DNA from: a virus
DNA length: 64,000 nt
Virus record (IMG/VR): IMGVR_UViG_3300042549_009448
Span: 1 to 64,000 of that record
Direction: 5' to 3' (one strand)
Shown here: piece after piece, positions 1 through 64,000 of the stretch
How positions within the stretch are numbered: the first letter of the stretch is position 1
Layout of the letters: every line of letters starts with the position of its first letter
The notes under the pieces: generated by a model
What the model saw: the letters and a program-made list of their open reading frames with translations, nothing else
Told to the model about the DNA's origin: nothing
Database searches by the model: none
Translations under genes and position numbers: made by a program

Positions 1-225
1 CTGAAGTTCCAGAACCGGAAGTTCCAGAAGAACCTGAAGTTCCAGAACCGGAAGTTCCAGAAGAACCTGAAGTTCCAGAACCGGAAGTTCCAGAAGAACC
101 TGAAGTTCCAGAACCGGAAGTTCCAGAAGAACCTGAAGTTCCAGAACCGGAAGTTCCAGAAGAACCTGAAGTTCCAGAACCGGAAGTTCCAGAAGAACCT
201 GAAGTTCCAGAACCGGAAGTTCCAG
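1..225. repeat. 33-bp tandem repeat, six copies plus a partial one
   Basis: A 33-base unit beginning CTGAAGTTCCAGAACCGG repeats perfectly head to tail from the window edge. Because 33 is a multiple of three, copy-number change keeps the minus-strand fibre in frame and would only lengthen or shorten the shaft. There are no unique spacers. Confidence 0.95.
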
Positions 226-886
226 AGCTTCCTGACGTGCCGGGTGTACCGGCTGATCCTGATGTACCCGATGATCCGCTTGTTCCTGAAGATCCAGATT
301 CTCCTGAAGATCCGCTTGTTCCTGAAGATCCGCTTGTTCCTGAAGATCCAGATTCTCCTGAAGATCCGCTTGTTCCTGAAGATCCGCTTGTTCCTGAAGA
401 TCCGCTTGTTCCTGAAGATCCAGATTCTCCTGAAGATCCACTAGATCCTGAGCCACCTGATGTGCCTGAAGAACCAGAGCTTCCTGACGTGCCTGACGTT
501 CCAGCTGAGCCGGACGTTCCAGAAGAACCAGCCGTTCCACTTGAGCCGCTTGTTCCAGAGCTTCCTGATGTTCCAGATGTTCCTGAAGTTCCAGATGAAC
601 CTGATGTTCCAGATGTTCCAGAGCTTCCTGAAGCTCCACTTGACCCTGAAGAACCTGAAGGTCCTGAAGATCCGCTTGAACCTGAAGTGCCTGATGTTCC
701 ATCCGATCCACTTATTCCAGAGGTTCCTGAACTTCCAGATATTCCACCGCTACCTGAACTACCAGTTTGTGGAGAATCATTCCATGAAAGATTTCCATTG
801 GAGTCAATTACTAAAAATCGGGTCTTGGCATTATCTTGGGTGACTCCGCTGAGGTCGACTTGTTTTATTTTGATTTTATGAGACAT
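1..886 (-). CDS. Gly-Ser-Thr-repeat tail fibre/adhesin, partial at left edge
   Basis: The minus strand is open from an ATG at 886 to the window edge, giving 295 codons without a stop. It starts MSHKIKIKQVDLSGVTQD, has a short non-repetitive head with LVIDSNGNLSWND, and then becomes almost pure Gly/Ser/Thr. The last part is an 11-residue unit, GSSGTSGSGTS, repeated about seven times. The N-terminal style resembles that of the other fibre proteins in this window, such as the one at 1943-4423. An ATAAATAAC late-promoter-like motif lies about 30 bases upstream. A short out-of-frame ATG at 902 would encode only eight residues and overlap the start, so 886 is preferred. The C-terminus, which would carry any receptor-binding domain, is outside the window. 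Fibre function is inferred from composition and context. The Pro-Glu-Val-rich reading on the other strand is its antisense shadow. Confidence 0.75.
   Translation of the reverse strand, partial: MSHKIKIKQVDLSGVTQDNAKTRFLVIDSNGNLSWNDSPQTGSSGSGGISGSSGTSGISGSDGTSGTSGSSGSSGPSGSSGSSGASGSSGTSGTSGSSGTSGTSGTSGSSGTSGSSGTAGSSGTSGSAGTSGTSGSSGSSGTSGGSGSSGSSGESGSSGTSGSSGTSGSSGTSGSSGESGSSGTSGSSGTSGSSGESGSSGTSGSSGTSGSAGTPGTSGSSGTSGSGTSGSSGTSGSGTSGSSGTSGSGTSGSSGTSGSGTSGSSGTSGSGTSGSSGTSGSGTSGSSGTSGSGTS
273..434. repeat. 18-bp tandem repeat inside the fibre gene, nine units
   Basis: Nine units of 18 bases alternate between two forms, GATCCGCTTGTTCCTGAA and GATCCAGATTCTCCTGAA. The order is one B form after every one or two A forms. 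On the minus strand each unit adds six Gly/Ser/Thr residues. The higher-order pattern suggests past duplication of larger blocks. Confidence 0.9.
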
Positions 887-915
887 TCAACTGGACTTGC
901 ATTTTTCTACTAAAG

Positions 916-925
916 TTATTTATCA
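916..925 (-). promoter_or_regulatory. T4-late-like promoter for the repeat fibre
   Basis: On the minus strand this reads TTGATAAATAACTTTAG. It matches the ATAAATAAC motif found before other late genes here and resembles the T4 late promoter TATAAATA. It ends 29 bases before the fibre start at 886. Confidence 0.6.
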
Positions 926-945
926 ACCCTAAGCCTATAAATGAG

Positions 946-1902
946 CTAGCCTCTTTTTTCTTGAGTATATAAAATTGCTTCAACGTATTTAGCGGAAGCA
1001 GTATCAGGTTTAACAAAACTTAGATCTGCGGCAAATGGGCTTGAATCCCTAAAGTCGGCTTTATAGAATAGCTCAGTGGACCTGTCGCCAGTTACTCCAG
1101 CATTGTGCATAATATTACAACTCTCGTAATCTGAGATTGACGAAGTTCCCCAGCTAAAATCCAAGTCAGGAGTGACGATTGTTTGAGCTCCCATCTTCCA
1201 TGCTCCCCAAAGAACTGACCACATGTCCGCACACCATTTTTGCACTGGATTATAGGTTTTTAATTCGTCGGCGGATAGAGTTTTACGTTCTTCATTTTCT
1301 CGATCCGACATGTATTTGTATAGTAATAAGGAGTCTTCCTTAACCTCTTGCCAAAAATCAGCAGTAACTCCTTTCATTAGATACTGTGCACCACCTGAGC
1401 CCTCCTCATTCTTCTCAACCGTCTCTGGTGGAATTTTTGATAAACTACATAGATCTAGAAAAAGATCCTCAGACTTGCTCTTTATGTAGTTAGCACCAAT
1501 GTATGAGACCGTATCACTTAGGTACCAATACAAGTCGCTATGCATTGAATCAAAATCCGGAAGTTTTCTAAAGATAATATCTGAATCATGATAGAACACA
1601 GTTTCACCACGAAGTTCTGGGAATCGTCTAAAGTGTTGTTCTAAAATATCAGGTCTGAGAATTGGAATGTAACCGAAATTATCCTTTACTGTTTTTTCAT
1701 AGAAAAAGAATCTAACGGTTGGATATTTAGTCGCAAGAGCAAGGCCCTCGTATGAGGGATTGCCTGAGTATGCCCAAAGAATTTCAATCCAATTTGGATT
1801 AATTCCAAGCTTAATAAAATTATTGATTAGTACTTCAACTTGCCAATGAAAGTACGGATGATCCGGTTGAGCGGACATGAAAATCGTCTTCTTAGTTAAC
1901 AT
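946..1902 (-). CDS. Glycosyltransferase-like protein (GT-A type, DSD motif)
   Basis: A protein of 318 residues with no signal peptide. It begins with an IFMSAQPDHPYFHWQVEV segment, like the start of nucleotide-diphospho-sugar transferases of the arabinosyl/galactosyl type. A DxD-type metal/nucleotide-sugar motif, HDSD at about residues 105-108, lies in a hydrophobic strand (TVFYHDSDIIF). Trp-rich stretches follow (WCADMWSVLWGAWKMG). It lies 40 bases downstream of the poly-Thr fibre gene in the same direction and has no motif of its own, so it is probably co-transcribed with that gene. A natural guess is glycosylation of the Thr/Ser-rich fibres on either side, but modification of phage DNA or host surface glycans cannot be excluded. 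Family membership is moderately supported; the acceptor is unknown. Confidence 0.55.
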   Translation of the reverse strand: MLTKKTIFMSAQPDHPYFHWQVEVLINNFIKLGINPNWIEILWAYSGNPSYEGLALATKYPTVRFFFYEKTVKDNFGYIPILRPDILEQHFRRFPELRGETVFYHDSDIIFRKLPDFDSMHSDLYWYLSDTVSYIGANYIKSKSEDLFLDLCSLSKIPPETVEKNEEGSGGAQYLMKGVTADFWQEVKEDSLLLYKYMSDRENEERKTLSADELKTYNPVQKWCADMWSVLWGAWKMGAQTIVTPDLDFSWGTSSISDYESCNIMHNAGVTGDRSTELFYKADFRDSSPFAADLSFVKPDTASAKYVEAILYTQEKRG

Positions 1903-1942
1903 ACTAAATTATACTAAGAAAAATGCCGGAGTTTAATCGTTT

Positions 1943-4423
1943 TTATGGAGCTGCAGTGGTCGTAGTCGTCGTAGGAGCTGCAGTGGTCGTAGTCGTCGTA
2001 GGAGCTGCAGTGGTCGTAGTCGTCGTAGGAGCGGCTGTTGTAGTCGTTGTTGTTGGTGCGGCAACCGTAACTGAGTAATTGCAGCCAAATAGACCAATTG
2101 TCCAGGTTCCATAAGGTGGCGATACTGATATTGGTCCAATTTCGGTAGTTGAGCCAAGGTCAGTAATTTGATAGCTTCCCTCAGGTGGTGTGTATGCAAA
2201 AGGAGTAGTTACGCTAACTTGATTTGGAGCAATAGGAGCCGTATTTACTGTGAAAGTTACTTGACCTGAATCAGCGAAATACGTGAAATTATATGGAGTA
2301 CACGTTGTAGTACTTGTGGTAACCGCAGCAGTCGTGGTCGTTGTTGTAGCGGCAGTTGTTGTTGTAGTCGTGGTTGGAGCGATCGTTGTCGTAGTTGTTG
2401 TTACTCCATAGCTTGCACAGTTAATTTGAGTAATCACTTGATTATCATAGTCAAAATTATAACAGTATTCACAAATTCCACCATTTATTACAATTTTAAA
2501 CTGAACGTTTTGAGTTATTCCAGTTACATTGTAACCATCAGGAGTTGAACCAGCAAAGACCAAGTTATTATCTACAGCCAGCTCGTAAGGAACTCCGGTA
2601 GGACCAAAAATTCCTACTCTTACGTGATCATAGTTTGCAATAACCATATCTATCGAAAATAGGCTACAATAATTTGTGGTAGTTGTGGTAGTCGCAGCCG
2701 CAGTCGTTGTGGTCGTCGTTGGCGCAACCGTTGTTGTAGTTGTAGTAGGGGAGGCTACCGTAGTAGTCGTCGTTGTTGGAGCGGAGGTCGTTGTGCTAGT
2801 AGTAGAGGTGCTAGTAGTCGTTGCGGCCGCAGTCGTTGTGGTGGTTGTTGCTCCAGCTACAACGTTAACTGAATATTCACAACCACTTAGTGTTGTGAAT
2901 GTATAGGTTCCATATACCGAACTTATTCCAGCGTTCGCATATTCAGTATTAAGGCGATTGAATATCCATGATAGACTGATGTTTACTCCGTGTAGGGCAG
3001 TTAGATCATAACTTCCTCCAGCCGTTGGATAGAAAATTACCGTGTATGGACCGCTTGGTGTTCCAACAAAATTTACAATATTTGAATTTATCGAATTAGC
3101 GACGATTGAACCTGGCGAGCAGGTTGTTGTAGTCGTTGTCGGTGGAATGGTTGTGGTTAACACCGGAGTTAACGTTGTGGTTGAGGTGGTTGTGGTTAAC
3201 ACCAACGGAATCAAAAAGAAAGGACTAAATGAGGTTACTTGTGCGTATATCGTTCTAGTTGAATAGTTTTGAGCATAGGGTCCAACTAAAACAGTTTCAT
3301 CAACGTAAATTCCGCCAACCTCATGAAATATTCTAACTGCATTGAATGTGGAAAGACTTATTGATTGTGGTAGTGTAAATCCTATTATTGCGCCAATTGC
3401 CAATGGCGTTGTAATATCGTAGGCTAACAAAGTATTGCTTAAGTAATAACCTGCAGGTAGGCTTGAGCCTGGTGGATTTACCGTAGGTACTGGAACTTGA
3501 CACACAGTAATTGGTGAGCTTGCGTTAACTGCTGTATCTAAAACGATAGTTACTCCTTGTTGCGGAAACGGCAGTGTCGCATTACCGGTGGTCACTATAT
3601 TAGTTAAGCAGCTAATGCCAGCTGCTCCACAATACGGATCAGCTGATGAATATACTAAGGTCACTAGGTCATTTGAATCAAGTCCATAACCAGCAACTGA
3701 GGTATTCCAATAAAGTTCGTCGGTTGAATCTACTAATCCATAATTAGAAGCAGTTACTCCATTGTCCTTGCTAAAGTAGGCTGGAGCGGAATCATCTCCA
3801 TTTCCAACTATTATTTGTTGGCCATTCACAAAAAGTAGGTATTCGCTAGTCGATAATGGAGCAGGCATTGGTAATAGCCCATCCGACACCAGAGCACCGT
3901 CTCCAGTAATAACGTTTGGAACAGCAGATCGTGTGATTGCTGCTCTACAGGCACCACCGCCTCCACCTGAAAGTAAAGTCCAACCGGTTGAAACTAAGTA
4001 TCCGTAAAATCCTTCAACTCTACCGCTTTGAGATGTGATGTAAACGATTTCTCCAGGAATTCCAGTTGGAGGTAGAACTCCGTAAACCTTTAGTCTTAAT
4101 CTTTTTCCCTCTAGTACATCCTCAACGACAACGTTCTTGGCAGTGACTGCTCCAGTCGGATACATCTTTATCACTTCCGGATAAATTCCGCCGGCCTGTT
4201 GAGCGCCGTACACGGTTAAACCCTGTCTAAGTTTAATCGTGTCCGCCGTAATTCCATGAATGTCAACGGTCACGCCAGTGGTCTGGTCGTAGTTTATTGA
4301 AGTTAAAAATTCATCAAGTGCTGTCTTTAATGTGTTAAAATTAAGATTAGACAGGTCTACTACTGAGCTTAAGCTCGTCCCGTTGATTGATTTTATACTT
4401 GAAATTTTTACTTTTACTGACAT
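1943..4423 (-). CDS. Poly-threonine-linker tail fibre/adhesin
   Basis: A protein of 826 residues beginning MSVKVKISSIKSINGTSL, the same style as the fibre at 886. The first 400 or so residues are a non-repetitive virion-type region (phage fibre context, GGGGGACRAAI stretch). The rest is three similar domains of about 80-90 residues. Each starts with Cys after a linker and ends in a CEYSV or CNYSV-type strand. Linkers of TTTTTT with Ala, Pro or Val separate them, and the protein ends in four TTTTTTAAP-like units. The domains look like small beta-sandwich modules with paired cysteines. A late-promoter motif lies 28 bases upstream. The glycosyltransferase-like gene follows. The receptor-binding role is an inference; the low-complexity linkers are seen directly. 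Confidence 0.7.
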   Translation of the reverse strand: MSVKVKISSIKSINGTSLSSVVDLSNLNFNTLKTALDEFLTSINYDQTTGVTVDIHGITADTIKLRQGLTVYGAQQAGGIYPEVIKMYPTGAVTAKNVVVEDVLEGKRLRLKVYGVLPPTGIPGEIVYITSQSGRVEGFYGYLVSTGWTLLSGGGGGACRAAITRSAVPNVITGDGALVSDGLLPMPAPLSTSEYLLFVNGQQIIVGNGDDSAPAYFSKDNGVTASNYGLVDSTDELYWNTSVAGYGLDSNDLVTLVYSSADPYCGAAGISCLTNIVTTGNATLPFPQQGVTIVLDTAVNASSPITVCQVPVPTVNPPGSSLPAGYYLSNTLLAYDITTPLAIGAIIGFTLPQSISLSTFNAVRIFHEVGGIYVDETVLVGPYAQNYSTRTIYAQVTSFSPFFLIPLVLTTTTSTTTLTPVLTTTIPPTTTTTTCSPGSIVANSINSNIVNFVGTPSGPYTVIFYPTAGGSYDLTALHGVNISLSWIFNRLNTEYANAGISSVYGTYTFTTLSGCEYSVNVVAGATTTTTTAAATTTSTSTTSTTTSAPTTTTTTVASPTTTTTTVAPTTTTTTAAATTTTTTNYCSLFSIDMVIANYDHVRVGIFGPTGVPYELAVDNNLVFAGSTPDGYNVTGITQNVQFKIVINGGICEYCYNFDYDNQVITQINCASYGVTTTTTTIAPTTTTTTTAATTTTTTAAVTTSTTTCTPYNFTYFADSGQVTFTVNTAPIAPNQVSVTTPFAYTPPEGSYQITDLGSTTEIGPISVSPPYGTWTIGLFGCNYSVTVAAPTTTTTTAAPTTTTTTAAPTTTTTTAAPTTTTTTAAP
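1947..2027. repeat. 27-bp tandem repeat at the 3' end of the poly-Thr fibre gene
   Basis: Three perfect copies of a 27-base unit starting GGAGCTGCAGTGGTCG are followed by a degraded fourth. On the minus strand each encodes nine residues, mostly Thr with Ala-Ala-Pro. Identity at the base level implies recent duplication, whereas the other poly-Thr linkers use varied codons. Confidence 0.9.
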
Positions 4424-4450
4424 GCAGGTTTACTATGTTTGGGCTTTTAG

Positions 4451-4460
4451 TTATTTATCA
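4451..4460 (-). promoter_or_regulatory. T4-late-like promoter for the poly-Thr fibre and glycosyltransferase
   Basis: The minus strand reads GTTGATAAATAACTAAAAG, 28 bases before the ATG at 4423. It agrees with the motif at 49504-49513 over GGTTGATAAATAACTAAA apart from the first base. Confidence 0.65.
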
Positions 4461-4478
4461 ACTTTGAGTACCCCATCA

Positions 4479-5831
4479 TTATTTTAGGAGTCTCTTACTG
4501 CCCTTTGCGGTGCCGGCAATAATCTCTGTTTTATTATCAACTTCTGAGTCTAGCGCAATTACGCCAGATCTCACAATGCACTCATTTAGATCAGCATAAA
4601 TGATACTATCTGGAGAACAGTTAATGTAACTTAAATCAATTCGGTTTGCGCCACCTCTCTCAAATAGACAATCGTCTAGATGAGAATATCGGATATCATT
4701 ATTGGTTAGGATTCGACACTCTGCGATTCTAGAAGATCTAACTTTACAGCTATGTAACATGCAATGAGACAGCTCAGCCTCAATTGAACAATTAATAAAA
4801 TCTAAATCATGTAGCGAGAATCCCTCCTTAATGATTGAGTCCTTGACCTGCACTCTTTTTGAGTCAGTATCGTAATTCAATTTGCCCTTTTTCATTTTAC
4901 CAAAGGTTATTAGGTCAAATAGACTTTCTCTTAAGTTATTGTAGTTGGACTCAACTATTCTAGGATCGTCCTTTAGGTCAATGTAAAGCTCAATATCTGG
5001 AAAATTCTTTATGAAATTTTCATAAGTTTTTAGGGCCAACGTATTGTGCCTTTGTAGCTTAATAACGTCATTGATCTTTTTCTGGTCTTCGATTGAATAG
5101 GCGGTATTTGAGGTTAGGGTCTCATATAACTTCTCAGACATGTAATTTATTAGATTCGTTGCATCAGCTCTACGCGTTTGGTATTCAGGTCCACCTGCAT
5201 ACCTAATCTCAAGATAACCCTCTCTTAACTTTTCAAAGTTTAGGCCAAAGTACTTAGATTGAGGAAAGGCAAAGTCCATTGGATTTCCAGGTTTTGCATA
5301 AGGTAATGCGTTCTCGGAAACGAATTTATCTTTTGGATAGATGTTACTAACCGAGTTTTTATAAATTCTCTGAATTCTAGATTTTGCAGAAGGCCACATT
5401 TCAAATATCTTTTCCTCGTTAAGAGAAAGGATACACTTGAAAACATTTAGATTCTCAAGTCTTTCAGTTAGGCCCATATCAAATTCATTAAATGACAAGT
5501 TAATGTGAAGTCCTGTACGGTCGGTTGTGAATCCATTCTCATCGATAAAATTCATCACCTTGTACATGATATGAATTGCTTCAGAATAGGGCATTACTCC
5601 AGTTACAAGTTCATTCATTTTAAATCCACCTGAAAAGTCAGCTTCAAGTTTGAATTGGTCTCTTGACACTGGCAGGTCTGATCGATATTCGTCAGTCCAT
5701 GCGATATCCTTATTGAGTGCAGTTTTTAATTTCTCTGCAAGCTCCTCTCGTGGAATCGGCGAAAAGAATTCGAACTCGAATCCTAAGTTAACATTGTCGA
5801 AGATTTTTGATTTGGTTAAGTCTTTGTACAT
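4479..5831 (-). CDS. Amidoligase-like enzyme with pentapeptide-like C-terminal tail
   Basis: The N-terminal two thirds of this 450-residue protein fit the putative amidoligase (COOH-NH2 ligase, glutamine-synthetase-like fold) family. GFEFEF at 17-22 matches the family's opening GxExEF strand. LEADFSGGFKMNELVTGVM at about 62-80 matches the 'D-S ... G-x-E-L-V-(S/T)' segment. TGLHINLSF at 106-114 matches the GxHxN/H strand, and GYLEIRYAGG at 205-214 the conserved ExR strand. Known members join carboxyl and amino groups with ATP. Residues of about 330-440 look like a right-handed beta-helix or pentapeptide-type region rich in Cys and Asp (LHDLDFINCS, LSHCMLHSC, DLSYINCS). The gene starts four bases after the stop of the upstream virion gene, so it is expressed late. 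Substrate unknown; possible roles are cross-linking virion protein or modifying peptidoglycan-type peptides. Confidence 0.6.
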   Translation of the reverse strand: MYKDLTKSKIFDNVNLGFEFEFFSPIPREELAEKLKTALNKDIAWTDEYRSDLPVSRDQFKLEADFSGGFKMNELVTGVMPYSEAIHIMYKVMNFIDENGFTTDRTGLHINLSFNEFDMGLTERLENLNVFKCILSLNEEKIFEMWPSAKSRIQRIYKNSVSNIYPKDKFVSENALPYAKPGNPMDFAFPQSKYFGLNFEKLREGYLEIRYAGGPEYQTRRADATNLINYMSEKLYETLTSNTAYSIEDQKKINDVIKLQRHNTLALKTYENFIKNFPDIELYIDLKDDPRIVESNYNNLRESLFDLITFGKMKKGKLNYDTDSKRVQVKDSIIKEGFSLHDLDFINCSIEAELSHCMLHSCKVRSSRIAECRILTNNDIRYSHLDDCLFERGGANRIDLSYINCSPDSIIYADLNECIVRSGVIALDSEVDNKTEIIAGTAKGSKRLLK

Positions 5832-5835
5832 AATA

Positions 5836-7908
5836 TTATAAGTTTATTGCAATGAATGGTAAGTTTAATCTTGGTCTAGCATTGTCAATTATTTCAAGCA
5901 GAGATTCGTCTCTAACAAAGAGTTGACTCACTATGAATTCATGATCCTCTTCCTGAACCATTGTGTTGAATAGTCGTATATTTGCAATTGAGTAATTGGC
6001 ACTAGGTAGGGTCCAATTTTCGGTTGTCTCAAAAGAAAATTGACCAGTCTTCACTGAATTTGAATAGACGCTAATTAGCCTATTAAAGTTTTTTACATTT
6101 GCTGGATCTTGCCCAAATGAATAAAAATTGACTTCAAGTTGGCCGTATTGAGCGGACACTGGAATTATTACTGAATACCACTTATCATAATTTAGAGTTC
6201 CGACCGGAAATGCGCGATTGGTTCCGTTGATATTAACATAAGTAGTCACAGTTGCAGTTAATCCGTCAATATCAACTAGATTACAGGTAATTGTCATTCC
6301 CTTTTCTTGAAAATTATCGAATCCATCGATTAACTTTATTGATTGGGTGCCTTTGTTAAATTTGACTAGCGCACTAAAAGTCATGTTTGGAGTATTAACA
6401 GTCGATGCAACTGCTTTATAAACTACCGCATTCTCTGACTGCTTGAATTGAAAAACTCCAGCCGAAAATTCGGTAATGTCTCTACGCTCGCTTGGGTTAA
6501 GTCCTAAATTCTTGTAACCTTCAACCGCCACATATTTTCCAGTAGCTGAGTTATAGGAAGCCTTAGGCCCATTCATTTTAATTGGTAAAAGTTTGCCCGA
6601 ACTACTTACGGTAGAGTCTCCTGTATTTAGCCTTCGCGCTGTCCAGGCTTCGTAAATTTTGCTATCTTGGTAAGCATATATTGTGTAAGGTTGACTAGGC
6701 GTAAGCTCTTGGTCAGAAGTAGTCCCATCCGATACTGCGGTATAGCTAACAATCGAGGGTTTAACTCCACTCATATCATAGTAATACTCAATCAAAGGTG
6801 CATAGTTGAAAGTATAGTCTAAAATCTTATTGCTTAAGTCCGGATGAATTGATCGGCGAGTCTCATCGAATTTATGAGATATCGTCTTGTATTGTTTCTT
6901 GTCAAGAGCGTCCTTTGTTTGGACCTCTGCCGGTTTACCGAATAGTTCATCGCTTGTCATGATGATGTTGTCTAGGAATCTGCGATCCTCAGTTTTCATT
7001 AACATGTCAATGTTTGGACTGAATTTAGTTAATTGTATTTTCCAGTAGAGAGGTTCCATCATGAATCCCCTAAATAGATAAGATCCTTGAATCTCATACA
7101 TTCTATTGGTTAACGGAAAGTACATGTAATCTCTTTTGCGAGGCTGAGTATCCGGTCCAAATATTGACTGAAAGTATATGTGATCTATATGAATCTCAAA
7201 TGGAATTTCAAAATCAACTCCAAACTCCGTAAAGTTAGGCTTGTTATCTGGAAAAGTATTATTGGGTACGACGACCTTAACGCATTTGCGATCAGTTGTT
7301 TTGAAAAGAGTCCATTCCTTAAATATGAAATCTCCACCGTCTCTATCCGGCTCAGTTTTAAAGTAGACGACTTCATGTCCAAATAGCTTATTGGTTTGTA
7401 GGCTAAGTTCCTTTGCGATACCGATTGCGGTACCAACCTCATACGGCTTGAAACTTGCCTCTCTTTCAGCAATAATTGCTGGACATCTTTCGGTTGAACA
7501 ATAAACGGTTGGCGTGAATAGTGATTCAGCAACGTAAGTACTGCTTATGCGAAATTTAACAGAATTGACAGTTAGGGGTGTTGTAATTTGATTATAAGTA
7601 GTATCATCATACTCGTACTTTACTTCTAAAAAGACCGGTGCATCTCCGAAAGTTAGAACAGAAAGTTCGCTTAGATCAGCTGGTGAGAATGGATACCATA
7701 GTGACCAATTTCCACGGTCAGAAGAGTATCTCATTTTACGAATGATATTTGATGAACTTGCACTACCTAGGTCAAGGTCTTCGTCAAAGCCAACGATATT
7801 GAGTGCACCAGGTACAGGTTCTCCAGTAGAAAAAATTCTGTAATTCTTACTGTAGGTGATGGTGTTTTTCGGAGGCTCCGGAATTACCTTGTAGGTGATT
7901 ACTTGCAT
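5836..7908 (-). CDS. Virion structural protein, tail/baseplate region
   Basis: A protein of 690 residues that I do not recognise by name. The N-terminal half has strand-rich, Tyr/Pro-rich segments typical of phage baseplate or fibre-attachment proteins (MRYSSDRGNWSLWYPF, PRKRDYMYFPLTNRMYEIQG). About residues 490-680 resemble a LamG/concanavalin-type beta sandwich (MTFSALVKFNKGTQSIKLIDG, YDKWYSVIIPVSAQYGQLEVNFY, SIANIRLFN). It is the first gene after the divergent gap with the plus-strand gene at 7988 and is followed at once by the amidoligase-like gene. It has its own late-promoter-like motif. Structural assignment comes from size, composition and neighbours. Confidence 0.55.
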   Translation of the reverse strand: MQVITYKVIPEPPKNTITYSKNYRIFSTGEPVPGALNIVGFDEDLDLGSASSSNIIRKMRYSSDRGNWSLWYPFSPADLSELSVLTFGDAPVFLEVKYEYDDTTYNQITTPLTVNSVKFRISSTYVAESLFTPTVYCSTERCPAIIAEREASFKPYEVGTAIGIAKELSLQTNKLFGHEVVYFKTEPDRDGGDFIFKEWTLFKTTDRKCVKVVVPNNTFPDNKPNFTEFGVDFEIPFEIHIDHIYFQSIFGPDTQPRKRDYMYFPLTNRMYEIQGSYLFRGFMMEPLYWKIQLTKFSPNIDMLMKTEDRRFLDNIIMTSDELFGKPAEVQTKDALDKKQYKTISHKFDETRRSIHPDLSNKILDYTFNYAPLIEYYYDMSGVKPSIVSYTAVSDGTTSDQELTPSQPYTIYAYQDSKIYEAWTARRLNTGDSTVSSSGKLLPIKMNGPKASYNSATGKYVAVEGYKNLGLNPSERRDITEFSAGVFQFKQSENAVVYKAVASTVNTPNMTFSALVKFNKGTQSIKLIDGFDNFQEKGMTITCNLVDIDGLTATVTTYVNINGTNRAFPVGTLNYDKWYSVIIPVSAQYGQLEVNFYSFGQDPANVKNFNRLISVYSNSVKTGQFSFETTENWTLPSANYSIANIRLFNTMVQEEDHEFIVSQLFVRDESLLEIIDNARPRLNLPFIAINL

Positions 7909-7924
7909 TAATAAATCCTTTTTG

Positions 7925-7934
7925 TTATTTATCG
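7925..7934 (-). promoter_or_regulatory. T4-late-like promoter for the 690-residue virion gene
   Basis: The minus strand reads GCGATAAATAACAAAAAG, ending 16 bases before the ATG at 7908. The leader is shorter than at the other sites. The site lies in the 79-base divergent gap before the plus-strand gene at 7988. Confidence 0.55.
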
Positions 7935-7987
7935 CAGCAGATTCAGGTTTTAGCCGTCAAATAAATAATAAGAAAATCGGGGTATCA

Positions 7988-8779
7988 ATGAAACCTTTAA
8001 ACCCCAAGCTTGTGCTAGACCCAATGTGGCTTTGTCAAGCGAATTTTGTTGACCTAGAGTATTACACGTACATTCTCTTGGACGCGAAGCAGAAGTATCT
8101 CACTAACTTAGATAGTGACTTTTCCAACTTTTACGAAATAGTTTTCCATTACCTAAATTTAAACACGGTAATAGCTGATAAAAAGGTGTACGATTCACAT
8201 TTGAATGTGGTTAGGTCACACGAAAAGTTAATGGAAATAGTAACTCAATTGGCCCAGTCGGATGACTCTAATGGGAAGAATATCGTTAAGGCATGCTCGT
8301 CAATCCTGTCTGAGGTAATGGAGTCTTATCTAAAGAAACAGATTCCTGTGTTAGAACATATTCACTTTCATCTAAATAACAATCAAATACACAAGCAAGA
8401 TGTGATCTATATTGTTAGTAAGTCCACTAAATTGGACAGATATGAAGTTTACCGATTAAATCTAAAAAGCAAATGCAATCTAGGTTACTCAATCACACGA
8501 AAAGCAGTATTGGATTTACCGGGTCTAAAGAATTCAGAGTTTAAGGCCAGGCTGCTTGAGGCAAAGCCTAATTTAAAAGATTTTAATCCTGACCAGAACG
8601 TGATAGTTGTTTCAGGCACTGATCATGTTGTGCTATCTGATGGAATTTGTCTTGCAAAGGACATTATTTTGGTCAATCGCATCATGAAACCAGTCCATGG
8701 ATTTGATGCTAATGTTCTACTGGATTACAGCCGAATGCTTGAAAAAAAGAAGGCTATTCCCTTTAAATTAAAGGCTTAA
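7988..8779 (+). CDS. Unknown protein, lone plus-strand gene in the late cluster
   Basis: This gene encodes 263 residues starting MKPLNPKLVLDPMWLCQ. An in-frame ATG at 7895 would overlap the divergent gene and add a poor, Bacteroidetes-unlike leader, so the start at 7988 is chosen. The protein is mixed alpha/beta with no transmembrane segment and no catalytic motif that I recognise. It contains HIHFHLNNNQIH near the middle and many Lys residues at the end. It reads against the surrounding structural genes, overlaps the end of the collagen-like fibre gene by four bases, and lacks the late motif on its own side. It is therefore more likely an early or regulatory gene than a virion part. No function is proposed. 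Confidence 0.7.
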   Translation: MKPLNPKLVLDPMWLCQANFVDLEYYTYILLDAKQKYLTNLDSDFSNFYEIVFHYLNLNTVIADKKVYDSHLNVVRSHEKLMEIVTQLAQSDDSNGKNIVKACSSILSEVMESYLKKQIPVLEHIHFHLNNNQIHKQDVIYIVSKSTKLDRYEVYRLNLKSKCNLGYSITRKAVLDLPGLKNSEFKARLLEAKPNLKDFNPDQNVIVVSGTDHVVLSDGICLAKDIILVNRIMKPVHGFDANVLLDYSRMLEKKKAIPFKLKA

Positions 8780-11553
8780 TTGGCAGTTTCGTACGTAAAG
8801 TGGCACTGAAACCTGATAAGCTTGTCCTGATAATTGCTGTCCGCTGGAGCCGATGTTGGAACCCACGCTTCGTATATGCAATCAAAGGCGGTAACTGGAC
8901 TTAATTTACTTGTACCGGCATTACGACTAGCGAAGCCTGAATTACTAAACGCATCCACTCCTTTAACATCTCTTTCGCCAAAGAATAGTGCAGCTGGGGA
9001 ATAGCTTGATGAACCGCTGAGTAATCTGGTCTGAACCTTGCCGAGTCTAATTTCGGACTTTCCAGTTGGGTTGATTGGTAACGCATTGGCCGTTAGGCCT
9101 ACAGCGCCAGAGGTTGAAACGTCTCCGCCGGTTGCCACACCAGCAGTATAAGTTAGGGGATTCTGATATAATGCTGGATACTGTATGACTGGATAGGTTG
9201 GGCTGGACCCAAAAGACGGATTCACATTATTGTCTATTTGTAGATTAAAACTACCGGCGAGCACAGTGTCGCTAAGACGATCTTCCATTCCGGTGGGTAG
9301 TATCGCACCCACTGAACCTGCAGTCGGCTCAAGGTGTGTTCCAAACGGTAGAGTAAGCCCTATTGCACAGCTATCGAGCCAAGTCCCATTTGTAGCATAT
9401 AAGAAATCACAACGACTTGCATTTGAACCGGCAGTATATACTGAAGTCGGTGTGGTGGCTGCGAATGTTCCAGTATAAGTTGTTGTTATCCAGTTAAATG
9501 TAGGGCTAATCGTGAAATTTACCCAACATGTCACCTTTTTTCCAATCTTAACGTATTGTGCGTATTCAACTGTGATTGGAATATCGCGGTATGTATAACT
9601 TGACCCTGATCCAATAGGTCCGTATAGTCCAACTTCTTCAACCAGACCGCCTGTTGTGTAATATGCTCTAGCTGGATTAGCATAACTAGCTAAGTCACCT
9701 GACGTAGTGGTCATAAGTCTCTTAAATGATGGGTTTGAGTTTGCTAGATTTTGTAGGGCTCCACCGTAAAGTGTTGGAGTCCATGTGCCTTCTTCATAAT
9801 CATCGAGCGTATTTGAATCAGCCGATGCAACTTGAGTTACTGGGAATGGCAGACCTTGTGCGAGGCGATTCTCTTTTACGACGACTGCATTGTTTAGTGA
9901 AATTGTTGCAGTTGCATTTTGAGTTTCAAGTTTAAGATCACCATTGACGGTTGTTATTTTCCAGGTTGTTCCAACTCCTCCGGTGTAATCGATCTCGTTT
10001 GTTTTTAGGGTTGAGCTACCTATTACGATATTCCTATTGAAATTGAATGTCACTCCACTTGGCGCATCGAAATCAATTGAGTTATTATTCGCTGGATTAA
10101 ATCCTATTCCAAAGTAATTAACGGCTAAACCTGCTCCAAAGCTTGCACCTCTCTTAAAGAATAAACCGTCAACCGACACGCCGGCAGCAAATGCGGTAGC
10201 CTCGGTGTTTTCTATTATATGCTCGTTCGTCAATTTCATTTCAACTGTTCGGCCAACTGATTGCGAAGTACCGGCCTTGTTGATTAACCATCGGTGCTCG
10301 CTGTTTCTTCGAGGTGAGAATGACTCAGCGACCTCACTTCCGCTTGAGGAAAGATCGTATTCAGCTCGGAGCATATAGTCTCCAGGATTGGCAGTAGTTC
10401 CACCACTGATTGTGAAACCTCCTAATCGGTATTTTCGAATTCTTAAGTTTTCAAAGCTTGGACTAATCAAGAAGCTTTGAGAAGTAATTCCAGTATATGC
10501 AGTTGATAGAGTGTCTACTGAACCTAGTTCAATTTGACCTCTGTAACCCTTTGAGTTTGGATCAGTTTCAAATTCTTTTGCGGCAGACGCCGTGCTGTTA
10601 AAGAAAGAGTAAACCGATAAATTTGAAGTTTGTGGAAATATGCTGTCTACTGAGGCTGGATAAGTTATGAATTTATGAGGAGATCCTGAATTACCTAAAC
10701 TAGTTAGGTCAATTACCGGAGTACCAGCTAAAGCATAGGCATAGGTTTCACAAAGAGAGAATACTGTTCCACTAGAAGCATACACGTAATATCCTCCATT
10801 ATTTGTTAATCCGCCGATTGATGTACCGCCCTCATTAGAATAGGTTACGAATTGGCCAGTAGTTAAGCCGTGTCCAGCCGACACAGTTATTTGATTATTA
10901 GTCAAACTTACAACCGACGAACTACTTGCATTAAATGATACTTCGGTTGATGAATTTGCAATCGCTGCAATGTTTGAGGAGACTAATGCTAATGAGCGTG
11001 TTTTTAACTCATTGAAATTATAGAGAACGGTTTGATAATTTGTTCCTAATCCTGGAATTACAAAGTTAGGGTCTCCGCTAGTCGCGCTATTTGTTAAATC
11101 TAAGCCTGCTGTAACTCTAGGTTTTACGACTCTAGAAGAGGCTCCCAATCTAACGTACGGAGAAATATTTGTACCTAGTGCGGTTTGAACTAGCGTATTG
11201 AAATCTGTCAATACTTCCCAACCATAGAGATTAGATCCACTGGTTAATACCTTTTTAAAAACTTTGTCAGCTGTGATTAAAACATCGCCGGTTCTAATAC
11301 CAGACGGTGCACCAGATGGTGCGCTTGTGGCGGCGGTTGCTGGAGTTGTTCCGTAAATAACTGAGCCAGTTTCACCAATTGGGCCGATTGGGCCGATTGG
11401 GCCAGCCGGGCCGATTGGGCCAGTTAGGCCAGTTGGACCAGTTGCACCTATGCCGAGTGCAATTAATTGATTAAAGTTGAAGTTTACTTTATTTGAGACA
11501 TCAACTTGACTATCGGTTGCGAATATCTCCTTTAAATTTATAATGATTGCCAT
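8776..11553 (-). CDS. Collagen-like tail fibre protein
   Basis: A protein of 925 residues. After a short N-terminal attachment-like segment (MAIIINLKEIFATDSQVDV) comes a Gly-X-Y collagen-like stretch at about 36-64 (GATGPTGLTGPIGPAGP). A long strand-rich region rich in Ser, Thr, Gly and Asn follows, typical of trimeric phage fibres. The N-terminal segment resembles that of the fibres at 886 and 4423, consistent with attachment to a common baseplate site. Its ATG shares one A with the stop codon of the 2077-residue gene upstream, so the two are translated together. The 3' end overlaps the plus-strand gene at 7988-8779 by four bases. Host-recognition role inferred. Confidence 0.75.
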   Translation of the reverse strand: MAIIINLKEIFATDSQVDVSNKVNFNFNQLIALGIGATGPTGLTGPIGPAGPIGPIGPIGETGSVIYGTTPATAATSAPSGAPSGIRTGDVLITADKVFKKVLTSGSNLYGWEVLTDFNTLVQTALGTNISPYVRLGASSRVVKPRVTAGLDLTNSATSGDPNFVIPGLGTNYQTVLYNFNELKTRSLALVSSNIAAIANSSTEVSFNASSSSVVSLTNNQITVSAGHGLTTGQFVTYSNEGGTSIGGLTNNGGYYVYASSGTVFSLCETYAYALAGTPVIDLTSLGNSGSPHKFITYPASVDSIFPQTSNLSVYSFFNSTASAAKEFETDPNSKGYRGQIELGSVDTLSTAYTGITSQSFLISPSFENLRIRKYRLGGFTISGGTTANPGDYMLRAEYDLSSSGSEVAESFSPRRNSEHRWLINKAGTSQSVGRTVEMKLTNEHIIENTEATAFAAGVSVDGLFFKRGASFGAGLAVNYFGIGFNPANNNSIDFDAPSGVTFNFNRNIVIGSSTLKTNEIDYTGGVGTTWKITTVNGDLKLETQNATATISLNNAVVVKENRLAQGLPFPVTQVASADSNTLDDYEEGTWTPTLYGGALQNLANSNPSFKRLMTTTSGDLASYANPARAYYTTGGLVEEVGLYGPIGSGSSYTYRDIPITVEYAQYVKIGKKVTCWVNFTISPTFNWITTTYTGTFAATTPTSVYTAGSNASRCDFLYATNGTWLDSCAIGLTLPFGTHLEPTAGSVGAILPTGMEDRLSDTVLAGSFNLQIDNNVNPSFGSSPTYPVIQYPALYQNPLTYTAGVATGGDVSTSGAVGLTANALPINPTGKSEIRLGKVQTRLLSGSSSYSPAALFFGERDVKGVDAFSNSGFASRNAGTSKLSPVTAFDCIYEAWVPTSAPADSNYQDKLIRFQCHFTYETAN

Positions 11554-14500
11554 TAAATGAATTTAATTTTTATTTTTGGCACTAGTTTTACACCGGTGTT
11601 AGGTTTTATCAAAATCGAGCCTTCTACTAGGTTTGATTTGGTATTATTTATTTTGACATTTCGAATTAAGCTATAACCTAGATCTCCAAGCAAATCGTAA
11701 TCTACTTGAATGAAGTTAACTAAATTATTAGGTATTGTACTATCATTTAGTGAATAGAACTCGAAACTTTCAATTGAATATAACTTAATTAAGTTAGTAG
11801 AGCAGTATTGAGCTAAGTACTGTTCAAAGGTTAGATCACCAAGAAATTCTGTACTCGTTGTAATTAAGTTGCCAGTCTCATCCTTAAAGAACTTTTGGAA
11901 TTCAGAGCGAAGACCGTTATCTGATAGGTGCTTAGTTATTAGGTCAGTTATGTTCAATTTGAAACGAACTTCATTTCCAAAAATCGAATATTCTAAGTTA
12001 GCGGTTGTTGCAGTTGAGGTTAAGAAGGTTGGATTATCTACCTCAAGCGCAGTGAATGACTCAATTGTAAAACCGGTCGGAACATTGATAAGCTTCGAAA
12101 TGAACGAATAGTCTTCTGTAACCCTACGGCTTCCTGGAATTCTAGAGAATGTGTTCTTTTGTGAATACTCAAAATGGTAATTGTAATCCCAGCTAGAAGA
12201 TAAGATATTTAAAGAGGTTCGGTCAATTGGAGTTTCTCCAATTAATGGATACTCAGCTGAATAGTTTTGGCTGTTCTCTAAATCTAAAATTGAAGTTTTT
12301 GCGTACTTAACAAACTCAAACTCCGGTATTACAAAGAAATTTTCAACGTGAGGATTTAGGCAAACATTTGCACTAGTTAAGTCATTTTCATTTATTGAAA
12401 AATTGTACTTGAATCCAGCGGTCGGTTTAGTTATAATATCATATTCGCCAGAGTATCTGTTAACTGAGTAGGCTTGTGAATTAACTTCACTTAGCGTAAC
12501 TCCTGCAATTTGATTAATTTGACCAGATTGAACAGACTCTTGTGAAATCTTAACAATTGTTGATTTTGAAATTTCATCAGCAGCCAGCACCTCCATTGAG
12601 AGCTTCTTGACGTTTAGATTAATGCCATCAGTATATGTTTCCCAGCTAATAACTTCTTGTGATTTGTCCAATAGTTGAACAAATTTGGCAAATGAAAGGT
12701 TTCCAAATAATTTATCAAAGTACTTGACTCCTCCAAATATTTGAAAGTGTTGAGCTTGCTCTACCCAAGTAGAAGTGATACCATTTGGAATACCCGAATC
12801 AGCGTAAGAGAATGAAACGATATCCCCTAAATTAATAGTTGCTGGAATAACGGTCTTAAGCGATTTAGTTGAGCTTTGGGACAAAATGGCTAGATTTTGA
12901 TTTGCTCCAGCGATTCCGTCCTCAGTCAATGTAATATTTGCTAAGTTGGTTGGAGTCGGCAAAACTGGTGTACTTGAAGGACCGCTAACTGTTTGAATTT
13001 GTAAAACAATACTCTTTTGACCTGGTTTTATTATATAAAATGGAGAAAATCCGATATTTGACTGTTCTATTTCAGAGTCAGCTGCTGAATCATAGTCCAG
13101 CAATCCAATAAGCTTGCGAGTTTCAATAGACTCAGGCAATAGAGTAGCGGTGCTTATATTGATTCCACTCGTAGACAAGTCAACTCCTCTAGACAACTTA
13201 ATCGTTGAATAGGCTGCGGCTTTATTATTGTATTTCTTATTTTTTGCAAAATACAAGAAAGAATGAGTTAAATTAGAAACATTGCTAAATTCAATTCGGT
13301 AATCTCCGAATACTGAATCGTAATAAGACACATTATGTTCTATTGAAAATTCGTCTAGTGCAGTAGAATTTGAATCAACTGGACTCGGTACAACCCAATT
13401 CGATTTGAATAGAACCTCTGTTCCGTTAGTTATGCTTGTAGTTACTCCTCCATTAACATAGGTGATTGGTATTGTGAAAACTCCAGAAGAATAAGTAACT
13501 GAAGATGATGCTGTGTAAACAACTTCCTCGTAACTTGAGTTAGCAATACCATACGCTATTTTAAACGAGTTTCCGCTCTGTAAAATCTGATTTAATTTAT
13601 AGCTTTGATTAATTGTGCCGTTTGCAAAAAATGAAGAACTAACAGCTGACACTTGATTAATCGCTAGGGTTCCACCATTTAGGGTATTATTAAAAACTCC
13701 CGAACTTGGATCAAGTTGACCTGATCCAGCAGCTGCAGTATTCAACTCCCAGCTATCTTGGAACTCTGATTGAATTCTAACGCAAGGATATGTTCCTTGA
13801 TTTAAAATTAGAGGTAGAGCCTGGGAAACACTAGCGTAAGTTCGCTCTCCTAGTCGATCTCCATTAGATATTAGTCCATTGCTGACATCCGAGTAAACGG
13901 TAGATCCAGCCGAAGCAATTATTGAAGAATATAGAGCAATTGGTGAGCTGGATGGAGAAATTACTGGCGCGTAAATAATATGAACAGTTTGGCCTAGATC
14001 GGCTGAGATCAAGGTAGTTCCATTAATTAAGTTTAGGTAAGTTGTTAAACTTGAAACAGTAATAGTTGCATCAATTGAATATCTAGTTTGAGTTGTCCTA
14101 AATGAATTATTGAATAGGGAAGTTTGATTGATTAAATCGCCAGTTGATGTTGACCAATCTGCAGTTAAGATTGAGTTGTCTAATAATCCTTTATAGCCGA
14201 TTGCTACCTCTATTAGTACTGTGATCGATTTAGCATTCGTATTTTCAATCACTCTGTACTTTATAGGTTGCCGAGTTACGGTTGGAATCTCTTTAATTGG
14301 TTTAAGTAACACACTGAATTTGTAGTCTTCGAATCGAGTTGTGTCAATTATTGAATTCCCAAAATCATCAATTTCATAGAATTTGAATTTGGCACCTTTA
14401 AACGTTGTTTCATACTGCTTGGTGAATTGATTCTTATTTAAAATTGAGTATCTAAATTGAGGCCTATCAACCTCAAATCCATTAACCTTTGGAATGTACG

Positions 14501-17500
14501 TAAAATAAGTTTCAAAATATTGAGTCGACCCGGTCAATTGGTCAATGTCAATTGGAGAATCAAAATACGAAAAGTTATATCGTGCAAGTTTAGGATCATT
14601 TAAGTATCCAAACTCTGATTCAATATAGAACCACTCATGTGTCAACTTTTCAGGAGTTGGAGAAGTTTCTCGATGAGATGGTCCAAAATTATCCTTGCCA
14701 AACATAAGGTCGGAGTTTAATCGATATGGATTATCACGGCCATCTGTTGAATCTTCCAGCCCCCATTTAGTTATGTATGGAATTACTCTACCGGTCGAGG
14801 CATAGTCTTTATTAAAATTTTCAAGGTAAACATGGTATTCACTTGACACATTTCCTAAAACGTAACGATCTCGATTCTCATAAGTCAAATTTTGTTGACT
14901 TTGATATGCGTGGTCAGCCTTTAGTGCAAACGGGCCGCTATAATCTATTAGATCATTAGATTCATCGTAATAGGCTAAGTCTAATCGGTCTGGATATAGT
15001 GTACTGATTGGGTCAGTTGTAGTATTTGGTCTCTTTTTTCCGTATATTAAAATTGCATCTCCTCTAACCACCGTGTACTTTGATAATTGATCTGTATTTT
15101 GCCAAACTAGGGGTCTTGGCCCAGTTCCAACTGAGGCCATATCGTATAGTTGACCATTTACTTCAATGTCGCCATCTCCAACTATTTGATATGAATACTT
15201 GGTAAAGTCTAACATTGTAACATTTGCTGGAATGTAAATGTCTTTATATAGATCAAGTAATAAATTTCTAGAGTATCGAGTTGAGTAAGTTGAAAAATCA
15301 ATGTCCATTACTTCAAAAATTGAAAGTACTCCAATTTTAGGTTTGAATAATTTTCTGATTTCTATTTTATCATAATTAACATTGACAGCTTCATCATCGA
15401 TTAGCTCAATTGTTGCATAGTTATTGAAGTATGAGAGAGCTGCTGCTTGATCAGCATCAGATAGTCCGCTTTTAACTAAATCAACCGCTCTACACACTCG
15501 ACTAATCTTTGACCAATTAGTGTTGGTCTTTACGACTATATCATCAAGTATTGGAGTTAACTTTTCAATATTTCCAATATCAATGATTGCATGAGGTTTA
15601 CTTAAAAATCCACCATCTGCCCAAACTAACGAACTTGTGGAAGTTCCATTTATTTTGAAAGTTGAGGAAGCTGTAGCAATTACCCTAATTTTTAACTCTC
15701 CGTAAGTATCTCCAAATTCACGAGACTGTATGAATACTGTATCGTTGAATGGTACTGCAATAATAGAGGAGTCTCTTAATTCTATTGTAACACCATAAAT
15801 TGCTTGCGTGATTTGACTAATATCTAGGTCCGCATTAACGTATATTCTAGAACCGTAAACTCCTTCAATGTATTCTGTTCCATTGAAGTACCACTTGCTG
15901 TTATCAATTGTTGAAATGTATTGTGTTCCGATAGCTGCTGGTGAATATTGTGAGTTGGATGGAGGTACTGAATTTGGATCGAGCGCTGAGAAATTTATAA
16001 TTGGAATAGTTGGATAATCAACAACGTATGTGGTTCCAGTAGGCAAGCTTGAAGGTCCGCCAGTAAAGTACGATTTTACAAAAACTATTTCATCGTATCT
16101 TCCACCGCTATCATTTACGTCTAGGCAACTTCCACTAGGATGGTATATTCTAAGACGATCCAAATGATCTGGCTTATTAACCAATTGTAGAGCAACGGTC
16201 GACTTGGTGTCAACCTTTGAAATTGAGGCAGTTGGCTGAGAAATTAAATCGGTAGGTCCAAAGAATGTACCTAGATCAACGCTAACCTCATCTATTTTAA
16301 AGGTGACTAGTGTATCGCTTTGATTCCAATCATTTGAATTAATTAGATGAAGGTCTCCAGTTTTTGACTTGATATATGGAAAGAATAGAGTCTCAGTCGA
16401 TGTTCGGTTTTGATTTATATCACTAAGGTTTTGACCTAGCTCTTTTCCATTAAGCTTAACTCCAGTTGAATTAGTTAAGGTAAGCGAAATATCATCAGCT
16501 TGACTGTATTTTACCGGTAACGCTTGATCATTAACAAATGGATCAAATACCAGAGTCTCAAGTTCAACCCATGGATCACTAATCGTTGAACTTTGAAGTT
16601 CAAACTTAATGGAATTAATGTTATTAGCAGTTATTGTAAGTTGCGTGCCTTGAGGAAAGCTAGTGTATGTTCCAGAAATTGTTAGAACTCCACTGCTAAA
16701 TACGGCATTCGTAACTGAAATATTACCTGATCCAGTAAATGAAATATTATTGACGCCTAAATCTTCTAGATTAGTACCGGTTACCGATAACGTAAATGTT
16801 GAGCTTGGAGATAATGACAGTTGGCTAACTGTTTCAATAGCAACTACATTTTCGGAAGACTCAGAATACATTCGGTCTAGATCAATTTCAAATTCTTCTA
16901 GGTCAATGTCATTACAGTAAAAACCAAAATATCTATTGAATTCATAGTCATTTGAAGTAATATCATTAAATAGGAATTCCATATTTAAGATTTTAGGATA
17001 TATGATCTTATTTCTTTCATATCCTAATGTTACAAATTCTTCAACCTTTAAGAGAGGTAGAGCTCTGCTAAATACTGTACTTAACTGCTCAGGAATTTCA
17101 ACATAAGTACCTGCTGAAATTGAAGCTCCTCTATATAATGAGTATCCGTCAGTTTTATGATTGACATATAGAGGTTTTTTAGTGAACATTGGGTTTTTAG
17201 CTATATTCTCCAAGTACTGCCCAATCTTTGAAGTTTTGCCAAGGTCAAAAACTTTTACAATGGTCGAGTGCTTAAAAGCGTCGGTTGCAAATTCTTGAAC
17301 GGAAATGTTTTGTAACGTCTTTCCCTGGCCGGCAGTATAGTTTGAGGCTCCAGGTATTTTAAAAATGACAAATTTGGTTGGAACTACTTGATCTAAATAG
17401 AGAGGAGCAAAGTAGGAAAATTTCTCAGAGTATTGTCTGCTTGTCAAATACTTTGCACCACTGGTATACAGATCAAAATCGAATTGATCTTTGAGATCCT

Positions 17501-17786
17501 TGGCTACCGCAGTCTTACCAATGGTTGAACCTACTTGGTATGCAATAGCTGATGGTGTTTTACCATTGTCGTAAAATTTATAGAGATTAATCTCATGGTT
17601 TGAATTTTCATTTATTGCGAATCTCTTATACTTTTGATCAGCAAGCTGCTCATTTGCGTTAATTGAATTTAACCACAGATCTCCACCTGAATCAACGGTT
17701 AACTTAATGTTAGTTGTTAATTTTGGGTTAGTTCTTAGTAATTGAAAGCTTACGTTTCTCTCAGCAAGTTGAGTGTATGTTACCAC
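11553..17786 (-). CDS. Giant virion protein (2077 aa), probable baseplate/tail component
   Basis: The largest gene in the window. The product is strand-rich throughout, with many Asn, Ser, Thr and Tyr residues and no enzyme motif that I recognise. Residues of about 315-390 look like an Ig/IPT-type domain (SPSSTFTLSVTGTNLEDLGVNNISFTG-type strands). The N-terminal 250 residues include SYFAPLYLDQVVPTKFVIFKIPG, which reads like an assembly interface. It lies in an uninterrupted minus-strand run (24643 to 8776) with gaps of 4-16 bases, so it is part of one late operon with the neighbouring baseplate-type proteins. T4 has a long wedge protein (gp7) in a similar place, but I cannot claim homology by eye. 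Confidence 0.6.
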   Translation of the reverse strand: MVTYTQLAERNVSFQLLRTNPKLTTNIKLTVDSGGDLWLNSINANEQLADQKYKRFAINENSNHEINLYKFYDNGKTPSAIAYQVGSTIGKTAVAKDLKDQFDFDLYTSGAKYLTSRQYSEKFSYFAPLYLDQVVPTKFVIFKIPGASNYTAGQGKTLQNISVQEFATDAFKHSTIVKVFDLGKTSKIGQYLENIAKNPMFTKKPLYVNHKTDGYSLYRGASISAGTYVEIPEQLSTVFSRALPLLKVEEFVTLGYERNKIIYPKILNMEFLFNDITSNDYEFNRYFGFYCNDIDLEEFEIDLDRMYSESSENVVAIETVSQLSLSPSSTFTLSVTGTNLEDLGVNNISFTGSGNISVTNAVFSSGVLTISGTYTSFPQGTQLTITANNINSIKFELQSSTISDPWVELETLVFDPFVNDQALPVKYSQADDISLTLTNSTGVKLNGKELGQNLSDINQNRTSTETLFFPYIKSKTGDLHLINSNDWNQSDTLVTFKIDEVSVDLGTFFGPTDLISQPTASISKVDTKSTVALQLVNKPDHLDRLRIYHPSGSCLDVNDSGGRYDEIVFVKSYFTGGPSSLPTGTTYVVDYPTIPIINFSALDPNSVPPSNSQYSPAAIGTQYISTIDNSKWYFNGTEYIEGVYGSRIYVNADLDISQITQAIYGVTIELRDSSIIAVPFNDTVFIQSREFGDTYGELKIRVIATASSTFKINGTSTSSLVWADGGFLSKPHAIIDIGNIEKLTPILDDIVVKTNTNWSKISRVCRAVDLVKSGLSDADQAAALSYFNNYATIELIDDEAVNVNYDKIEIRKLFKPKIGVLSIFEVMDIDFSTYSTRYSRNLLLDLYKDIYIPANVTMLDFTKYSYQIVGDGDIEVNGQLYDMASVGTGPRPLVWQNTDQLSKYTVVRGDAILIYGKKRPNTTTDPISTLYPDRLDLAYYDESNDLIDYSGPFALKADHAYQSQQNLTYENRDRYVLGNVSSEYHVYLENFNKDYASTGRVIPYITKWGLEDSTDGRDNPYRLNSDLMFGKDNFGPSHRETSPTPEKLTHEWFYIESEFGYLNDPKLARYNFSYFDSPIDIDQLTGSTQYFETYFTYIPKVNGFEVDRPQFRYSILNKNQFTKQYETTFKGAKFKFYEIDDFGNSIIDTTRFEDYKFSVLLKPIKEIPTVTRQPIKYRVIENTNAKSITVLIEVAIGYKGLLDNSILTADWSTSTGDLINQTSLFNNSFRTTQTRYSIDATITVSSLTTYLNLINGTTLISADLGQTVHIIYAPVISPSSSPIALYSSIIASAGSTVYSDVSNGLISNGDRLGERTYASVSQALPLILNQGTYPCVRIQSEFQDSWELNTAAAGSGQLDPSSGVFNNTLNGGTLAINQVSAVSSSFFANGTINQSYKLNQILQSGNSFKIAYGIANSSYEEVVYTASSSVTYSSGVFTIPITYVNGGVTTSITNGTEVLFKSNWVVPSPVDSNSTALDEFSIEHNVSYYDSVFGDYRIEFSNVSNLTHSFLYFAKNKKYNNKAAAYSTIKLSRGVDLSTSGINISTATLLPESIETRKLIGLLDYDSAADSEIEQSNIGFSPFYIIKPGQKSIVLQIQTVSGPSSTPVLPTPTNLANITLTEDGIAGANQNLAILSQSSTKSLKTVIPATINLGDIVSFSYADSGIPNGITSTWVEQAQHFQIFGGVKYFDKLFGNLSFAKFVQLLDKSQEVISWETYTDGINLNVKKLSMEVLAADEISKSTIVKISQESVQSGQINQIAGVTLSEVNSQAYSVNRYSGEYDIITKPTAGFKYNFSINENDLTSANVCLNPHVENFFVIPEFEFVKYAKTSILDLENSQNYSAEYPLIGETPIDRTSLNILSSSWDYNYHFEYSQKNTFSRIPGSRRVTEDYSFISKLINVPTGFTIESFTALEVDNPTFLTSTATTANLEYSIFGNEVRFKLNITDLITKHLSDNGLRSEFQKFFKDETGNLITTSTEFLGDLTFEQYLAQYCSTNLIKLYSIESFEFYSLNDSTIPNNLVNFIQVDYDLLGDLGYSLIRNVKINNTKSNLVEGSILIKPNTGVKLVPKIKIKFI

Positions 17787-17802
17787 AAGTTTATGTTATA
17801 TT

Positions 17803-20800
17803 TTAAGCGGTTGCGCCTACTGCACTAAATGTTGAAATATCTAATTGACTAAGTGGAGTAACAACTGCAGTTTCCTTTTCGTATTGAGTACCGACGGTTA
17901 CATCAAATGAAAATACTGAACCTGTTGTGTAGATGTCTAATCCAATTTTCTTAGAGTACTTAACATTTTTTAGACCAGTTGGATTTGCTACTCGCCAGCC
18001 GCCAATGTTTCCAAGTTTGTCATTAGCTCTAAATTGGAATATTAACGGAATCTTAATTGCATTAGCTGAGCCGTATGCAAGTTGTTTTGTTGCGCCAGAT
18101 GGGCTTAATCCAGCAACGGATATTGATGAATACGAGGATGGAGCCATGTACAAATACGCTCCACATGTATACTTACCTACTAAATACTCATCGTTCTTAA
18201 GAAATCCGTTCTTGATAGGGTATTGATTTTCTCTTAGAGTAGAAGAGGCTGCTCCCAACGTAACATCTGCAGGTCTCTGGTATGCGGCTTGTTGTAGATA
18301 CGATGCGCCAAACTCATTGGTTCCCTCAGACTCAGAGGTTTCGCAATGAATCGCTTGGCTGAACGGAAGATACTTTTGAATGGTATCGGTCGTAAGATAC
18401 GCAGGTCTGGCTGTATCCCAAGTTGCTTGATTCCAGGCAGTAGTTATCTCTGGATGATTTTTGTGAATACAAAACTCGCTCAACTTACCGCTACCATTTG
18501 GGGTTGAACCGGATAACGTGCCGTTCCATACATTTGAGTTAGTACTAGTAGCATAAGGAGTAGCTGATAGAGTTGGGTCAAACGGTACATAGTGACCGTA
18601 TACATAAGGTACGTAGTTTGAACCTATTTGGAATCCGCCGTATGCGTAGTTACCAGATGTCGCATTGACGTATGGATACACTCCTTGATTATCTCCAGCA
18701 TATAGGTCATTCGCTAATGTAATATCTTTGTAACGACTATACATAAATTGACTTTGAACATGAGATGATTGGTAACCGTCCTTTTGTACAAAATTACTAA
18801 TGGTCTGATCAGTTGAGTTATTAATGCTTAATGGAACTCTGTCATATCGTAAATTCTTATGATAGTTAGAAGTCGGATATGCAATTGGATCTGAGTCGTC
18901 CGCTGGAACTCCAATTCCTCCAGCTAAAGTTGAAATTAATTGTAGTGCAGTTTGTGATGTATTTTGTAATTGTACAAGGTATTGTACTGCCACGACTTTT
19001 CCATTAGTATATTGTACTGGAGTTACACTAGTATCTTTGATTAGATCCTTATAGTATCCAGCAAACAGCGAAATCGAATCTCCATTCTTTACTTCTTTTT
19101 CATTACCTAATTGATCAATGATACTTACTTTTAAAGCACCGGCTCCAGTAGATATTGAAGTTTGAACTGCCGATAAATCATCAGCAATTGCCTTTAACTT
19201 TGTGTAAAGATCAACAACGTTTCCATCGGTTGCAAAAAATCCACTCGCAACGTCCTCAGCTTTGTGGGCATAATACTTATCACGAGTCGTGAATGCGGTG
19301 GAAAGGTGAATATCTAATCCTTTTGAATTTAATTCATCCTGGAAGTTTAAACGTGCCTCATCTGCAAATGCTTGTTGAGATACGATTGTTGCATCTTCAA
19401 CCGTTTCAATATCAGCTGGGAATTCAACTAGAATACTATCAGACCAACCGGATTCAATTGGAGAATCTGGCCAACCTGCTTCAGATAAACTCTTGATTCT
19501 AATTTCAACAACTTCTCCCTTTTTAATTGGAATGTCTAATTGATTTGAGTTAACTGTATCTGGATCCGCTAAATTTTCATCTGCCCATTCATAATAACCA
19601 GTTGACGTATTTAGCTTTTTAGTTCTGGCCTTAGATAAGTATTCTCTCCATGGCGAGAAGGCTCCAGTTACTTTATTTCCATTCGCATCAACGAACTCTA
19701 TTTGATCGGCTGTTTTGCTACTGCCGGTCTTGCTTAAAGTACGATAAGATATTTTAAACTGAGCTACCTTCTGTAAGCCATGTAGAGTTTGTCTAGGTTC
19801 TGGAATAGCCCAAAATCCTCTAACTCGATATTCTGGATTCTTTATGAAACTTGGGGTTGATTTGATTGAGGTTGTAATATCGCTTACAACACTTTGTAAA
19901 GTTTTAGAAAGAGTTAATCGACGATCAGCATAGGTCTTTAAGTCTTGTTCAAGTTTTAATTTTTGACCTTCATTCAAAGATGCATTCGTATTTAAGTTAG
20001 CACGAGTTGCACTAATCTGCTTGTCAAGTTCAGATATTTGAGATGAACTTTGTTCTTTAGATGCAATTTTTTGCTTGATCGCAAGAGTATTATCTGCATC
20101 TTGTATATGTTGATCAATTTGAATAACTTTAAAGTTGGTCGCAGTTGCAACCACTGGATTTGGACTCTCTCCTAATGAGGCTGGTAATTTCTTTTCCTTT
20201 GCATAGTTTAAGAAAATAAGACCAAAATCAGATACGAAATTTTGATAGAATTGAGTTAAGGTTAACTCTTTTCCATTTTGCATTTCAATCGTTAGATCAT
20301 TTGTATAGATTCCAAAACCTTGAGAGTATTGATCAGTTGTTACCGCTAATCTATCACTTACAGGTCTTAAGAAAATAATATCTCTCTCATTATATCCAAC
20401 ATTTAGTTGGACAAGCGTAGATCTTTCAAGAATAGGTTTAATTCTTAATTGAGCGGTACCTATGGCAATTCCGCTAGAACCGAACACTAATTCAAGTATT
20501 ACTGTGCGAGAGTTAATATCAACAGATTTGACTAAAAATTCGCTATTGTCGGCTGCAATTAACTTGTCTCCAGACTTTAACGTTTTTTCTATCGTTCCGC
20601 TTGAGGTACTCTCAGTTAATCCAGCGTATTGTAGAGTTCCTAACCGATACTTACGAATGGTCTGAGTTAAAGTTTGTCCACCGACTATTGCAGTTTCGCT
20701 ATCTTCCAAAATGTCAAGAACATCGAATGCTCCTCTAACAGTATTCTTAGCTGGCGAAAGTTCCAATTCCGCAGTATCTTCAAAATATTGAATACCTCGA

Positions 20801-21381
20801 TTGTTTAGATCTCTAATTACTGCAGCATAGGATAAATTGTTTTTACCTCGGTATGTGGCATCAAAGTACTGAGTGTCACTAGCTATTTGAGAGGTAATGA
20901 TTACTCGAATTACTTCAAATTTATTAATATCCGGATCAGTTGTTATAGTTGACGTATCAATATTAACGTAGAGTAATGGATTTAAGAAAGATTCAAAGAA
21001 CCAATTCGTTTTGTAGTTAAACGCAGCAGGTACGGCAACGCCAGTTGAACTCACTCTTTCTAGATCGTTAATTACTGTAGAGATATCCTTTAATTCAAAA
21101 GTTCGTAAGTTGCCATCTTTGTCTTTTACACCAAGCTGGTTTGCATTGCCACTTAATAGACTATTGAACTTCTCTTCAATGTTTTGAATTTGAGTGTTTA
21201 GGTAGCCGAATGATGGAATGTTATAGGTTGCAGTGCTTCCGTCTTGTTTGGTTTGAGTGACACTAACTGAATTAGCCTTAGTTGATAAGGACGTATTAAG
21301 CTTTAGCAAGAACTCTTGCATGTTGTTAATATCAACGCCTAGTTCTGCTAGGTAATCGGTTAGTGATGATTTATCTGCCAT
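17803..21381 (-). CDS. Virion protein with coiled coil, probable baseplate component
   Basis: A protein of 1192 residues. The N-terminus (MADKSSLTDYLAELGVDINNMQEFLLKLNTSL region) is helical. Residues of about 415-500 form a clear coiled coil (AIKQKIASKEQSSSQISELDKQISATRANL). After that, fibronectin-like segments (RVRGFWAIPEPRQTL, QFKISYRTLSKTGSSKTADQI, KKGEVVEIRIKSLSEAGWPDS) suggest a beta-sandwich domain, followed by a long Tyr/Asn-rich region. The gene sits between two other structural genes with spacings of 5 and 16 bases. Role as a baseplate or tail-fibre-network part is inferred from context and architecture. Confidence 0.6.
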   Translation of the reverse strand: MADKSSLTDYLAELGVDINNMQEFLLKLNTSLSTKANSVSVTQTKQDGSTATYNIPSFGYLNTQIQNIEEKFNSLLSGNANQLGVKDKDGNLRTFELKDISTVINDLERVSSTGVAVPAAFNYKTNWFFESFLNPLLYVNIDTSTITTDPDINKFEVIRVIITSQIASDTQYFDATYRGKNNLSYAAVIRDLNNRGIQYFEDTAELELSPAKNTVRGAFDVLDILEDSETAIVGGQTLTQTIRKYRLGTLQYAGLTESTSSGTIEKTLKSGDKLIAADNSEFLVKSVDINSRTVILELVFGSSGIAIGTAQLRIKPILERSTLVQLNVGYNERDIIFLRPVSDRLAVTTDQYSQGFGIYTNDLTIEMQNGKELTLTQFYQNFVSDFGLIFLNYAKEKKLPASLGESPNPVVATATNFKVIQIDQHIQDADNTLAIKQKIASKEQSSSQISELDKQISATRANLNTNASLNEGQKLKLEQDLKTYADRRLTLSKTLQSVVSDITTSIKSTPSFIKNPEYRVRGFWAIPEPRQTLHGLQKVAQFKISYRTLSKTGSSKTADQIEFVDANGNKVTGAFSPWREYLSKARTKKLNTSTGYYEWADENLADPDTVNSNQLDIPIKKGEVVEIRIKSLSEAGWPDSPIESGWSDSILVEFPADIETVEDATIVSQQAFADEARLNFQDELNSKGLDIHLSTAFTTRDKYYAHKAEDVASGFFATDGNVVDLYTKLKAIADDLSAVQTSISTGAGALKVSIIDQLGNEKEVKNGDSISLFAGYYKDLIKDTSVTPVQYTNGKVVAVQYLVQLQNTSQTALQLISTLAGGIGVPADDSDPIAYPTSNYHKNLRYDRVPLSINNSTDQTISNFVQKDGYQSSHVQSQFMYSRYKDITLANDLYAGDNQGVYPYVNATSGNYAYGGFQIGSNYVPYVYGHYVPFDPTLSATPYATSTNSNVWNGTLSGSTPNGSGKLSEFCIHKNHPEITTAWNQATWDTARPAYLTTDTIQKYLPFSQAIHCETSESEGTNEFGASYLQQAAYQRPADVTLGAASSTLRENQYPIKNGFLKNDEYLVGKYTCGAYLYMAPSSYSSISVAGLSPSGATKQLAYGSANAIKIPLIFQFRANDKLGNIGGWRVANPTGLKNVKYSKKIGLDIYTTGSVFSFDVTVGTQYEKETAVVTPLSQLDISTFSAVGATA

Positions 21382-21386
21382 TTAGT

Positions 21387-23561
21387 TTATCTAATTATTT
21401 TATCGACATTGAAAGTTAAAGTTTTAGGATCTTTACATACTATTTCAATAATAGGTTTGCCAGTTCGACCGTAGGTTGTTGGAAAATCCGCAGCAGTTAA
21501 TGTTGCAATTATTACGCTGTACTGGCTTCCCGCATTTACAATATTCTGTGAATCCGTTTTTATGGTTATTGTGTAAGAATTTGGAATGATTTGAGAATCG
21601 CAAACAATTTTTAATGATTGACCTGCTTTCCAAGTATTTGAAGAATCATCAATGAATAGGGTTAAATTACGATCCATTGTCCAAGGAATTGGGCTACCTG
21701 ATCCGTTAACTTTTAGATGTCGAATTTGAGTTCCGCCTATTCCTAAACTTTCAGTTCGTGAACCTAGAGTATTCACGCTAAAGTCTGCATCATTTATTTT
21801 AGAGAAAGCTTGAATATCTGAATAGAACGTGATTTCTCCAGGAATGTGCTTGTCTAGCGAAACACCATATCCTGATTTAAAGGAGTCGGTGTTATATGTT
21901 ATTTGTAATGAAGTATTGTTACTTAGTATTTCATCAATTCTTGAATTAGCTGAATCAATTAGATCCATAATTGCGGATGCTTCTGCAAATGCAGCAGTTG
22001 AGGCAGCAACGGTTGTTTCAATAACTCCTATTCTAGTAGCTAAACTTTTTAGAGCAGTAGTATTTAATAAAGCGTCTTTAGCTAAGTCAACTTCATCGGA
22101 TAGCGTATTAAGTTCTAAAAGTTTATCATTAAACTTTGTCTGTAAGCTTCTCATTTCGGTTAAAACATCAGTGAAAAGATTTAGAGAAAAAGTATTGTAA
22201 TCGTTTATTGATTTTTCAACTGCAACATCTTCAATTGAGGTATCAAATTTAACGTTAACCTTGAATGCAAATGAATTACCGTTGGTTTTATTGATTGTGT
22301 CTGGCTTGTTCTTAGTGATCATTGGAATAATGAATTCACTTCCACTTTGAACCACTTTATTCAAGAAATAAACTCCGTATAGGTTGGTTACGCTAACTGG
22401 TTCAGTTCCAGCCGTTGCATTTGGTGCTGGATCATACACGTCATAATAGATTAGGATCGCATTAAATTCAAAATCCTCATTTGTGTAACTATCGTTTAGT
22501 TGAGCAAATGATTTAATATTTGGATTTTGAGAAGCAATCAGATAGTTTGAAAGTGAGAAATCAATTACAACACCATCTAACGTTGAACGTAAGTACTCAA
22601 CGGTTCGGGTTCCGCTGTTATAGTTCTTGAAAATTCTCTGAACTTTAGGCGTTGAACTTGTAACCCCGTATGGAGTTCCAAAGTAGGCAGCTTGGTCCGT
22701 ATAGTAAGAATTATTGATCGATGAAGCTCCCCACCAAAAACCAGTCGTTGTAGGTTGAACTGTCAAAGTATCTGAGATTTTTGAACTAACTGAGTTTGTG
22801 TCTAGATCATAAAAGGCTTCAAGGTTCATTCCAGCAAATGGATGAGTATCATTATAGTGTCTACCATTTAAGTACTCAACATCTAATGGATCTCCTGGTG
22901 TATTAACGATTAACATACCCGGTCCATAGTTCTCATCCGGTTTTGAGTTGAATAGAACGGTTGGAGTTGATCCAACATTGGTTGGCGCGTGAATGTATAA
23001 TTCGCTGTATGAATTATCTTTACTTCGGACTGAGTTGACTACATCAATTTCGCCAAGGTACTTAACAACTCTGTCATAGGTAGAGATTGTTGGATTGTAC
23101 CAATCTTCAGCCCAACGTTTTTCTCCAGCCGGTAAATTTTGAATAACCTCAGCATTCGTGGCATCTCTCCAGCGTACTGCACCAAGTTCCTTTAACCATT
23201 TCCAAAAAACTCTCTCAGATACGTTTAATTTCTTTTCACGATTATAGGTTGACTGAGAAATTAGTAAACTCTCAAAGTTTAGCGCGTAGTTTTGAAAACT
23301 GTTAGCTAGGTTAATGTTTTCATTAGTTGAAAGATTGTTAAGCAGAGGAGTTTCACCAGGAGCTAGGAACTGAACTTTATTATCAGTTTGCATTGTTGCT
23401 GGGATCCCAATCTCTGGAATACGTAGCAATGCAAACTTTGAAAATTTAAACTTATTTGTGTTATTGTTAAAGGTTAAACTTAGGTCCTCAATCGCACTTT
23501 GAAAAGAATAGAACATTCCTTTCTGCGTCTGTATTGGTTTTATTAATGGTGCAACTGGCAT
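21387..23561 (-). CDS. Virion structural protein, baseplate region
   Basis: A protein of 724 residues, starting MPVAPLIKPIQTQKGMFYSF, which I do not recognise by name. Visible features are an RIPEIGIPA segment near the N-terminus, an aromatic WKWLKELGAVRWRD patch at about 120, a helical or coiled-coil segment at about 465-560 (DVLTEMRSLQTKFNDKLLELNTLSDEV) and a beta-rich C-terminal domain from about 600. It is in the same tight late operon as its neighbours, 15 bases from the upstream gene and five from the downstream one. Assigned to the baseplate by position only. Confidence 0.55.
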   Translation of the reverse strand: MPVAPLIKPIQTQKGMFYSFQSAIEDLSLTFNNNTNKFKFSKFALLRIPEIGIPATMQTDNKVQFLAPGETPLLNNLSTNENINLANSFQNYALNFESLLISQSTYNREKKLNVSERVFWKWLKELGAVRWRDATNAEVIQNLPAGEKRWAEDWYNPTISTYDRVVKYLGEIDVVNSVRSKDNSYSELYIHAPTNVGSTPTVLFNSKPDENYGPGMLIVNTPGDPLDVEYLNGRHYNDTHPFAGMNLEAFYDLDTNSVSSKISDTLTVQPTTTGFWWGASSINNSYYTDQAAYFGTPYGVTSSTPKVQRIFKNYNSGTRTVEYLRSTLDGVVIDFSLSNYLIASQNPNIKSFAQLNDSYTNEDFEFNAILIYYDVYDPAPNATAGTEPVSVTNLYGVYFLNKVVQSGSEFIIPMITKNKPDTINKTNGNSFAFKVNVKFDTSIEDVAVEKSINDYNTFSLNLFTDVLTEMRSLQTKFNDKLLELNTLSDEVDLAKDALLNTTALKSLATRIGVIETTVAASTAAFAEASAIMDLIDSANSRIDEILSNNTSLQITYNTDSFKSGYGVSLDKHIPGEITFYSDIQAFSKINDADFSVNTLGSRTESLGIGGTQIRHLKVNGSGSPIPWTMDRNLTLFIDDSSNTWKAGQSLKIVCDSQIIPNSYTITIKTDSQNIVNAGSQYSVIIATLTAADFPTTYGRTGKPIIEIVCKDPKTLTFNVDKIIR

Positions 23562-23575
23562 AGTACTTAATTAAA

Positions 23576-24643
23576 TTAGTTTACGGTTTTTGTGTTATGT
23601 GAGCTTGTGATAACGAATCTAGCCGAAGTAACGGTAGGGCTTCCTATCGTTTCGTATTTTGTTAAGCTAACTGATGATCCAAAACGTCTTAGTGCAGCTC
23701 CACCAAGATCAGATGTTCCTAATCCAGATTGAACGTTTCCATTAAATAATTGAATGTAATGGTTGGATGAGAGCGCTGTAATTGCAGCAGTTGGCGTAGC
23801 CGCAACTCCTAACGAGCTACCATCCAATAAAACTGGTGTCCCAGTAGCAGAGTTTGTGTAACCTGGAACAATTTGAATAGCTCCCCAACTGGCAACAGCT
23901 ACATCCACGCTTGCAGAAGTTTGGTAATCTCTAACAACGATTGTAAAGGTTTGACCAGGATCAGGTCTATCCGCTGGATCTTCATAAACGAATATGATTA
24001 CTGGCTTTATTGAACTTGGGCTAGTATCCGCAGCTTGAATGGTTAAGTAAATGAATTGTTTACTTGATTTGGTTAATTTAAGAGTACCGTGATAGTAGTC
24101 AGTTCCGCTAATAGATAAAGCAGTTGTTGTGATTACTGTATTTGTACTACCTTCTGTACTTTGAGTGATTGCCTGCTTTGGAAATGCAGCTTCTCCGTTG
24201 AATTGTGAAGGTACTGAAACCGTTGAACTTCCAACATAAAATCCGTCGGCTGTTACATTTGTTAATGGAATTCCAACTCCTAATCTTTTAATAGCCATCG
24301 TATTTGCTGTACCGCTCATATCAATAGTTCCGCCAGCTTGAATGATCAATTTATCAATCGATAAGATTGATTTTCCGGAGCTCTTGGTTAAGCTACCGAT
24401 TGTGTTAGTAGAGTCCATGAAGGAGATACTATTACCAAGAATAACGTTGTTTGTTTTAACTTGATTAAAGTAGTTGTCTACTCCAATGTACTTGTTAGTC
24501 AAATCTATTTCAAATGTATTGATTAGATCTTCAACCTTTCCTTTGATCACTGAAACGTTAGCGTTTAGAATTAAACGCATGTCCGAGATGAAAGTTGACT
24601 CTAATAGAGGTTGTGTGTTTAGAGTTACGTTAGTAAATGCCAT
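23576..24643 (-). CDS. Virion structural protein, short fibre-like
   Basis: A protein of 355 residues. After a helical N-terminus (LNANVSVIKGKVEDLINTFEIDL) it turns into a repetitive beta region (NNVILGNSISF, KSILSIDKLIIQAGGTIDMSG) and ends in a Ser/Thr/Ala-rich domain. This looks like a small fibre or baseplate decoration protein. It is the first gene of a run driven by a late-promoter motif at 24668-24677 and lies 15 bases before the 724-residue gene. Function inferred from composition and neighbours. Confidence 0.55.
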   Translation of the reverse strand: MAFTNVTLNTQPLLESTFISDMRLILNANVSVIKGKVEDLINTFEIDLTNKYIGVDNYFNQVKTNNVILGNSISFMDSTNTIGSLTKSSGKSILSIDKLIIQAGGTIDMSGTANTMAIKRLGVGIPLTNVTADGFYVGSSTVSVPSQFNGEAAFPKQAITQSTEGSTNTVITTTALSISGTDYYHGTLKLTKSSKQFIYLTIQAADTSPSSIKPVIIFVYEDPADRPDPGQTFTIVVRDYQTSASVDVAVASWGAIQIVPGYTNSATGTPVLLDGSSLGVAATPTAAITALSSNHYIQLFNGNVQSGLGTSDLGGAALRRFGSSVSLTKYETIGSPTVTSARFVITSSHNTKTVN

Positions 24644-24667
24644 TTTTTAGGTAGTTTTTTGTCTTTT

Positions 24668-24677
24668 TTATTTATTA
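24668..24677 (-). promoter_or_regulatory. T4-late-like promoter for the baseplate operon
   Basis: The minus strand reads CTTAATAAATAAAAAAGAC, 24 bases before the ATG at 24643. It could drive the whole run down to 8776. Confidence 0.55.
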
Positions 24678-24694
24678 AGAAAACCAGGAGGACC

Positions 24695-27600
24695 TTACAT
24701 TTTGGCCTTTCTGCGGTTTAGTGTGTCCGTTAAGTATTTCTTATACTCAGGAATTGACTTTGTATTTGCAGCAAAAAAGTCACGAGTTAATGAGAATACG
24801 TTATTATTAACGTCGGTCGCATCAACTGTTATTGAGTATGCACCAGGTTCGTCAAATCTCCAAATGAAAAATGAGGTTGATTTAATTTTAGCAATTTCTT
24901 CCCCAACATGTTTCAAGGTCCAAATACACTCCTTTTTAGAATCGATATTTGAAATTGCTGCAAATACTGGGTGCTCCAGAGGTACGACTAGCCCATCCGA
25001 TCCAATCTTTAAGTTAGTTAGGTTAAAGGTGTTTTGATCGTAGTTTGAAGGTAAGAATCCTCTAACTGACGCGGACGGAGTTGAGGATGGTCCGCTTGTA
25101 GTATTAGTGAATTCAATGAATCCTTTGTTTATCCAATAGTTAATGTTATTGGCATTTGCATAGATAGCAGGCTCGAGTGTATTTGAGTCAGAATATTCAA
25201 ATCGCCATTCGGATACTGGAGTACCTGAAGGACCGTATCCGTGCGCGGAAATTACAGTAAGAGTTAGCGTATTGAATTCGGAGTTCTGAGTGAATGTTCC
25301 CTCTATCCATCGAGTTTGGTCACTTGCGTCTATTGCCCTAACGATGGTTCCACTTTCAAATTCTTTTCTCATGTTTAGTGTGAATGTGAAAATTGTTCCG
25401 GGAAAGCTTGAGCTAATTATACCAGGTGTTTTAGAAATGGCAGTTTCACCAGTCTTTTCTAAAATATCGTCAAATGGCGCATTTAAGAAAAGTAAATCAG
25501 CGTCTATTCTTCTAGCGATTTGTGAAAGTTGGGTGTTTAGTCTATCCACTAGATCTCTGGAATAGACTCCAAATGGATAACAAAAAGTTTTTATTCTAAA
25601 TTCATTTCCTGCTGAAGTTAAGACCTTTAGGATTCGGTGAAGTCCCCTGTCCTGCTCAATTGCCATTGCGTGAACTCGGCCGTTTAGTGCAACATATCGA
25701 TATTGACCAACTTGAGTATTACTCGCGGAATTTAATTGATTGGCTAAGTCCGCTGCATCCGTATAAGAGGTAACTACGTAACTGTTTAAAATATTCCAGT
25801 CTAGGAAATTAATGAAGTTAATGGTATCGAAATTATTTGTCATGTTAGGTAAATCCAATATGAATCCATTTATTCTGTCCGGTACGTAAGAAAAGTCACA
25901 CAGTCGATTCATTACTAATTCACCAATTGTGGATAATCCGTAATCTTCTAGGGTGGGCTGGCCGAATTCACCTTTACCTGTACCCCATTGTATGGCAACG
26001 TGATTGTCTGAGTCGTCTATTGGCTCAAAACCTAAGCTTTCAGAATAAACTTCAACCTCTCTTTGTGGATTTCCAACTCCAAAATTATTGGAATAGGTAT
26101 TCCAGTCAAGATAGTGAGCGGGCAAATCCGTGCTTGTGTTACCGGCTTGAACAACATTTGCAAACGGTTGATATAATGGACTTGACGCAAGATCGCCTAG
26201 TGTAACGTTATCTAAGTTTCGGAAATCATAGCGATTCTTGTCCTGAATCTTAGTAAATATTTGAATAACAGGTTCCTCAGTTATAACGGTTGGGTGAAAG
26301 TAACTCACATTTTGTCCACCTTGCATATCGTACACAGTTGACTTGATTGTGTAGCTTCCAATATAGGGTAGAATGTGAGGAATTTTAACTAGGTCCAGCA
26401 AATTACCTCTACGATTAAAAATATAGCCTTGTGGTCCAGTGATATCCCATTCAATTTCGTATCCGTTTCGATATTTGATATTGCCAATTGTGTAATGAGT
26501 TCCACCGAAGTCAGCGAATTTAGAGCCGTCCAATTGAGCGATCGTGAACTCTGGAATGTAGGCCTCCAATGCAACAGGGCATCCAACTTTTCCATCAATA
26601 TCGTCTCCACTTGTGAGCGGATTAGGTTGGCCATGGTATTGGAATTCGTAGTTACTTAAGTTTTGATAGTAGTCTTGGATTGCTACAAGCAGTGCAGGAA
26701 TCTCTGACACTGGATATTTTTGTGAGTATTGATATGGTTGAGTGGTTGATGTGTTGAACGTTATGCTTGGAAATTGTGAAAGTACTGCTGTGTTAGACGG
26801 AGGTGCTATGCTAACGGTTTTAGGATAGAGAGTTTTAATATCTCTAATTTGTAACAGTTGAGTCTTTGCAATTGGTGAGTTAATCACAACATTATAGTCA
26901 TCATTAATCTCTAGCGAATTGATATAGGTAACATCCGACCAGCTTCTTAAGTTAAATTTATGAAAGTAGATGAATTCTCCAATAATATCCTTGATAACAA
27001 CGTTTACTGGTAGCATGTCCTGCTTTAACTTAGTAGAGAGCCTGTTAAGTTTGTAGAATATTTCGTTAACCTCAAATTCAGTTGTGAATTCTACTTCTGG
27101 AACCCCGTCATCATCGTAATTATCGCTAGCTACTGAAAATTCGTAAGCTAGAGCAAGAAACTCGGTCTTTTTGAATTTACCGCCTTTTTTAATTTGGCCG
27201 TTTAGTTCAACTAGATCGATTGCGTCTAGATTACCATGGGTCATTAAGTCGGTGATATCAACCATTGCGTACTTTTGGTAATACGCTGAATTTGAATCAC
27301 GGTCTTGCCAGTATTCCTTGACTCTAAGTACATCTCGATAACCTAGAATGTTTATTAGATTAATTAATCCCTTGTATGTACCAATATACGGATAGATCTG
27401 GTCTCGGTTTACAAGTATTTCTTTTCTAGCCTGATTAATTTTATTCCAATCGGGTAAACCTTCCTTTAGATCATAGTCCTTAAGTAATAAGGCATCTTCC
27501 CTATTGAATTTAATACCAAAGTTCTCAAGCCATACTCTAAATCGGGCGTCCTCATCCTCTCCCTCACCGTAAAATGTGATTGTTCCTATTAGTGTGGTCT

Positions 27601-28051
27601 CTGAGGTAGTTTCATAGTAAATGTCTAAGATTCTGGTGTAGGCAACCTCATCAGTTGGTGCAAAACCAACATTGACCTGTAATGGATAGGCTAGGTCAAG
27701 ATTAGTTGAACCAGTTGGATCAATATCAGAATAGACAATGTCTATTGAATTAGCTCTATTTAAGAATATTGTTGAATCGGTGTTCTCATCTTCCTTTGAG
27801 ATTGTGAATAAGAAGAACTCCTTTGAGAATTGGGCAGTACGCCATTTGAATCTCAAGGCCGAACCTGGAGCCAGTGCTGGAAATTTGTAGGTTGAACCTA
27901 CTTTTTCTAGAATAAAGAGGTTAGAAACATCGTACAGCGCAGTTGAAACCGGTAAAAAATAGTCAGCTCCTTCCCAAACACCGTTGGTATTCTGCGAAAA
28001 GTTATAAGATTCTCCGTTTTTATCAAAAAATACGAGATTGTTAATATTCAT
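24695..28051 (-). CDS. Baseplate protein with tail-protein-I-like and PKD-like segments
   Basis: A protein of 1118 residues. Residues of about 165-250 (FRVWLENFGIKFNREDALLL, ... QIYPYIGTYKGLINLINILGY, KEYW) resemble the P2 gpI-type baseplate wedge tail protein pattern, in which a helix pair precedes a 'GT-x-x-G-L-x-x-x-I' turn. Further on, segments such as YEIEWDITGPQGYIFNRRG and SYTIKSTVYDMQGGQN, and near the C-terminus FFIWRFDEPGAYSITVDATD, read as PKD/Ig-like beta domains. It is the most upstream of the minus-strand structural genes and has its own late motif. Assignment to the baseplate is reasonably supported; the gpI-like match is by eye. Confidence 0.6.
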   Translation of the reverse strand: MNINNLVFFDKNGESYNFSQNTNGVWEGADYFLPVSTALYDVSNLFILEKVGSTYKFPALAPGSALRFKWRTAQFSKEFFLFTISKEDENTDSTIFLNRANSIDIVYSDIDPTGSTNLDLAYPLQVNVGFAPTDEVAYTRILDIYYETTSETTLIGTITFYGEGEDEDARFRVWLENFGIKFNREDALLLKDYDLKEGLPDWNKINQARKEILVNRDQIYPYIGTYKGLINLINILGYRDVLRVKEYWQDRDSNSAYYQKYAMVDITDLMTHGNLDAIDLVELNGQIKKGGKFKKTEFLALAYEFSVASDNYDDDGVPEVEFTTEFEVNEIFYKLNRLSTKLKQDMLPVNVVIKDIIGEFIYFHKFNLRSWSDVTYINSLEINDDYNVVINSPIAKTQLLQIRDIKTLYPKTVSIAPPSNTAVLSQFPSITFNTSTTQPYQYSQKYPVSEIPALLVAIQDYYQNLSNYEFQYHGQPNPLTSGDDIDGKVGCPVALEAYIPEFTIAQLDGSKFADFGGTHYTIGNIKYRNGYEIEWDITGPQGYIFNRRGNLLDLVKIPHILPYIGSYTIKSTVYDMQGGQNVSYFHPTVITEEPVIQIFTKIQDKNRYDFRNLDNVTLGDLASSPLYQPFANVVQAGNTSTDLPAHYLDWNTYSNNFGVGNPQREVEVYSESLGFEPIDDSDNHVAIQWGTGKGEFGQPTLEDYGLSTIGELVMNRLCDFSYVPDRINGFILDLPNMTNNFDTINFINFLDWNILNSYVVTSYTDAADLANQLNSASNTQVGQYRYVALNGRVHAMAIEQDRGLHRILKVLTSAGNEFRIKTFCYPFGVYSRDLVDRLNTQLSQIARRIDADLLFLNAPFDDILEKTGETAISKTPGIISSSFPGTIFTFTLNMRKEFESGTIVRAIDASDQTRWIEGTFTQNSEFNTLTLTVISAHGYGPSGTPVSEWRFEYSDSNTLEPAIYANANNINYWINKGFIEFTNTTSGPSSTPSASVRGFLPSNYDQNTFNLTNLKIGSDGLVVPLEHPVFAAISNIDSKKECIWTLKHVGEEIAKIKSTSFFIWRFDEPGAYSITVDATDVNNNVFSLTRDFFAANTKSIPEYKKYLTDTLNRRKAKM

Positions 28052-28074
28052 GTGTGGTGCCTAGCGCTTTACCT

Positions 28075-28084
28075 TTATTTATTA
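28075..28084 (-). promoter_or_regulatory. T4-late-like promoter for the 1118-residue baseplate gene
   Basis: The minus strand reads TCTAATAAATAAAGG, ending 23 bases before the ATG at 28051. A small AACCT/AGGTT hairpin at about 28086-28101 lies just upstream of it. Confidence 0.55.
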
Positions 28085-28140
28085 GAACCTTTACTCAGGT
28101 TAAGGCCGACTGTGCTATCTATGACTAGGTACAAAAAGGT

Positions 28141-28560
28141 TCATATCGTGTAGATCTCGCTCTCGCCTGAATGGCTTAACGAAACAAACTCTACTTTCTC
28201 TCCCTTGCCAATGTGCTTATAGATCTTTTTATATTCCTTTGCATAGCCATTTTTTGCGATCTGCGTGAAGTAGGCAAAGGCATTGTTTGACTTTTCTTCA
28301 TTGAAATTTCGCCAGTACCTCAGCAGATCAAGTAGAGCTGATTGAATACAGTCCTCTTTGTCTAAAGGGTTACTGAATCTGAGCTTTAAGATTGCGCGGT
28401 TTGCTAAAATTATAAAATAGTTGATTGCAATCGGCGAAAGTTCACCAGTTTTGTGTTGATAACCGGTGGCTTCGTTTAAGAGTCCGTGCTTACACCGAAT
28501 TATTTCATTTGTGAAGTCTCTATTATTGATGTAGTACTTACTTTCCTTGGCTTTTGACAT
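28141..28560 (-). CDS. gp55: Late-transcription sigma factor, T4 gp55 homologue
   Basis: A protein of 139 residues that aligns by eye with T4 gp55. The N-terminal KYYINNRDFTNEIIRCK corresponds to gp55's YVNNKELLQAIIDWK. The ILANRAILKLRFSN ... EDCIQSALLDLLRYWRNFNE segment and the NAFAYFTQIAKNGYAKEYKK segment correspond to gp55's sigma region-2-like helices ([22 protein letters not shown]). It should direct host RNA polymerase to late promoters, of which there are good candidates in this window. T4 gp55 is about 185 residues and ends in a sliding-clamp-binding tail; this protein is shorter and its end (SHSGESEIYTI) lacks an obvious SLDFLYE-like tail. It follows the RuvC-like gene by three bases. 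Confidence 0.88.
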   Translation of the reverse strand: MSKAKESKYYINNRDFTNEIIRCKHGLLNEATGYQHKTGELSPIAINYFIILANRAILKLRFSNPLDKEDCIQSALLDLLRYWRNFNEEKSNNAFAYFTQIAKNGYAKEYKKIYKHIGKGEKVEFVSLSHSGESEIYTI

Positions 28561-28563
28561 GAA

Positions 28564-29238
28564 TTATGATTCTTTTAACGACTTGTGTATTTTTAGTACA
28601 GCTAAATAAGAATCGATCATGTCCATAAACGGTGATTTCACAGTTTGATCCTTGTGGATTAAATCCTCGTACTTATTTATCACCTGGTGAAGGCTACTGC
28701 CATCGGCAATCATTGGATTTGATTTGAATTGCTGGTACACGTCGTATTTGCCAGCATTACCTTTAGCTCCAATTGCATTCTTAAGCTCCCCAGGTGAGAA
28801 TATGAACACGCTTTCCTGATGACCGTTTAGAGTGGTGTCTAAGATCTTCTTTTTAAGCATGCCGGTTGCCTGGCATATATCAATCAAGGCATTACCTTGA
28901 GCGCCATACGCAATTCCTTCAATTGAAACAATTAGAGGTTGACCATTTAGTCCAGGCAGAACTATTTGATTAACTCTGTCCATTAGAGTATCGACTAGCC
29001 TGGAGTAATTCTCTAATTTAGCCCGTTCGGTGGCAGAATAGGTGTCGTGCTTAAGATTCTTAGGGGGTAGAAAAATGACTTCAAGAGTTGGATATTCGAT
29101 TTGAACGTCCTCGAGTAGTTTTCTATGTGCTTTGGTTAAATTTGAATTAACACAAGCGACCCAGCTAAAACTTTTAAAGTCTTTACTGATACAAACAGCT
29201 GGAAACTGTATTGAAAAGTCTATGCCAATTACAAACAA
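28564..29238 (-). CDS. RuvC-like Holliday junction resolvase (RNase H fold)
   Basis: A protein of 224 residues with the acidic residues of RuvC-type nucleases in order. The first is Asp7 in FVIGIDFS (first strand), the second Glu107 in PLIVSIEGIAYG, and further Asp residues lie in SPFMDMIDSYLAV near the C-terminus. An ATGMLKKKI helix lies between. Such enzymes resolve branched DNA before packaging; T4 uses the unrelated endonuclease VII (gp49) for this. The gene starts beside the divergent control region at 29239-29484 and is followed after three bases by gp55. This fits a timing at the switch from recombination-driven replication to late expression. Confidence 0.8.
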   Translation of the reverse strand: MFVIGIDFSIQFPAVCISKDFKSFSWVACVNSNLTKAHRKLLEDVQIEYPTLEVIFLPPKNLKHDTYSATERAKLENYSRLVDTLMDRVNQIVLPGLNGQPLIVSIEGIAYGAQGNALIDICQATGMLKKKILDTTLNGHQESVFIFSPGELKNAIGAKGNAGKYDVYQQFKSNPMIADGSSLHQVINKYEDLIHKDQTVKSPFMDMIDSYLAVLKIHKSLKES

Positions 29239-29484
29239 AGCTCATTTTAATGATTTGAAATATTCTACTACTAAAAAAACTTTAGTTTTGCCTAAAACTT
29301 TAGTAATAGTTACTGTAGAATAAGGGTGTTGGGAGGGTATAGAGCCTAGAACCTAGAGCCTTAGTACTTAGTCTACTTATTTAATATAAAATAAAGAATT
29401 AAGGTACCTAGTACCTAGAATCGTAGTTCCTAAGCTACTTTTTGCTAATTATTAGTACATTTTATCTTGTAAAATACAATAATC
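29239..29484. promoter_or_regulatory. Divergent control region with direct repeats
   Basis: This 246-base AT-rich gap separates the minus-strand RuvC/gp55 pair from the plus-strand genes. It holds two copies of AAAACTTTAGT (29276-29286 and 29294-29304, period 18). It also has CCTAGAACCTAGAG at 29345-29358 and CCTAGTACCTAGAA at 29407-29420, each itself a CCTAGNA doublet, and ATAAAATAAAGAATT at 29386-29400. Near the plus-strand start is ATCTTGTAAAA. No ORF is supported. It probably contains promoters in both directions; an operator or origin role is possible but unproven. Confidence 0.5.
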
Positions 29485-30228
29485 ATGTTCGATCATCACC
29501 AATTAGAAAAATTTCTGTTTTTTGACATTGAAACTGCGGGAGCAGAGTCAAATTTTTCAGAATTATCCCCAAAACTACAAGAGCTCTGGTCAAAAAGAGC
29601 GGAACTCTTAAGAACTCAACTCGGCGAAAAGTATCCAGACAACAAGGACAAATCAGATGATGAGCTTTTTCAAATGAAATCTGCTCTGCAGGCTGAATTC
29701 GGTAGAGTTGTTTGCGTTTCATTCGGTAAGCTGAAATTCGTTGATGGGGCACCAACTGCCCAAATAGTTTCCTATTCTGGCAATAACGAAATTGATATTT
29801 TAAATCAGTCGTTTAAATTAATGACAGGTTTAGCAAAGAATGGAATTAAACTTTTTGGCCATAATGTCAAGCGGTTTGACGTGCCGTTCCTATGTAAAAG
29901 AGCATTCATTCATGGAATTGAGCCAGCAACTCCTCTTCAAGTTTGGGACAAGAAGCCTTGGGAAATCTCAATAACTGATACTTCCGAACTTTGGTCGTTC
30001 GGCGCATGGCAAGAGGGATTTACCTCGCTTGATCTACTTGCATCAGTGTTGGGCATAGATTCGCCAAAAGACGATATTAACGGAGCAGAGGTTCACCAAA
30101 CCTTCTATGCTGGAGAGTCAGATAGAATCAAAGAATACTGTCAAAAAGACGTAATTACTCTAATTCAGACGGCTTTAAGATTATCTGGCCTAAACCAAAT
30201 TGAAAAGTCTGATATAATAGTAAAGTAA
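29485..30228 (+). CDS. DEDD-family 3'-5' exonuclease (PolB-exonuclease-like)
   Basis: A protein of 247 residues with the three DEDD exonuclease motifs: FFDIETAG at about 12-19 (Asp and Glu), GHNVKRFDVPFL at about 124-135 (NxxxFD), and EYCQKDVITLI near 220 (YxxxD). This matches the family of predicted 3'-5' exonucleases related to the proofreading domain of family B polymerases. A long insertion between motifs I and II (SPKLQELWSKRAELL ...) is typical of the stand-alone members. It starts the plus-strand block and lies 16 bases before groEL. It may trim or proofread DNA or degrade nucleic acid; it is separate from the proofreading domain on the polymerase fragment at 50081. Confidence 0.85.
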   Translation: MFDHHQLEKFLFFDIETAGAESNFSELSPKLQELWSKRAELLRTQLGEKYPDNKDKSDDELFQMKSALQAEFGRVVCVSFGKLKFVDGAPTAQIVSYSGNNEIDILNQSFKLMTGLAKNGIKLFGHNVKRFDVPFLCKRAFIHGIEPATPLQVWDKKPWEISITDTSELWSFGAWQEGFTSLDLLASVLGIDSPKDDINGAEVHQTFYAGESDRIKEYCQKDVITLIQTALRLSGLNQIEKSDIIVK

Positions 30229-30244
30229 AATAACCAAATAATAA

Positions 30245-31828
30245 GTGAATCAAACTAAATTTAAGGCAGAAGCCAGACAACAATTAGCCATCGGTATTAA
30301 TGCATTGGCTGAAGCGGTCAAGGTAACGTTAGGCCCAAGAGGTCGTAATGTTGTTATTGCTCGTAACAACAGTGTTGCAATAACAAAGGATGGAGTAACT
30401 GTTGCTCGTGAAGTTCAGCTTGAGGACTACATGGAAAACGTTGGAGCTCAACTAATTAAACAGGTTGCAAATAAAGTTGCAATGGAAGCTGGCGACGGTA
30501 CAACCACCGCGACCGTTCTTGCACATGCAATCTTTACTGAGGGTAACCGATTGATCGAGACAGGGTCTCATCCAATGGATCTTAAAAAGGGGATCGAGAT
30601 TGGAATGAAACTCATCATCGATAATTTAAAAGAACAGGCTCAAAAGGTAGAGGACTTTGAAAAAATTAGACAAGTTGCAACAATTTCCGCAAATAACGAT
30701 GAAGAAATTGGATCAATTATTGCTGATGCAATGAAGGCTGTAGGATTCGACGGAATCATTACGGCGAGTGAAAGTAAAACTGGTGAAACTTTCGTTGAAA
30801 TAGTTGAGGGTATGCAATTCCAAAATGGCTACTTGTCTCCATATTTCATTACTAATCCGGAAAGAAACACCGTTGAGTTTGAAAAACCTTTAATTCTAGT
30901 ATATGATGGTAAGATTTCAAATCTATCGGACATGCTACAATTTTTAGAGCACTCAAACAAACAAAGACGTCCACTATTAATAATTAGCGATGGAGTTGAT
31001 GGCGAAGCCTTAAACACTCTACTTGTTAATAAACTACAGGGAACTTTAAAAGTAGCCGCCGTTAAATCACCAGGATTTGGAGAACAACGCCGTTTTAAAC
31101 TACAGGACATTGCTACCTTAACTGGTGGAAAATTAATTTCTGAGTTAGACGGAGTTACTCTTAAAGAGGCAGTTGCCACGGACTATGTTGGCGGCTGTGA
31201 TAAGGTCACAATCGCATCAGATTCAACCACAATAATCGGTGGATTTGGAACAGCTGATGCAATTGCTGAATTAACAAATGACCTAAAGTCGCAAATTCAA
31301 GCATGTGAGTCTGAAACTACTAAACTCCTATTAAAGGAAAGACTTTCTAAATTTGAGGGAGGTGTTGCAATTATTAAAATTGGAGCAACTTCTGAGCTTG
31401 AAGCTAGAGAAAAAGCAGATCGAATTGATGATGCATTAGGCGCAACTAGAGCAGCAGTTGCTGAAGGTATCGTTATGGGTGGAGGACTTGCCCTAGTCAA
31501 GGCAGTAAACTCATTCAAATACGCTTCGCCTAATCGAGATATTGCACTAGGCGTAGAATTAATTAAGAAAGCTTGCAATCAGCCGTTCCGTTCAATTTTA
31601 GAAAACGCTGGAGTCAATCCAGATATCGTGCTCAGTAAAATTAACGATGGTGCTCCAGGTTACAATGCTAAAACTGAGGAATATGTTGACATGATTGATA
31701 ACGGAATTATTGATCCAGTTAAAGTTACTCGAACTGCTCTAGAGAATGCGGTTTCAATCGCAGGCCTTTTAATCACAACTGACTGCCTAATGGTACAAAA
31801 ACCCCAAATGAACTCTCAAGTTCAATAA
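30245..31828 (+). CDS. groEL: Chaperonin GroEL
   Basis: A protein of 527 residues aligning along its length with bacterial GroEL. The ATP site GDGTTTAT is at 83-90, with VTLGPRGRNVVI at about 27-38 upstream. The apical domain contains SPYFITNPERNTVEFE, and the catalytic region is RIDDALGATRAAVAEG at about 395-410. The GGM-rich C-terminal tail of bacterial GroEL is absent; the protein ends in MVQKPQMNSQVQ. The start is GTG. It should fold virion or replication proteins together with the phage GroES at 45298, which lies 13 kb away rather than adjacent as in bacteria. Confidence 0.95.
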   Translation: MNQTKFKAEARQQLAIGINALAEAVKVTLGPRGRNVVIARNNSVAITKDGVTVAREVQLEDYMENVGAQLIKQVANKVAMEAGDGTTTATVLAHAIFTEGNRLIETGSHPMDLKKGIEIGMKLIIDNLKEQAQKVEDFEKIRQVATISANNDEEIGSIIADAMKAVGFDGIITASESKTGETFVEIVEGMQFQNGYLSPYFITNPERNTVEFEKPLILVYDGKISNLSDMLQFLEHSNKQRRPLLIISDGVDGEALNTLLVNKLQGTLKVAAVKSPGFGEQRRFKLQDIATLTGGKLISELDGVTLKEAVATDYVGGCDKVTIASDSTTIIGGFGTADAIAELTNDLKSQIQACESETTKLLLKERLSKFEGGVAIIKIGATSELEAREKADRIDDALGATRAAVAEGIVMGGGLALVKAVNSFKYASPNRDIALGVELIKKACNQPFRSILENAGVNPDIVLSKINDGAPGYNAKTEEYVDMIDNGIIDPVKVTRTALENAVSIAGLLITTDCLMVQKPQMNSQVQ

Positions 31829-31853
31829 TCGAATATTAGCCATCGATGAACAT

Positions 31854-31881
31854 GCGCCTGTTGAGTAATTCTCACGGGCGC
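31854..31881 (+). terminator. Possible terminator after groEL
   Basis: An eight-pair stem with one G-U pair (GCGCCTGT at 31854-31861 with ACGGGCGC at 31874-31881) has a 12-base loop and is followed by a weak T-run (TGTTCTATTT). It is GC-rich in an AT-rich gap. Confidence 0.45.
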
Positions 31882-31905
31882 TGTTCTATTTAGTCGAGTC
31901 GATAG

Positions 31906-31920
31906 ATAAAATAAAGAATT
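31906..31920 (+). promoter_or_regulatory. Shared 15-base element before the 1450-residue gene
   Basis: ATAAAATAAAGAATT here is identical to 29386-29400 in the divergent control region. It lies seven bases before the TTG start at 31928. It may be a promoter element or part of an A-rich translation leader. Confidence 0.35.
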
Positions 31921-31927
31921 TTTACAA

Positions 31928-34900
31928 TTGGACAATCAGTTTAAGAAATTAATTAACGATATCAAATGCGGAAGGACCGCCGCTCCAATGTTCACTGAGG
32001 ATGACTTAGCAAAGGTCAAAGCCTGTTTACCTGAACCGGTTGCGCCACCGCCGTCCAATGTAAAAGTTACTGTCCCAGAGACCGATTCATGCGTAAACGA
32101 TGGCATTGAAGAGGTTAAAAAGATAATACTAGATCAACTTTCTAAACAGTCAACCGTTATTGAACTTGCAACAATTAAAGGTAAACTAGAAGAGGCCCAA
32201 GATCATTACCAAATCATCTCAGTTCACTATCGAGAACGTTATAGATTCTTCAATGATACGATAACAACATTAGCCCCATTCACATCAGATTTCCTTTATT
32301 GGCAATATGAATTTAACCGGTTAGCTCTACTTGAAAAGAAGATATACGATGATTACGTTAATAGCGAAGCAGCCGTTGCATCAATAGTAGCTTTACTAAA
32401 CTGGTTTACTAAGCTAGATGACGTAACTTTTCTTGAGGTGGTAGGCGGCAACCTTGATTCGCTACCTAACTCTTTCAGTTCAAGTGATGTAGCCGTATTC
32501 ATATCGTCTGCTGTTTACAAAGCATATTCATCGAGCCGCTCTGCCCGAATAGCCGCAGCTGAATCTCAAGTACAGGCAAAGGCTGCCGCAACTAATGCGC
32601 TAAAAACCAAAATTCAGTCAATACCTAGTCTTGGCCTAGCCTCTAGTGTTGAATTAGCTACGCTTATTACAACCAGACAGATAAGTGGCCAACTAATTCC
32701 AATTTTTACCGATATTGATACAGTCCAGCCCATTACTGGGTTAGTCACTTCAGCTAGATCAGTATCGTATGAAGTTAGGCTAATTGACCTAGACTACTGT
32801 AAACTTACCGTACCTCAAGTAAAAGCGGACGGCTCTTCTGAACAAATTGAAAAAATCATTAGCCTCAGAAAAAGTCCATATCTAAAATTTTCGCCATTCG
32901 CTAATACAATAGGAACTGCAATTCAATCTAGAGCATTTCAGTCAGGTTTTCCAACTGAATCAGACTACGCATTCATTCCTGGAGCTTTGTATAATAAAAC
33001 CGGTGGGTATGCTGGTCTCTACAAGAAACTCGCAAATCCAGTTAGGTACTTGTACACACCTGAAGAAAGAGGCCTTACTGTTGATCCAGACAAAATTGAT
33101 CCAATAATAAAAGAGGTAGCCAACGCTCCAAAATCAATAACCGAAGAGGACACAACATTTTACATTGCGAATCAAGAACAGTACTCTAAATTTTATGAAG
33201 ATGCCGCAAAGACTCTACCTACTAAATTAAAAAATGAAAGAGACACGGTTTTTCCAAAGCAGATCGAGAAAAACGTAGAGGCTCTTAAGGCTCTAGGCCA
33301 ATCTGAAGCGGCCGATTTCTTTAGACAAACTACGGATGCTGAAGTTAGATTAGCTCGGCCATTAACCTATAAAGCTAAAGGTTCAAATATTTACTTAGCT
33401 GGTGAATTCACATATTCTTCTCTAGATAAAGTCATATCCTCAAGGCTTGCATACTACACCAAAGCAGCTGATGAAATTGATCAAAAGATCAAAGATATTC
33501 AATATAATATTGATCAGATTTCCGAATTGATAACTCAAAATTCAATGGATCCTGACGTTTTAGCCAAAAGGATTTCGACGGTTGCCTGTTTCAAAGATGC
33601 AGCTAAGGCTAAAGCAACCGCAAAGGATTGTGAGGCTGAAACTAAGAAAAAGTTAGGAACTGACCCATTAATGATTCGAACTCTTTCTGGCACGGACTCA
33701 AGTCTACCGGACATGAATAACCCGTGTTACTGGAAAGAATTTGCAAATTCGCTAAATGCAGTTAGCTTGTTACCAATTCCGGATTTAACTGCTCCGCTCT
33801 TTAGATATTATCCAATAAACAATATCATTCCAACTCCAGCCGGCGTGGTCATGATTCCAATGCCTCAAAAATGGAGAGCCTTATTTTCTTTATCATCTTC
33901 ACTTGGAACCCTAGTAACCTTTTTGACTCTACCTGCGCTTATCGTTGGAATTCCATTACCGTCTGTTTACATGTTTTACTTTTCGCCAGACGGTAATAAG
34001 TACATGCTACTTGCTCCAAACATTCCATTGGTATTTACACCAGGCGCAAGCAAGTATGGATTTGAAATCGACACATCCGGTGAATCTGATAATCCAATTG
34101 GCCTAAGCAATTCAAATCCGCATAAAGGTCAATTAGTCAAAGGCTCCTTAACTATACCGATTACGTTAGCTGCGGGTTCTTCAAAAGCGGTTAGGCTAGC
34201 AGCATTCGCTGCTGATCTTGCTCAAGGTAAAAAACCATCAATTAAAACACCTGATGGCCTTCCAATTAAAGAGATCGATCCACAATTCTATCTACAAAAT
34301 TATTTGGGAAAATTTGAAGCGTCTGTCGCGGCTCTTGATGGAGGTGCTGCTGAGGAATTTATTAATATCACTACTAAATTTAAAGCTGATCTCAATGCTC
34401 AATTCAAGATTTTGGGAGATATGCAAATAAATGCAGTTACTCAATTAAAGGAAAAAACCCGATCAACTAGACAAAAAGGTGTAGTGGGTGCTGAAGATAT
34501 TACTGACCCTAAGGATAGACTCGCGGCAAAGGATAAGGCTCGATCTCTTGATCCAATACAATTAACTGAAAAAATTCAAAGTGTACTTTCTGACTTTGAA
34601 ACCTATATCGATAAGATTAATTTAGGCACAATCTCAATCCCAAAGAATGCCACTCGACTTAACCCTAAATTACCGGGTGCAGTAACTGCGGCACAGCCAC
34701 TAATTGAAAAAGCCTCTAGGGGAGAACTTATCCCAGATTTAAAATCTAAAAACTTGATTGCAATAATCAAGAAGTTTGCATCACAAATTGATCCAAATAA
34801 ACTTGATCTACCTAAGAAAGAATTCAACTTAAACAAATTAGAAGACGTTGATGAATTTAAAAAAGCAATAAAGAAATTTGCAACTGACGCGTTGGCTCAT

Positions 34901-36280
34901 GCAACTGGAGATAAAACTACAAATGAAGACATTGATCCCAATTTATCTGAAGAAAGAAAGGCAGAGATTGCAAAAGCAAATGAATTACGTAAGAAGAGAA
35001 TCAAAGCAGCTTTTGCATTATCTTCACTTGCATTAACTCCGCCAACTATTAAACTATTTGATCCGACTGCTCCATGCTGTGCAACCGATTCCACTAAACC
35101 AATTAGCCTACCTTCTCCTCAAGTGCTTGCCGCGATTGCTATTTTTAATGCATTATTAGATGCATTTTTACAAGGAATAACAATCGATACTCTAAAGAGC
35201 ATGTTTGGAGATGCGGTTGATCGTATTGGAATAGACTCAGTAAAATCTCTATTCGATTCAGCGCTATCTGCCTTTCCGCCAATTTCAATTCCTGAATTAC
35301 CTGATGTTGTTGCAATATACAAGACCATGATACTTCCTGTGTTAACAGCCACTCATATACCGCAGGCACCAATTCCACTAGGTCCAGTATTTCCAGTGCC
35401 CATCGTAATTCCATTGAATGCAATCATAAAACCTTTACTCAAAGCTGCAATTGCGTATTTACTTGAATTATTATTAAGATTATTATCGGATGCTGGCAAC
35501 CTGCTAGAATTTACAGGACTTAGTATCGATTCTCCAACTCTTCAGGAAATTATTAAGCAAGTTCCATGTGGAGATTCTCAATTTGCAACCGTTTCTACAA
35601 CGAACATTTCAAAAACAGTTTCGGTCAAATTACCTAATGGAATAGTCTTGACTTTACCAAAGATTCCAAACATTCCATTAGATCTCGTCTCTTATTTTGC
35701 ACTGTTGACTTCTACTGACCTAGTTGAATTGATTAGAGGCTTGTTATTTGCCGCTATTGATGGAATCCTAGAACCTCTTAAAAATATTGTTGTGCCTGTT
35801 TTGAATATTGCGCAAAGTTTTAAAGACCTATCCCTTAATATCATTGAGTCATCCAATCCATTCATTCTACCAATTAAACTACTTACATTAGCTCTACAGC
35901 TTCAAATTCCAAACTCAGCTAAGACTCGAATCATGAATCTTGAAGCAATTAACTTAATTAGAGCCGCGTATGTACCAGTAGTAACGGCAACTGAACCTAT
36001 TCTAAGAGAAACTGCATATCTCCTTGCAATTCTAGCCCCAGCTTTTGCAAGTAAACCTGGAGTCAAGATTGCTAGAATTGCAGCAAACCCATTTGTTAAT
36101 CAGGATGATCTTCCACCATGGGAAAGACTGACTCATAAGAATCCACTATTTGCAATTTTTCTAGATGAAATAGCCTGGAGATCCAGTCTAACCTCAACCG
36201 GTAGCCTAATATTTGCAACAAAAATGCCAGGTATATTCACCGGAGTTAGGATGATTACTTCAGATCCTGGAATTCATTAA
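31928..36280 (+). CDS. Unknown 1450-residue protein, possible virion component
   Basis: I do not recognise this protein. It opens with a probable TTG start (MDNQFKKLINDIKCGR); the next ATG is codon 21. It has helical, coiled-coil-prone stretches at about 75-100, 205-225 and 540-560 (AAADEIDQKIKDIQYNIDQ-type). A hydrophobic, Pro-rich central part covers about 625-700 (IIPTPAGVVMIPMPQKWRALF, LGTLVTFLTLPALIVGIPLP). A Lys-rich helical region runs about 820-1030, and a C-terminal third carries several hydrophobic segments (AIIKPLLKAAIAYLLELLLRLL). The hydrophobic parts could be membrane-interacting or buried in an assembly. Size fits a virion protein, but it lies among plus-strand non-structural genes and lacks the late motif. 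Confidence 0.6.
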   Translation: MDNQFKKLINDIKCGRTAAPMFTEDDLAKVKACLPEPVAPPPSNVKVTVPETDSCVNDGIEEVKKIILDQLSKQSTVIELATIKGKLEEAQDHYQIISVHYRERYRFFNDTITTLAPFTSDFLYWQYEFNRLALLEKKIYDDYVNSEAAVASIVALLNWFTKLDDVTFLEVVGGNLDSLPNSFSSSDVAVFISSAVYKAYSSSRSARIAAAESQVQAKAAATNALKTKIQSIPSLGLASSVELATLITTRQISGQLIPIFTDIDTVQPITGLVTSARSVSYEVRLIDLDYCKLTVPQVKADGSSEQIEKIISLRKSPYLKFSPFANTIGTAIQSRAFQSGFPTESDYAFIPGALYNKTGGYAGLYKKLANPVRYLYTPEERGLTVDPDKIDPIIKEVANAPKSITEEDTTFYIANQEQYSKFYEDAAKTLPTKLKNERDTVFPKQIEKNVEALKALGQSEAADFFRQTTDAEVRLARPLTYKAKGSNIYLAGEFTYSSLDKVISSRLAYYTKAADEIDQKIKDIQYNIDQISELITQNSMDPDVLAKRISTVACFKDAAKAKATAKDCEAETKKKLGTDPLMIRTLSGTDSSLPDMNNPCYWKEFANSLNAVSLLPIPDLTAPLFRYYPINNIIPTPAGVVMIPMPQKWRALFSLSSSLGTLVTFLTLPALIVGIPLPSVYMFYFSPDGNKYMLLAPNIPLVFTPGASKYGFEIDTSGESDNPIGLSNSNPHKGQLVKGSLTIPITLAAGSSKAVRLAAFAADLAQGKKPSIKTPDGLPIKEIDPQFYLQNYLGKFEASVAALDGGAAEEFINITTKFKADLNAQFKILGDMQINAVTQLKEKTRSTRQKGVVGAEDITDPKDRLAAKDKARSLDPIQLTEKIQSVLSDFETYIDKINLGTISIPKNATRLNPKLPGAVTAAQPLIEKASRGELIPDLKSKNLIAIIKKFASQIDPNKLDLPKKEFNLNKLEDVDEFKKAIKKFATDALAHATGDKTTNEDIDPNLSEERKAEIAKANELRKKRIKAAFALSSLALTPPTIKLFDPTAPCCATDSTKPISLPSPQVLAAIAIFNALLDAFLQGITIDTLKSMFGDAVDRIGIDSVKSLFDSALSAFPPISIPELPDVVAIYKTMILPVLTATHIPQAPIPLGPVFPVPIVIPLNAIIKPLLKAAIAYLLELLLRLLSDAGNLLEFTGLSIDSPTLQEIIKQVPCGDSQFATVSTTNISKTVSVKLPNGIVLTLPKIPNIPLDLVSYFALLTSTDLVELIRGLLFAAIDGILEPLKNIVVPVLNIAQSFKDLSLNIIESSNPFILPIKLLTLALQLQIPNSAKTRIMNLEAINLIRAAYVPVVTATEPILRETAYLLAILAPAFASKPGVKIARIAANPFVNQDDLPPWERLTHKNPLFAIFLDEIAWRSSLTSTGSLIFATKMPGIFTGVRMITSDPGIH

Positions 36281-36282
36281 TT

Positions 36283-36318
36283 TTTAAAACCTGAAGAGGT
36301 TTCTGTGTATAATTAAGT
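36283..36318 (+). promoter_or_regulatory. Candidate early/middle promoter before the S1-like gene
   Basis: TTTTTAAAACCTG, then 14 bases, then TATAAT. The same arrangement (TTTAAAACCTG, 14 bases, TATAAG) lies before the Hc1-like gene at about 42472-42502. AAACCT and AGGTTT in this copy also form a six-pair hairpin, so it may double as a weak terminator. Confidence 0.4.
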
Positions 36319-36343
36319 AGTTAATCTCACTAATATAACGTAT

Positions 36344-37525
36344 ATGCAAAAAACCCAAAACGCTCAAGAAGTTATTGATTTTGATTTGTTATTCAGCCAA
36401 GGCCATGACAAAATTAATCATAGAATCAAACTAACTCCAGCGGACAAAAAAGCGCGCGTACAGATCTTTTGTAAAGAACCTTACGCTCAAGAACTTTACA
36501 ATCTTTACTATTCATCCGGTAGTCTTATGACACCTGCAAATAAGGACTTTGAAGCTGGCCGTGTTTGTAAAGTAACTGCAAAACGAATTGACTTCGATAA
36601 TAAAATTATTGAAGCTCAAGACGATGCAACACTATCTACAATCTTCATTCCGTTTAGAGAATTTACCGAAGAACCATCACTATTAGTCCACAATGAAATA
36701 AGTGCTAGCTTCAAGATCGTTATCTATAAAATAGACGATGGCTACTATTTAGGTTCTGAAAAACGTTGTGCAGCATTAACTTACCGTGACGATCTTGAAG
36801 AATTCCTTAAGACTGAAAAATGGTTCTACGTTAAAGTGACTAACTTAGTTAAAGGCGGTTACCTTGCTCTTTACAAAGGCACAGTTAAATGCTTCTTACC
36901 TGGATCACACGCAGCAGCTAACGTAATTAGAGACTTTAATGAGTACTTGAACAAGGAAATCCCGGTAATGATTGAGAACTACGATGCAGCCAATGAGTTA
37001 TTCATTGTTTCTTACAAGAAGTACATTAAGCAGACGTTACCGCAAAGAGTTCATGAACTTAAATTCGGTGAAAAATACACGGGTATTCTAACTAACAAAC
37101 CTTATGACTTTGGAATGTTCGTTGAATTCCAAAACTACTTCACCGGCTTATTGCATAAAACTGAATTTGCCAATTATGAAGAAGTTAGTCGAAACTATAA
37201 ATCAGGCGATCAAATAGACTTTTATGTCAAGGATATTGTTCTTAAGAAAGGCGAGCCTAGAATAATTCTAACCGACTCTCTTGAAAAAATAGGAGAAGAC
37301 CAATTGACCTGGCAAAGCCTAAAGGATTCAATTGAAGGTCAAACATTAGAATTCACTCTAAATAAACAAAACTTTAAATTGGCAATTCAAATGCCAGATT
37401 CAGACAAAATATTTCACACGGATGTTAACCACCTAAAAGGTCGATTTAGAATTAATGACCAAGGTCAAATTAAAGTTTACCGAGTTGATGCGATCCGGAA
37501 ACAATTAAAGTTTGACTTTATTTAA
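36344..37525 (+). CDS. Ribosomal protein S1-like RNA-binding protein
   Basis: A protein of 393 residues with at least two S1-type OB folds. Residues of about 158-230 (WFYVKVTNLVKGGYLALYKG, VKCFLPGSHA, ... KEIPVMIENYDAANELFIVSYK) match the S1 repeat pattern with the 'KGG ... G-x-x-x-F-x-P' strand pair. Residues of about 240-312 (GEKYTGILTNKPYDFGMFVEF, FTGLLHKTE, GDQIDFYVKDI) match a second. The segment at 68-140 may be a third, degenerate repeat (GRVCKVTAKRIDFDNKIIEA). This arrangement resembles the N-terminal repeats of bacterial S1. It could alter ribosome recruitment in a host lacking Shine-Dalgarno-led initiation, or act as a general RNA-binding protein. Expression is by the promoter-like element just upstream. 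Confidence 0.8.
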   Translation: MQKTQNAQEVIDFDLLFSQGHDKINHRIKLTPADKKARVQIFCKEPYAQELYNLYYSSGSLMTPANKDFEAGRVCKVTAKRIDFDNKIIEAQDDATLSTIFIPFREFTEEPSLLVHNEISASFKIVIYKIDDGYYLGSEKRCAALTYRDDLEEFLKTEKWFYVKVTNLVKGGYLALYKGTVKCFLPGSHAAANVIRDFNEYLNKEIPVMIENYDAANELFIVSYKKYIKQTLPQRVHELKFGEKYTGILTNKPYDFGMFVEFQNYFTGLLHKTEFANYEEVSRNYKSGDQIDFYVKDIVLKKGEPRIILTDSLEKIGEDQLTWQSLKDSIEGQTLEFTLNKQNFKLAIQMPDSDKIFHTDVNHLKGRFRINDQGQIKVYRVDAIRKQLKFDFI

Positions 37526-37537
37526 ACCGAAAACCGC

Positions 37538-37606
37538 AAAGAGTGGTATTTTATATTCGAATAAATAACTAAGATGTAAAGATCAAATAATAAAATACCA
37601 CTTTTT
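37538..37606 (+). terminator. Terminator after the S1-like gene with a 35-base loop
   Basis: AGTGGTATTTTAT (37542-37554) pairs perfectly with ATAAAATACCACT (37590-37602). The stem extends through a G-U pair and an A-run/T-run, ending in TTTTTT. The loop is unusually long and contains a late-promoter-like sequence at 37559-37569. Confidence 0.7.
37559..37569 (+). promoter_or_regulatory. Late-promoter-like motif inside the terminator loop
   Basis: CGAATAAATAACTAAG on the plus strand matches the minus-strand site before the tail tube (AGAATAAATAACTAAA). A transcript started here would lack the left arm of the terminator and read on into nrdB. Confidence 0.45.
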
Positions 37607-37614
37607 TATGTTCG

Positions 37615-37665
37615 GTGCTCATTAGGTTAATCATTTAAACACACTAGTTTCTTTTAACCGAGCAC
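37615..37665 (+). ncRNA. Structured leader upstream of nrdB
   Basis: GTGCTC (37615-37620) and GGTTAA (37625-37630) pair with TTAACC (37654-37659) and GAGCAC (37660-37665). This gives a 12-pair stem with a four-base bulge and a 23-base loop. No T-run follows, so it is not a simple terminator. It sits 62 bases before the nrdB start and could be a cis-regulatory RNA or protein-binding site; no known riboswitch class is recognised. Confidence 0.4.
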
Positions 37666-37726
37666 ACAACACCATAACTCGAACGATACATCGCATTTTA
37701 CAATTAAACTAATAATAAAGAACATT

Positions 37727-38689
37727 ATGGAACCTATTTTACAAGAGAATCCAAATCGATTCGTTGTCTTCCCAATTCAGCACCATGACTTGTGGGAATT
37801 TTATAAAAAATCAGAAGCTTCATTTTGGACAGCTGAGGAAATAGATTTAGCTGCTGACCTAGTTGACTGGCGATCTCGATTAAACGATGACGAACGCCAT
37901 TTTGTTAAACACATATTGGCATTTTTTGCAGCGAGCGACGGTATTGTTAATGAGAATATTGCCGAGAACTTCGTTAAAGAGGTCCAGTACCCAGAAGCAA
38001 AATTCTTTTATGGATTTCAGATCATGATGGAAAACATTCATTCTGAAACATATTCTCTTCTAATTGATACATACATCACCGACCCAGCAGAAAAACTGCA
38101 TCTATTTAGAGCGGTTGATACTATCCCAGCGGTTGCAAAGAAGGCCGAATGGGCCCTTAACTGGATCAAGAACTCTACATTTCAAGAGAGGCTAATTGCA
38201 TTTGCGGCGGTTGAAGGTATATTCTTCTCAGGTTCATTCTGTTCTATTTTTTGGCTTAAGAAAAGAGGCCTCATGCCAGGACTAAGTTTTTCTAATGAAC
38301 TTATTTCACGAGATGAAGGTTCTCATACCGACTTTGCAGTCCACCTACACAACAACCATGTAGTTAATAAAGTTTCAGAAGAAAGAATAAAAGAAATCAT
38401 ATTATCCGCCTTAGAAATTGAAAAGGAATTCATTACAGAGGCTCTTCCTGTTAAATTAATAGGCATGAATTCTGACTTAATGAAGCAATACTTGGAATTT
38501 GTTAGCGATAGATTACTATCTGATTTAGGTTGCGCAAAAGTTTTTAATTCAACAAATCCGTTTGATTTCATGGTTAACATTGCACTAAATGGTAAAACTA
38601 ATTTCTTTGAAAAGAGAGTTGGCGAATACCAAAAAGCTGGAGTTAAATCTGGAGGAGACACAGGATTTTCATTAGACGCAGATTTTTAA
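37727..38689 (+). CDS. nrdB: Ribonucleotide reductase class Ia small subunit
   Basis: A protein of 320 residues very similar to eukaryotic-type R2. The iron ligands and radical tyrosine are in place: Asp71 in SDGIVNEN, and Glu102, His105 and Tyr109 in ENIHSETYS. Later ligands are in [12 protein letters not shown] and ISRDEGSH. The C-terminus FSLDADF corresponds to the FTLDADF tail by which mammalian R2 binds R1. It makes the tyrosyl radical needed to reduce ribonucleotides. nrdA follows after 23 bases. The 201-base gap upstream holds a terminator, a late-like motif and a structured leader. Confidence 0.96.
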
Positions 38690-38712
38690 AAAACATCAAA
38701 AAAACTAAATAA

Positions 38713-41133
38713 ATGAAGGTAATAAAAAGAGATGGCCATAGTGAAACGCTAAAGCTTGATAAAATCACAAATCGAATTAAAAAACAAACATACGGATTAA
38801 ATACTGAATATGTTGATGCATTAGAGGTTGCAACTAAAGTAGTGGCCGGAATCTACGATGGAATAAACACCCAACAGCTTGATCTGTTAGCCGCAGAAAC
38901 AGCAGCGGCATTGGCTTACATGCATCCAGACTATTCAATTCTTGCAGCAAGAATTGCGATAACTAGATTACATAAAACTACTCATAAATCGTTTAGTGAT
39001 ACAATTGATCACTTATACAATTACATAGATCCAAAAACTGGTAAGAACGCGTGCATTATTTCAGACGAAACGTATGAAGCCGTTCAAAAGTACAAGAACA
39101 CACTGAATGAAGCAATCATTCATGATAGGGATCTTAATTTTGACTATTTTGGGTTTAAAACTCTTGAAAAAAGTTACCTATTAAAAACTCACGGCCAGCC
39201 TGCTGAAACTCCCCAGCACCTTTACATGAGAGTGGCCGTTGGTATTTGGGGAATGGACATTCAGCAAGTTCTAAAAACTTATGAATTATTGTCAACTCAT
39301 CAAATGACCCATGCAACACCAACTCTATTCAATGCTGGAACAAGAAGACCTCAACTTTCTTCGTGCTTCTTATTAATGATGAACGACGACTCTATTTCTG
39401 GAATCTATAAAACTCTTTCTGACGTTGCTGCCATTTCTCAAAATGCCGGTGGTATTGGTATAGCCGTCTCAAACATTAGAGCAACCGGCTCGTATATTAA
39501 AGGAACCAATGGTACCTCAAACGGAATCGTTCCAATGTTAAAGGTTTACAATGAAACTGCTAGATACGTTGATCAAGGCGGTGGAAAACGTAAAGGTTCA
39601 TTTGCAGTTTATTTAGAACCTTGGCATGATGATGTTGAAGATTTTCTTGATCTTAGAAAAAACCACGGTAAGGAAGAGCGCAGAGCAAGAGATCTTTTCT
39701 TAGCAATGTGGACTCCTGATCTATTCATGAAACGCGTTGAAGAGGATGGCGATTGGACAACTTTCTGCCCAGCCGAAATTGACTGTGAACTTTGGGAAAT
39801 GTACGGAGAAGAATTCGAAAGTAATTATGTTCGCCTTGAAGCAGAGGGTAAGGGTCGTAGAACCTTTAAAGCTCGTGTACTATGGCAAAAAATTCTAGAG
39901 TCTCAAATTGAAACAGGTACACCATACATTCTTTTTAAGGATTCTGCGAATCGTAAGTCTAATCAAAAGAACTTAGGCACAATTAAATCTTCTAACTTAT
40001 GTACGGAGATTATTGAGTACACGTCAAAGGATGAACAGGCGGTTTGTAACTTAGCCTCAATTCCAGTAAATCAATTTGTTATCTTAGGTAAGAAAGCTGG
40101 TAAATTAAGAAAACCTACTGCTGAATACAATTATAATGCTCTATACGAAGTTGCGTATCAAACTACTCTTAACTTGAACAAGGTAATTGACATCAATTTT
40201 TATCCAACGCCTGAGACTAAAAACTCTAATCTAAAACACCGTCCAATTGGAATAGGCGTTCAAGGTTTAGCAGATACTTTTGCTCTAATGGGATTAGAAT
40301 TTGGAAATGAAGAGTCTAAAAAATTAAATGAGGAAATCCATGAAACCATTTATTATGCAGCAATGGAAGCCTCAATTGACCTAGCTAAAAAAGATGGAGT
40401 GTATTCTTCTTATGAAGGCTCTCCATTAAGCACTGGCCAATTTCAATTCAATTTATGGGGCTTTACGGATGAACAATTGTCAGGCCTTTGGGATTGGGCA
40501 GCTTTACGTAAAAAGTTAATGAAGCATGGTGCTAGAAATTCCCTATTGCTTGCTCCAATGCCAACCGCATCAACCGCTCAAATCATGGGTAATAATGAAG
40601 CATTTGAGGCATTTACCTCAAATATCGGAACTCGTAGAACTTTAGCTGGCGAATTCATAACCGTCAATAAACATCTAGTTAGAGACCTTGCTGAACTTGG
40701 CCTTTGGTCAGATTCAATGAGAAACCGAATTATCGTGGAAAAGGGATCAATTCAAAATATTCCTAATATTCCAGATGAACTTAAATTAATTTATAAAACG
40801 GTTTGGGAAATATCTCAAAAGACCATCATTGATATGTCAGCTGACCGAGGTAAATTCATTTGTCAATCTCAGTCGCTTAATCTCTTTTTTAGAGATGTTA
40901 ATACTGCCAAATTGACATCGGCTCACTTTCATTCTTGGAAAAGAGGTCTTAAGACTGGAATGTATTATCTAAGAACGGAAGCAGCTACTTCAGCGATTGC
41001 TGGACTAGGCGTAGACGCCTCTGCTAAATCACAACCTGTCATCCAGATTGCTCAAGACGATACTTTACCGAACTCAAATGATATAATCTGTTCTCTTGAT
41101 AACAAGGATGACTGTCTAGCTTGCGGGTCATAA
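38713..41133 (+). CDS. nrdA: Ribonucleotide reductase class Ia large subunit
   Basis: A protein of 806 residues. An ATP-cone at about 1-90 (MKVIKRDGHSETLKLDKI) gives allosteric activity control. The catalytic barrel shows QLSSCFLL (redox Cys), NAGGIGIAVSNIRA, SSNLCTEI (thiyl-radical Cys), DEQAVCNLASI (second redox Cys) and PTASTAQIMGNNEAFEAF. The C-terminal DDCLACGS gives the CxxC pair that re-reduces the active site. It forms the enzyme with NrdB and supplies dNTPs for phage replication. A strong terminator follows. Confidence 0.96.
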   Translation: MKVIKRDGHSETLKLDKITNRIKKQTYGLNTEYVDALEVATKVVAGIYDGINTQQLDLLAAETAAALAYMHPDYSILAARIAITRLHKTTHKSFSDTIDHLYNYIDPKTGKNACIISDETYEAVQKYKNTLNEAIIHDRDLNFDYFGFKTLEKSYLLKTHGQPAETPQHLYMRVAVGIWGMDIQQVLKTYELLSTHQMTHATPTLFNAGTRRPQLSSCFLLMMNDDSISGIYKTLSDVAAISQNAGGIGIAVSNIRATGSYIKGTNGTSNGIVPMLKVYNETARYVDQGGGKRKGSFAVYLEPWHDDVEDFLDLRKNHGKEERRARDLFLAMWTPDLFMKRVEEDGDWTTFCPAEIDCELWEMYGEEFESNYVRLEAEGKGRRTFKARVLWQKILESQIETGTPYILFKDSANRKSNQKNLGTIKSSNLCTEIIEYTSKDEQAVCNLASIPVNQFVILGKKAGKLRKPTAEYNYNALYEVAYQTTLNLNKVIDINFYPTPETKNSNLKHRPIGIGVQGLADTFALMGLEFGNEESKKLNEEIHETIYYAAMEASIDLAKKDGVYSSYEGSPLSTGQFQFNLWGFTDEQLSGLWDWAALRKKLMKHGARNSLLLAPMPTASTAQIMGNNEAFEAFTSNIGTRRTLAGEFITVNKHLVRDLAELGLWSDSMRNRIIVEKGSIQNIPNIPDELKLIYKTVWEISQKTIIDMSADRGKFICQSQSLNLFFRDVNTAKLTSAHFHSWKRGLKTGMYYLRTEAATSAIAGLGVDASAKSQPVIQIAQDDTLPNSNDIICSLDNKDDCLACGS

Positions 41134-41152
41134 TCTAAACTTAATTTCAACT

Positions 41153-41180
41153 AAATGGGGGCATTGTGTCCCCATTTTTG
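41153..41180 (+). terminator. Terminator after nrdA
   Basis: AAATGGGG (41153-41160) pairs with CCCCATTT (41170-41177) around a nine-base loop, followed by TTT. It separates nrdAB from the late-type genes that begin at 41200. Confidence 0.8.
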
Positions 41181-41183
41181 GTT

Positions 41184-41192
41184 TATAAATAA
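41184..41192 (+). promoter_or_regulatory. T4-late-type promoter TATAAATAA
   Basis: This is the only copy here with the exact T4 late core TATAAATA. It is seven bases from the ATG at 41200, so initiation would give an almost leaderless message. It lies immediately after the nrdA terminator and before two genes with capsid-targeting-like N-termini, which should be late genes. Confidence 0.55.
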
Positions 41193-41199
41193 TACTATC

Positions 41200-41745
41200 A
41201 TGGAAATACTATCATTTAACAAATTTAAGCTACTCTTAGAAGCAGACGAGGCTGCTCCAGCGCCTGCACCGGCCGCTGAGCCTGCTCCACCGGCTGATCC
41301 ACTAGCATCAGCTCCACAATCAATGGACTTTGGAGCAGACCCAATGTCAGACCCATTAGCTGGTGCAACTTTACCACCTGACCCAAATGCGCCAGCTCCA
41401 ACCGTTGGGCAATCCGTATTTAAAGTCGTATTTTTAGACTCTGCTAAACCTTGGCACTCTAAGTACGCTGACGGCGGCGGAGTTAAAAGATACAAAGAAT
41501 ACGAAATCAATCAGGCTGATCTAGATAAATGGATCACCGATTCTAAATTAGACGCAAACAAAGAAGATCTTTCTCAAGCTGTGAGCGGTATGAAACCTAT
41601 CGAGAAAACTCTATTCGATAAATTAAAAACGGCAGCAACTTCAAATAAGCTAGGTAAGGACCGTGGCGACGTTGACGTAGATTACGATACTAAGCAAATC
41701 CCATCAACTGCTAAGCTTGACCTAATTTTTATAACATCCAAATGA
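41200..41745 (+). CDS. Putative internal head protein with capsid-targeting-like N-terminus
   Basis: A protein of 181 residues starting MEILSFNKFKLLLEADEA. An upstream in-frame ATG at 41155 lies inside the terminator and is rejected. The N-terminal pattern 'hxxFxxFxxxE' resembles the capsid-targeting peptide of T4 internal proteins (MKTYQEFIAE), which the prohead protease cuts after Glu. Residues of about 17-75 are Ala/Pro-rich, like a flexible linker. The C-terminal half (VFKVVFLDSAKPWHSKYADGG, EINQADLDKWI) is a compact alpha/beta domain that I do not recognise. The stop overlaps the start of the metalloprotease-like gene by four bases. Packaging into the head is inferred. Confidence 0.6.
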   Translation: MEILSFNKFKLLLEADEAAPAPAPAAEPAPPADPLASAPQSMDFGADPMSDPLAGATLPPDPNAPAPTVGQSVFKVVFLDSAKPWHSKYADGGGVKRYKEYEINQADLDKWITDSKLDANKEDLSQAVSGMKPIEKTLFDKLKTAATSNKLGKDRGDVDVDYDTKQIPSTAKLDLIFITSK

Positions 41746-42467
41746 TAAAGCCGTTCAAAAACTTCATATACGAATCAACGTTTGATTCTCTTGCTCATGC
41801 AATTGCCCGCGATCTTTTTGCAATCGTGAAAACCACAGCTGGCACCAAGCTAGGTAAAGCAGTTCATCAAGAACTAACTTATTCTGATCCACTCGAGTTT
41901 AGTCTAAATTTTATTGTGAAAAGAGTGGTCCAATTTAATCCAAAAAAGTCTGCTCATTTCAAAGCTCTTCCTTGGGAAGTTTTAAATTTTGAAGATAATG
42001 GATTTGCGTTAGACGCAAATGCCTACATCCCAAAAGCTTCGGAAAATGAGGATCCTGAGTTAGAGTTAGTTCTCTATATTAGTCCAGCCGCTGAGCCTGT
42101 AAGTTATGAGACGCTTGGTCATAAACTCGGTGAATACGTTAGGCACGAAATTGAACATCTGCTGCAGACCGGAATCAATCGCCGAGCCGGTCACATAATT
42201 AAAACCCCAAATAAGGTTAGGTCACAGGCTGAAACTTCATACAAATATTTTTTATTAGCTGACGAAATTCCTGCAATGGTTGCTGGAATGTATACAGCCG
42301 CCGTTAGAAAGAGAATTCCACTCGACCAAGAATTTGAAATTTATTTAAAGCCTTTTATTAAGTCAGGTTTAATAACTGACAACGAGTCCAATAAGGTCAT
42401 TAAGACCTGGATAAAATTCGCAAACCGGGTTTATCCAGATGCCAAATTTTCCAATAAAGTTTATTAA
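41742..42467 (+). CDS. HEIEH zinc metalloprotease-like protein, possible head cargo
   Basis: A protein of 241 residues. HEIEH at 135-139 (GEYVRHEIEHLLQTG) is a zincin-type HExxH motif, and LLADEIPAMVAGMY about 50 residues later could supply the third ligand or glutamate. The N-terminus MIKPFKNFIYES shares the F-x-x-F-x-x-E pattern of the gene just upstream and of two others here. That suggests it is targeted into the prohead and trimmed. Its start overlaps the preceding stop (ATGA), so the two are translationally coupled. It could act on head proteins during maturation or be injected into the host. Peptidase fold well supported; substrate unknown. Confidence 0.65.
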   Translation: MIKPFKNFIYESTFDSLAHAIARDLFAIVKTTAGTKLGKAVHQELTYSDPLEFSLNFIVKRVVQFNPKKSAHFKALPWEVLNFEDNGFALDANAYIPKASENEDPELELVLYISPAAEPVSYETLGHKLGEYVRHEIEHLLQTGINRRAGHIIKTPNKVRSQAETSYKYFLLADEIPAMVAGMYTAAVRKRIPLDQEFEIYLKPFIKSGLITDNESNKVIKTWIKFANRVYPDAKFSNKVY

Positions 42468-42470
42468 TAT

Positions 42471-42504
42471 TTAAAACCTGGTGAAGTTTTACTATATAAG
42501 ATAA
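42471..42504 (+). promoter_or_regulatory. Candidate early/middle promoter before the Hc1-like gene
   Basis: TATTTAAAACCTG, 14 bases, TATAAG. The spacing and core are the same as in the element at 36283-36318. Confidence 0.4.
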
Positions 42505-42520
42505 AAAAATCTTTGAAATT

Positions 42521-42712
42521 ATGACACCACAATGGTTAACCGAATTAAAAGAAACAGTTTCTCAACTTGAAAACGAAACTGTGAAGTTCTACGAAAAGGG
42601 CAATAAATCTGCTGGAACTAGAACTCGTAAACTTTTGCAAGATATTAAAGCAGTTTGTCAAGCCGGCAGAACACACGTTCAGGAAGCAAAGACTAACGAG
42701 CCTACCGCTTAA
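42521..42712 (+). CDS. Histone H1-like (Hc1) DNA-binding protein
   Basis: A protein of 63 residues. The central FYEKGNKSAGTRTRKLLQDIKAVCQAGR fits the short Hc1/histone-H1-like family of Bacteroidetes and Chlamydiae, which shares a GNK-(A/S)-AGTR-x-RK signature between two helices. The N-terminal helix (LTELKETVSQLENE) is acidic to neutral, and the C-terminal tail is short, without the Lys/Ala-rich repeats of chlamydial Hc1. Such proteins bind and compact DNA. Here it may coat phage DNA or act on the host nucleoid. It has its own promoter-like element and a strong terminator, so it is a single-gene unit. Confidence 0.75.
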   Translation: MTPQWLTELKETVSQLENETVKFYEKGNKSAGTRTRKLLQDIKAVCQAGRTHVQEAKTNEPTA

Positions 42713-42736
42713 TCTCTCAATAAAAAGTTCACTTTA

Positions 42737-42770
42737 AAGGGCGAGTCTAAAAAACTCGCCCTTATTTTTT
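42737..42770 (+). terminator. Strong terminator after the Hc1-like gene
   Basis: AAGGGCGAGT (42737-42746) pairs with ACTCGCCCTT (42754-42763), with a seven-base loop, followed by ATTTTTT. A perfect ten-pair, GC-rich stem. Confidence 0.9.
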
Positions 42771-42825
42771 GAAACTACTTACGGTTTTTTAGTACAATTT
42801 TATAAATTAAAAATCATTTTTGAAC

Positions 42826-43878
42826 ATGGAAGATCTATTCAATCTCAATCTCGATGATTTCTCAGGAAAATCATCATCCGCTGCTCGTAAAGTCGACGAG
42901 AACATGTACAATCCCGGTCCAGACCAAGGTCAGAACGGTATTTACAAATCGGTAATTCGTTTTATCCCATGGGTAACGGATCCGTCTAAGAGCCGCTACA
43001 AGAAGTATGCTGCTAAACTTACCAACCCTCTAACCAATGAGAAATTGTGGGTGGACTGCCCTTCAACTACGGGAGCTTCATCAATTCTTTGGACTTTAGA
43101 TCTAGAGTTGAAACGTTTGAAAAATGAGGAACCTCAAATCGTTGAGGAAATCCAAAAGTATTTCAACCGTTATTACAACTACTACTCTTGCGTTTACGTC
43201 AAGAAAGATCCTCAGTTTCCTAACTTAGAAGGTCAAATCAAAGTGTACTCATACGGTTACACAATTGATAACTTGATTCAACAAGAAATCAATCCAGAAT
43301 CTGAATTAGTAACGACTCAAAAAATCAATCCATTCTCACTTACTCAAGGTAAGGATTTTGTATTAGTTATTAAGCGTAAAACTAAAGCATGGAGAGATTT
43401 TAGCTCAAGTAAATTCATGAATGAAGTTAGTCCGTTAATCATTACTCATGCAGGAAAAGAAATTCCAGTTTCTAACGATCCTAAAGTAATGCAATTCACT
43501 AGTGAATACTTTAAAAAGAATTCACCAGACATGAGCCAATACTTCTTAAAAGAATGGACTGACTATGAGTATGAAAAGGTTGCAGACTACATTAAAGCAA
43601 TCATTCCTTACAAGCAAATCATTGATAACCTAGTTTCAAATACCAAGGATGAGAGAATGAAGAAACACTTCACCAACTCAAAACCGGTAAATCGTTCACA
43701 GGCTCCAATGGGAGAAGATATTGAATTCTCTCCAGCACCAGCTTCAAAATCTAGTGCAATGTCAATTGACCTTGATGATGATTTAGCAAGTGAACCTGCG
43801 CCGGCTGCAAAAGCTTCTCCAGCTAAATCAGCTTCAGCTAAATCTGATGACCTAGACGATTTATTCGCAAACCTATAA
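42826..43878 (+). CDS. gp32: Single-stranded DNA-binding protein, T4 gp32-like
   Basis: A protein of 350 residues; the ATG at 42826 is preferred over the TTG two codons upstream. The core YVKKDPQFPNLEGQIKVYSYG aligns with gp32's [20 protein letters not shown], and RFIPWVTDPSKSRYKKY and KTKAWRDFSSSKF fit the OB fold. The C-terminus is Ala/Pro/Ser-rich and ends in an acidic tail (SDDLDDLFANL), as in gp32 and other SSBs, for partner binding. Only two cysteines are present and the His/Cys zinc motif of T4 gp32 is missing. It coats ssDNA during replication and recombination with UvsX and gp41. A strong terminator upstream makes it the head of a new unit that runs through RNase H, GroES and the nucleotidase. 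Confidence 0.85.
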   Translation: MEDLFNLNLDDFSGKSSSAARKVDENMYNPGPDQGQNGIYKSVIRFIPWVTDPSKSRYKKYAAKLTNPLTNEKLWVDCPSTTGASSILWTLDLELKRLKNEEPQIVEEIQKYFNRYYNYYSCVYVKKDPQFPNLEGQIKVYSYGYTIDNLIQQEINPESELVTTQKINPFSLTQGKDFVLVIKRKTKAWRDFSSSKFMNEVSPLIITHAGKEIPVSNDPKVMQFTSEYFKKNSPDMSQYFLKEWTDYEYEKVADYIKAIIPYKQIIDNLVSNTKDERMKKHFTNSKPVNRSQAPMGEDIEFSPAPASKSSAMSIDLDDDLASEPAPAAKASPAKSASAKSDDLDDLFANL

Positions 43879-43893
43879 AAATATCCAAATAAC

Positions 43894-44181
43894 ATGGCAC
43901 CTAAGAAAGCAGCTCCTAAAAAAACTAATGCAGTTGAAACTCCACAGACTGAGACATCGCAACCCATTGCAACTCTACTGTCTTCAATAAGTTACACAGA
44001 CCAAGCAGATTACGAAAAATTCTTGGCAAACTTAACTCCAGAGCATGCAGTCCTTGTGCTAGTTTCATCAGCTAATCACTGTCAAGCAAAAGGAATATTT
44101 AACTTGGACGAAGCTGAGTTAATTGCAAAAGCTATTAAAACGTTGAGCAAACCTCAACCTAATGTAGAACAATCTAAATAA
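43894..44181 (+). CDS. Small unknown protein with basic N-terminus
   Basis: A protein of 95 residues, MAPKKAAPKKTNAVETPQ followed by a helical domain (YTDQADYEKFLANLTPEHAVLVLVSSANHCQAKG). The Lys/Ala/Pro start could bind nucleic acid. It lies 15 bases after gp32 and seven before RNase H and so is probably co-transcribed in a replication unit. I do not recognise a family. Confidence 0.7.
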   Translation: MAPKKAAPKKTNAVETPQTETSQPIATLLSSISYTDQADYEKFLANLTPEHAVLVLVSSANHCQAKGIFNLDEAELIAKAIKTLSKPQPNVEQSK

Positions 44182-44188
44182 AACTAAC

Positions 44189-45298
44189 ATGAATTTAATC
44201 ATTGATGGAAATGCCTTTCTTAACGTAGCTGTTAGCATAGCCAAGAACATCTTAGCTAATGACAAACGAGTGGGCGAAAAGTATTACGTCTCTGATCTGT
44301 TAAACGATGACAAATTCATGCTTAAACAGGCAAGTAAGGATACTTTCAGGGCTTTTTCAGTGAACTACCTTGGAAGTATTCTTGCTCCGTTTAAGGAAAA
44401 TATCAGTTCCGTATTTTTCGTATTTGACTCTAAAAGTTGGAGAAAGAAATACATCAAGGAGCACTTTGAAGCTCACGGTGAGGGAGACTTCTCTTACAAA
44501 GGTCAACGTAAGTACGATGATAAAATCTATCTCTTTTTTGAATACTTCCAAACTGAAATCTTAAACACAATTTCTGAAGAATACGGAATTGTTATTAACC
44601 GGGTTCCTGGAGCGGAAGGTGATGATTTAATCGCCTATATTTGCGAAAACCTAAGAGAAGACATCTGCATTTGGTCAGTAGACAAGGACTTAACTCAATT
44701 ACTTGAAAGCAGCAAACGTAAAGTAATCCTAATAATGCCAAAGCAAATGACTAAGTATAAAAAGATCTACACTACTGAAGATTTCGGTCAGGTCCAAGAA
44801 GCTGAGATTAATCTATTCAATTTTGACATTGAATCAATCGACAATTCGGCAATCGTTAATATAATTAACGATTTGACCCAAAAGGATTATATACATCTAA
44901 CGGTTGATCCAACACTAGACATTCTAACTAAGTGCTTAGGTGGAGATTCTTCAGATAATATTCCAAGAGTTCATCCAAAAATGACTGCTTCCAAGGTAAC
45001 CAAGATAATCGATCACTTGCGTGAATCGTATGACTGGAAAGAGATCACTCCTCTAATCGATTCAGGTGATCAAGGGTTCATTGATATTTTACGTGAAGTT
45101 ACATGTGACGTGCTAAAGATAAAGGAACCTGGTGAATGGCAGACGATTGAGAATAACCTTACTCGTAATAAGACGCTAATTCGATTAAGCACTGCCTTTT
45201 TTCCAACTGACGTATTAGAATCAATAAAACAAAGTGTTGACTTAACAGCAAGACGTAAATTTAATTATTACAAATTTAAAAAAAATTATAAGAACTAA
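44189..45298 (+). CDS. rnh: RNase H / 5'-3' exonuclease of the FEN family (T4 rnh-like)
   Basis: A protein of 369 residues. MNLIIDGNAF gives the first Asp, NRVPGAEGDDLIAYI the acidic cluster of 5' nucleases, and WSVDKDLTQLL the next Asp. KCLGGDSSDNIPRV matches the GGDxSDNIP helix-3-turn motif. T4 RNase H removes RNA primers from lagging strands, and this enzyme should do the same next to gp32. An extra block at about 200-235 and a basic tail (RRKFNYYKFKKNYKN) are notable. The stop shares one base with the GroES start. Confidence 0.9.
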   Translation: MNLIIDGNAFLNVAVSIAKNILANDKRVGEKYYVSDLLNDDKFMLKQASKDTFRAFSVNYLGSILAPFKENISSVFFVFDSKSWRKKYIKEHFEAHGEGDFSYKGQRKYDDKIYLFFEYFQTEILNTISEEYGIVINRVPGAEGDDLIAYICENLREDICIWSVDKDLTQLLESSKRKVILIMPKQMTKYKKIYTTEDFGQVQEAEINLFNFDIESIDNSAIVNIINDLTQKDYIHLTVDPTLDILTKCLGGDSSDNIPRVHPKMTASKVTKIIDHLRESYDWKEITPLIDSGDQGFIDILREVTCDVLKIKEPGEWQTIENNLTRNKTLIRLSTAFFPTDVLESIKQSVDLTARRKFNYYKFKKNYKN

Positions 45299-45627
45299 TG
45301 AGCATAGACGTTCAACAAGGATTTATTCCATTATTTGAAAGACTCCTAATTCTACCAGACAGCGTAGAACTAAAAACTGAGACAGGTATTCTACTTTCAG
45401 TAGATGCACGTAAACGTCCAAATACTGGCAAAGTAGTCGGATTAGGTCACCTAGTCTCAGACAATTCAAAATGCCCAGTTAAAGTTGGGGATAGAGTTCT
45501 TTACCAAAGATACTCAGGTCTTGACGTAAAATGGGATAGTCAAAGCTACCACCTAGTAATGGCAAACGATCTCTTAGCCATAATCAATAAGGATCAAGAA
45601 ACCCAATTTGAATTAAATGAGCAGTAA
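45298..45627 (+). CDS. groES: Co-chaperonin GroES-like
   Basis: A protein of 109 residues with the GroES fold signature: IPLFERLLILPDSVELKTETG at the start, a mobile-loop-like GILLSVDARKRPNTGKVVGLG, then VKVGDRVLYQRYSGLDVKWD and YHLVMANDLLAII. T4 gp31 does this job with host GroEL; here a phage GroEL is also present at 30245. It should cap the chaperonin while large phage proteins fold. It overlaps the gene before by one base and the nucleotidase by 11 bases. Sure of the fold; whether it prefers phage or host GroEL is unknown. Confidence 0.9.
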   Translation: MSIDVQQGFIPLFERLLILPDSVELKTETGILLSVDARKRPNTGKVVGLGHLVSDNSKCPVKVGDRVLYQRYSGLDVKWDSQSYHLVMANDLLAIINKDQETQFELNEQ

Positions 45628-46234
45628 TCTTAAAAGCTTCACTCAATTCGTGAACGAAGAAAAATCAAATGACTTTAGGATCTTTTGTGATCTTGATGGA
45701 GTACTAGTTGATTTCAATAGAGGGTTCATTGAACTAGCTAGCAATACTGAAAAGCTTTCGCCTAAAGCCTATGAAAAGGAGCATGGTAAAGATTCACTAT
45801 GGCCGCTAATCGATGAGTTAGGCGAATCCTTCTGGGAAAATCTACAATGGATGAAGGACGGTAGGGAACTATGGGACTATCTTAAGCAATACGATCCAAT
45901 AATTTTGTCCTCTCCAAGTAAACACCCAGGCTGTTTTACCGGAAAGGCTAAATGGGTAAAGCTTCATTTAGGAATTGACCAAGATCCAGTAACGGACCCT
46001 CAAAATTTTACAAAGGACACCCGATTTATCTTAGCTAATCACAAGCACGATTACGTTGAGCCTGCAAAAACTCTATTTAAAAAGGAACCTCTGTTAATCG
46101 ATGATTTCAATAAAAAACTAGAAAAATGGACTAATGCTGGCGGAATTGGAGTTTTACATAACGATTCGACTGATACAATTCGAGTGGTTGAGGAAATTCT
46201 AGGCCCAGCTGAAGACTACAGTTATCGGACTTAA
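45617..46234 (+). CDS. 5'(3')-deoxyribonucleotidase-like HAD hydrolase with capsid-targeting-like N-terminus
   Basis: A protein of 205 residues with HAD motifs: FCDLDGVLVDF at 23-33 (nucleophile Asp25, Asp27), PIILSSPS for motif II, a Lys in KAKWVKLHL, and LLIDDFNKK for motif IV. Such enzymes dephosphorylate deoxynucleoside monophosphates. The first 14 residues (LKSFTQFVNEE) form the F-x-x-F-x-x-E pattern seen on other genes here, absent from ordinary nucleotidases. This suggests that the enzyme is directed into the head or is a cleavable fusion. It ends the gp32 transcription unit, before a bidirectional terminator. Confidence 0.8.
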   Translation: MSSNLKSFTQFVNEEKSNDFRIFCDLDGVLVDFNRGFIELASNTEKLSPKAYEKEHGKDSLWPLIDELGESFWENLQWMKDGRELWDYLKQYDPIILSSPSKHPGCFTGKAKWVKLHLGIDQDPVTDPQNFTKDTRFILANHKHDYVEPAKTLFKKEPLLIDDFNKKLEKWTNAGGIGVLHNDSTDTIRVVEEILGPAEDYSYRT

Positions 46235-46273
46235 ACCGAGTGGTGGAACGCTGACCGACCGGTCGGCCCTAAA

Positions 46274-46303
46274 TAAAAAAGGACTCGAATGAGTCCTTTT
46301 TTT
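46274..46303. terminator. Bidirectional terminator between nucleotidase and tail sheath
   Basis: A6 then GGACTC (46281-46286), loop GAAT, GAGTCC (46291-46296), then T7. It works on both strands between the convergent genes. Confidence 0.9.
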
Positions 46304-46322
46304 ATTAAGTAGCGTTTGTCTT

Positions 46323-49300
46323 TTAGAATGATGGAGTAAATCCAGTAGAGTTTGAAGCAAGTTGACCGCCAGCTCTTGTGATTGTGATACGGTTGATGAA
46401 CTTGTGAATACCTCTTGGAAAATCAACAACTATATCAATGATACCCGCGTTATTTTCAAGAACTTCAGTTCCGTTGTTTGAATCATCAAATACTACATCG
46501 AATGTTGAGATACCTCTAGCGTCTTGAACCGCCGTTAGGTAGTTCTTAACCAGAGTTTTAACTCTTAATCGGGTAGTAGTATCATTGAAGTCAAATAGGA
46601 AGTTCAACAAGATTCTTTCAATATCTCTTTCAATCGTTACTAGAGCTTCTCTTACGTGAACGTTATTAAGAGCTGATTTAACTTTTTGGTATCCAGTGTT
46701 GTTTGAGAAAATCATAACACCAAAACCTCTACGTCTAACGATCAAGTTGAAACCTACTGGCTCCAAGAAGTCTCTATCATCATTAGTTAAGTCATACTCA
46801 ACTCCTGTAATTTCTGGTTCAGAGATTATACCTCTTTTTCCTGCTACGATTGAGAAAGTATTTCCACTAGAGTACTTCTTCATGTAAGTATTTGCAACAT
46901 AGGCAGCCGGTGGAATTGATTTGTTTCTACCTCCTTCGAAGATTACTAAGTTAGGCATGAAATATGCAGAATAAGATGCTATTGAAATACCGCCTTTCTC
47001 TCCAGTTGCAAATCCGAATGTGTAAGATGGATTAGATGATAAGTTACCACCAGTTGAAATAAATTCAGCTGATACTAAATTAGTGTTAACATCAATGAAG
47101 CTTGGATCAATTGATTTCTCATATTGTGCAAAAGATGGAGCATTTAGGATAGCTAAAGCTTTTCCGTGATTTGCTGCAAGTTGAGTAAGTTGTTGTTTAG
47201 AAGAGCTCCAAATTTGACCTTCATAAGAATCAATAATGTAACGGTAATCTAGAGTTTCATTATCGGCTAAGGTAGAAGCAATGTTTGTATCGTTGAACAT
47301 GTAGTCCAAAATAGTGTTTTGACGATCAGCTGTTCCGTTAGGATACAATCCGCTTTCGTCAACTTGCATTGCTGGTACATAAAATCCTCTAATATCAGTT
47401 ACGTAGTTTTTAATTCCTTTGTAAACGATAAGACCTGCATTTCCGCCTAATGCTGATGGAGTAATATCAATACCTGTGATATTTGAATCAGCCGCAGTAT
47501 CAACAGTAACCGTGTATTTTAGAGTTTTAAGAGGTAAGTTAGAAGGACCGTAGTTTACAGTAACCAGTTGACTGTAAATTGATTTAATTTTTAGTGCACG
47601 ATTACGAATAACCGGGTCTCCGTTAGCATCTTTTACAATACCAGCTTTAACCAATTGTCCAACCTTAAAGAATGAATCTATTAAAGTTCTCTTAGTTGAA
47701 TCGTATGTGTATCCGGTGTTTGCAACTTCTTTCTTAGCGGTATTTCCATAAAGTGAAGGATTAAGCGTAAATACTACTTGATTTGGAGAAAAGAATCTGT
47801 AATTGTTAGCTCCAGTAGTGATGAAGTAGTTAGAATCAGTTAAGTCAAAAGTCGCTTTAAATTGAGTAACTGTAGTTGATTTGATATGTAGATAAGCTGG
47901 TGCTGGACTAGCGATACCGTCAGTTATGTACTCAACGTCAACTTGGTTTTGGAATGCTGCATCTTGATAAGCATAGAATTCAATGTACTTGATTTGACCG
48001 GTGTTTTGAGTTTTAACCAAACCGTCAGTCGATAAGTAAAGAGTAGTAGGCGTACCTGATGGAGCTGTCAAGTAGTGCAAAGTATCTCCAGTTTTAATGA
48101 AGCCGTTTGCCCATGCAGTATACAATTTACTTCCAATGGTTGCAACTATATACTTGTCACCAGTTGGTAAATTAGATGGACCTGCCAGCTTTTGAATTGT
48201 GTACGTTTCGCCAGCAGCATAAGTTAAATTATAATCAGTGTCATCTAATGCGAAATAGTACTCGTATCCAGCTGATTTTCTATAGCTTAATACATCGATT
48301 AGTGCAACTGGATCAACTGTGCTGATTCCGTTATCTACTGTGTAAAGTTGCTTAGTACCGTCAGTTGTGTTAAGTTCATCAAAACCATAACCTACTAGAT
48401 CAATTCTTTGCTGTGCACTAGGCTCAGTTGAACTACCGCTACTGAATGTAGCATTAGTTAAGTCAATCATGTCAACTTTCTTGTAGTCAACTGCGCAAAA
48501 TACTCCAGATTGACTAAACTTTCTGTTAAATAGTGAATCAATTGAAGCAATCGCTCCAGTTAAATCTCTGAAATCCGGAATCATTGCTCCGATCGTACGA
48601 TTTACTACTGAAACTTCTCTCAATGAAAGAAAATCATTCATCTTTGCAAGTTCAATGCCCGATGGATTAAAGAACTGTCCGTAAATTGGATCTTTTGAAA
48701 GTCTAACGTAATCTGTCCAATCTCCTTCAACTACCGCGACTTCAACAAAGTAATCTGCTACATAATCGTCTGGGTGTAAGAATTCTGGAATTTCTACCTT
48801 ATCTCCTAAAAGTTTGTAGTATTCCTGAACTTTAATGTCGTATCCAGTAGTATCAGCTACTCTAACCCATGTAGTAACAGCTTTCTTAGAAAGGTTAACT
48901 AAACTTAAAAGTTTATTTGCATCTCTGTCTGCGGTTCCGGTTGCTGGGAATGAGTCTCCTAACTGAATGTTTTTGTACTTGTTAACGGCGTCAACATCAG
49001 CAAACCATAGTTTCTGAGTATTGTAGAATCGTGAAAGACTATCTTGATAAAGATTAGCAGCCCAAGTTGAATTATTTGATGCCGATTCAGTATTGAATGT
49101 TGTAAAGTATGCAACGTCCGTATCTGCAACTGGTAAAAGATTCAAAGCGTAAACTGGGCCTTGTCTCAAAGCTACTTCTATAGTTCTATGAAAGAAGCTT
49201 CCGTTCTTTTCTAGTTTAGAATCATTTTCTCCGTATACTGTTATTAATGAACGTAAGTCATTGATTAGTACTACTGAGTTGATAGGTCCCTTTTTGCTGG

Positions 49301-49415
49301 TTCCTATTACAAGTCTTCCCGTTGATAAAGGTAAGCTGAGACTGGTGCTTTCGTCAATTTCGACTGTGTAGACACCGCTTGACTTGAATCGGTTCAGATT
49401 TAATTTTTCTGCCAT
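46323..49415 (-). CDS. gp18: Contractile tail sheath protein (T4 gp18-like)
   Basis: A protein of 1030 residues. The N-terminus (SSGVYTVEIDESTSLSLPLSTGRLVIGTSKKG) matches the myovirus sheath start. The C-terminal 170 residues (GYQKVKSALNNVHVREALVTIERDIERIL, LRVKTLVKNYLTAVQDARGI, DIVVDFPRGIHKFINRITITR) match the conserved sheath domain that forms the inter-subunit mesh. The protein is longer than T4 gp18 (659 residues) because of central insertions of about 350 residues, probably surface domains. It is a single-gene unit with two late-promoter-like motifs and a terminator. Its partner tail tube lies at 62626, not adjacent as in T4. Confidence 0.93.
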   Translation of the reverse strand: MAEKLNLNRFKSSGVYTVEIDESTSLSLPLSTGRLVIGTSKKGPINSVVLINDLRSLITVYGENDSKLEKNGSFFHRTIEVALRQGPVYALNLLPVADTDVAYFTTFNTESASNNSTWAANLYQDSLSRFYNTQKLWFADVDAVNKYKNIQLGDSFPATGTADRDANKLLSLVNLSKKAVTTWVRVADTTGYDIKVQEYYKLLGDKVEIPEFLHPDDYVADYFVEVAVVEGDWTDYVRLSKDPIYGQFFNPSGIELAKMNDFLSLREVSVVNRTIGAMIPDFRDLTGAIASIDSLFNRKFSQSGVFCAVDYKKVDMIDLTNATFSSGSSTEPSAQQRIDLVGYGFDELNTTDGTKQLYTVDNGISTVDPVALIDVLSYRKSAGYEYYFALDDTDYNLTYAAGETYTIQKLAGPSNLPTGDKYIVATIGSKLYTAWANGFIKTGDTLHYLTAPSGTPTTLYLSTDGLVKTQNTGQIKYIEFYAYQDAAFQNQVDVEYITDGIASPAPAYLHIKSTTVTQFKATFDLTDSNYFITTGANNYRFFSPNQVVFTLNPSLYGNTAKKEVANTGYTYDSTKRTLIDSFFKVGQLVKAGIVKDANGDPVIRNRALKIKSIYSQLVTVNYGPSNLPLKTLKYTVTVDTAADSNITGIDITPSALGGNAGLIVYKGIKNYVTDIRGFYVPAMQVDESGLYPNGTADRQNTILDYMFNDTNIASTLADNETLDYRYIIDSYEGQIWSSSKQQLTQLAANHGKALAILNAPSFAQYEKSIDPSFIDVNTNLVSAEFISTGGNLSSNPSYTFGFATGEKGGISIASYSAYFMPNLVIFEGGRNKSIPPAAYVANTYMKKYSSGNTFSIVAGKRGIISEPEITGVEYDLTNDDRDFLEPVGFNLIVRRRGFGVMIFSNNTGYQKVKSALNNVHVREALVTIERDIERILLNFLFDFNDTTTRLRVKTLVKNYLTAVQDARGISTFDVVFDDSNNGTEVLENNAGIIDIVVDFPRGIHKFINRITITRAGGQLASNSTGFTPSF

Positions 49416-49443
49416 CGCTTTTTGCGTATTATTTTGAAGTTAT

Positions 49444-49453
49444 TTATTTATCG
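49444..49453 (-). promoter_or_regulatory. T4-late-like promoter for tail sheath, proximal
   Basis: The minus strand reads GCGATAAATAAATAACTTC, 28 bases before the ATG at 49415. ATAAATAA occurs twice in register. Confidence 0.65.
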
Positions 49454-49503
49454 CATTAAGTCCAAATTCGCACTTTTTGAACTTGGGCTAGTTGCGTCTT
49501 TAG

Positions 49504-49513
49504 TTATTTATCA
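49504..49513 (-). promoter_or_regulatory. T4-late-like promoter for tail sheath, distal
   Basis: The minus strand reads GGTTGATAAATAACTAAAG, 88 bases before the ATG. This is the closest match to the extended consensus. A tandem pair would suit a gene needing high expression. Confidence 0.6.
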
Positions 49514-49582
49514 ACCGCCGGCATAATAAACTTAAACTTTTTTCACGTTTGGGGTAAAAGATCTTGTAAAAACTAACTAAAT

Positions 49583-50062
49583 ATGGCAAATACAGACAAC
49601 TCCTGCGCAAAATTAGAAATTAAGGACCTTTGGTCAGATCGCACCGGCCAGAACAAGGACACACTCGGCGACATTATTAACTTACAAGCCGATACTCAAA
49701 AGAATGTTTACGGATATGACTTCAAAAACATGACTCTCCGTGACCTAATGACATTTTGGCACATGAATAATCATGCAATGATTGATGAAATTCACGAAGC
49801 AACCGATGCACTAGGAGGAATCAAGGACGGTGGCGGCAATGCCATCTGGAAAAGATGGAAAACGGCACACGAAGGCTACTCAGATAAGAAGTTCTCGGAT
49901 TTATCAGATGACGATCAACTGGAGTGCAAATTTGAAGTGATTGACATGTTACACTTCTTTATGAATTATGCAATTTCGATAGGAATGACCCCTCAGGAGA
50001 TGTACAACATGTACATGTCTAAGAACGAAGAGAATAGAACGCGTCAACAAAATGATTATTAA
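49583..50062 (+). CDS. gp56: dCTP/dUTP pyrophosphatase, T4 gp56 homologue
   Basis: A protein of 159 residues of the all-alpha NTP pyrophosphatase group. It aligns closely with T4 gp56: AIWKRWKTAHEGY with gp56's AVWKPWKKRYSEM, LSDDDQLECKFEVIDMLHFFMN with LSPEDQLEIKFELIDQFHFFMN, and SKNEENRTRQQNDY with LKNAENFARQDRGY. Metal ligands are Glu69, Glu72, Glu118 and Asp121. In T4 this enzyme removes dCTP so that unmodified cytosine is not used, and yields dCMP and dUMP. It begins the 12-kb replication cluster and is 18 bases before the polymerase gene. Upstream is an ATCTTGTAAAA element shared with the start at 29485. Confidence 0.9.
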   Translation: MANTDNSCAKLEIKDLWSDRTGQNKDTLGDIINLQADTQKNVYGYDFKNMTLRDLMTFWHMNNHAMIDEIHEATDALGGIKDGGGNAIWKRWKTAHEGYSDKKFSDLSDDDQLECKFEVIDMLHFFMNYAISIGMTPQEMYNMYMSKNEENRTRQQNDY

Positions 50063-50080
50063 TTAGTAAAATAGTAAAAC

Positions 50081-51457
50081 ATGATTATAAGTACCGAATT
50101 TCACACGGAAGACTCAACGCTAGCCATTTCGTATTATAAGCCCGATGGAACAATTGGATTTATGAAAAAACCAATTTTGCCACATGACCTTTACAACTGG
50201 AATCTAACTCCAACTCCGACTGAACACCGTAACTGGGATGGAAGATTTCTAAAAAAAGTTCAAGGTAAATGGTTAAGCCGTTTTAGACTTGAAGAATTGA
50301 CCCAAACTCGATTAGATCAAACTGAGTTAGCTTCAATTTATTCAGATGATAGTCCGAAAAAGTATTATCTGGATATTGAGATTCAGCTATTGTCAACCGA
50401 TTTCCCAGATCCAAATAAAGCCGCGATGCCCGTTAATTTAATAACGTTTGTGAATGAGGATAATATTTGTTTTGTAATGTCAACCATGAAGAACTTAGAG
50501 ACTCCAGTAATTTCTCAACTACAAGATGAAGTTAACGATTACTTTAAGGCTCACGGTCAAGACTTTACTCTTAAGTATCTGTTTTTTGAAACTGAGGTTG
50601 AGATGATGACCGTGTTCTTTCATAAAGTTCTGCCAAAAATTCCATTCTTAACAGGTTGGAACGTAATCGGATTTGACTGGTTGTACTTAATTAATCGTTG
50701 TAAGAATTTAGGAATTGAGCCAATGGCAAAAATGCCTTCTAAAACATTGATTGGTAAAGCCAAAATGCCAGTTCACATGGGACTTCTGGATTACATGGAA
50801 GTTTTCATGAATACCAAGCCGTATAAGGTTGTTGAAAACTATAAGTTGGAATACATCGCAAACCTTGTGCTTGGAACTACTAAATTGCATAGTGAATATG
50901 CAACAATGATAGAAGCTCAACAAGATGTTGAAAACTTCATTAAGTACAACATCATTGATACGATTCTTATTAAATTAATAGAAGACAAGCTTGGTCTACT
51001 TGATGTAGCCTTTGCAATCTCTAAATTTGCAAGAGTCGATGTTTCTAAAGTATTCTCAGCAGTATTCATTACTGAAACCTTAATGTGTAGAGAATTCTTG
51101 GAACGTGGTTTATACATGGCAAACGATCGAAGAGATCTTGAAGAAGATGCAACTTACGATGGTGCATACGTTGCAAAACCTGAACCCGGATACTATAAGT
51201 ACGTATCATGTTTTGACTTTGCGTCAATGTATCCTAACATTCAAATCCAATTTAATATTTCGCCGGATGCGTATTTAGGAAAAAGTAAACCTGATCAAGA
51301 ACCGACTGAAGATCAAGTTCTAACTAAAAACAATACTCTATTTACTAAAAAGTTCGATTCAGCAGCTCGCACTATATTAACCCGTTTGTATAACGGTCGT
51401 GTGGACACAAAGAACGAAATGAAAAAATTAGAAGAGCAACTAGACGATGCTAAATAA
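50081..51457 (+). CDS. gp43: Family B DNA polymerase, N-terminal half only (split gp43)
   Basis: A protein of 458 residues that follows T4 gp43 from the N-terminal domain through the proofreading exonuclease: DIE at 98-100, TGWNVIGFDWLYLINR (ExoII) and YNIIDTILI (ExoIII). It continues into polymerase motif A (SCFDFASMYPNIQIQFNISPDAYLG, like gp43's [23 protein letters not shown]). It then stops after about 70 more residues. Motif B (NSLYG), motif C (DTDS) and the thumb are absent, and neither downstream gene has them. The stop overlaps the next gene by 11 bases, so this is a designed end, not a random frameshift. The missing half must be encoded elsewhere in the genome if the enzyme is active. 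Confidence 0.88.
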   Translation: MIISTEFHTEDSTLAISYYKPDGTIGFMKKPILPHDLYNWNLTPTPTEHRNWDGRFLKKVQGKWLSRFRLEELTQTRLDQTELASIYSDDSPKKYYLDIEIQLLSTDFPDPNKAAMPVNLITFVNEDNICFVMSTMKNLETPVISQLQDEVNDYFKAHGQDFTLKYLFFETEVEMMTVFFHKVLPKIPFLTGWNVIGFDWLYLINRCKNLGIEPMAKMPSKTLIGKAKMPVHMGLLDYMEVFMNTKPYKVVENYKLEYIANLVLGTTKLHSEYATMIEAQQDVENFIKYNIIDTILIKLIEDKLGLLDVAFAISKFARVDVSKVFSAVFITETLMCREFLERGLYMANDRRDLEEDATYDGAYVAKPEPGYYKYVSCFDFASMYPNIQIQFNISPDAYLGKSKPDQEPTEDQVLTKNNTLFTKKFDSAARTILTRLYNGRVDTKNEMKKLEEQLDDAK

Positions 51458-52142
51458 GTTTAAAAAAATACTACATAAAATTATGAATGGATACGATATA
51501 GAAACGCTGATAGCTGTAAAATCAAGTTTTCAAGCTAATAAATTCCAGTGGATAAAAACAAATGACCCAAATAAAATGGGTAAAATAGTAGAGGTTAGAG
51601 ACGTTGTTCCTGGTCGAAACGGGAGATTTCTTGCAATGTTGTCAGATGGCGCGCAAATTGATACTGACCTAGTTTCATCTAACCTAATGATGATAACTGA
51701 TGGCCAAGAACCTCTATCCTTTGCTGAAATCCAGTCAATTAATTACATTCCATCTCTTTCAGAAGAGGTCCAGGTGTCAGCTGATATTCCTACTGAATTC
51801 GTAGATGAGATCAAGTCACAAGCAGTAACGGCTCAGCCTATTATTGGTGGACAGCCTGCTCAACTTGCACCAGAACCAGCAAAAATTCAGTTAGTCGCTG
51901 ATCCAGGAGATCTATTTGGAATGTTTTCACTTGAGGACACTGACCTAAACTTATCGGTCAAGGTTAAGTTACCTAGTAAAACTCTACTAAAGATGATGTA
52001 TCAGAATTCAAAGAACAAAGAAGAGTTTTTGACAAAACTATCAAACTATATAAATAATAACGTAACGGTAGATGCTATCAAGAAAACCATGAAAAAGGCA
52101 TTAGCTGGAGACACTAAAAAGAAGACAACTACAAATGAATAA
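51447..52142 (+). CDS. Unknown protein between polymerase fragment and UvsX
   Basis: A protein of 231 residues with a basic N-terminus (MLNKFKKILHKIMNGYD). A small beta-rich domain at about 30-75 (GKIVEVRDVVPGRNGRFLAMLSDG) could be SH3/KOW-like. A variable linker follows, then a Lys-rich helical C-terminus (KTMKKALAGDTKKKTTTNE). It has no polymerase motif, so it is not the missing gp43 half. It overlaps the polymerase gene by 11 bases and the next gene by eight, which suggests tight co-translation and possibly a role with the polymerase. I do not recognise a family. Confidence 0.65.
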   Translation: MLNKFKKILHKIMNGYDIETLIAVKSSFQANKFQWIKTNDPNKMGKIVEVRDVVPGRNGRFLAMLSDGAQIDTDLVSSNLMMITDGQEPLSFAEIQSINYIPSLSEEVQVSADIPTEFVDEIKSQAVTAQPIIGGQPAQLAPEPAKIQLVADPGDLFGMFSLEDTDLNLSVKVKLPSKTLLKMMYQNSKNKEEFLTKLSNYINNNVTVDAIKKTMKKALAGDTKKKTTTNE

Positions 52143-52698
52143 GCCTTTAATCTCAAAAGAAGCTAGTAAGCTCGGTAGATTTAACGTGTTGACCTTAACT
52201 AAGGACCAGCATTCGAATCAATATTTAGCCGACGATCTTGAGTACATCTGCTTGATTCCATTTGAAAAGTCTTCAGAGAACTCAATCAAGTCAATATATG
52301 TATTGGATTATCTTAATCCTGCAACGGATTCTCAAACCGAATCTTTGATAGTTGACACAGTCAATCCAGATCTTGATAAAACTCCATACGACAGCGTTTG
52401 TCGTGCTCTAGTTGAAGAAGCTGGACTAAACATTGACGAGCTAGGACTGACTGAGAATAGTATTTACTATTTGGGAGACATTCAAATGAGTGCTCCAATG
52501 TCATATAAAATGCACTGTTATGGAATCGATATTACAAGCAAATCAGTTCTTGAATTCACAAGAAATTTATCAAAGGATCATTTCACAAAGGACAGCTCAT
52601 CCATTAAAAAGGTAGGCTTTCACCAAGTGGTAAATGGCGACTTTCCGGACTCTACTATTTTAGCAGGGTCATTTTTATTAGTTTCATATTTCAACTAA
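52135..52698 (+). CDS. Unknown protein with weak Nudix-like segment
   Basis: A protein of 187 residues. CRALVEEAGLNIDELG resembles the second half of a Nudix box (RExxEExG), but the first Glu is Ala and the upstream Gly and Glu are not in register. The beta-strand pattern before and after (LEYICLIPFEKSSENSIKSIYVLDYL, YYLGDIQMSAPMSYKMHCYGID) also fits a Nudix-type fold. It may be a degenerate, non-catalytic Nudix protein. It lies between the polymerase and UvsX genes. Confidence 0.55.
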   Translation: MNKPLISKEASKLGRFNVLTLTKDQHSNQYLADDLEYICLIPFEKSSENSIKSIYVLDYLNPATDSQTESLIVDTVNPDLDKTPYDSVCRALVEEAGLNIDELGLTENSIYYLGDIQMSAPMSYKMHCYGIDITSKSVLEFTRNLSKDHFTKDSSSIKKVGFHQVVNGDFPDSTILAGSFLLVSYFN

Positions 52699-52707
52699 AC
52701 CCAATTC

Positions 52708-52729
52708 AGTATCCTTTGTAAAAGATACT
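52708..52729 (+). promoter_or_regulatory. Hairpin upstream of uvsX
   Basis: AGTATC (52708-52713) pairs with GATACT (52724-52729), extended by TTT/AAA after a one-base bulge. No T-run follows, so an operator or RNA-processing site is as likely as a weak terminator. The start of uvsX is 20 bases on. Confidence 0.35.
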
Positions 52730-52749
52730 AAATATTAATTTTTATACAC

Positions 52750-53940
52750 ATGGCAAAATCAACAATGGACGCATTCGCCAAGTTTAACGACTTGCTCGAA
52801 AAGAAAGTCAAATCTAAAATTGAGATCCGAGGATTCTCAGACATCGAAGAGTACATTCCAACTGGAAACTACTTATTAAATGCTCAAATGTCAGGATCCC
52901 TTTTTGGAGGTTATCCAAACACTAGAAGTATTGGAATTGCTGGAGATTCAGGTTCAGGTAAAACCTTCTTATGCTTAAATGCAGTTAGAGAATTGCAGCA
53001 AATGGATTACATGGTAATCTACATTGACACCGAGGGTGCAATCGACTCAAACGACTATGTTAAATTTGGAGTAGACCTAACCAAATTAAAGTATTTACGT
53101 ATGGGTCTTATTAGTGAAGTTAAATTTTACGTCCACGACCTAATTGAAACAATTAAGGAAAATCCAGGACTTAAGCTTGCGCTATTCGTAGATTCAGTAG
53201 GCATGCTAGATACTGATAAAAGTCAACGTGATATGGAAGCCGGTAAGAATGCTGCAGATATGGGTCTTCGTGCAAAAGAGATGAGATCTTTATTCAAGTC
53301 ATTGACTCTAGATCTTTCAAATTACAAAGTGCCATTCATCTTTACAAATCACACGTATGCTTCAATGGATCAATACACTCCAAAGGGTATGTCAGGTGGT
53401 GGAGGTCCAGAATTCTCTGCCTCAATTATCTTAATGTTAAGTAAAGGAACCCTAAGAGATGAGGCTAAAACCACTACTGGAATTATTGTTCGCTCCAAAA
53501 CCAAAAAGAATCGTTTGGCAAGACCAATTGATATTGAATTTCACATCTCTTTCCATAAGGGTATGAATCAATTTGTTGGGCTTGAACAATACGTAAACTG
53601 GGAAAACTGTGGAGTCGGTAGAGGTAATAAGTTAACAGAAAAGGAATTCTCTAAACTTAAACCTGACGAATCTGAACTATGCTCTAAATTTGAAGTGGCT
53701 GGTGAGACTTTCTATTTCTTACCCAAAAAATTAGGTAAAACTTACATCATTAGACATAACGGCGATGCTGTTCCAGTTAAGGAATTTTTCTCAGCAAGAC
53801 TTTTCACTAAAGAGGTGTTAACTGAATTAGACGAAAAGATAATTAAACCAACCTTTAAGTTTCCAGAAACTCAGGATGGAATTGATAATATGGAAACCGA
53901 AGAATTAGAAGACTTAACTGATACTGACCATGACCTATAA
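52750..53940 (+). CDS. uvsX: UvsX-type RecA recombinase
   Basis: A protein of 396 residues. Walker A is GDSGSGKT at 65-72, VIYIDTEGAIDS gives the catalytic Glu, LALFVDSVGML is Walker B, and FIFTNHTYASMDQYTPKGMSGGGG is the L2/DNA-binding region. The acidic C-terminal tail (EELEDLTDTDHDL) is like that of T4 UvsX, which regulates its interaction with the mediator. It performs strand exchange for recombination-dependent replication with gp32, gp46/47 and gp41, all present here. It overlaps the next gene by 11 bases. Confidence 0.95.
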   Translation: MAKSTMDAFAKFNDLLEKKVKSKIEIRGFSDIEEYIPTGNYLLNAQMSGSLFGGYPNTRSIGIAGDSGSGKTFLCLNAVRELQQMDYMVIYIDTEGAIDSNDYVKFGVDLTKLKYLRMGLISEVKFYVHDLIETIKENPGLKLALFVDSVGMLDTDKSQRDMEAGKNAADMGLRAKEMRSLFKSLTLDLSNYKVPFIFTNHTYASMDQYTPKGMSGGGGPEFSASIILMLSKGTLRDEAKTTTGIIVRSKTKKNRLARPIDIEFHISFHKGMNQFVGLEQYVNWENCGVGRGNKLTEKEFSKLKPDESELCSKFEVAGETFYFLPKKLGKTYIIRHNGDAVPVKEFFSARLFTKEVLTELDEKIIKPTFKFPETQDGIDNMETEELEDLTDTDHDL

Positions 53941-54274
53941 TCTGAGCGCATTAGCTCCTCTTAAATATTACCTTGAATCTCACATTGCCTTGCCGAACTA
54001 TCCAACTCGGCAGGACTTTGTTTTTGATATTGTGTCATACCTAATTAGAGTTTCCGAAAGTAAGTCCAGAAAATTGGACCCAGAGGATCTAAAGTTTTCA
54101 ACCAAAACTCTAAAGTACGTTTTCAACGATAAGATAAACGATGATGAATTTCGTGATAAAATAAAACTTATTATAAAAGATATGATAGAAGATGGTAGTT
54201 TAACAAAGGCTGGAGAAAATCTAGTAATTTCCAAAACTGAATTTTTAAAAATTTATATAATTTCGAATAACTAA
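53930..54274 (+). CDS. Small unknown protein between UvsX and helicase
   Basis: A protein of 114 residues, mostly helical, with a possible winged-helix shape (YPTRQDFVFDIVSYLIRV, DEFRDKIKLIIKDMIEDGSLTKAG, then LVISKTEFLKIY). It overlaps uvsX by 11 bases and ends six bases before the helicase. A helicase-loader or accessory role like T4 gp59 or gp40 would suit the position, but there is no sequence match that I can assert. Confidence 0.6.
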   Translation: MTYNLSALAPLKYYLESHIALPNYPTRQDFVFDIVSYLIRVSESKSRKLDPEDLKFSTKTLKYVFNDKINDDEFRDKIKLIIKDMIEDGSLTKAGENLVISKTEFLKIYIISNN

Positions 54275-54280
54275 AAAAAT

Positions 54281-55804
54281 ATGACGATAGACTTTAAAGA
54301 GAACATTGAGGTTCTTGAAAGAATAATCTTTAACTTTATTTTGACTGATGATGACGGCGATGTCGTGATAAAGCCAAAGAACTATGATTCACTGGACAAG
54401 CGCGAAATCCTTCCGTTAGTTAAGGCTCATTATTTCAATGATGATACGCTACAGAGAGTCTATCGAGTTGCAAAAAAGTTTTTTGTTGAATATTCAAATC
54501 TTCCAACTCGAAATGAACTTCGCGAGCTTTGCAATCTTTCAAACTTGGACATTCCAGACGCAAAGTTTAATTCTCTATTTGCGGTTGATCTTTCTAGTTA
54601 TAATTACGATTTTCTATTCAAATACACAAAAGCCTTTATATTTTACAAGAATCTAAATGCTTCAGTAATTGACGTACTTTCTTATTTAAAAACAACTGAA
54701 ATTAATCCAGAAAACGTTGAACTAATCACTAATGAAGTTAGAGAAAAATTCAATGAAAAATTAAACGTATCATTTACAAATGCCGAATCTGGCCTAGATT
54801 TTTTTAATCCAGTAGATCACGTTCAATTATCAAAGATCGGTAATCCAACCGGCTTCAAATTTTTGGATAAGACGCTAGGCGGAGGCTGGAACCCAAAAAC
54901 ACTAGTCGTTTTTCAAGGTCGACCTAAAGTTGGTAAATCGATGGTACTTTCAAATATTGCAGGTAGAGCATTCATGGCCGGTTGTAATGTTGGAATCGCG
55001 ACACTTGAATTATCTGACCGAAAGTACATGAAACGCCTAGGCTCTATGATCTTGGAAATTCCGTTTAAGGATTACGACTCAATGTTGGATAATACTCAAA
55101 CCGCGGATGTTGCAAGTAAAATGGCTAATTTAAAGAAGGCCGTTCCAACTCTTGGCAAGCTAGTCGTAAAAGAATTTCCTACTGGAACCGCTTCAGCAAT
55201 TGATGTTGAAAACTACTTTCTAAAAGTTCAACAAAATACTGGAAAGAAATTCACGGTAATCGTGGTTGACTACATCAACTTGATGAGACCTATGAGAGAA
55301 CAGGGAAACACTTATGAAAAGATTAAAGTAATCTCAGAAGAGTTAAGAGCCGTTGCAATCCGAAACGAGTGGTGTATTATTACCGCAACTCAAATCAAAC
55401 GAGATGCAGTAGATGATCAAGACTTAAGCATGTCAGACATTGCCGAATCTTTCGGTTTAGTGCATACAGTAGATTCTCTATTCGGCTTGATTAGAGGCCC
55501 AATGGAGAAGCGTATGAAGATTAAGTTAATTGCGAATCGAGATGGAGGATACACCGAAAGTTTTAAAATGTACCGAATGAGTTATGAATTTGCTAAGTTA
55601 ACTGAAGAAAACGATCCAGCTTCTGAATTCTATTCGGATGATGATGATACTCAGTCTCTTGAAAATCAAATGAGAACTCAATACAATACAGTCCATACAA
55701 CAACTTTACCTCCAAACTTAATTACAATGGAAGAGGCACTAAGCAGACCTGCACCTCAATATAAATCGCCAAGCGATTACGATGACTTGCTAAATTCAAT
55801 TTAA
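54281..55804 (+). CDS. gp41: Replicative DnaB-type helicase, T4 gp41-like
   Basis: A protein of 507 residues. The helical N-terminal domain (about 1-170) is followed by a RecA-like helicase domain with Walker A GRPKVGKS at 213-220, a LELSDRKYMKRL segment, and Walker B VIVVDYINLM. An ITATQIKRDAVDDQDLSMSDIAESFG segment corresponds to motif H3/H4 of DnaB, and the arginine-finger region is RGPMEKRMKIKLIANRDGG. It should unwind the fork with gp32, polymerase and primase; no primase is seen in the window. An acidic C-terminal extension (YSDDDDTQ, SDYDDLLNSI) may be a partner-binding tail. Confidence 0.93.
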   Translation: MTIDFKENIEVLERIIFNFILTDDDGDVVIKPKNYDSLDKREILPLVKAHYFNDDTLQRVYRVAKKFFVEYSNLPTRNELRELCNLSNLDIPDAKFNSLFAVDLSSYNYDFLFKYTKAFIFYKNLNASVIDVLSYLKTTEINPENVELITNEVREKFNEKLNVSFTNAESGLDFFNPVDHVQLSKIGNPTGFKFLDKTLGGGWNPKTLVVFQGRPKVGKSMVLSNIAGRAFMAGCNVGIATLELSDRKYMKRLGSMILEIPFKDYDSMLDNTQTADVASKMANLKKAVPTLGKLVVKEFPTGTASAIDVENYFLKVQQNTGKKFTVIVVDYINLMRPMREQGNTYEKIKVISEELRAVAIRNEWCIITATQIKRDAVDDQDLSMSDIAESFGLVHTVDSLFGLIRGPMEKRMKIKLIANRDGGYTESFKMYRMSYEFAKLTEENDPASEFYSDDDDTQSLENQMRTQYNTVHTTTLPPNLITMEEALSRPAPQYKSPSDYDDLLNSI

Positions 55805-55818
55805 AAAACACAAATACT

Positions 55819-56493
55819 GTGATACCTAGACAACATGAAGACCACTTAGACGATGACGATGACAAGTCATTAAATTATCATGAAGATGAAGACTTCTTAT
55901 TTGAAAGAGATGCTGAACTATCAGACGACCATCTGTTAACTGATGAGTATGATGATGATGAACTTGAAAGACGTAGGTCTGCTTACGCGGATCTAAAGAA
56001 GACTGATAAGATCTTTAATAACACATATAATCTTGGACTAGACACAACCGACGATGAAGAAGAAGGTGCTCCAAGAGCCAGTACTTCTGAGCTAAAACTA
56101 GATAGCGGATCTCCAGATTACCACATGTACGATCCAAAAAGGTTCGCAGAGAGCCTCGACCTTAAGATCGTTCAGCGAGACATATATGAATTCATTAAAA
56201 CCAATCTAAGGGTGAAGGACATCCTCGGAAATGAACCAGACAAAAAGAAATTCACTAAACCTGAAATCAACGAACTGTTTGAAATTCTAAATTTAGGGTT
56301 GGCGACTGGTGCAACTGGAAACGTCTTCATAAATTCAATCCATGTGCTTGATTCAATCTCTTCCTTAATAAACATGGAGTACAAAAAGATATTTGACCAG
56401 TTAACTTATGATAATAAGGAGATTCTATTGGTAGAATTAAACAATAAGTACGGATTCTTAGACAACACAGGCAAGAACTATAAAATATTCTAA
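55819..56493 (+). CDS. Acidic unknown protein between helicase and gp47
   Basis: A protein of 224 residues starting at GTG. The first 100 residues are very acidic and disordered (HLDDDDDKSLNYHEDED, DELERRR). The rest is a compact domain (FAESLDLKIVQRDIYEFIKTNLRV, INSIHVLDSISSLINM, YGFLDNTGKNYKIF). It adjoins gp47 with no gap (stop then ATG), in a run of recombination genes. I do not recognise a family; the acidic part could mimic DNA or bind the basic recombination proteins. Confidence 0.65.
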   Translation: MIPRQHEDHLDDDDDKSLNYHEDEDFLFERDAELSDDHLLTDEYDDDELERRRSAYADLKKTDKIFNNTYNLGLDTTDDEEEGAPRASTSELKLDSGSPDYHMYDPKRFAESLDLKIVQRDIYEFIKTNLRVKDILGNEPDKKKFTKPEINELFEILNLGLATGATGNVFINSIHVLDSISSLINMEYKKIFDQLTYDNKEILLVELNNKYGFLDNTGKNYKIF

Positions 56494-57606
56494 ATGAAAC
56501 TCACAAATATTCGAAAAATAACGTTAGTTGGAGATCTTCATCTTGGTATAAAAAACAATTCAGTAGAATGGCTTCAAATACAAAAGGACTTTCTATTGGA
56601 CTTTTTATTAACAAAGATCGATGAAGATTTTGACGAAGACCGAGACATCCTCTTTTTAGAAGGGGACATTTTCCATTCTAGAGAATCAATTAATGTTAGA
56701 ATTCACGATGAGGCCTTAACCATATTTAAGGCATTGGCTAAGAAGTTTAAGCGCGGAATCTACATCATTATTGGAAACCATGATGTGTATTACAAAGATA
56801 GAAATGCAGTTCACTCACTTAAGTCAATATCTCATATCGCTGACAACATTCATGTTTTTGAAAATCCTGAAATTCTAACAATCAACGGAACTCATAATTT
56901 CTTAATGTTACCTTGGGTTGAGGACGTTCGCCGAATAAATCAAATCATAACTGATCATCAAGATCTTTGCGAGTATATTGTTTGCCATGCAGACATTAAG
57001 GGACTCCGTTTCAACAAATGGACAAAGGTCGAACACGGAATTGAGGTGGATATGCTAGGCTCATATAAAAGAGTTTATGCTGGACACATTCACCATCGTC
57101 AAGAATTTAAAAACGTACTCTACACCGGCACTCCATATCAAATGGATCGAGGCGATAGAGACAATGTTAAAGGCTTTTATGAATTGACCCTTACTAAGGA
57201 CTCAATTGCTGAAAGATTCATTGAGAATACACAATCACCAGTTTACAAGAAGTTTGATATTTACGAATTGCTAGAGATGCCAGTAGAACAAGTGGTCTCA
57301 AACCTAAATAATGCTTTTGTTGATGTAATGATAAGCGTTAATTTTGTAAATAAATTTCCAGTTACCAGATTCATTGAAGCTGTCTCTAAGTCAACTCACA
57401 GAAAGATTGAATTCTTTACTTACGTTGACCAAGTTAAAGAAGACGCGACCGGCTCAAATTTTAATCCAGAAGATCAATTCAACATAATCGATATTTTCAA
57501 GAGCTTTATTAAATCAAAGGCGTATTCTCAAACATTTAAGACTGACCTTGCCCGAAAGTTCGTTGAAATTCATAACTTAGTAAAACAGGATGGATCACAT
57601 GAGTAA
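56494..57606 (+). CDS. gp47: Recombination nuclease subunit, T4 gp47/SbcD/Mre11-like
   Basis: A protein of 370 residues with the calcineurin-type phosphoesterase motifs in order: VGDLHLG at about 12-18, FLEGDIFHSR, IIIGNHDVYY, VCHAD and YAGHIHHR. It forms with gp46 the ATP-driven nuclease that resects ends to begin recombination-dependent replication. The 3' end overlaps the SET-like gene by 17 bases. Confidence 0.93.
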   Translation: MKLTNIRKITLVGDLHLGIKNNSVEWLQIQKDFLLDFLLTKIDEDFDEDRDILFLEGDIFHSRESINVRIHDEALTIFKALAKKFKRGIYIIIGNHDVYYKDRNAVHSLKSISHIADNIHVFENPEILTINGTHNFLMLPWVEDVRRINQIITDHQDLCEYIVCHADIKGLRFNKWTKVEHGIEVDMLGSYKRVYAGHIHHRQEFKNVLYTGTPYQMDRGDRDNVKGFYELTLTKDSIAERFIENTQSPVYKKFDIYELLEMPVEQVVSNLNNAFVDVMISVNFVNKFPVTRFIEAVSKSTHRKIEFFTYVDQVKEDATGSNFNPEDQFNIIDIFKSFIKSKAYSQTFKTDLARKFVEIHNLVKQDGSHE

Positions 57607-58090
57607 AGCTCCAAAAATCTTAAATACCATTTGCGTAAAGCCAATCAACGATAAGGAGTTTGGCGTATTTACGAATGCTCCACTATATCGAGATTCAATC
57701 GTTGAATTTTGTGCCTGGTTGCCAGTAAGCCAAAGGATTCAAATCCTAATTGACAAGAACGATGCAAGCCTAGGTCAAAGACTATTCATTAACCCAGACG
57801 GCATTGAAAAGGAGAGACAATTCGCAGCTAAGATTGCCGATCTTGATTTACAGGAGAGACTGGACCGAGGCCTAATAACTACTGAACAATTTAAAGCGCT
57901 TCTGATTGAGGTTGCCAATCCAACTAAACTATTGAGTGTGGTTTCGCATGCAATCCTGTTGGGATTCGGGTCTCTTTATCGTCGAAGCGACATGCCTAAC
58001 ATTACTTGGGAATACGATAGTGATTCTAAGTTGTATAAGTTTTATACAACTCAGGATATCGCTGCAAACCGCGAACTTACATACTTTTAA
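57590..58090 (+). CDS. SET-domain-like protein between gp47 and gp46
   Basis: A protein of 166 residues (or 163 from the ATG at 57599). The N-terminal FGVFTNAPLYRDSIVEFC at 24-41 matches the 'GxGVFA ... I-x-x-G-x-x-I' entry of SET domains. SHAILLGFGSLYRRSDMPNITWEYD at about 119-143 matches the 'N-H-S-x-x-P-N' segment with the first residues changed (YRRSDMPN). IAANRELTYF at the end matches 'I-x-x-G-E-E-L-T-x-x-Y'. SET proteins methylate lysines with S-adenosylmethionine. The Asn-His pair of classical enzymes is not conserved, so activity is uncertain. Overlap with gp47 and a two-base gap to gp46 show co-translation in the recombination operon. Confidence 0.6.
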   Translation: MDHMSKAPKILNTICVKPINDKEFGVFTNAPLYRDSIVEFCAWLPVSQRIQILIDKNDASLGQRLFINPDGIEKERQFAAKIADLDLQERLDRGLITTEQFKALLIEVANPTKLLSVVSHAILLGFGSLYRRSDMPNITWEYDSDSKLYKFYTTQDIAANRELTYF

Positions 58091-58092
58091 TC

Positions 58093-59754
58093 ATGAAGAT
58101 ACAAGAATTTTCCTTTAGAAACATCTGCTCATACGGCAATAAATTACAAACATTCAAGTTTACAGACGAGCCTCGACTAATCCTAGTTCAGGGTAAAAAC
58201 GGTAGTGGCAAATCTTCAATCTCGGATGCTTTGACTGTGTCACTATACGGTAAATCTGCAATCCGCAAGACCAAGGAAATCCCTAATCGAATCAACAAGA
58301 ATGCCTATACTCAAATTAAATTCGTTACCGGAAATGGTCAACTTATTGATATCGAAAGAGGCCTTGAACCTAACTTTTCCAAGCTTTCGATTGATGGAGT
58401 TGAATATAACTTGCCTGATAAACGTAGAGTCGATGAATTTATTGAAGACGAATTGACTAAGATACCGTTTAACGTTTTCTCAAATACTATTAGCTTATCA
58501 GTTAATGATTTTAAGAGCTTTGTTAAACTTAGTCCAGCCGATAAACGTCAAATCATCGATAAGATATTTGGACTAGATATTGTTAATGATATGGCTAAGG
58601 TTGCAAAGGAAGAGTCTAAAAAGATTAAGGGCGATATTGCACCTCTTGAATCAGCTATTTCGAGTAACCAACGACTATTAGAATCCTCAATCTCTCAACT
58701 TGAAGCCCTAAAGTCTGAAATAAAAACGAGTAATGATGCAAAAATTTCAGAATTAAACGAGGCACTTGAGCAGTTAGCTACTGATAAAAAAGAGGCGCAT
58801 ACCGTAGCAAGTAGTTTTTCAGGTAAAATTTCTGAAATTAGGCAGAGTGTTAGAGCTGAACAGGATAAACTGAGCACAGTTAGAGTTAACATTTCTGAAA
58901 TTCAAAAGAAGTTGGACATTTACAATAAGAACAAGTGTCCGCATTGTCTTTCTGATTTAACTGATGAGGTTCATTCTCAAATCAAAGATAAGCTTGTTGC
59001 AAAAAAAACTGAACAGGAATCAGCGTTTCCTGCAATTTCAGAAAGAATTAAATCTCATGAAAAAGACTTATCGTTAGTAGAAACTGAATCTAGCGAAGTA
59101 AAGGGCAAGTACTATCAAATTGATGCTCAAATAACTTCGGTTAAGCGTGAAATTGCTGATCTAAGCAGACAGGGTAACCGGACATCAGACACGCATTTAA
59201 CTGAGGTCATTAACAATATCAAGGCAGAGATCCAGACATCTAGCGCTAGTCTATCTGAAAGACAGGAAAAGTTAAAAGTTTCCCAAGAGATGGAAATGAT
59301 CTTATCAGATAACGGTATGAAACAGATGCTAATGAGTCAAATCATTCCATTGTTGAATAAAAAAATACTAAAGACTGCTAAAGTCTTAGAGTTTAAATTT
59401 TCATTCGAGTTTGATCTAGAGTTCAATCCAATAATAACTCACTTAGGCATGCAAGTTTCGCCAGACTCATTATCCGCTGGTGAACAAAAGAAAATGAATC
59501 TAATTGTTTTACTCTGCATATTAGAGCTAATTAAATTAAAGCACAACAAGGTGAATCTTCTCTTCTTGGACGAGGTATTCTCATCATTAGACGTTGATTC
59601 AATATTTAGAGTAGTTGACCTTTTGAAAACTTTTGCCAAAAAGTACAATATGACAGTATTCGTGATTTCTCATGATCCTTTACCTGAAGAGTATTTTGAT
59701 ACCAAGATCCAGGTTGAAAATACGGATCATTTTTCTGACCTAACAATCGTTTAG
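58093..59754 (+). CDS. gp46: Recombination nuclease subunit, T4 gp46/SbcC/Rad50-like
   Basis: A protein of 553 residues. The N-terminal ATPase half has Walker A GKNGSGKSS at about 34-42. A long coiled coil is interrupted at about 282-285 by a zinc hook, CPHC, and the coil returns to about 430. The C-terminal half has the ABC signature SLSAGEQKKMNLIV, Walker B LLFLDEVFSSLD and the His switch VISHDPLP. Partner of gp47. Small for an SbcC but typical for phage gp46 (T4: 560). Confidence 0.95.
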   Translation: MKIQEFSFRNICSYGNKLQTFKFTDEPRLILVQGKNGSGKSSISDALTVSLYGKSAIRKTKEIPNRINKNAYTQIKFVTGNGQLIDIERGLEPNFSKLSIDGVEYNLPDKRRVDEFIEDELTKIPFNVFSNTISLSVNDFKSFVKLSPADKRQIIDKIFGLDIVNDMAKVAKEESKKIKGDIAPLESAISSNQRLLESSISQLEALKSEIKTSNDAKISELNEALEQLATDKKEAHTVASSFSGKISEIRQSVRAEQDKLSTVRVNISEIQKKLDIYNKNKCPHCLSDLTDEVHSQIKDKLVAKKTEQESAFPAISERIKSHEKDLSLVETESSEVKGKYYQIDAQITSVKREIADLSRQGNRTSDTHLTEVINNIKAEIQTSSASLSERQEKLKVSQEMEMILSDNGMKQMLMSQIIPLLNKKILKTAKVLEFKFSFEFDLEFNPIITHLGMQVSPDSLSAGEQKKMNLIVLLCILELIKLKHNKVNLLFLDEVFSSLDVDSIFRVVDLLKTFAKKYNMTVFVISHDPLPEEYFDTKIQVENTDHFSDLTIV

Positions 59755-59809
59755 GCTAACCTTTTTTCATTTTCTTAGTATTATATTTGAATAGTATTAT
59801 TTCCGAATT

Positions 59810-60703
59810 ATGATTACATTTACAGGGCACACTTTTGCACAAGCATATAAACATTCAATAGAATATCTATTGGCAAACGGCATGGTTAACAATGCTAGGG
59901 GCACAACAAATAAAGAATTACTTGATGTTGCGATAGTAGTTGAGGATCCAACTCAGTGTCTATATGATAATGAAGTTAGAGGTTCTCAGCAAAAGTATAT
60001 TGCTGCCGAATTTTTATGGTACTATGCTGGCCGAAATGATGTAGCTTTCATTTCAAAATGGGCAAAGTTCTGGGAAACCATTCAAAACCCAGATGGCACA
60101 GCAAACTCAGCATACGGCAACCTGATTTTCAATGAAAAGAACCAATACAGGTTTACTCAGTACCAATGGGCAATTCAAAGTTTAATGAATGATTCTAGTA
60201 CAAGACAGGCGATTCTTCATTTTAACAAACCCGCTCACCAGTATTTGACCAATAAGGATTTTGTATGTACCATGTATGCAAATCTGCATATTCGTCAAAA
60301 TAAGTTATACATGAGCGTCTACATGAGAAGTAATGATGCAATTTGGGGTACTCCAACTGATGTTGCATTCTTTTGCTCTTTACAAATGCAGATCCATGCT
60401 CACCTAAAGGAAATTTATCCGGATCTTGAACTTGGTACCTATACTCATGTTGCAAATTCGTATCATGTTTACGATAGGCATTATGATCTAGCTCAAAGAA
60501 TGCTTGCTTCCGATTTTATTCCAGTTACATTACCTTCGATAACTACTGATTTGATAGACATAGACGGATCTTCAAGTCAAGATTTTAATATTGTGTTCGC
60601 AGCGTCCACTGGAAAAACTGATGAACTTATACTTTTTCAACAAGATAACGATCTTTTGAAATGGATTTTTGAAAAACTAAAAGAAGATAACGATGTCATT
60701 TAA
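59810..60703 (+). CDS. gp42: Thymidylate-synthase-family enzyme, predicted dCMP hydroxymethylase (T4 gp42-like)
   Basis: A protein of 297 residues of the ThyA superfamily. The general base is Glu67 (AAEFLWYYAG), the catalytic nucleophile is Cys153 (KDFVCTMYANLHIR), and phosphate/ring contacts lie in MRSNDAIWG at 172-180 and NSYHVYDRHY. Thirty-one residues after the Cys stands Asp184 (GTPTDVAFF). Thymidylate synthases have Asn at this spacing; T4 dCMP hydroxymethylase has Asp179, also 31 after its Cys148, and the same DFMCT and MRSND words. Asp selects cytosine over uracil. The product is therefore more likely hydroxymethyl-dCMP than dTMP, which fits the gp56 homologue. A thymidylate synthase with an unusual Asp is the alternative. 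It overlaps the dCMP deaminase gene by 11 bases. Confidence 0.75.
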   Translation: MITFTGHTFAQAYKHSIEYLLANGMVNNARGTTNKELLDVAIVVEDPTQCLYDNEVRGSQQKYIAAEFLWYYAGRNDVAFISKWAKFWETIQNPDGTANSAYGNLIFNEKNQYRFTQYQWAIQSLMNDSSTRQAILHFNKPAHQYLTNKDFVCTMYANLHIRQNKLYMSVYMRSNDAIWGTPTDVAFFCSLQMQIHAHLKEIYPDLELGTYTHVANSYHVYDRHYDLAQRMLASDFIPVTLPSITTDLIDIDGSSSQDFNIVFAASTGKTDELILFQQDNDLLKWIFEKLKEDNDVI

Positions 60704-61166
60704 TTTAACTAGAGCACAGCGCCAACACCTAATCGATATTGCCTACATCAAGATGGCCCAAACCTGGTCAGGTCTTTCTCATGCAATTCGTAAAAAGGTT
60801 GGAGCCCTAATCGTAAAGAATAACACAATCATTGCTGATGGCTACAATGGAACCCCTTCCGGTTTTGAAAATGAATGTGAGATTGCGATAAACCATGAGG
60901 ATGGCTCATTTAAAGAATATCAAACTAAATGGTATGTTTTGCATGCCGAGTCAAATGCCTTAGCCAAGGTTGCCAAATCAACACAAAGTAGCGACGGAGC
61001 TACTCTCTATATTACTTACTCTCCATGCACAGATTGCAGCAAATTAATTTTACAGGCAGGAATCAAGCGAGTTGTGTATTTAGAAGAATACCGAGATATT
61101 GCCGGCCTTGACTTCTTAAGAAGGGCTGGCATTGAAGTTAAAAAAATTGACCTAGAAACCCTATGA
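60693..61166 (+). CDS. cd: Deoxycytidylate deaminase
   Basis: A protein of 157 residues with the zinc-dependent deaminase motifs HAE at 84-86 (VLHAESNAL) and PCTDC at 111-115, and a substrate segment KKVGALIVKNNTIIADGYNGTPSGF. It converts dCMP to dUMP for thymidylate synthesis. Like T4 Cd it sits with the gp42-like gene, and the two overlap by 11 bases. A further gene follows with a four-base overlap. Confidence 0.92.
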   Translation: MSFNLTRAQRQHLIDIAYIKMAQTWSGLSHAIRKKVGALIVKNNTIIADGYNGTPSGFENECEIAINHEDGSFKEYQTKWYVLHAESNALAKVAKSTQSSDGATLYITYSPCTDCSKLILQAGIKRVVYLEEYRDIAGLDFLRRAGIEVKKIDLETL

Positions 61167-61564
61167 TCGATATATTAGAAAGAAGGCTTGAAATTGTTTT
61201 TGTAAGAGATCAAAAACAATTCATTCAGGCTTTTAATAAAAAGCAGAAATGCGATTATTTACTGAATGTAAATAAAATAATAAAGGAAAAGTTCGACCAT
61301 GAAATTCTTGTGCCAAATAAAATCCAGGCATTCCTAATAAACTATGAGATCAAGAAATTAATTGATAAAGCAATCAATGTTAGGAATCGTAAGTACAATC
61401 GAATAATTTACGTTAATGCCGGCCTCAGTGTCAGCAATATAAACAACACAATCAAGTTTCTAAATACTGCGTATGCAACAATAGAATTCGTTCCTAAATT
61501 AATAGACGGAGATTTTGAAATTGGAGAACTTTCTGGAGTAGAGACAATAAAAAAGGGGCATTAA
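61163..61564 (+). CDS. Small unknown protein at end of the replication cluster
   Basis: A protein of 133 residues with a Rossmann-like or alpha/beta look (IDILERRLEIVFVRDQKQFIQAF, KYNRIIYVNAGLSVSNINNTIKFL). No motif recognised. Its start overlaps the deaminase stop by four bases, and its stop lies inside the loop of the terminator at 61551-61573. Confidence 0.6.
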   Translation: MIDILERRLEIVFVRDQKQFIQAFNKKQKCDYLLNVNKIIKEKFDHEILVPNKIQAFLINYEIKKLIDKAINVRNRKYNRIIYVNAGLSVSNINNTIKFLNTAYATIEFVPKLIDGDFEIGELSGVETIKKGH

Positions 61565-61573
61565 GCCCCTTTT
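61551..61573. terminator. Bidirectional terminator at the convergent end of the replication cluster
   Basis: AAAAGGGGC (61551-61559), loop ATTAA, GCCCCTTTT (61565-61573). Perfect nine-pair stem with A- and T-runs on both sides. Confidence 0.92.
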
Positions 61574-61593
61574 GAAGTTTTATTAGATTAGAA

Positions 61594-61932
61594 TTACATT
61601 TTAGATTTCTCAACCTTTCCTGAATAAATTAATGCATCTTCTGGTTTGTTCTGGTCATTAACCGCAACAATGTCAAAATCTCCATCCTTATCCGCTTTTG
61701 GCGAAATCGAAATGAGTGCACCAGGGTTGATGCTCGGATTAGTTGATTTGATCACATTAAAAGAAATCATCTCCTTATTTGTGAATTCACTATCACTAGT
61801 TCCTTCAACTTCAAAAGATTCTCCGTCAACTGTGATGTCTAGAGTATATGACCCAGTCTTAGTAGGCTCCTCAGTGTTTTGAGCAGTCTCCATAGCTTCC
61901 TCAGCTAACCATTGTTCAAATAACTTGATCAT
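61594..61932 (-). CDS. Small head-associated protein with capsid-targeting-like N-terminus
   Basis: A protein of 112 residues. The start MIKLFEQWLAEEAME has the 'F-x-x-(F/W)-x-x-E' pattern with a plausible cut after LAE, as in T4 internal proteins. Ile, Gly and Asp-rich beta strands follow (YTLDITVDGESFEVEG, GALISISPKADKDGDFDIVAV), reading as a small immunoglobulin- or OB-like domain. It lies seven bases after the acidic protein gene, downstream of the tail tube gene. Packaging inferred from the N-terminus and position. Confidence 0.55.
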   Translation of the reverse strand: MIKLFEQWLAEEAMETAQNTEEPTKTGSYTLDITVDGESFEVEGTSDSEFTNKEMISFNVIKSTNPSINPGALISISPKADKDGDFDIVAVNDQNKPEDALIYSGKVEKSKM

Positions 61933-61939
61933 TCTCTAA

Positions 61940-62605
61940 TTATGAGTTTTCTTCGTCTTCGTTGTTTTCTGCGTCGTCTCCGATAGCGTCATCATCTTCT
62001 TCATTTTCGTCATCATCGCTTTCTTCTGTGCAAAGTTTCTTAACGGCTGCGCATACTAGGTCGCAAATGTCTTCTTTTGTCATTTCCATCTTTTCAGCGA
62101 TATCTTCAATGACATCGTTAATGTCATCTCCAAATTCTTCCATTAAAGTGGCTAATTGTTCTTCGTCGATTACTGGCTCATCAGACGGCATATCGTCGTC
62201 AGACAGCATAGAGTCATCGGTTTCTGGCATTTCTTCTTCTGCCTCAGCGAACATGTTAAAATCTTCGTTAACGAATTGGTCAAAGCGAAGTATTCTTCCT
62301 TCTTCAACAGCGCTAACCGTTGCAATTGTTTGTTTTGCGTACATTGGGTTAAATGGTTTTTTCTTTGCCGTTCTTGAAATTAGGTCACGAGTTACCGCCT
62401 TCCATGTTGGGTCATAATTGTGGTTGAATTTTCCACCTTCAAAATCGGCATTTCGGTCAATAACTCGTTGATAGCCTTTTAGTGTTTCTCGTTTTGATGT
62501 ATCAAAGTCTTTCTTTGATGTTGGACCTCCGAAACTAGGTTTCTTAGGATCCATGTAATCATCCATCGAAGGATTACGTCGGTCTTTAGTGTTGAACATG
62601 TCCAT
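61940..62605 (-). CDS. Acidic protein, possible prohead core or scaffold component
   Basis: A protein of 221 residues. The first 95 are basic to neutral (KDRRNPSMDDYMDPKKP, TRDLISRTAKKKPFNPMY). At about 104-115 comes RILRFDQFVNED, an internal copy of the F-x-x-F-x-x-E pattern. The rest is very acidic, with a helical part (LATLMEEFGDDINDVIEDIAEKM) and a poly-Asp/Glu end. It follows the tail tube gene by 20 bases. Acidic core proteins are common in T4-like proheads; this identity is inferred from composition. Confidence 0.55.
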   Translation of the reverse strand: MDMFNTKDRRNPSMDDYMDPKKPSFGGPTSKKDFDTSKRETLKGYQRVIDRNADFEGGKFNHNYDPTWKAVTRDLISRTAKKKPFNPMYAKQTIATVSAVEEGRILRFDQFVNEDFNMFAEAEEEMPETDDSMLSDDDMPSDEPVIDEEQLATLMEEFGDDINDVIEDIAEKMEMTKEDICDLVCAAVKKLCTEESDDDENEEDDDAIGDDAENNEDEENS

Positions 62606-62625
62606 ATTTTTATAGATGATTATTT

Positions 62626-63210
62626 TTACTGTCCAATTCTTGATTCGGTGTAAGAATCCGCTGTGAACTGTGCAGTTAACTTATAGATACCTTCACTTGT
62701 GTAATCAAGTGCAGTTTCAGTCATTTTAGCTGGTCCAATGAATACTGGAGAGAACATGAAATCTCTAAAGATTAAACCTGCTCGGTTGAACTGAGTTACT
62801 TGAATGCTTGCATCCGCATAGTCAGTTTTTAGTCCTTGACGACCAGTTAATGGATTATAGATTAAATCCGCCCATGATCTTAACGCGTTGTAAATGTACA
62901 TATCGTTACTATTGTTTAAGTTAACCTCAAACTCAATTGTGAACTGATGATATGTTTGCGATGGTTTTGATGGTGCGTAAGTTCTTTGTGAGAATTTATA
63001 GTTTTGAATAACTACGGCTGATCCTGAACCTGCGTATTCTGGTAAACTTGTTACTTTCAATACGTGTTCAAGCATTAGATTATTACCGAAACCGATTTTT
63101 CCAGACACTGCAGGCGGCGGGGTAATGATAACCTCGAACTGGTTAAGGTAAATAGGTTCGTACTTACCTGGACCTGCTGTTGAATTTTTAAAATGTGGTA
63201 GACCTGCCAT
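62626..63210 (-). CDS. gp19: Tail tube protein (T4 gp19-like)
   Basis: A protein of 194 residues with the tail tube pattern: NQFEVIITPPPA near the start, LMLEHVLKVTSLPEY, then YNALRSWADLIYNPLTGRQGLKTDYA and FNRAGLIFRDFMFSPVFIG. It ends with ALDYTSEGIYKLTAQFTADSY. Subunits stack as hexamers inside the sheath (gp18 at 46323). A late-promoter-like motif lies 20 bases upstream, over the stop codon of the preceding gene. Confidence 0.9.
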   Translation of the reverse strand: MAGLPHFKNSTAGPGKYEPIYLNQFEVIITPPPAVSGKIGFGNNLMLEHVLKVTSLPEYAGSGSAVVIQNYKFSQRTYAPSKPSQTYHQFTIEFEVNLNNSNDMYIYNALRSWADLIYNPLTGRQGLKTDYADASIQVTQFNRAGLIFRDFMFSPVFIGPAKMTETALDYTSEGIYKLTAQFTADSYTESRIGQ

Positions 63211-63230
63211 CTTATGTCTTTATTTTTTAG

Positions 63231-63240
63231 TTATTTATTC
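63231..63240 (-). promoter_or_regulatory. T4-late-like promoter for tail tube, over the upstream stop codon
   Basis: The minus strand reads CAGAATAAATAACTAAA. The TAA stop of the gene at 63231-64000 is part of the motif, and the tail tube ATG is 20 bases further on. Confidence 0.6.
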
Positions 63241-64000
63241 TGATCCTGATCCACTTGTTTACCAGAGGCCTTTTCTTTTTGATCAGGTTCTCTAGCGCTC
63301 AGCTCTTTCTGTATTTGTTTTTGAATTGACATGATTTCAGAAGTAGACTTACTGCCCAACGTTATATTAGTTGCCTTAATAACATCAGCTAGATCAAGTT
63401 CAGTTTTTTCTTTTGAGTATACTGAATTAATTTCAGGAGTGAAACTTAATTCAATAGAAGGAAGTATTTGAGCCAGCAAATTTCCACCGAATCTAAAGTC
63501 CTTTTCGTTAAATTCGTCAAATGCCATTTTAAATTTGCCACCGAACGCGCCAGCCATTGTAATTTCTGCCCAGATTTTAGGCTTATTATCAATTTGTTCT
63601 CCAGCGGTCTGTTTAGTTAAGTTATTCGATACTTTATACAGAAACTTAACTCCACCAGAATAGGCACCGCGTTCTTGCTGACCTTCAATAAATCTTAACT
63701 TGTCTCCACGAACCACTACTGTGTAAGCATATTCTCCAGATACATCCGATTTAGGTTCCTCATCTTTCACATCAGGTTCATCATTATCCTTGGGCTTATT
63801 GTCTATCACAGCAGGCGGTTGAGGTTGATCGTACTTAACCAGAGCACCTCCAGAAGAGCCTTGACCTAATTGATTAGGAGCAGCTGGCCCAGTAGGCAGT
63901 GCTTTTTGAGTAAGGTCATCATCGTCATCTTCTTCTCCGGATCCTAGTGCCTTTGGAGCTTTAGGGCCAGTAGGCAGTGCTTTTTGAGTAAGGTCATCAT
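63231..64000 (-). CDS. Unknown virion-region protein, partial at right edge
   Basis: The minus strand stays open to the window edge, so the gene is partial. A GTG at 63809 opens a shorter reading, but the frame continues upstream without a stop. The upstream part contains two copies of a DDLTQKALPTGP segment, 26 residues apart, in an acidic Gly/Pro-rich linker. The C-terminal part has a beta-rich domain (YAYTVVVRGDKLRFIEGQQERGAYSGG, AEITMAGAFGGKFKMAFDEF) and ends in a Lys/Gln-rich tail. It lies directly upstream of the tail tube gene, so a tail or head-tail function is likely. No family recognised. Confidence 0.6.
   Translation of the reverse strand, partial: DDLTQKALPTGPKAPKALGSGEEDDDDDLTQKALPTGPAAPNQLGQGSSGGALVKYDQPQPPAVIDNKPKDNDEPDVKDEEPKSDVSGEYAYTVVVRGDKLRFIEGQQERGAYSGGVKFLYKVSNNLTKQTAGEQIDNKPKIWAEITMAGAFGGKFKMAFDEFNEKDFRFGGNLLAQILPSIELSFTPEINSVYSKEKTELDLADVIKATNITLGSKSTSEIMSIQKQIQKELSAREPDQKEKASGKQVDQDQNK
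63889..64000. repeat. 34-bp direct repeat, period 78 bp
   Basis: A 34-base sequence starting CCAGTAGGCAGTGC is identical at 63889-63922 and 63967-64000. It keeps the reading frame and repeats the LTQKALPTG peptide. Further copies may lie beyond the edge. Confidence 0.9.

Follow-up and report, generated by a model that had tools for sequence, protein, structure and literature searches.

The amidoligase genes of phages are commonly taken to serve metabolism or superinfection, whereas the branch considered here is tied to virion genes. What might an enzyme of this kind do among the parts of a phage particle? The question is raised by a 64,000-nt stretch of DNA (the window), which corresponds to positions 1-64,000 of the 180,030-base and possibly incomplete IMG/VR virus record IMGVR_UViG_3300042549_009448. 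On its minus strand, an open reading frame at 4479-5831 had been predicted to encode an amidoligase-like enzyme with a beta-helix-like tail.

Family assignment and predicted structure

The frame starts with ATG, is separated by 4 bases from the stop codon of the upstream gene and gives the sole match to Amidoligase_2 (Pfam PF12224) in the whole 180,030-base record. This Pfam family is said to have been described by Iyer et al. in 2009 as predicted amidoligases of the glutamine-synthetase fold. The 450-aa protein matched it over residues 14-165 with 23.5 bits (E 6.1e-5), above the curated cut-off of 22 bits. A relative in genome G001 reached 30.9 bits over profile positions 3-225, and 24 of 32 diverse family members matched at E <= 0.01 (best 3.8e-10). 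The original prediction had assigned the protein to the amidoligase group on the basis of four blocks, GFEFEF, ELVT, GLHINLSF and YLEIRYAGG, and had named a profile search as the check; the match above is the outcome of that search, all four blocks are present and the key residues are fixed in 90 non-redundant homologues. As judged from sequence, these blocks represent a genuine amidoligase-family signal and no chance pattern. The features of the gene are as follows.

4479..5831, minus strand: amidoligase gene (P0001), 450 aa; Pfam PF12224 above cut-off, AlphaFold2 model, family profile E 1.2e-200
5766..5783, minus strand: GFEFEF block, residues 17-22; E19 and E21, presumed ExE metal-ligand motif; both fixed in 90/90
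5601..5612, minus strand: ELVT block, residues 74-77; E74, presumed metal ligand; fixed in 90/90
5490..5513, minus strand: GLHINLSF block, residues 107-114; H109, presumed metal ligand, and N111
5190..5216, minus strand: YLEIRYAGG block, residues 206-214; E208 (metal, presumed) and R210 (ATP phosphate, presumed); both fixed in 90/90
4893..5792, minus strand: predicted glutamine-synthetase-fold catalytic region, residues 14-313; Pfam residues 14-165, Foldseek against PDB
4521..4886, minus strand: predicted C-terminal pentapeptide-like beta-helix, residues 316-437; AlphaFold2, PDB profile and Foldseek matches; N319 and R421 fixed in 90/90

The metal and ATP roles of E19, E21, E74, H109, E208 and R210 are our assumption by analogy with glutamine synthetase. 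Absence of the ATP-binding residues had been named beforehand as evidence against the assignment, and the presumed metal/ATP residues E19, E21, E74, E208 and R210 were retained in all 90 sequences. The full set of fixed positions comprised G17, E19, E21, D65, S67, E74, K193, N198, E208, R210, N319 and R421. Position 109 was H in 73 members and Q in the other 17, and a quick tree placed the Q state as two changes, one in a 16-row clade and one in L164.

The AlphaFold2 model (mean pLDDT 87.9, pTM 0.84) shows helices and strands as far as residue ∼313 and short strands at 316-437. A Foldseek search of PDB placed glutamine synthetases on top (E 7e-5, prob 1.0) and also retrieved YbdK and gamma-glutamylcysteine synthetases, which are thus the nearest solved folds; the whole-chain TM against glutamine synthetases was about 0.25, low as would be expected of a two-part protein and a distant relation. 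Among viral models, an uncultured phage supplied the best match, a protein without a name (TM 0.90, 35% identity); many phage amidoligases came next. The window record has no match to PF00120 (Gln-synt_C), and true PF00120 genes occupy separate loci in three huge phages. For the moraphage 'glutamine synthetase' genes (PMC12619734), no link to the amidoligase family could be established.

The tail (residues ∼316-437) was modelled with pLDDT mostly above 90. In a PDB sequence profile search with the family, the catalytic domain was unmatched and the pentapeptide-like tail alone was found, with solved pentapeptide proteins as matches (best E 2.3e-6). Foldseek matched the tail to AlbG, MfpA and Qnr at low TM; the predicted strands and these matches may reflect a right-handed quadrilateral beta-helix like that of pentapeptide-repeat proteins, but the window protein falls far under the Pfam pentapeptide cut-offs (Pentapeptide_4, 15 bits versus 38). 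Since N319 and R421 are unvarying, the tail appears to be needed. The tail of the original prediction was therefore borne out as a prediction, and the structure modelling suggested with it yields a glutamine-synthetase-type domain fused to a pentapeptide-like beta-helix. In literature on amidoligases together with pentapeptide repeats, the sole match treats another superfamily, as far as its accessible text goes.

Family members were found in more than 500 viral contigs (at least 530 relatives in one profile scan and 327 in another), and the family carries no name in PHROGs or NCBIfam, where the window protein had no match. A tblastn search of a phage collection gave six records at 28-33% identity, all from uncultured phages of 462-735 kb; LR756501 and LR756503 share their length and match position, and the six records therefore represent five distinct huge-phage genomes. 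A scan of bacterial and archaeal genomes gave a single relative, on a contig binned with uncultured Bacteroidetes. By profile search, 19 of 20 records had one match, and a 642-kb phage had a second, weak one: a possible paralogue in L098 (4754-5848, minus strand; E 7.2e-6) that has no Pfam match. An NCBIfam polymerase-epsilon match of L078 (21 versus 245 bits) and a PADLOC match to PglX (E 0.001, one helical stretch) were dismissed as chance. The gene is under strong purifying selection, with a whole-gene dN/dS of 0.024-0.025 against two close relatives and low values in both halves; more distant pairs were mostly saturated at synonymous sites.

Gene neighbourhood in the window and in huge phages

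In the clade of the window, the gene order is fibre, antisense gene, neck Hc2, amidoligase and Thr-rich protein. These neighbours are as follows.

8776..11553, minus strand: collagen-like fibre protein, 925 aa; PHROG tail fibre E 1.5e-4; kept in 25 loci
7895..8779, plus strand: antisense gene, 294 aa, between fibre and neck genes; same place and strand in 23 loci
5836..7908, minus strand: upstream gene, 690 aa, T4 gp14-like neck / head-closure Hc2 domain; phrog_679 E 1.2e-6, Pfam T4_neck-protein E 0.0024 (under cut-off)
1943..4423, minus strand: downstream Thr-rich mucin-like protein, 826 aa, probably structural; Pfam Mucin E 0.0014 (weak, under cut-off); directly downstream in 20 loci

In 35 loci of this clade the Hc2 neck gene is found upstream of the amidoligase, and in 32 of them the two are directly adjacent. 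The antisense gene had no family match in Pfam, PHROG, NCBIfam or PADLOC. The original prediction had placed the enzyme in a late virion operon beside fibre genes. The virion-gene setting holds, and it is wider than a fibre region, with the neck Hc2 gene upstream and neck and baseplate genes next to the relatives; the word 'late' rests on gene content, as the window contained 2 copies of the T4 late-promoter octamer against an expectation of 6.2 and thus showed no enrichment.

Several other genes of the window deserve mention. Next to the Thr-rich protein, 946-1902 (minus strand) encodes a 318-aa protein of phrog_4417 (function unknown) with a glycosyltransferase-like YHDSD stretch, and the two are possibly a glycosylated fibre and its enzyme. 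A frame with long GSSGTSG repeats, collagen-like or of low complexity, occupies 1-930 (minus strand) and runs past the window edge; a Pro-rich frame at 237-881 (plus strand) is its antisense. A late sigma factor-like gene (phrog_234) lies at 28141-28560 (minus strand) and a GroEL chaperonin gene (phrog_5725) at 30245-31828 (plus strand).

Beyond the window clade, several deep clades also have the amidoligase next to genes of the neck, baseplate or fibres, despite rearranged gene order. A search of huge phages gave 72 of 80 loci with a tail-gene family profile match in the stretch examined, a raw count that includes related phages and has no random-position baseline. These matches were mostly gp53 and an unnamed partner, or Ad2, in varying order and strand. 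Two separate clades share the order S1, amidoligase, Ad2 connector, gp25 and gp6; they lie on opposite sides of a midpoint root (used for drawing only), and this order may thus be the older arrangement. The idea of a single, constant neck-gene partner was rejected: in clade B records more than 60 kb separate the amidoligase from the Hc2 gene, and the Hc2 family gave no match to the Ad2 family. The immediate virion neighbour varies by clade, and therefore no single substrate gene is indicated. In clade B1, a gene with asparagine-synthase and GATase parts lies between the major capsid and baseplate genes (L096 7752-9161; L097 7449-8855).

Known amidoligases and the possible role of the enzyme

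The window family resembles Amidoligase_2 at large in motif order, fold and predicted ATP-dependent amide-bond formation; it differs in the added, predicted pentapeptide-like beta-helix, in its virion-gene linkage and in being found here almost only in phages. In the cassette of LUZ24 and Cellulophaga phage phi14:2, the amidoligase lies in the replication half with ATP-grasp, GATase and GGCT-type genes (in phi14:2 also a COOH-NH2 ligase), and that of phi14:2 stands apart from the structural genes confirmed by proteomics, whereas the gene in the window is surrounded by those for neck, fibre and tail. The cassette proteins score 24.0 bits (LUZ24 gp18) and 20.3 bits (phi14:2, just under 22) against Amidoligase_2. 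The family profile search did not find them, and hhalign of the family against the single LUZ24 and phi14:2 proteins gave no match. Class-II amidotransferase (PF13522) and GGACT (PF06094) genes were absent from the 180-kb, possibly incomplete window record (G000) and from its 270-kb relatives G001 and G002. In the window record, the search for these two partner families thus revealed neither an amine donor nor any partner enzyme.

A homologue from a cultured phage, found by the family profile, is AUZ94978.1 of the Agrobacterium jumbo phage Atu_ph07 (E 3.1e-16; annotated as hypothetical). This protein shares the motif residues and a virion-gene setting, being two genes from the portal gene and near prohead-core genes; it differs in lacking the beta-helix and in a large insertion after the first motif. 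As a query it found no further cultured phage. The virion proteome of Atu_ph07 is published, and the main text makes no mention of an amidoligase (PMC6102473).

Because of the virion-gene linkage and the missing cassette partners, we favour action on the phage's own virion. In this tentative account, which falls somewhat short of an even chance, the protein is an active carboxylate-amine ligase with a glutamine-synthetase fold, requires ATP and metal, and during assembly makes an amide bond on a virion protein of the phage. The E-x-E motif, E74, H/Q109, E208 and R210 would bind metal-ATP, a substrate carboxylate would be phosphorylated and then attacked by an amine, and the product would be an amidation, an attached amino acid or peptide, or a cross-link on the virion protein, with the beta-helix tail docking the enzyme on its target. 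Family membership, predicted fold, conserved residues and genomic setting are supported by the data; that the enzyme is active, that it acts on the virion, which bond it makes and that its tail docks on the target are inferred. The Pfam and fold matches, the invariant metal/ATP residues, a dN/dS of about 0.02, essentially one copy per genome and persistent virion-gene linkage argue for this account, as do the replication-module location of the described cassette and the position of the tailless Atu_ph07 homologue near a portal gene. The change of H109 to Q in one large clade, the variable virion neighbour and the lack of a detected partner enzyme in the window record argue against it. It should be noted that gene linkage reflects co-inheritance, not function.

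Two other roles are unlikely to a similar degree. First, the enzyme might modify the cell surface or peptidoglycan and so exclude competing phages. The phiEco32 amidoligase cassette has been proposed to modify the cell wall and to exclude superinfecting phages (PMC10580990, PMC11318856), and the Pfam family is shared with it, and the Asn-synthase/GATase gene of clade B1, 16-35 kb from the amidoligase on the same strand, makes a nitrogen-donor partner possible there. However, PF13522 and PF06094 are absent from the three records (which may be incomplete), the gene lies among virion genes and not in the replication half, and the family profile misses the LUZ24 and phi14:2 proteins. Second, the protein might be a minor virion component, held by its tail and delivered with the particle, that early in infection has the host envelope or a host protein as its target. 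Virion proteins often contain beta-helix modules, and the baseplate and neck gene linkage as well as the unvarying N319 and R421 would fit such a role; however, an enzyme that needs ATP would find none outside the cytoplasm, and the Atu_ph07 homologue has no beta-helix. Finally, a scaffold or assembly chaperone that retains the fold but is no longer catalytic, in the Q109 clade at any rate, might explain the two changes at position 109 (17/90) and the four clade-B1 records below the Amidoligase_2 cut-off or without a match, but it is improbable, as the acidic ligands and R210 are fixed even in the Q clade, a pattern not readily explained unless the protein uses nucleotide or metal.

Returning to action on the virion, the linkage to tail and neck genes in many huge phages suggests, though it does not prove, chemical modification of the particles by the phages themselves. 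A narrower form, in which huge tailed phages use an ATP-driven ligase of their own for the covalent amidation or cross-linking of a neck or baseplate protein, is less probable, well short of an even chance. If true, it would be an enzymatic, energy-dependent step of tail maturation, distinct from the cross-links of HK97 capsids, which are self-catalysed. More generally, the data point to a so far unrecognised step in which an enzyme takes part in the construction or use of the tails of the largest phages known. They also provide concrete targets: residues to mutate, neighbours as candidate substrates and a cultured homologue in Atu_ph07.

As a separate observation, several huge-phage frames in L014-L018 (L014 4787-5476 and 13937-14320; L017 1807-2280) start with a MKYIKEYEEFLNE-like sequence. 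A loose form of this pattern occurred in none of the window frames and in 11 of 188 huge-phage frames, compared with 0.15 in shuffles, and resembles the T4 capsid-targeting sequence.

Follow-up and report, generated by a model that had tools for sequence, protein, structure and literature searches.

In bacteriophage T4, the internal proteins IPI, IPII, and IPIII carry a capsid-targeting sequence (Mullaney and Black 1996; reviewed in PMC9026906). Mutations in IPIII showed that residues 4 and 7 direct targeting and that processing depends on residues 8 and 10; Asp at position 10 stops cutting but not targeting (PMC9026906). Detailed knowledge of capsid targeting is limited to a few T4 proteins. 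The inner-body and ejection proteins of phiKZ and SPN3US have propeptides, mostly of more than 100 residues, that are cut at [SA]-x-E (PMC5694885), and in phage P1 a short N-terminus of DarB sends this large protein, as well as a reporter, into the head (PMC9024508). Cyanophage P-SSM2 has the N-termini MKSFSQFLTE and MKSFKQFLEE, which show the same motif as the tags described here; such genes number about two to four in 200 kb, fewer than in the phages of this study.

The window, i.e., the whole 64-kb stretch of DNA that was analysed, is the first part of the record of an uncultured virus (180,030 bp; the parent contig), and the comparison set consisted of the parent contig and three relatives, taken as whole contigs of 217-270 kb. 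In these uncultured very large phages, the same short, seemingly removable N-terminal tag is found on about a tenth of the proteins: tagged genes make up 9-12% of the ORFs of at least 60 aa in each of the four genomes, and the consensus reads M-(K)-[HM]-I-K-x-F-x-Q-[FW]-[ILV]-N-E-[SA]. The tag is very probably a T4-type capsid-targeting propeptide, used on a very large scale. Like the T4 internal-protein sequence, it is N-terminal and about 10 residues long, with aromatic residues at positions 4 (F/Y) and 7 (F/W), an aliphatic residue at 8 (I/L/V), and Glu at 10 (T4 IPIII numbering); the resemblance to T4 MKTYQEFIAE proposed in the original prediction is real and spans these four IPIII positions. 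The tag ends some 10-16 residues from the protein start, with [ILV]-N-E favoured. Unrelated bodies, a gene for a gp21-family protease, and predicted late expression are further likenesses to T4. T4 has a handful of tagged genes, whereas these phages have 20-35 per genome and prefer Asn before Glu. With phiKZ and SPN3US, many head proteins, post-Glu cutting by a gp21-related protease, and delivery together with the DNA are shared in prediction. The propeptides of those two phages have no common short tag, while the present phages have a short tag, a T4-type late promoter, and a fusion of protease and scaffold; the tags do not fit the long propeptide with an [SA]-x-E cut. P1 Dar proteins, for which more than nine residues are needed, have no shared consensus, unlike the proteins tagged here. 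The literature covered, namely papers open without subscription, yielded no prior report of this tag for huge phages.

A fixed pattern, [LIVMFY]xxFxx[FWYL]xxE with its start required within the first 30 residues, was matched N-terminally by 13 genes of the parent contig, against 1.7 after N-terminus shuffling (maximum 7 of 300), and by 16, 12, and 22 genes of the relatives, against 2.7, 1.8, and 2.3 from shuffled N-termini. Reversed and shifted control patterns gave no N-terminal excess in the four genomes. With a weight matrix trained on the uncultured phages only, without T4, 119 N-termini of the four genomes scored at least 10, compared with 2.1 expected from internal windows; refinement of the matrix on N-termini makes these counts somewhat optimistic, and the fixed-pattern counts are lower. 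The peptide thus extends well beyond the five genes in which it had been noticed. When applied to T4, the same matrix ranked IPII and IPIII second and third of 282 ORFs. Codon use within the tag is close to the genome background; therefore, selection appears to act on the tag peptide rather than on its codons. The likeness to T4 could be superficial, reflecting a common amphipathic start in the genes of AT-rich phages or a DNA-level effect at translation start. This reading fits the AT-richness of the genomes, in which Lys, Ile, Phe, Asn, and Glu are common, but it is scarcely credible given the absence of an excess in shuffled N-termini and in reversed or shifted patterns, the near-background codon use, and the lack of a clear excess in Tenacibaculum phage PTm1. 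Chance or composition was rejected by the shuffles and control patterns, and a translation-start effect by the codon use.

The features of the window and of its flank are listed below (contig coordinates).

28141-28560, minus strand: T4 gp55-like late sigma factor (phrog_234 late sigma transcription factor, E 9.7e-18)
41157-41173: hairpin-like inverted repeat, after nrdA and upstream of the promoter TATAAATAA
41184-41192, plus strand: T4-type late promoter TATAAATAA, 7 bp 5' of the ATG at 41200, read directly
41200-41745, plus strand: Pro/Ala-rich tagged protein, 181 aa, N-terminus MEILSFNKFKLLLEAD
41200-41241, plus strand: its tag, a longer variant MEILSFNKFKLLLE whose Glu is shifted three residues towards the C-terminus
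41742-42467, plus strand: tagged protein with an invariant HExEH, 241 aa, N-terminus MIKPFKNFIYES
41742-41774, plus strand: its tag, MIKPFKNFIYE, conserved in 13 orthologues
45617-46234, plus strand: tagged 5'(3')-deoxyribonucleotidase-like HAD protein, 205 aa, N-terminus MSSNLKSFTQFVNEE
45626-45658, plus strand: its tag, NLKSFTQFVNE, conserved in orthologues
46323-49415, minus strand: tail sheath protein (phrog_34521, E 1.9e-85), ATAAATA upstream; marks the T4-like structural set
61594-61932, minus strand: tagged small protein, 112 aa, N-terminus MIKLFEQWLAEE
61900-61932, minus strand: its tag, MIKLFEQWLAE, kept while body identity falls to 36%
61940-62605, minus strand: acidic protein, directly after the tail tube gene
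62264-62293, minus strand: its internal motif, ILRFDQFVNE, residues 105-114
62626-63210, minus strand: tail tube protein (phrog_45, E 3.7e-8), ATAAATA 28 bp upstream
66909-68900, just outside the window: ORF of the gp21-family prohead protease, adjoining the capsid gene

All five genes originally reported to share the peptide were found to carry it in place, four of them N-terminally and one, the acidic protein at 61940, internally. The gene at 41200 could also be read as a longer ORF from 41155; the start was placed at 41200 because the late promoter TATAAATAA falls inside that longer ORF. Pfam and PHROGs gave no match over the cut-off for its product, and the orthologue in the relative G007 has a canonical tag, MLKNFNSWLTEQ. 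The gene pair 41200-42467 has its own promoter after nrdA, inside a nucleotide-metabolism block, and is a predicted late unit within that block. For the 41742 protein, the earlier assignment as a zinc protease holds as far as the invariant H-E-x-E-H, which by itself makes it a candidate metallopeptidase; Pfam, PDB sequence, and fold searches lent the assignment no support, being null (best PDB match E 0.27) and finding no sequence relative. Its AlphaFold model is of moderate quality (pLDDT 72), with residues 1-9 among the least confident (pLDDT below 50). The nucleotidase assignment of the 45617 protein is borne out by a match to phrog_2643 (E 9.6e-24) that begins immediately behind the tag, at residue 18. 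In the present genome, this gene lacks its own late promoter, though ATAAATA immediately precedes the G005 and G007 orthologues. Across orthologues, tags are retained while the bodies diverge to 36-60% identity. The tag also behaves as a movable unit, as orthologues without it exist, and in the 41742 family it is missing from the G007 orthologue and from a 35% homologue (L214).

The tagged genes look to be expressed late. ATAAATA[ACT] occurs within 110 bp upstream of 59 of the 119 tagged genes, compared with 149 of 964 untagged genes (OR 5.4, p 1e-15). When the comparison is restricted to genes preceded by a gap of 25 bp or more, which leaves room for a promoter, a late promoter is found before 38 of 41 tagged versus 100 of 358 untagged genes (p 3e-16).

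The gp21-like protease to which the original prediction had pointed is encoded just beyond the window: its domain PF03420 was found at 68448-68786 of the parent contig (E 7e-12), with a match to the PHROG head maturation protease (E 1.9e-38), and a protease of this family is present in 13 of 15 related contigs. In the N-arm of the major capsid protein, AGS[LI]NE|[AS] is invariant in the four genomes and forms the predicted cut site, where T4 gp23 reads FLTE|A. The N-arm and the tag consensus share their last three residues, [ILV]-N-E, followed by [SA]; elsewhere, [LIV]NE[AS] occurs at merely 0.23 per 1000 residues. At the predicted cut position of the tags, Glu is found in 84 of 119 and Asp in 10; among the roughly 30% that have no Glu (35 of 119), some may be packed uncut and others may be false.

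The protease ORF runs on into a scaffold region of nine to ten 14-residue repeats, e.g., GIKYSSYIAESLNE, whose motif Y-S-x-Y-[LIV]-A-E resembles the tag core. In the protease ORFs of the four genomes, the core aromatic-x-x-aromatic-aliphatic-x-Glu was counted 27 times (10 per 1000 aa), and at N-termini 72 times; the interiors of other proteins, 249,592 residues in total, contain it 64 times (0.26 per 1000). Spacing variants in which the two aromatics stand one residue closer together or farther apart are absent from the scaffold repeats. A structure model of the protease-scaffold protein shows the repeat region as mostly helix, with a mean pLDDT of 50, a low confidence that makes it too uncertain to use. 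T4 differs in that its gp22 has no such repeats, while in these phages the scaffold is fused to the protease; since T4 has few tags yet no such repeats, scaffold repeats are not required. The best matches in phage records included no cultured phage with a repeat-bearing scaffold.

Instead of serving head packing, the tag could be a handle for another site of late assembly or host takeover, such as GroEL/GroES, a replication-assembly compartment, or the membrane. A tag on about a tenth of the genes is many for a head payload, the cargo includes a MoxR-type AAA ATPase and a metallopeptidase without an obvious virion role, and the phage has its own GroEL and GroES genes. Such a handle is nonetheless quite unlikely, given that the tag ending matches the predicted cut site of the capsid protein, that the tag core matches the scaffold repeats, and that the T4 proteins recovered blind are internal head proteins. 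The modular head-packing route originally suggested is supported by the protease gene and by the matching predicted cut site in the capsid protein.

The bodies behind the tag form dozens of unrelated groups in the four genomes, in agreement with the original claim of unrelated cargo, and a single duplicated gene family was rejected on this ground. Recognisable bodies include a deoxyribonucleotidase, NUDIX, VanY, phage lysozyme, CHAP, amidase, AAA ATPase, and DUF2201 metallopeptidase, next to a weak nucleotidyltransferase match and many unknowns. The tagged cell-wall hydrolases differ between relatives, and the GH19/peptidoglycan-binding protein, likely the endolysin, is untagged. The packing model implies some 30 kinds of packed protein, far above T4, which counts against it.

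The tagged proteins may be true prohead-core anchors that act as core or assembly factors and are then destroyed or expelled, so that no payload is delivered. T4 offers precedents in the core proteins gp22, gp67, and gp68, which are fragmented by the protease (PMC5694885), and no enzyme match was obtained for several tagged proteins of small size or of acidic or Pro/Ala-rich composition. This alternative is unlikely, considering that the bodies include several ordinary enzymes in intact form (NUDIX, lysozyme, VanY, amidase, CHAP, nucleotidase) and that the cell-wall hydrolases behind the tag vary by relative while the likely endolysin is left untagged. Under the preferred reading of a packed cargo, the amount of protein that these phages carry into the host is probably unusually large.

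For the acidic protein at 61940, which had been counted with the cargo, the motif is present, but a cargo tag was rejected: the motif lies at residue 105 and the gene in the head/tail block, in a run that is headed by the tail tube gene (62626-63210) and also contains 61594. For these reasons, the motif is preferably read as a core-protein cut site, and the protein is a probable prohead core protein with an internal cut site, by analogy to T4 gp67/gp68. Its core motif is kept in orthologues, with FENYMFE in the distant G007 group.

Tags and scaffold repeats were also compared in other phages, and their co-occurrence rests on few lineages. Huge phage LR756504 has twelve repeat cores in the homologous ORF and many tags; LR756500 likewise has many tags, but its repeats are degenerate. 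PTm1, whose host is a marine flavobacterium, has no scaffold repeats and no clear tag excess. Lak phages reportedly reassign TAG. In the part of Lak-A1 that was examined, repeats were absent and tags were not detected, which is a weak control because its ORFs were called with the standard code. The tag as a trait of all Bacteroidota-type T4 relatives was rejected, as it is not clearly enriched in PTm1 or in this part of Lak-A1.

We infer scaffold binding, cleavage, head location, injection, and individual cargo functions, and the course of events would be as follows. Late in infection, tagged proteins would be made from T4-type late promoters, and their N-terminal aromatic-x-x-aromatic-aliphatic-x-Glu segment would bind the assembling prohead core. 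This core would be the scaffold, long and helical and joined to the prohead protease in one protein, with its 14-residue repeats sharing the tag core. During maturation, capsid protein, scaffold repeats, and tags alike would be cut by the protease after Glu; once the core is cleared, the cargo would be free inside the head and presumably be delivered with the DNA. The chances are even that the tag copies or mimics one scaffold repeat, such that the protease that dismantles the scaffold also frees the cargo and the head serves as a general delivery container.

If the mimic reading is true, about a tenth of the genes, including interchangeable cell-wall hydrolases, would be payload. The match between tag and scaffold repeat provides a concrete and testable hypothesis for tag recognition, and the tag suggests a simple way of loading chosen proteins into large phage heads. 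As a short and readable signal, it would allow the head payload of whole huge-phage genomes to be predicted from sequence alone, and through it dozens of unknown proteins can be named as effectors that are probably delivered.

A second promoter-like motif, TTAGTATAATA, which differs from the T4-type late promoter, precedes many genes in all four genomes (the parent contig G000 and three relatives), and it is seldom found in those four genomes upstream of the tagged genes, i.e., those whose N-terminus resembles the T4 capsid-targeting sequence. In T4 itself, gene 61.1 (T4 18966-19130) encodes a 54-aa product whose N-terminus, MKTFKEFIKED, is similar to a capsid-targeting sequence.

A tag-like motif, LGFADFIKEQNN, forms the C-terminal end of a head-region protein encoded outside the window, and the C-terminal part of this protein (PGSIGSMGPITPP...GSGDKF) resembles a brief segment of the N-terminal arm of the capsid protein.

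G000 87535-89136, minus strand: head-region protein, 533 aa
G000 65168-66889: capsid gene used in the comparison

Between the head and baseplate genes, about 10 ORFs are inserted on the strand opposite to those genes, several of which look glycosyltransferase- or methyltransferase-like by eye. Family B DNA polymerase is encoded by two separate genes lying approximately 49 kb apart, and the topoisomerase subunit A gene is interrupted by an intein whose halves fall in two different ORFs, with an ORF matching DUF7487 between them.

G000 69950-79101, plus strand: insert of about 10 ORFs
Window 50081-51457, plus strand: family B DNA polymerase, one gene
Contig 100564-102192, plus strand: family B DNA polymerase, other gene
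G000 163232-165991, minus strand: topoisomerase subunit A gene with intein

Among the phage's genes are two for chaperonins, one of the GroEL type and one of the GroES type (window 30245-31828 and 45298-45627). A further gene run comprises a tagged MoxR-type AAA ATPase, a weakly tagged DUF2201 metallopeptidase, and a Gly/Ser-rich protein that is VWA domain-like by eye.

G000 122498-125876, minus strand: MoxR-type AAA ATPase, DUF2201 metallopeptidase and Gly/Ser-rich protein

Together, these three make up a chaperone-like trio, and its location is unexpected.
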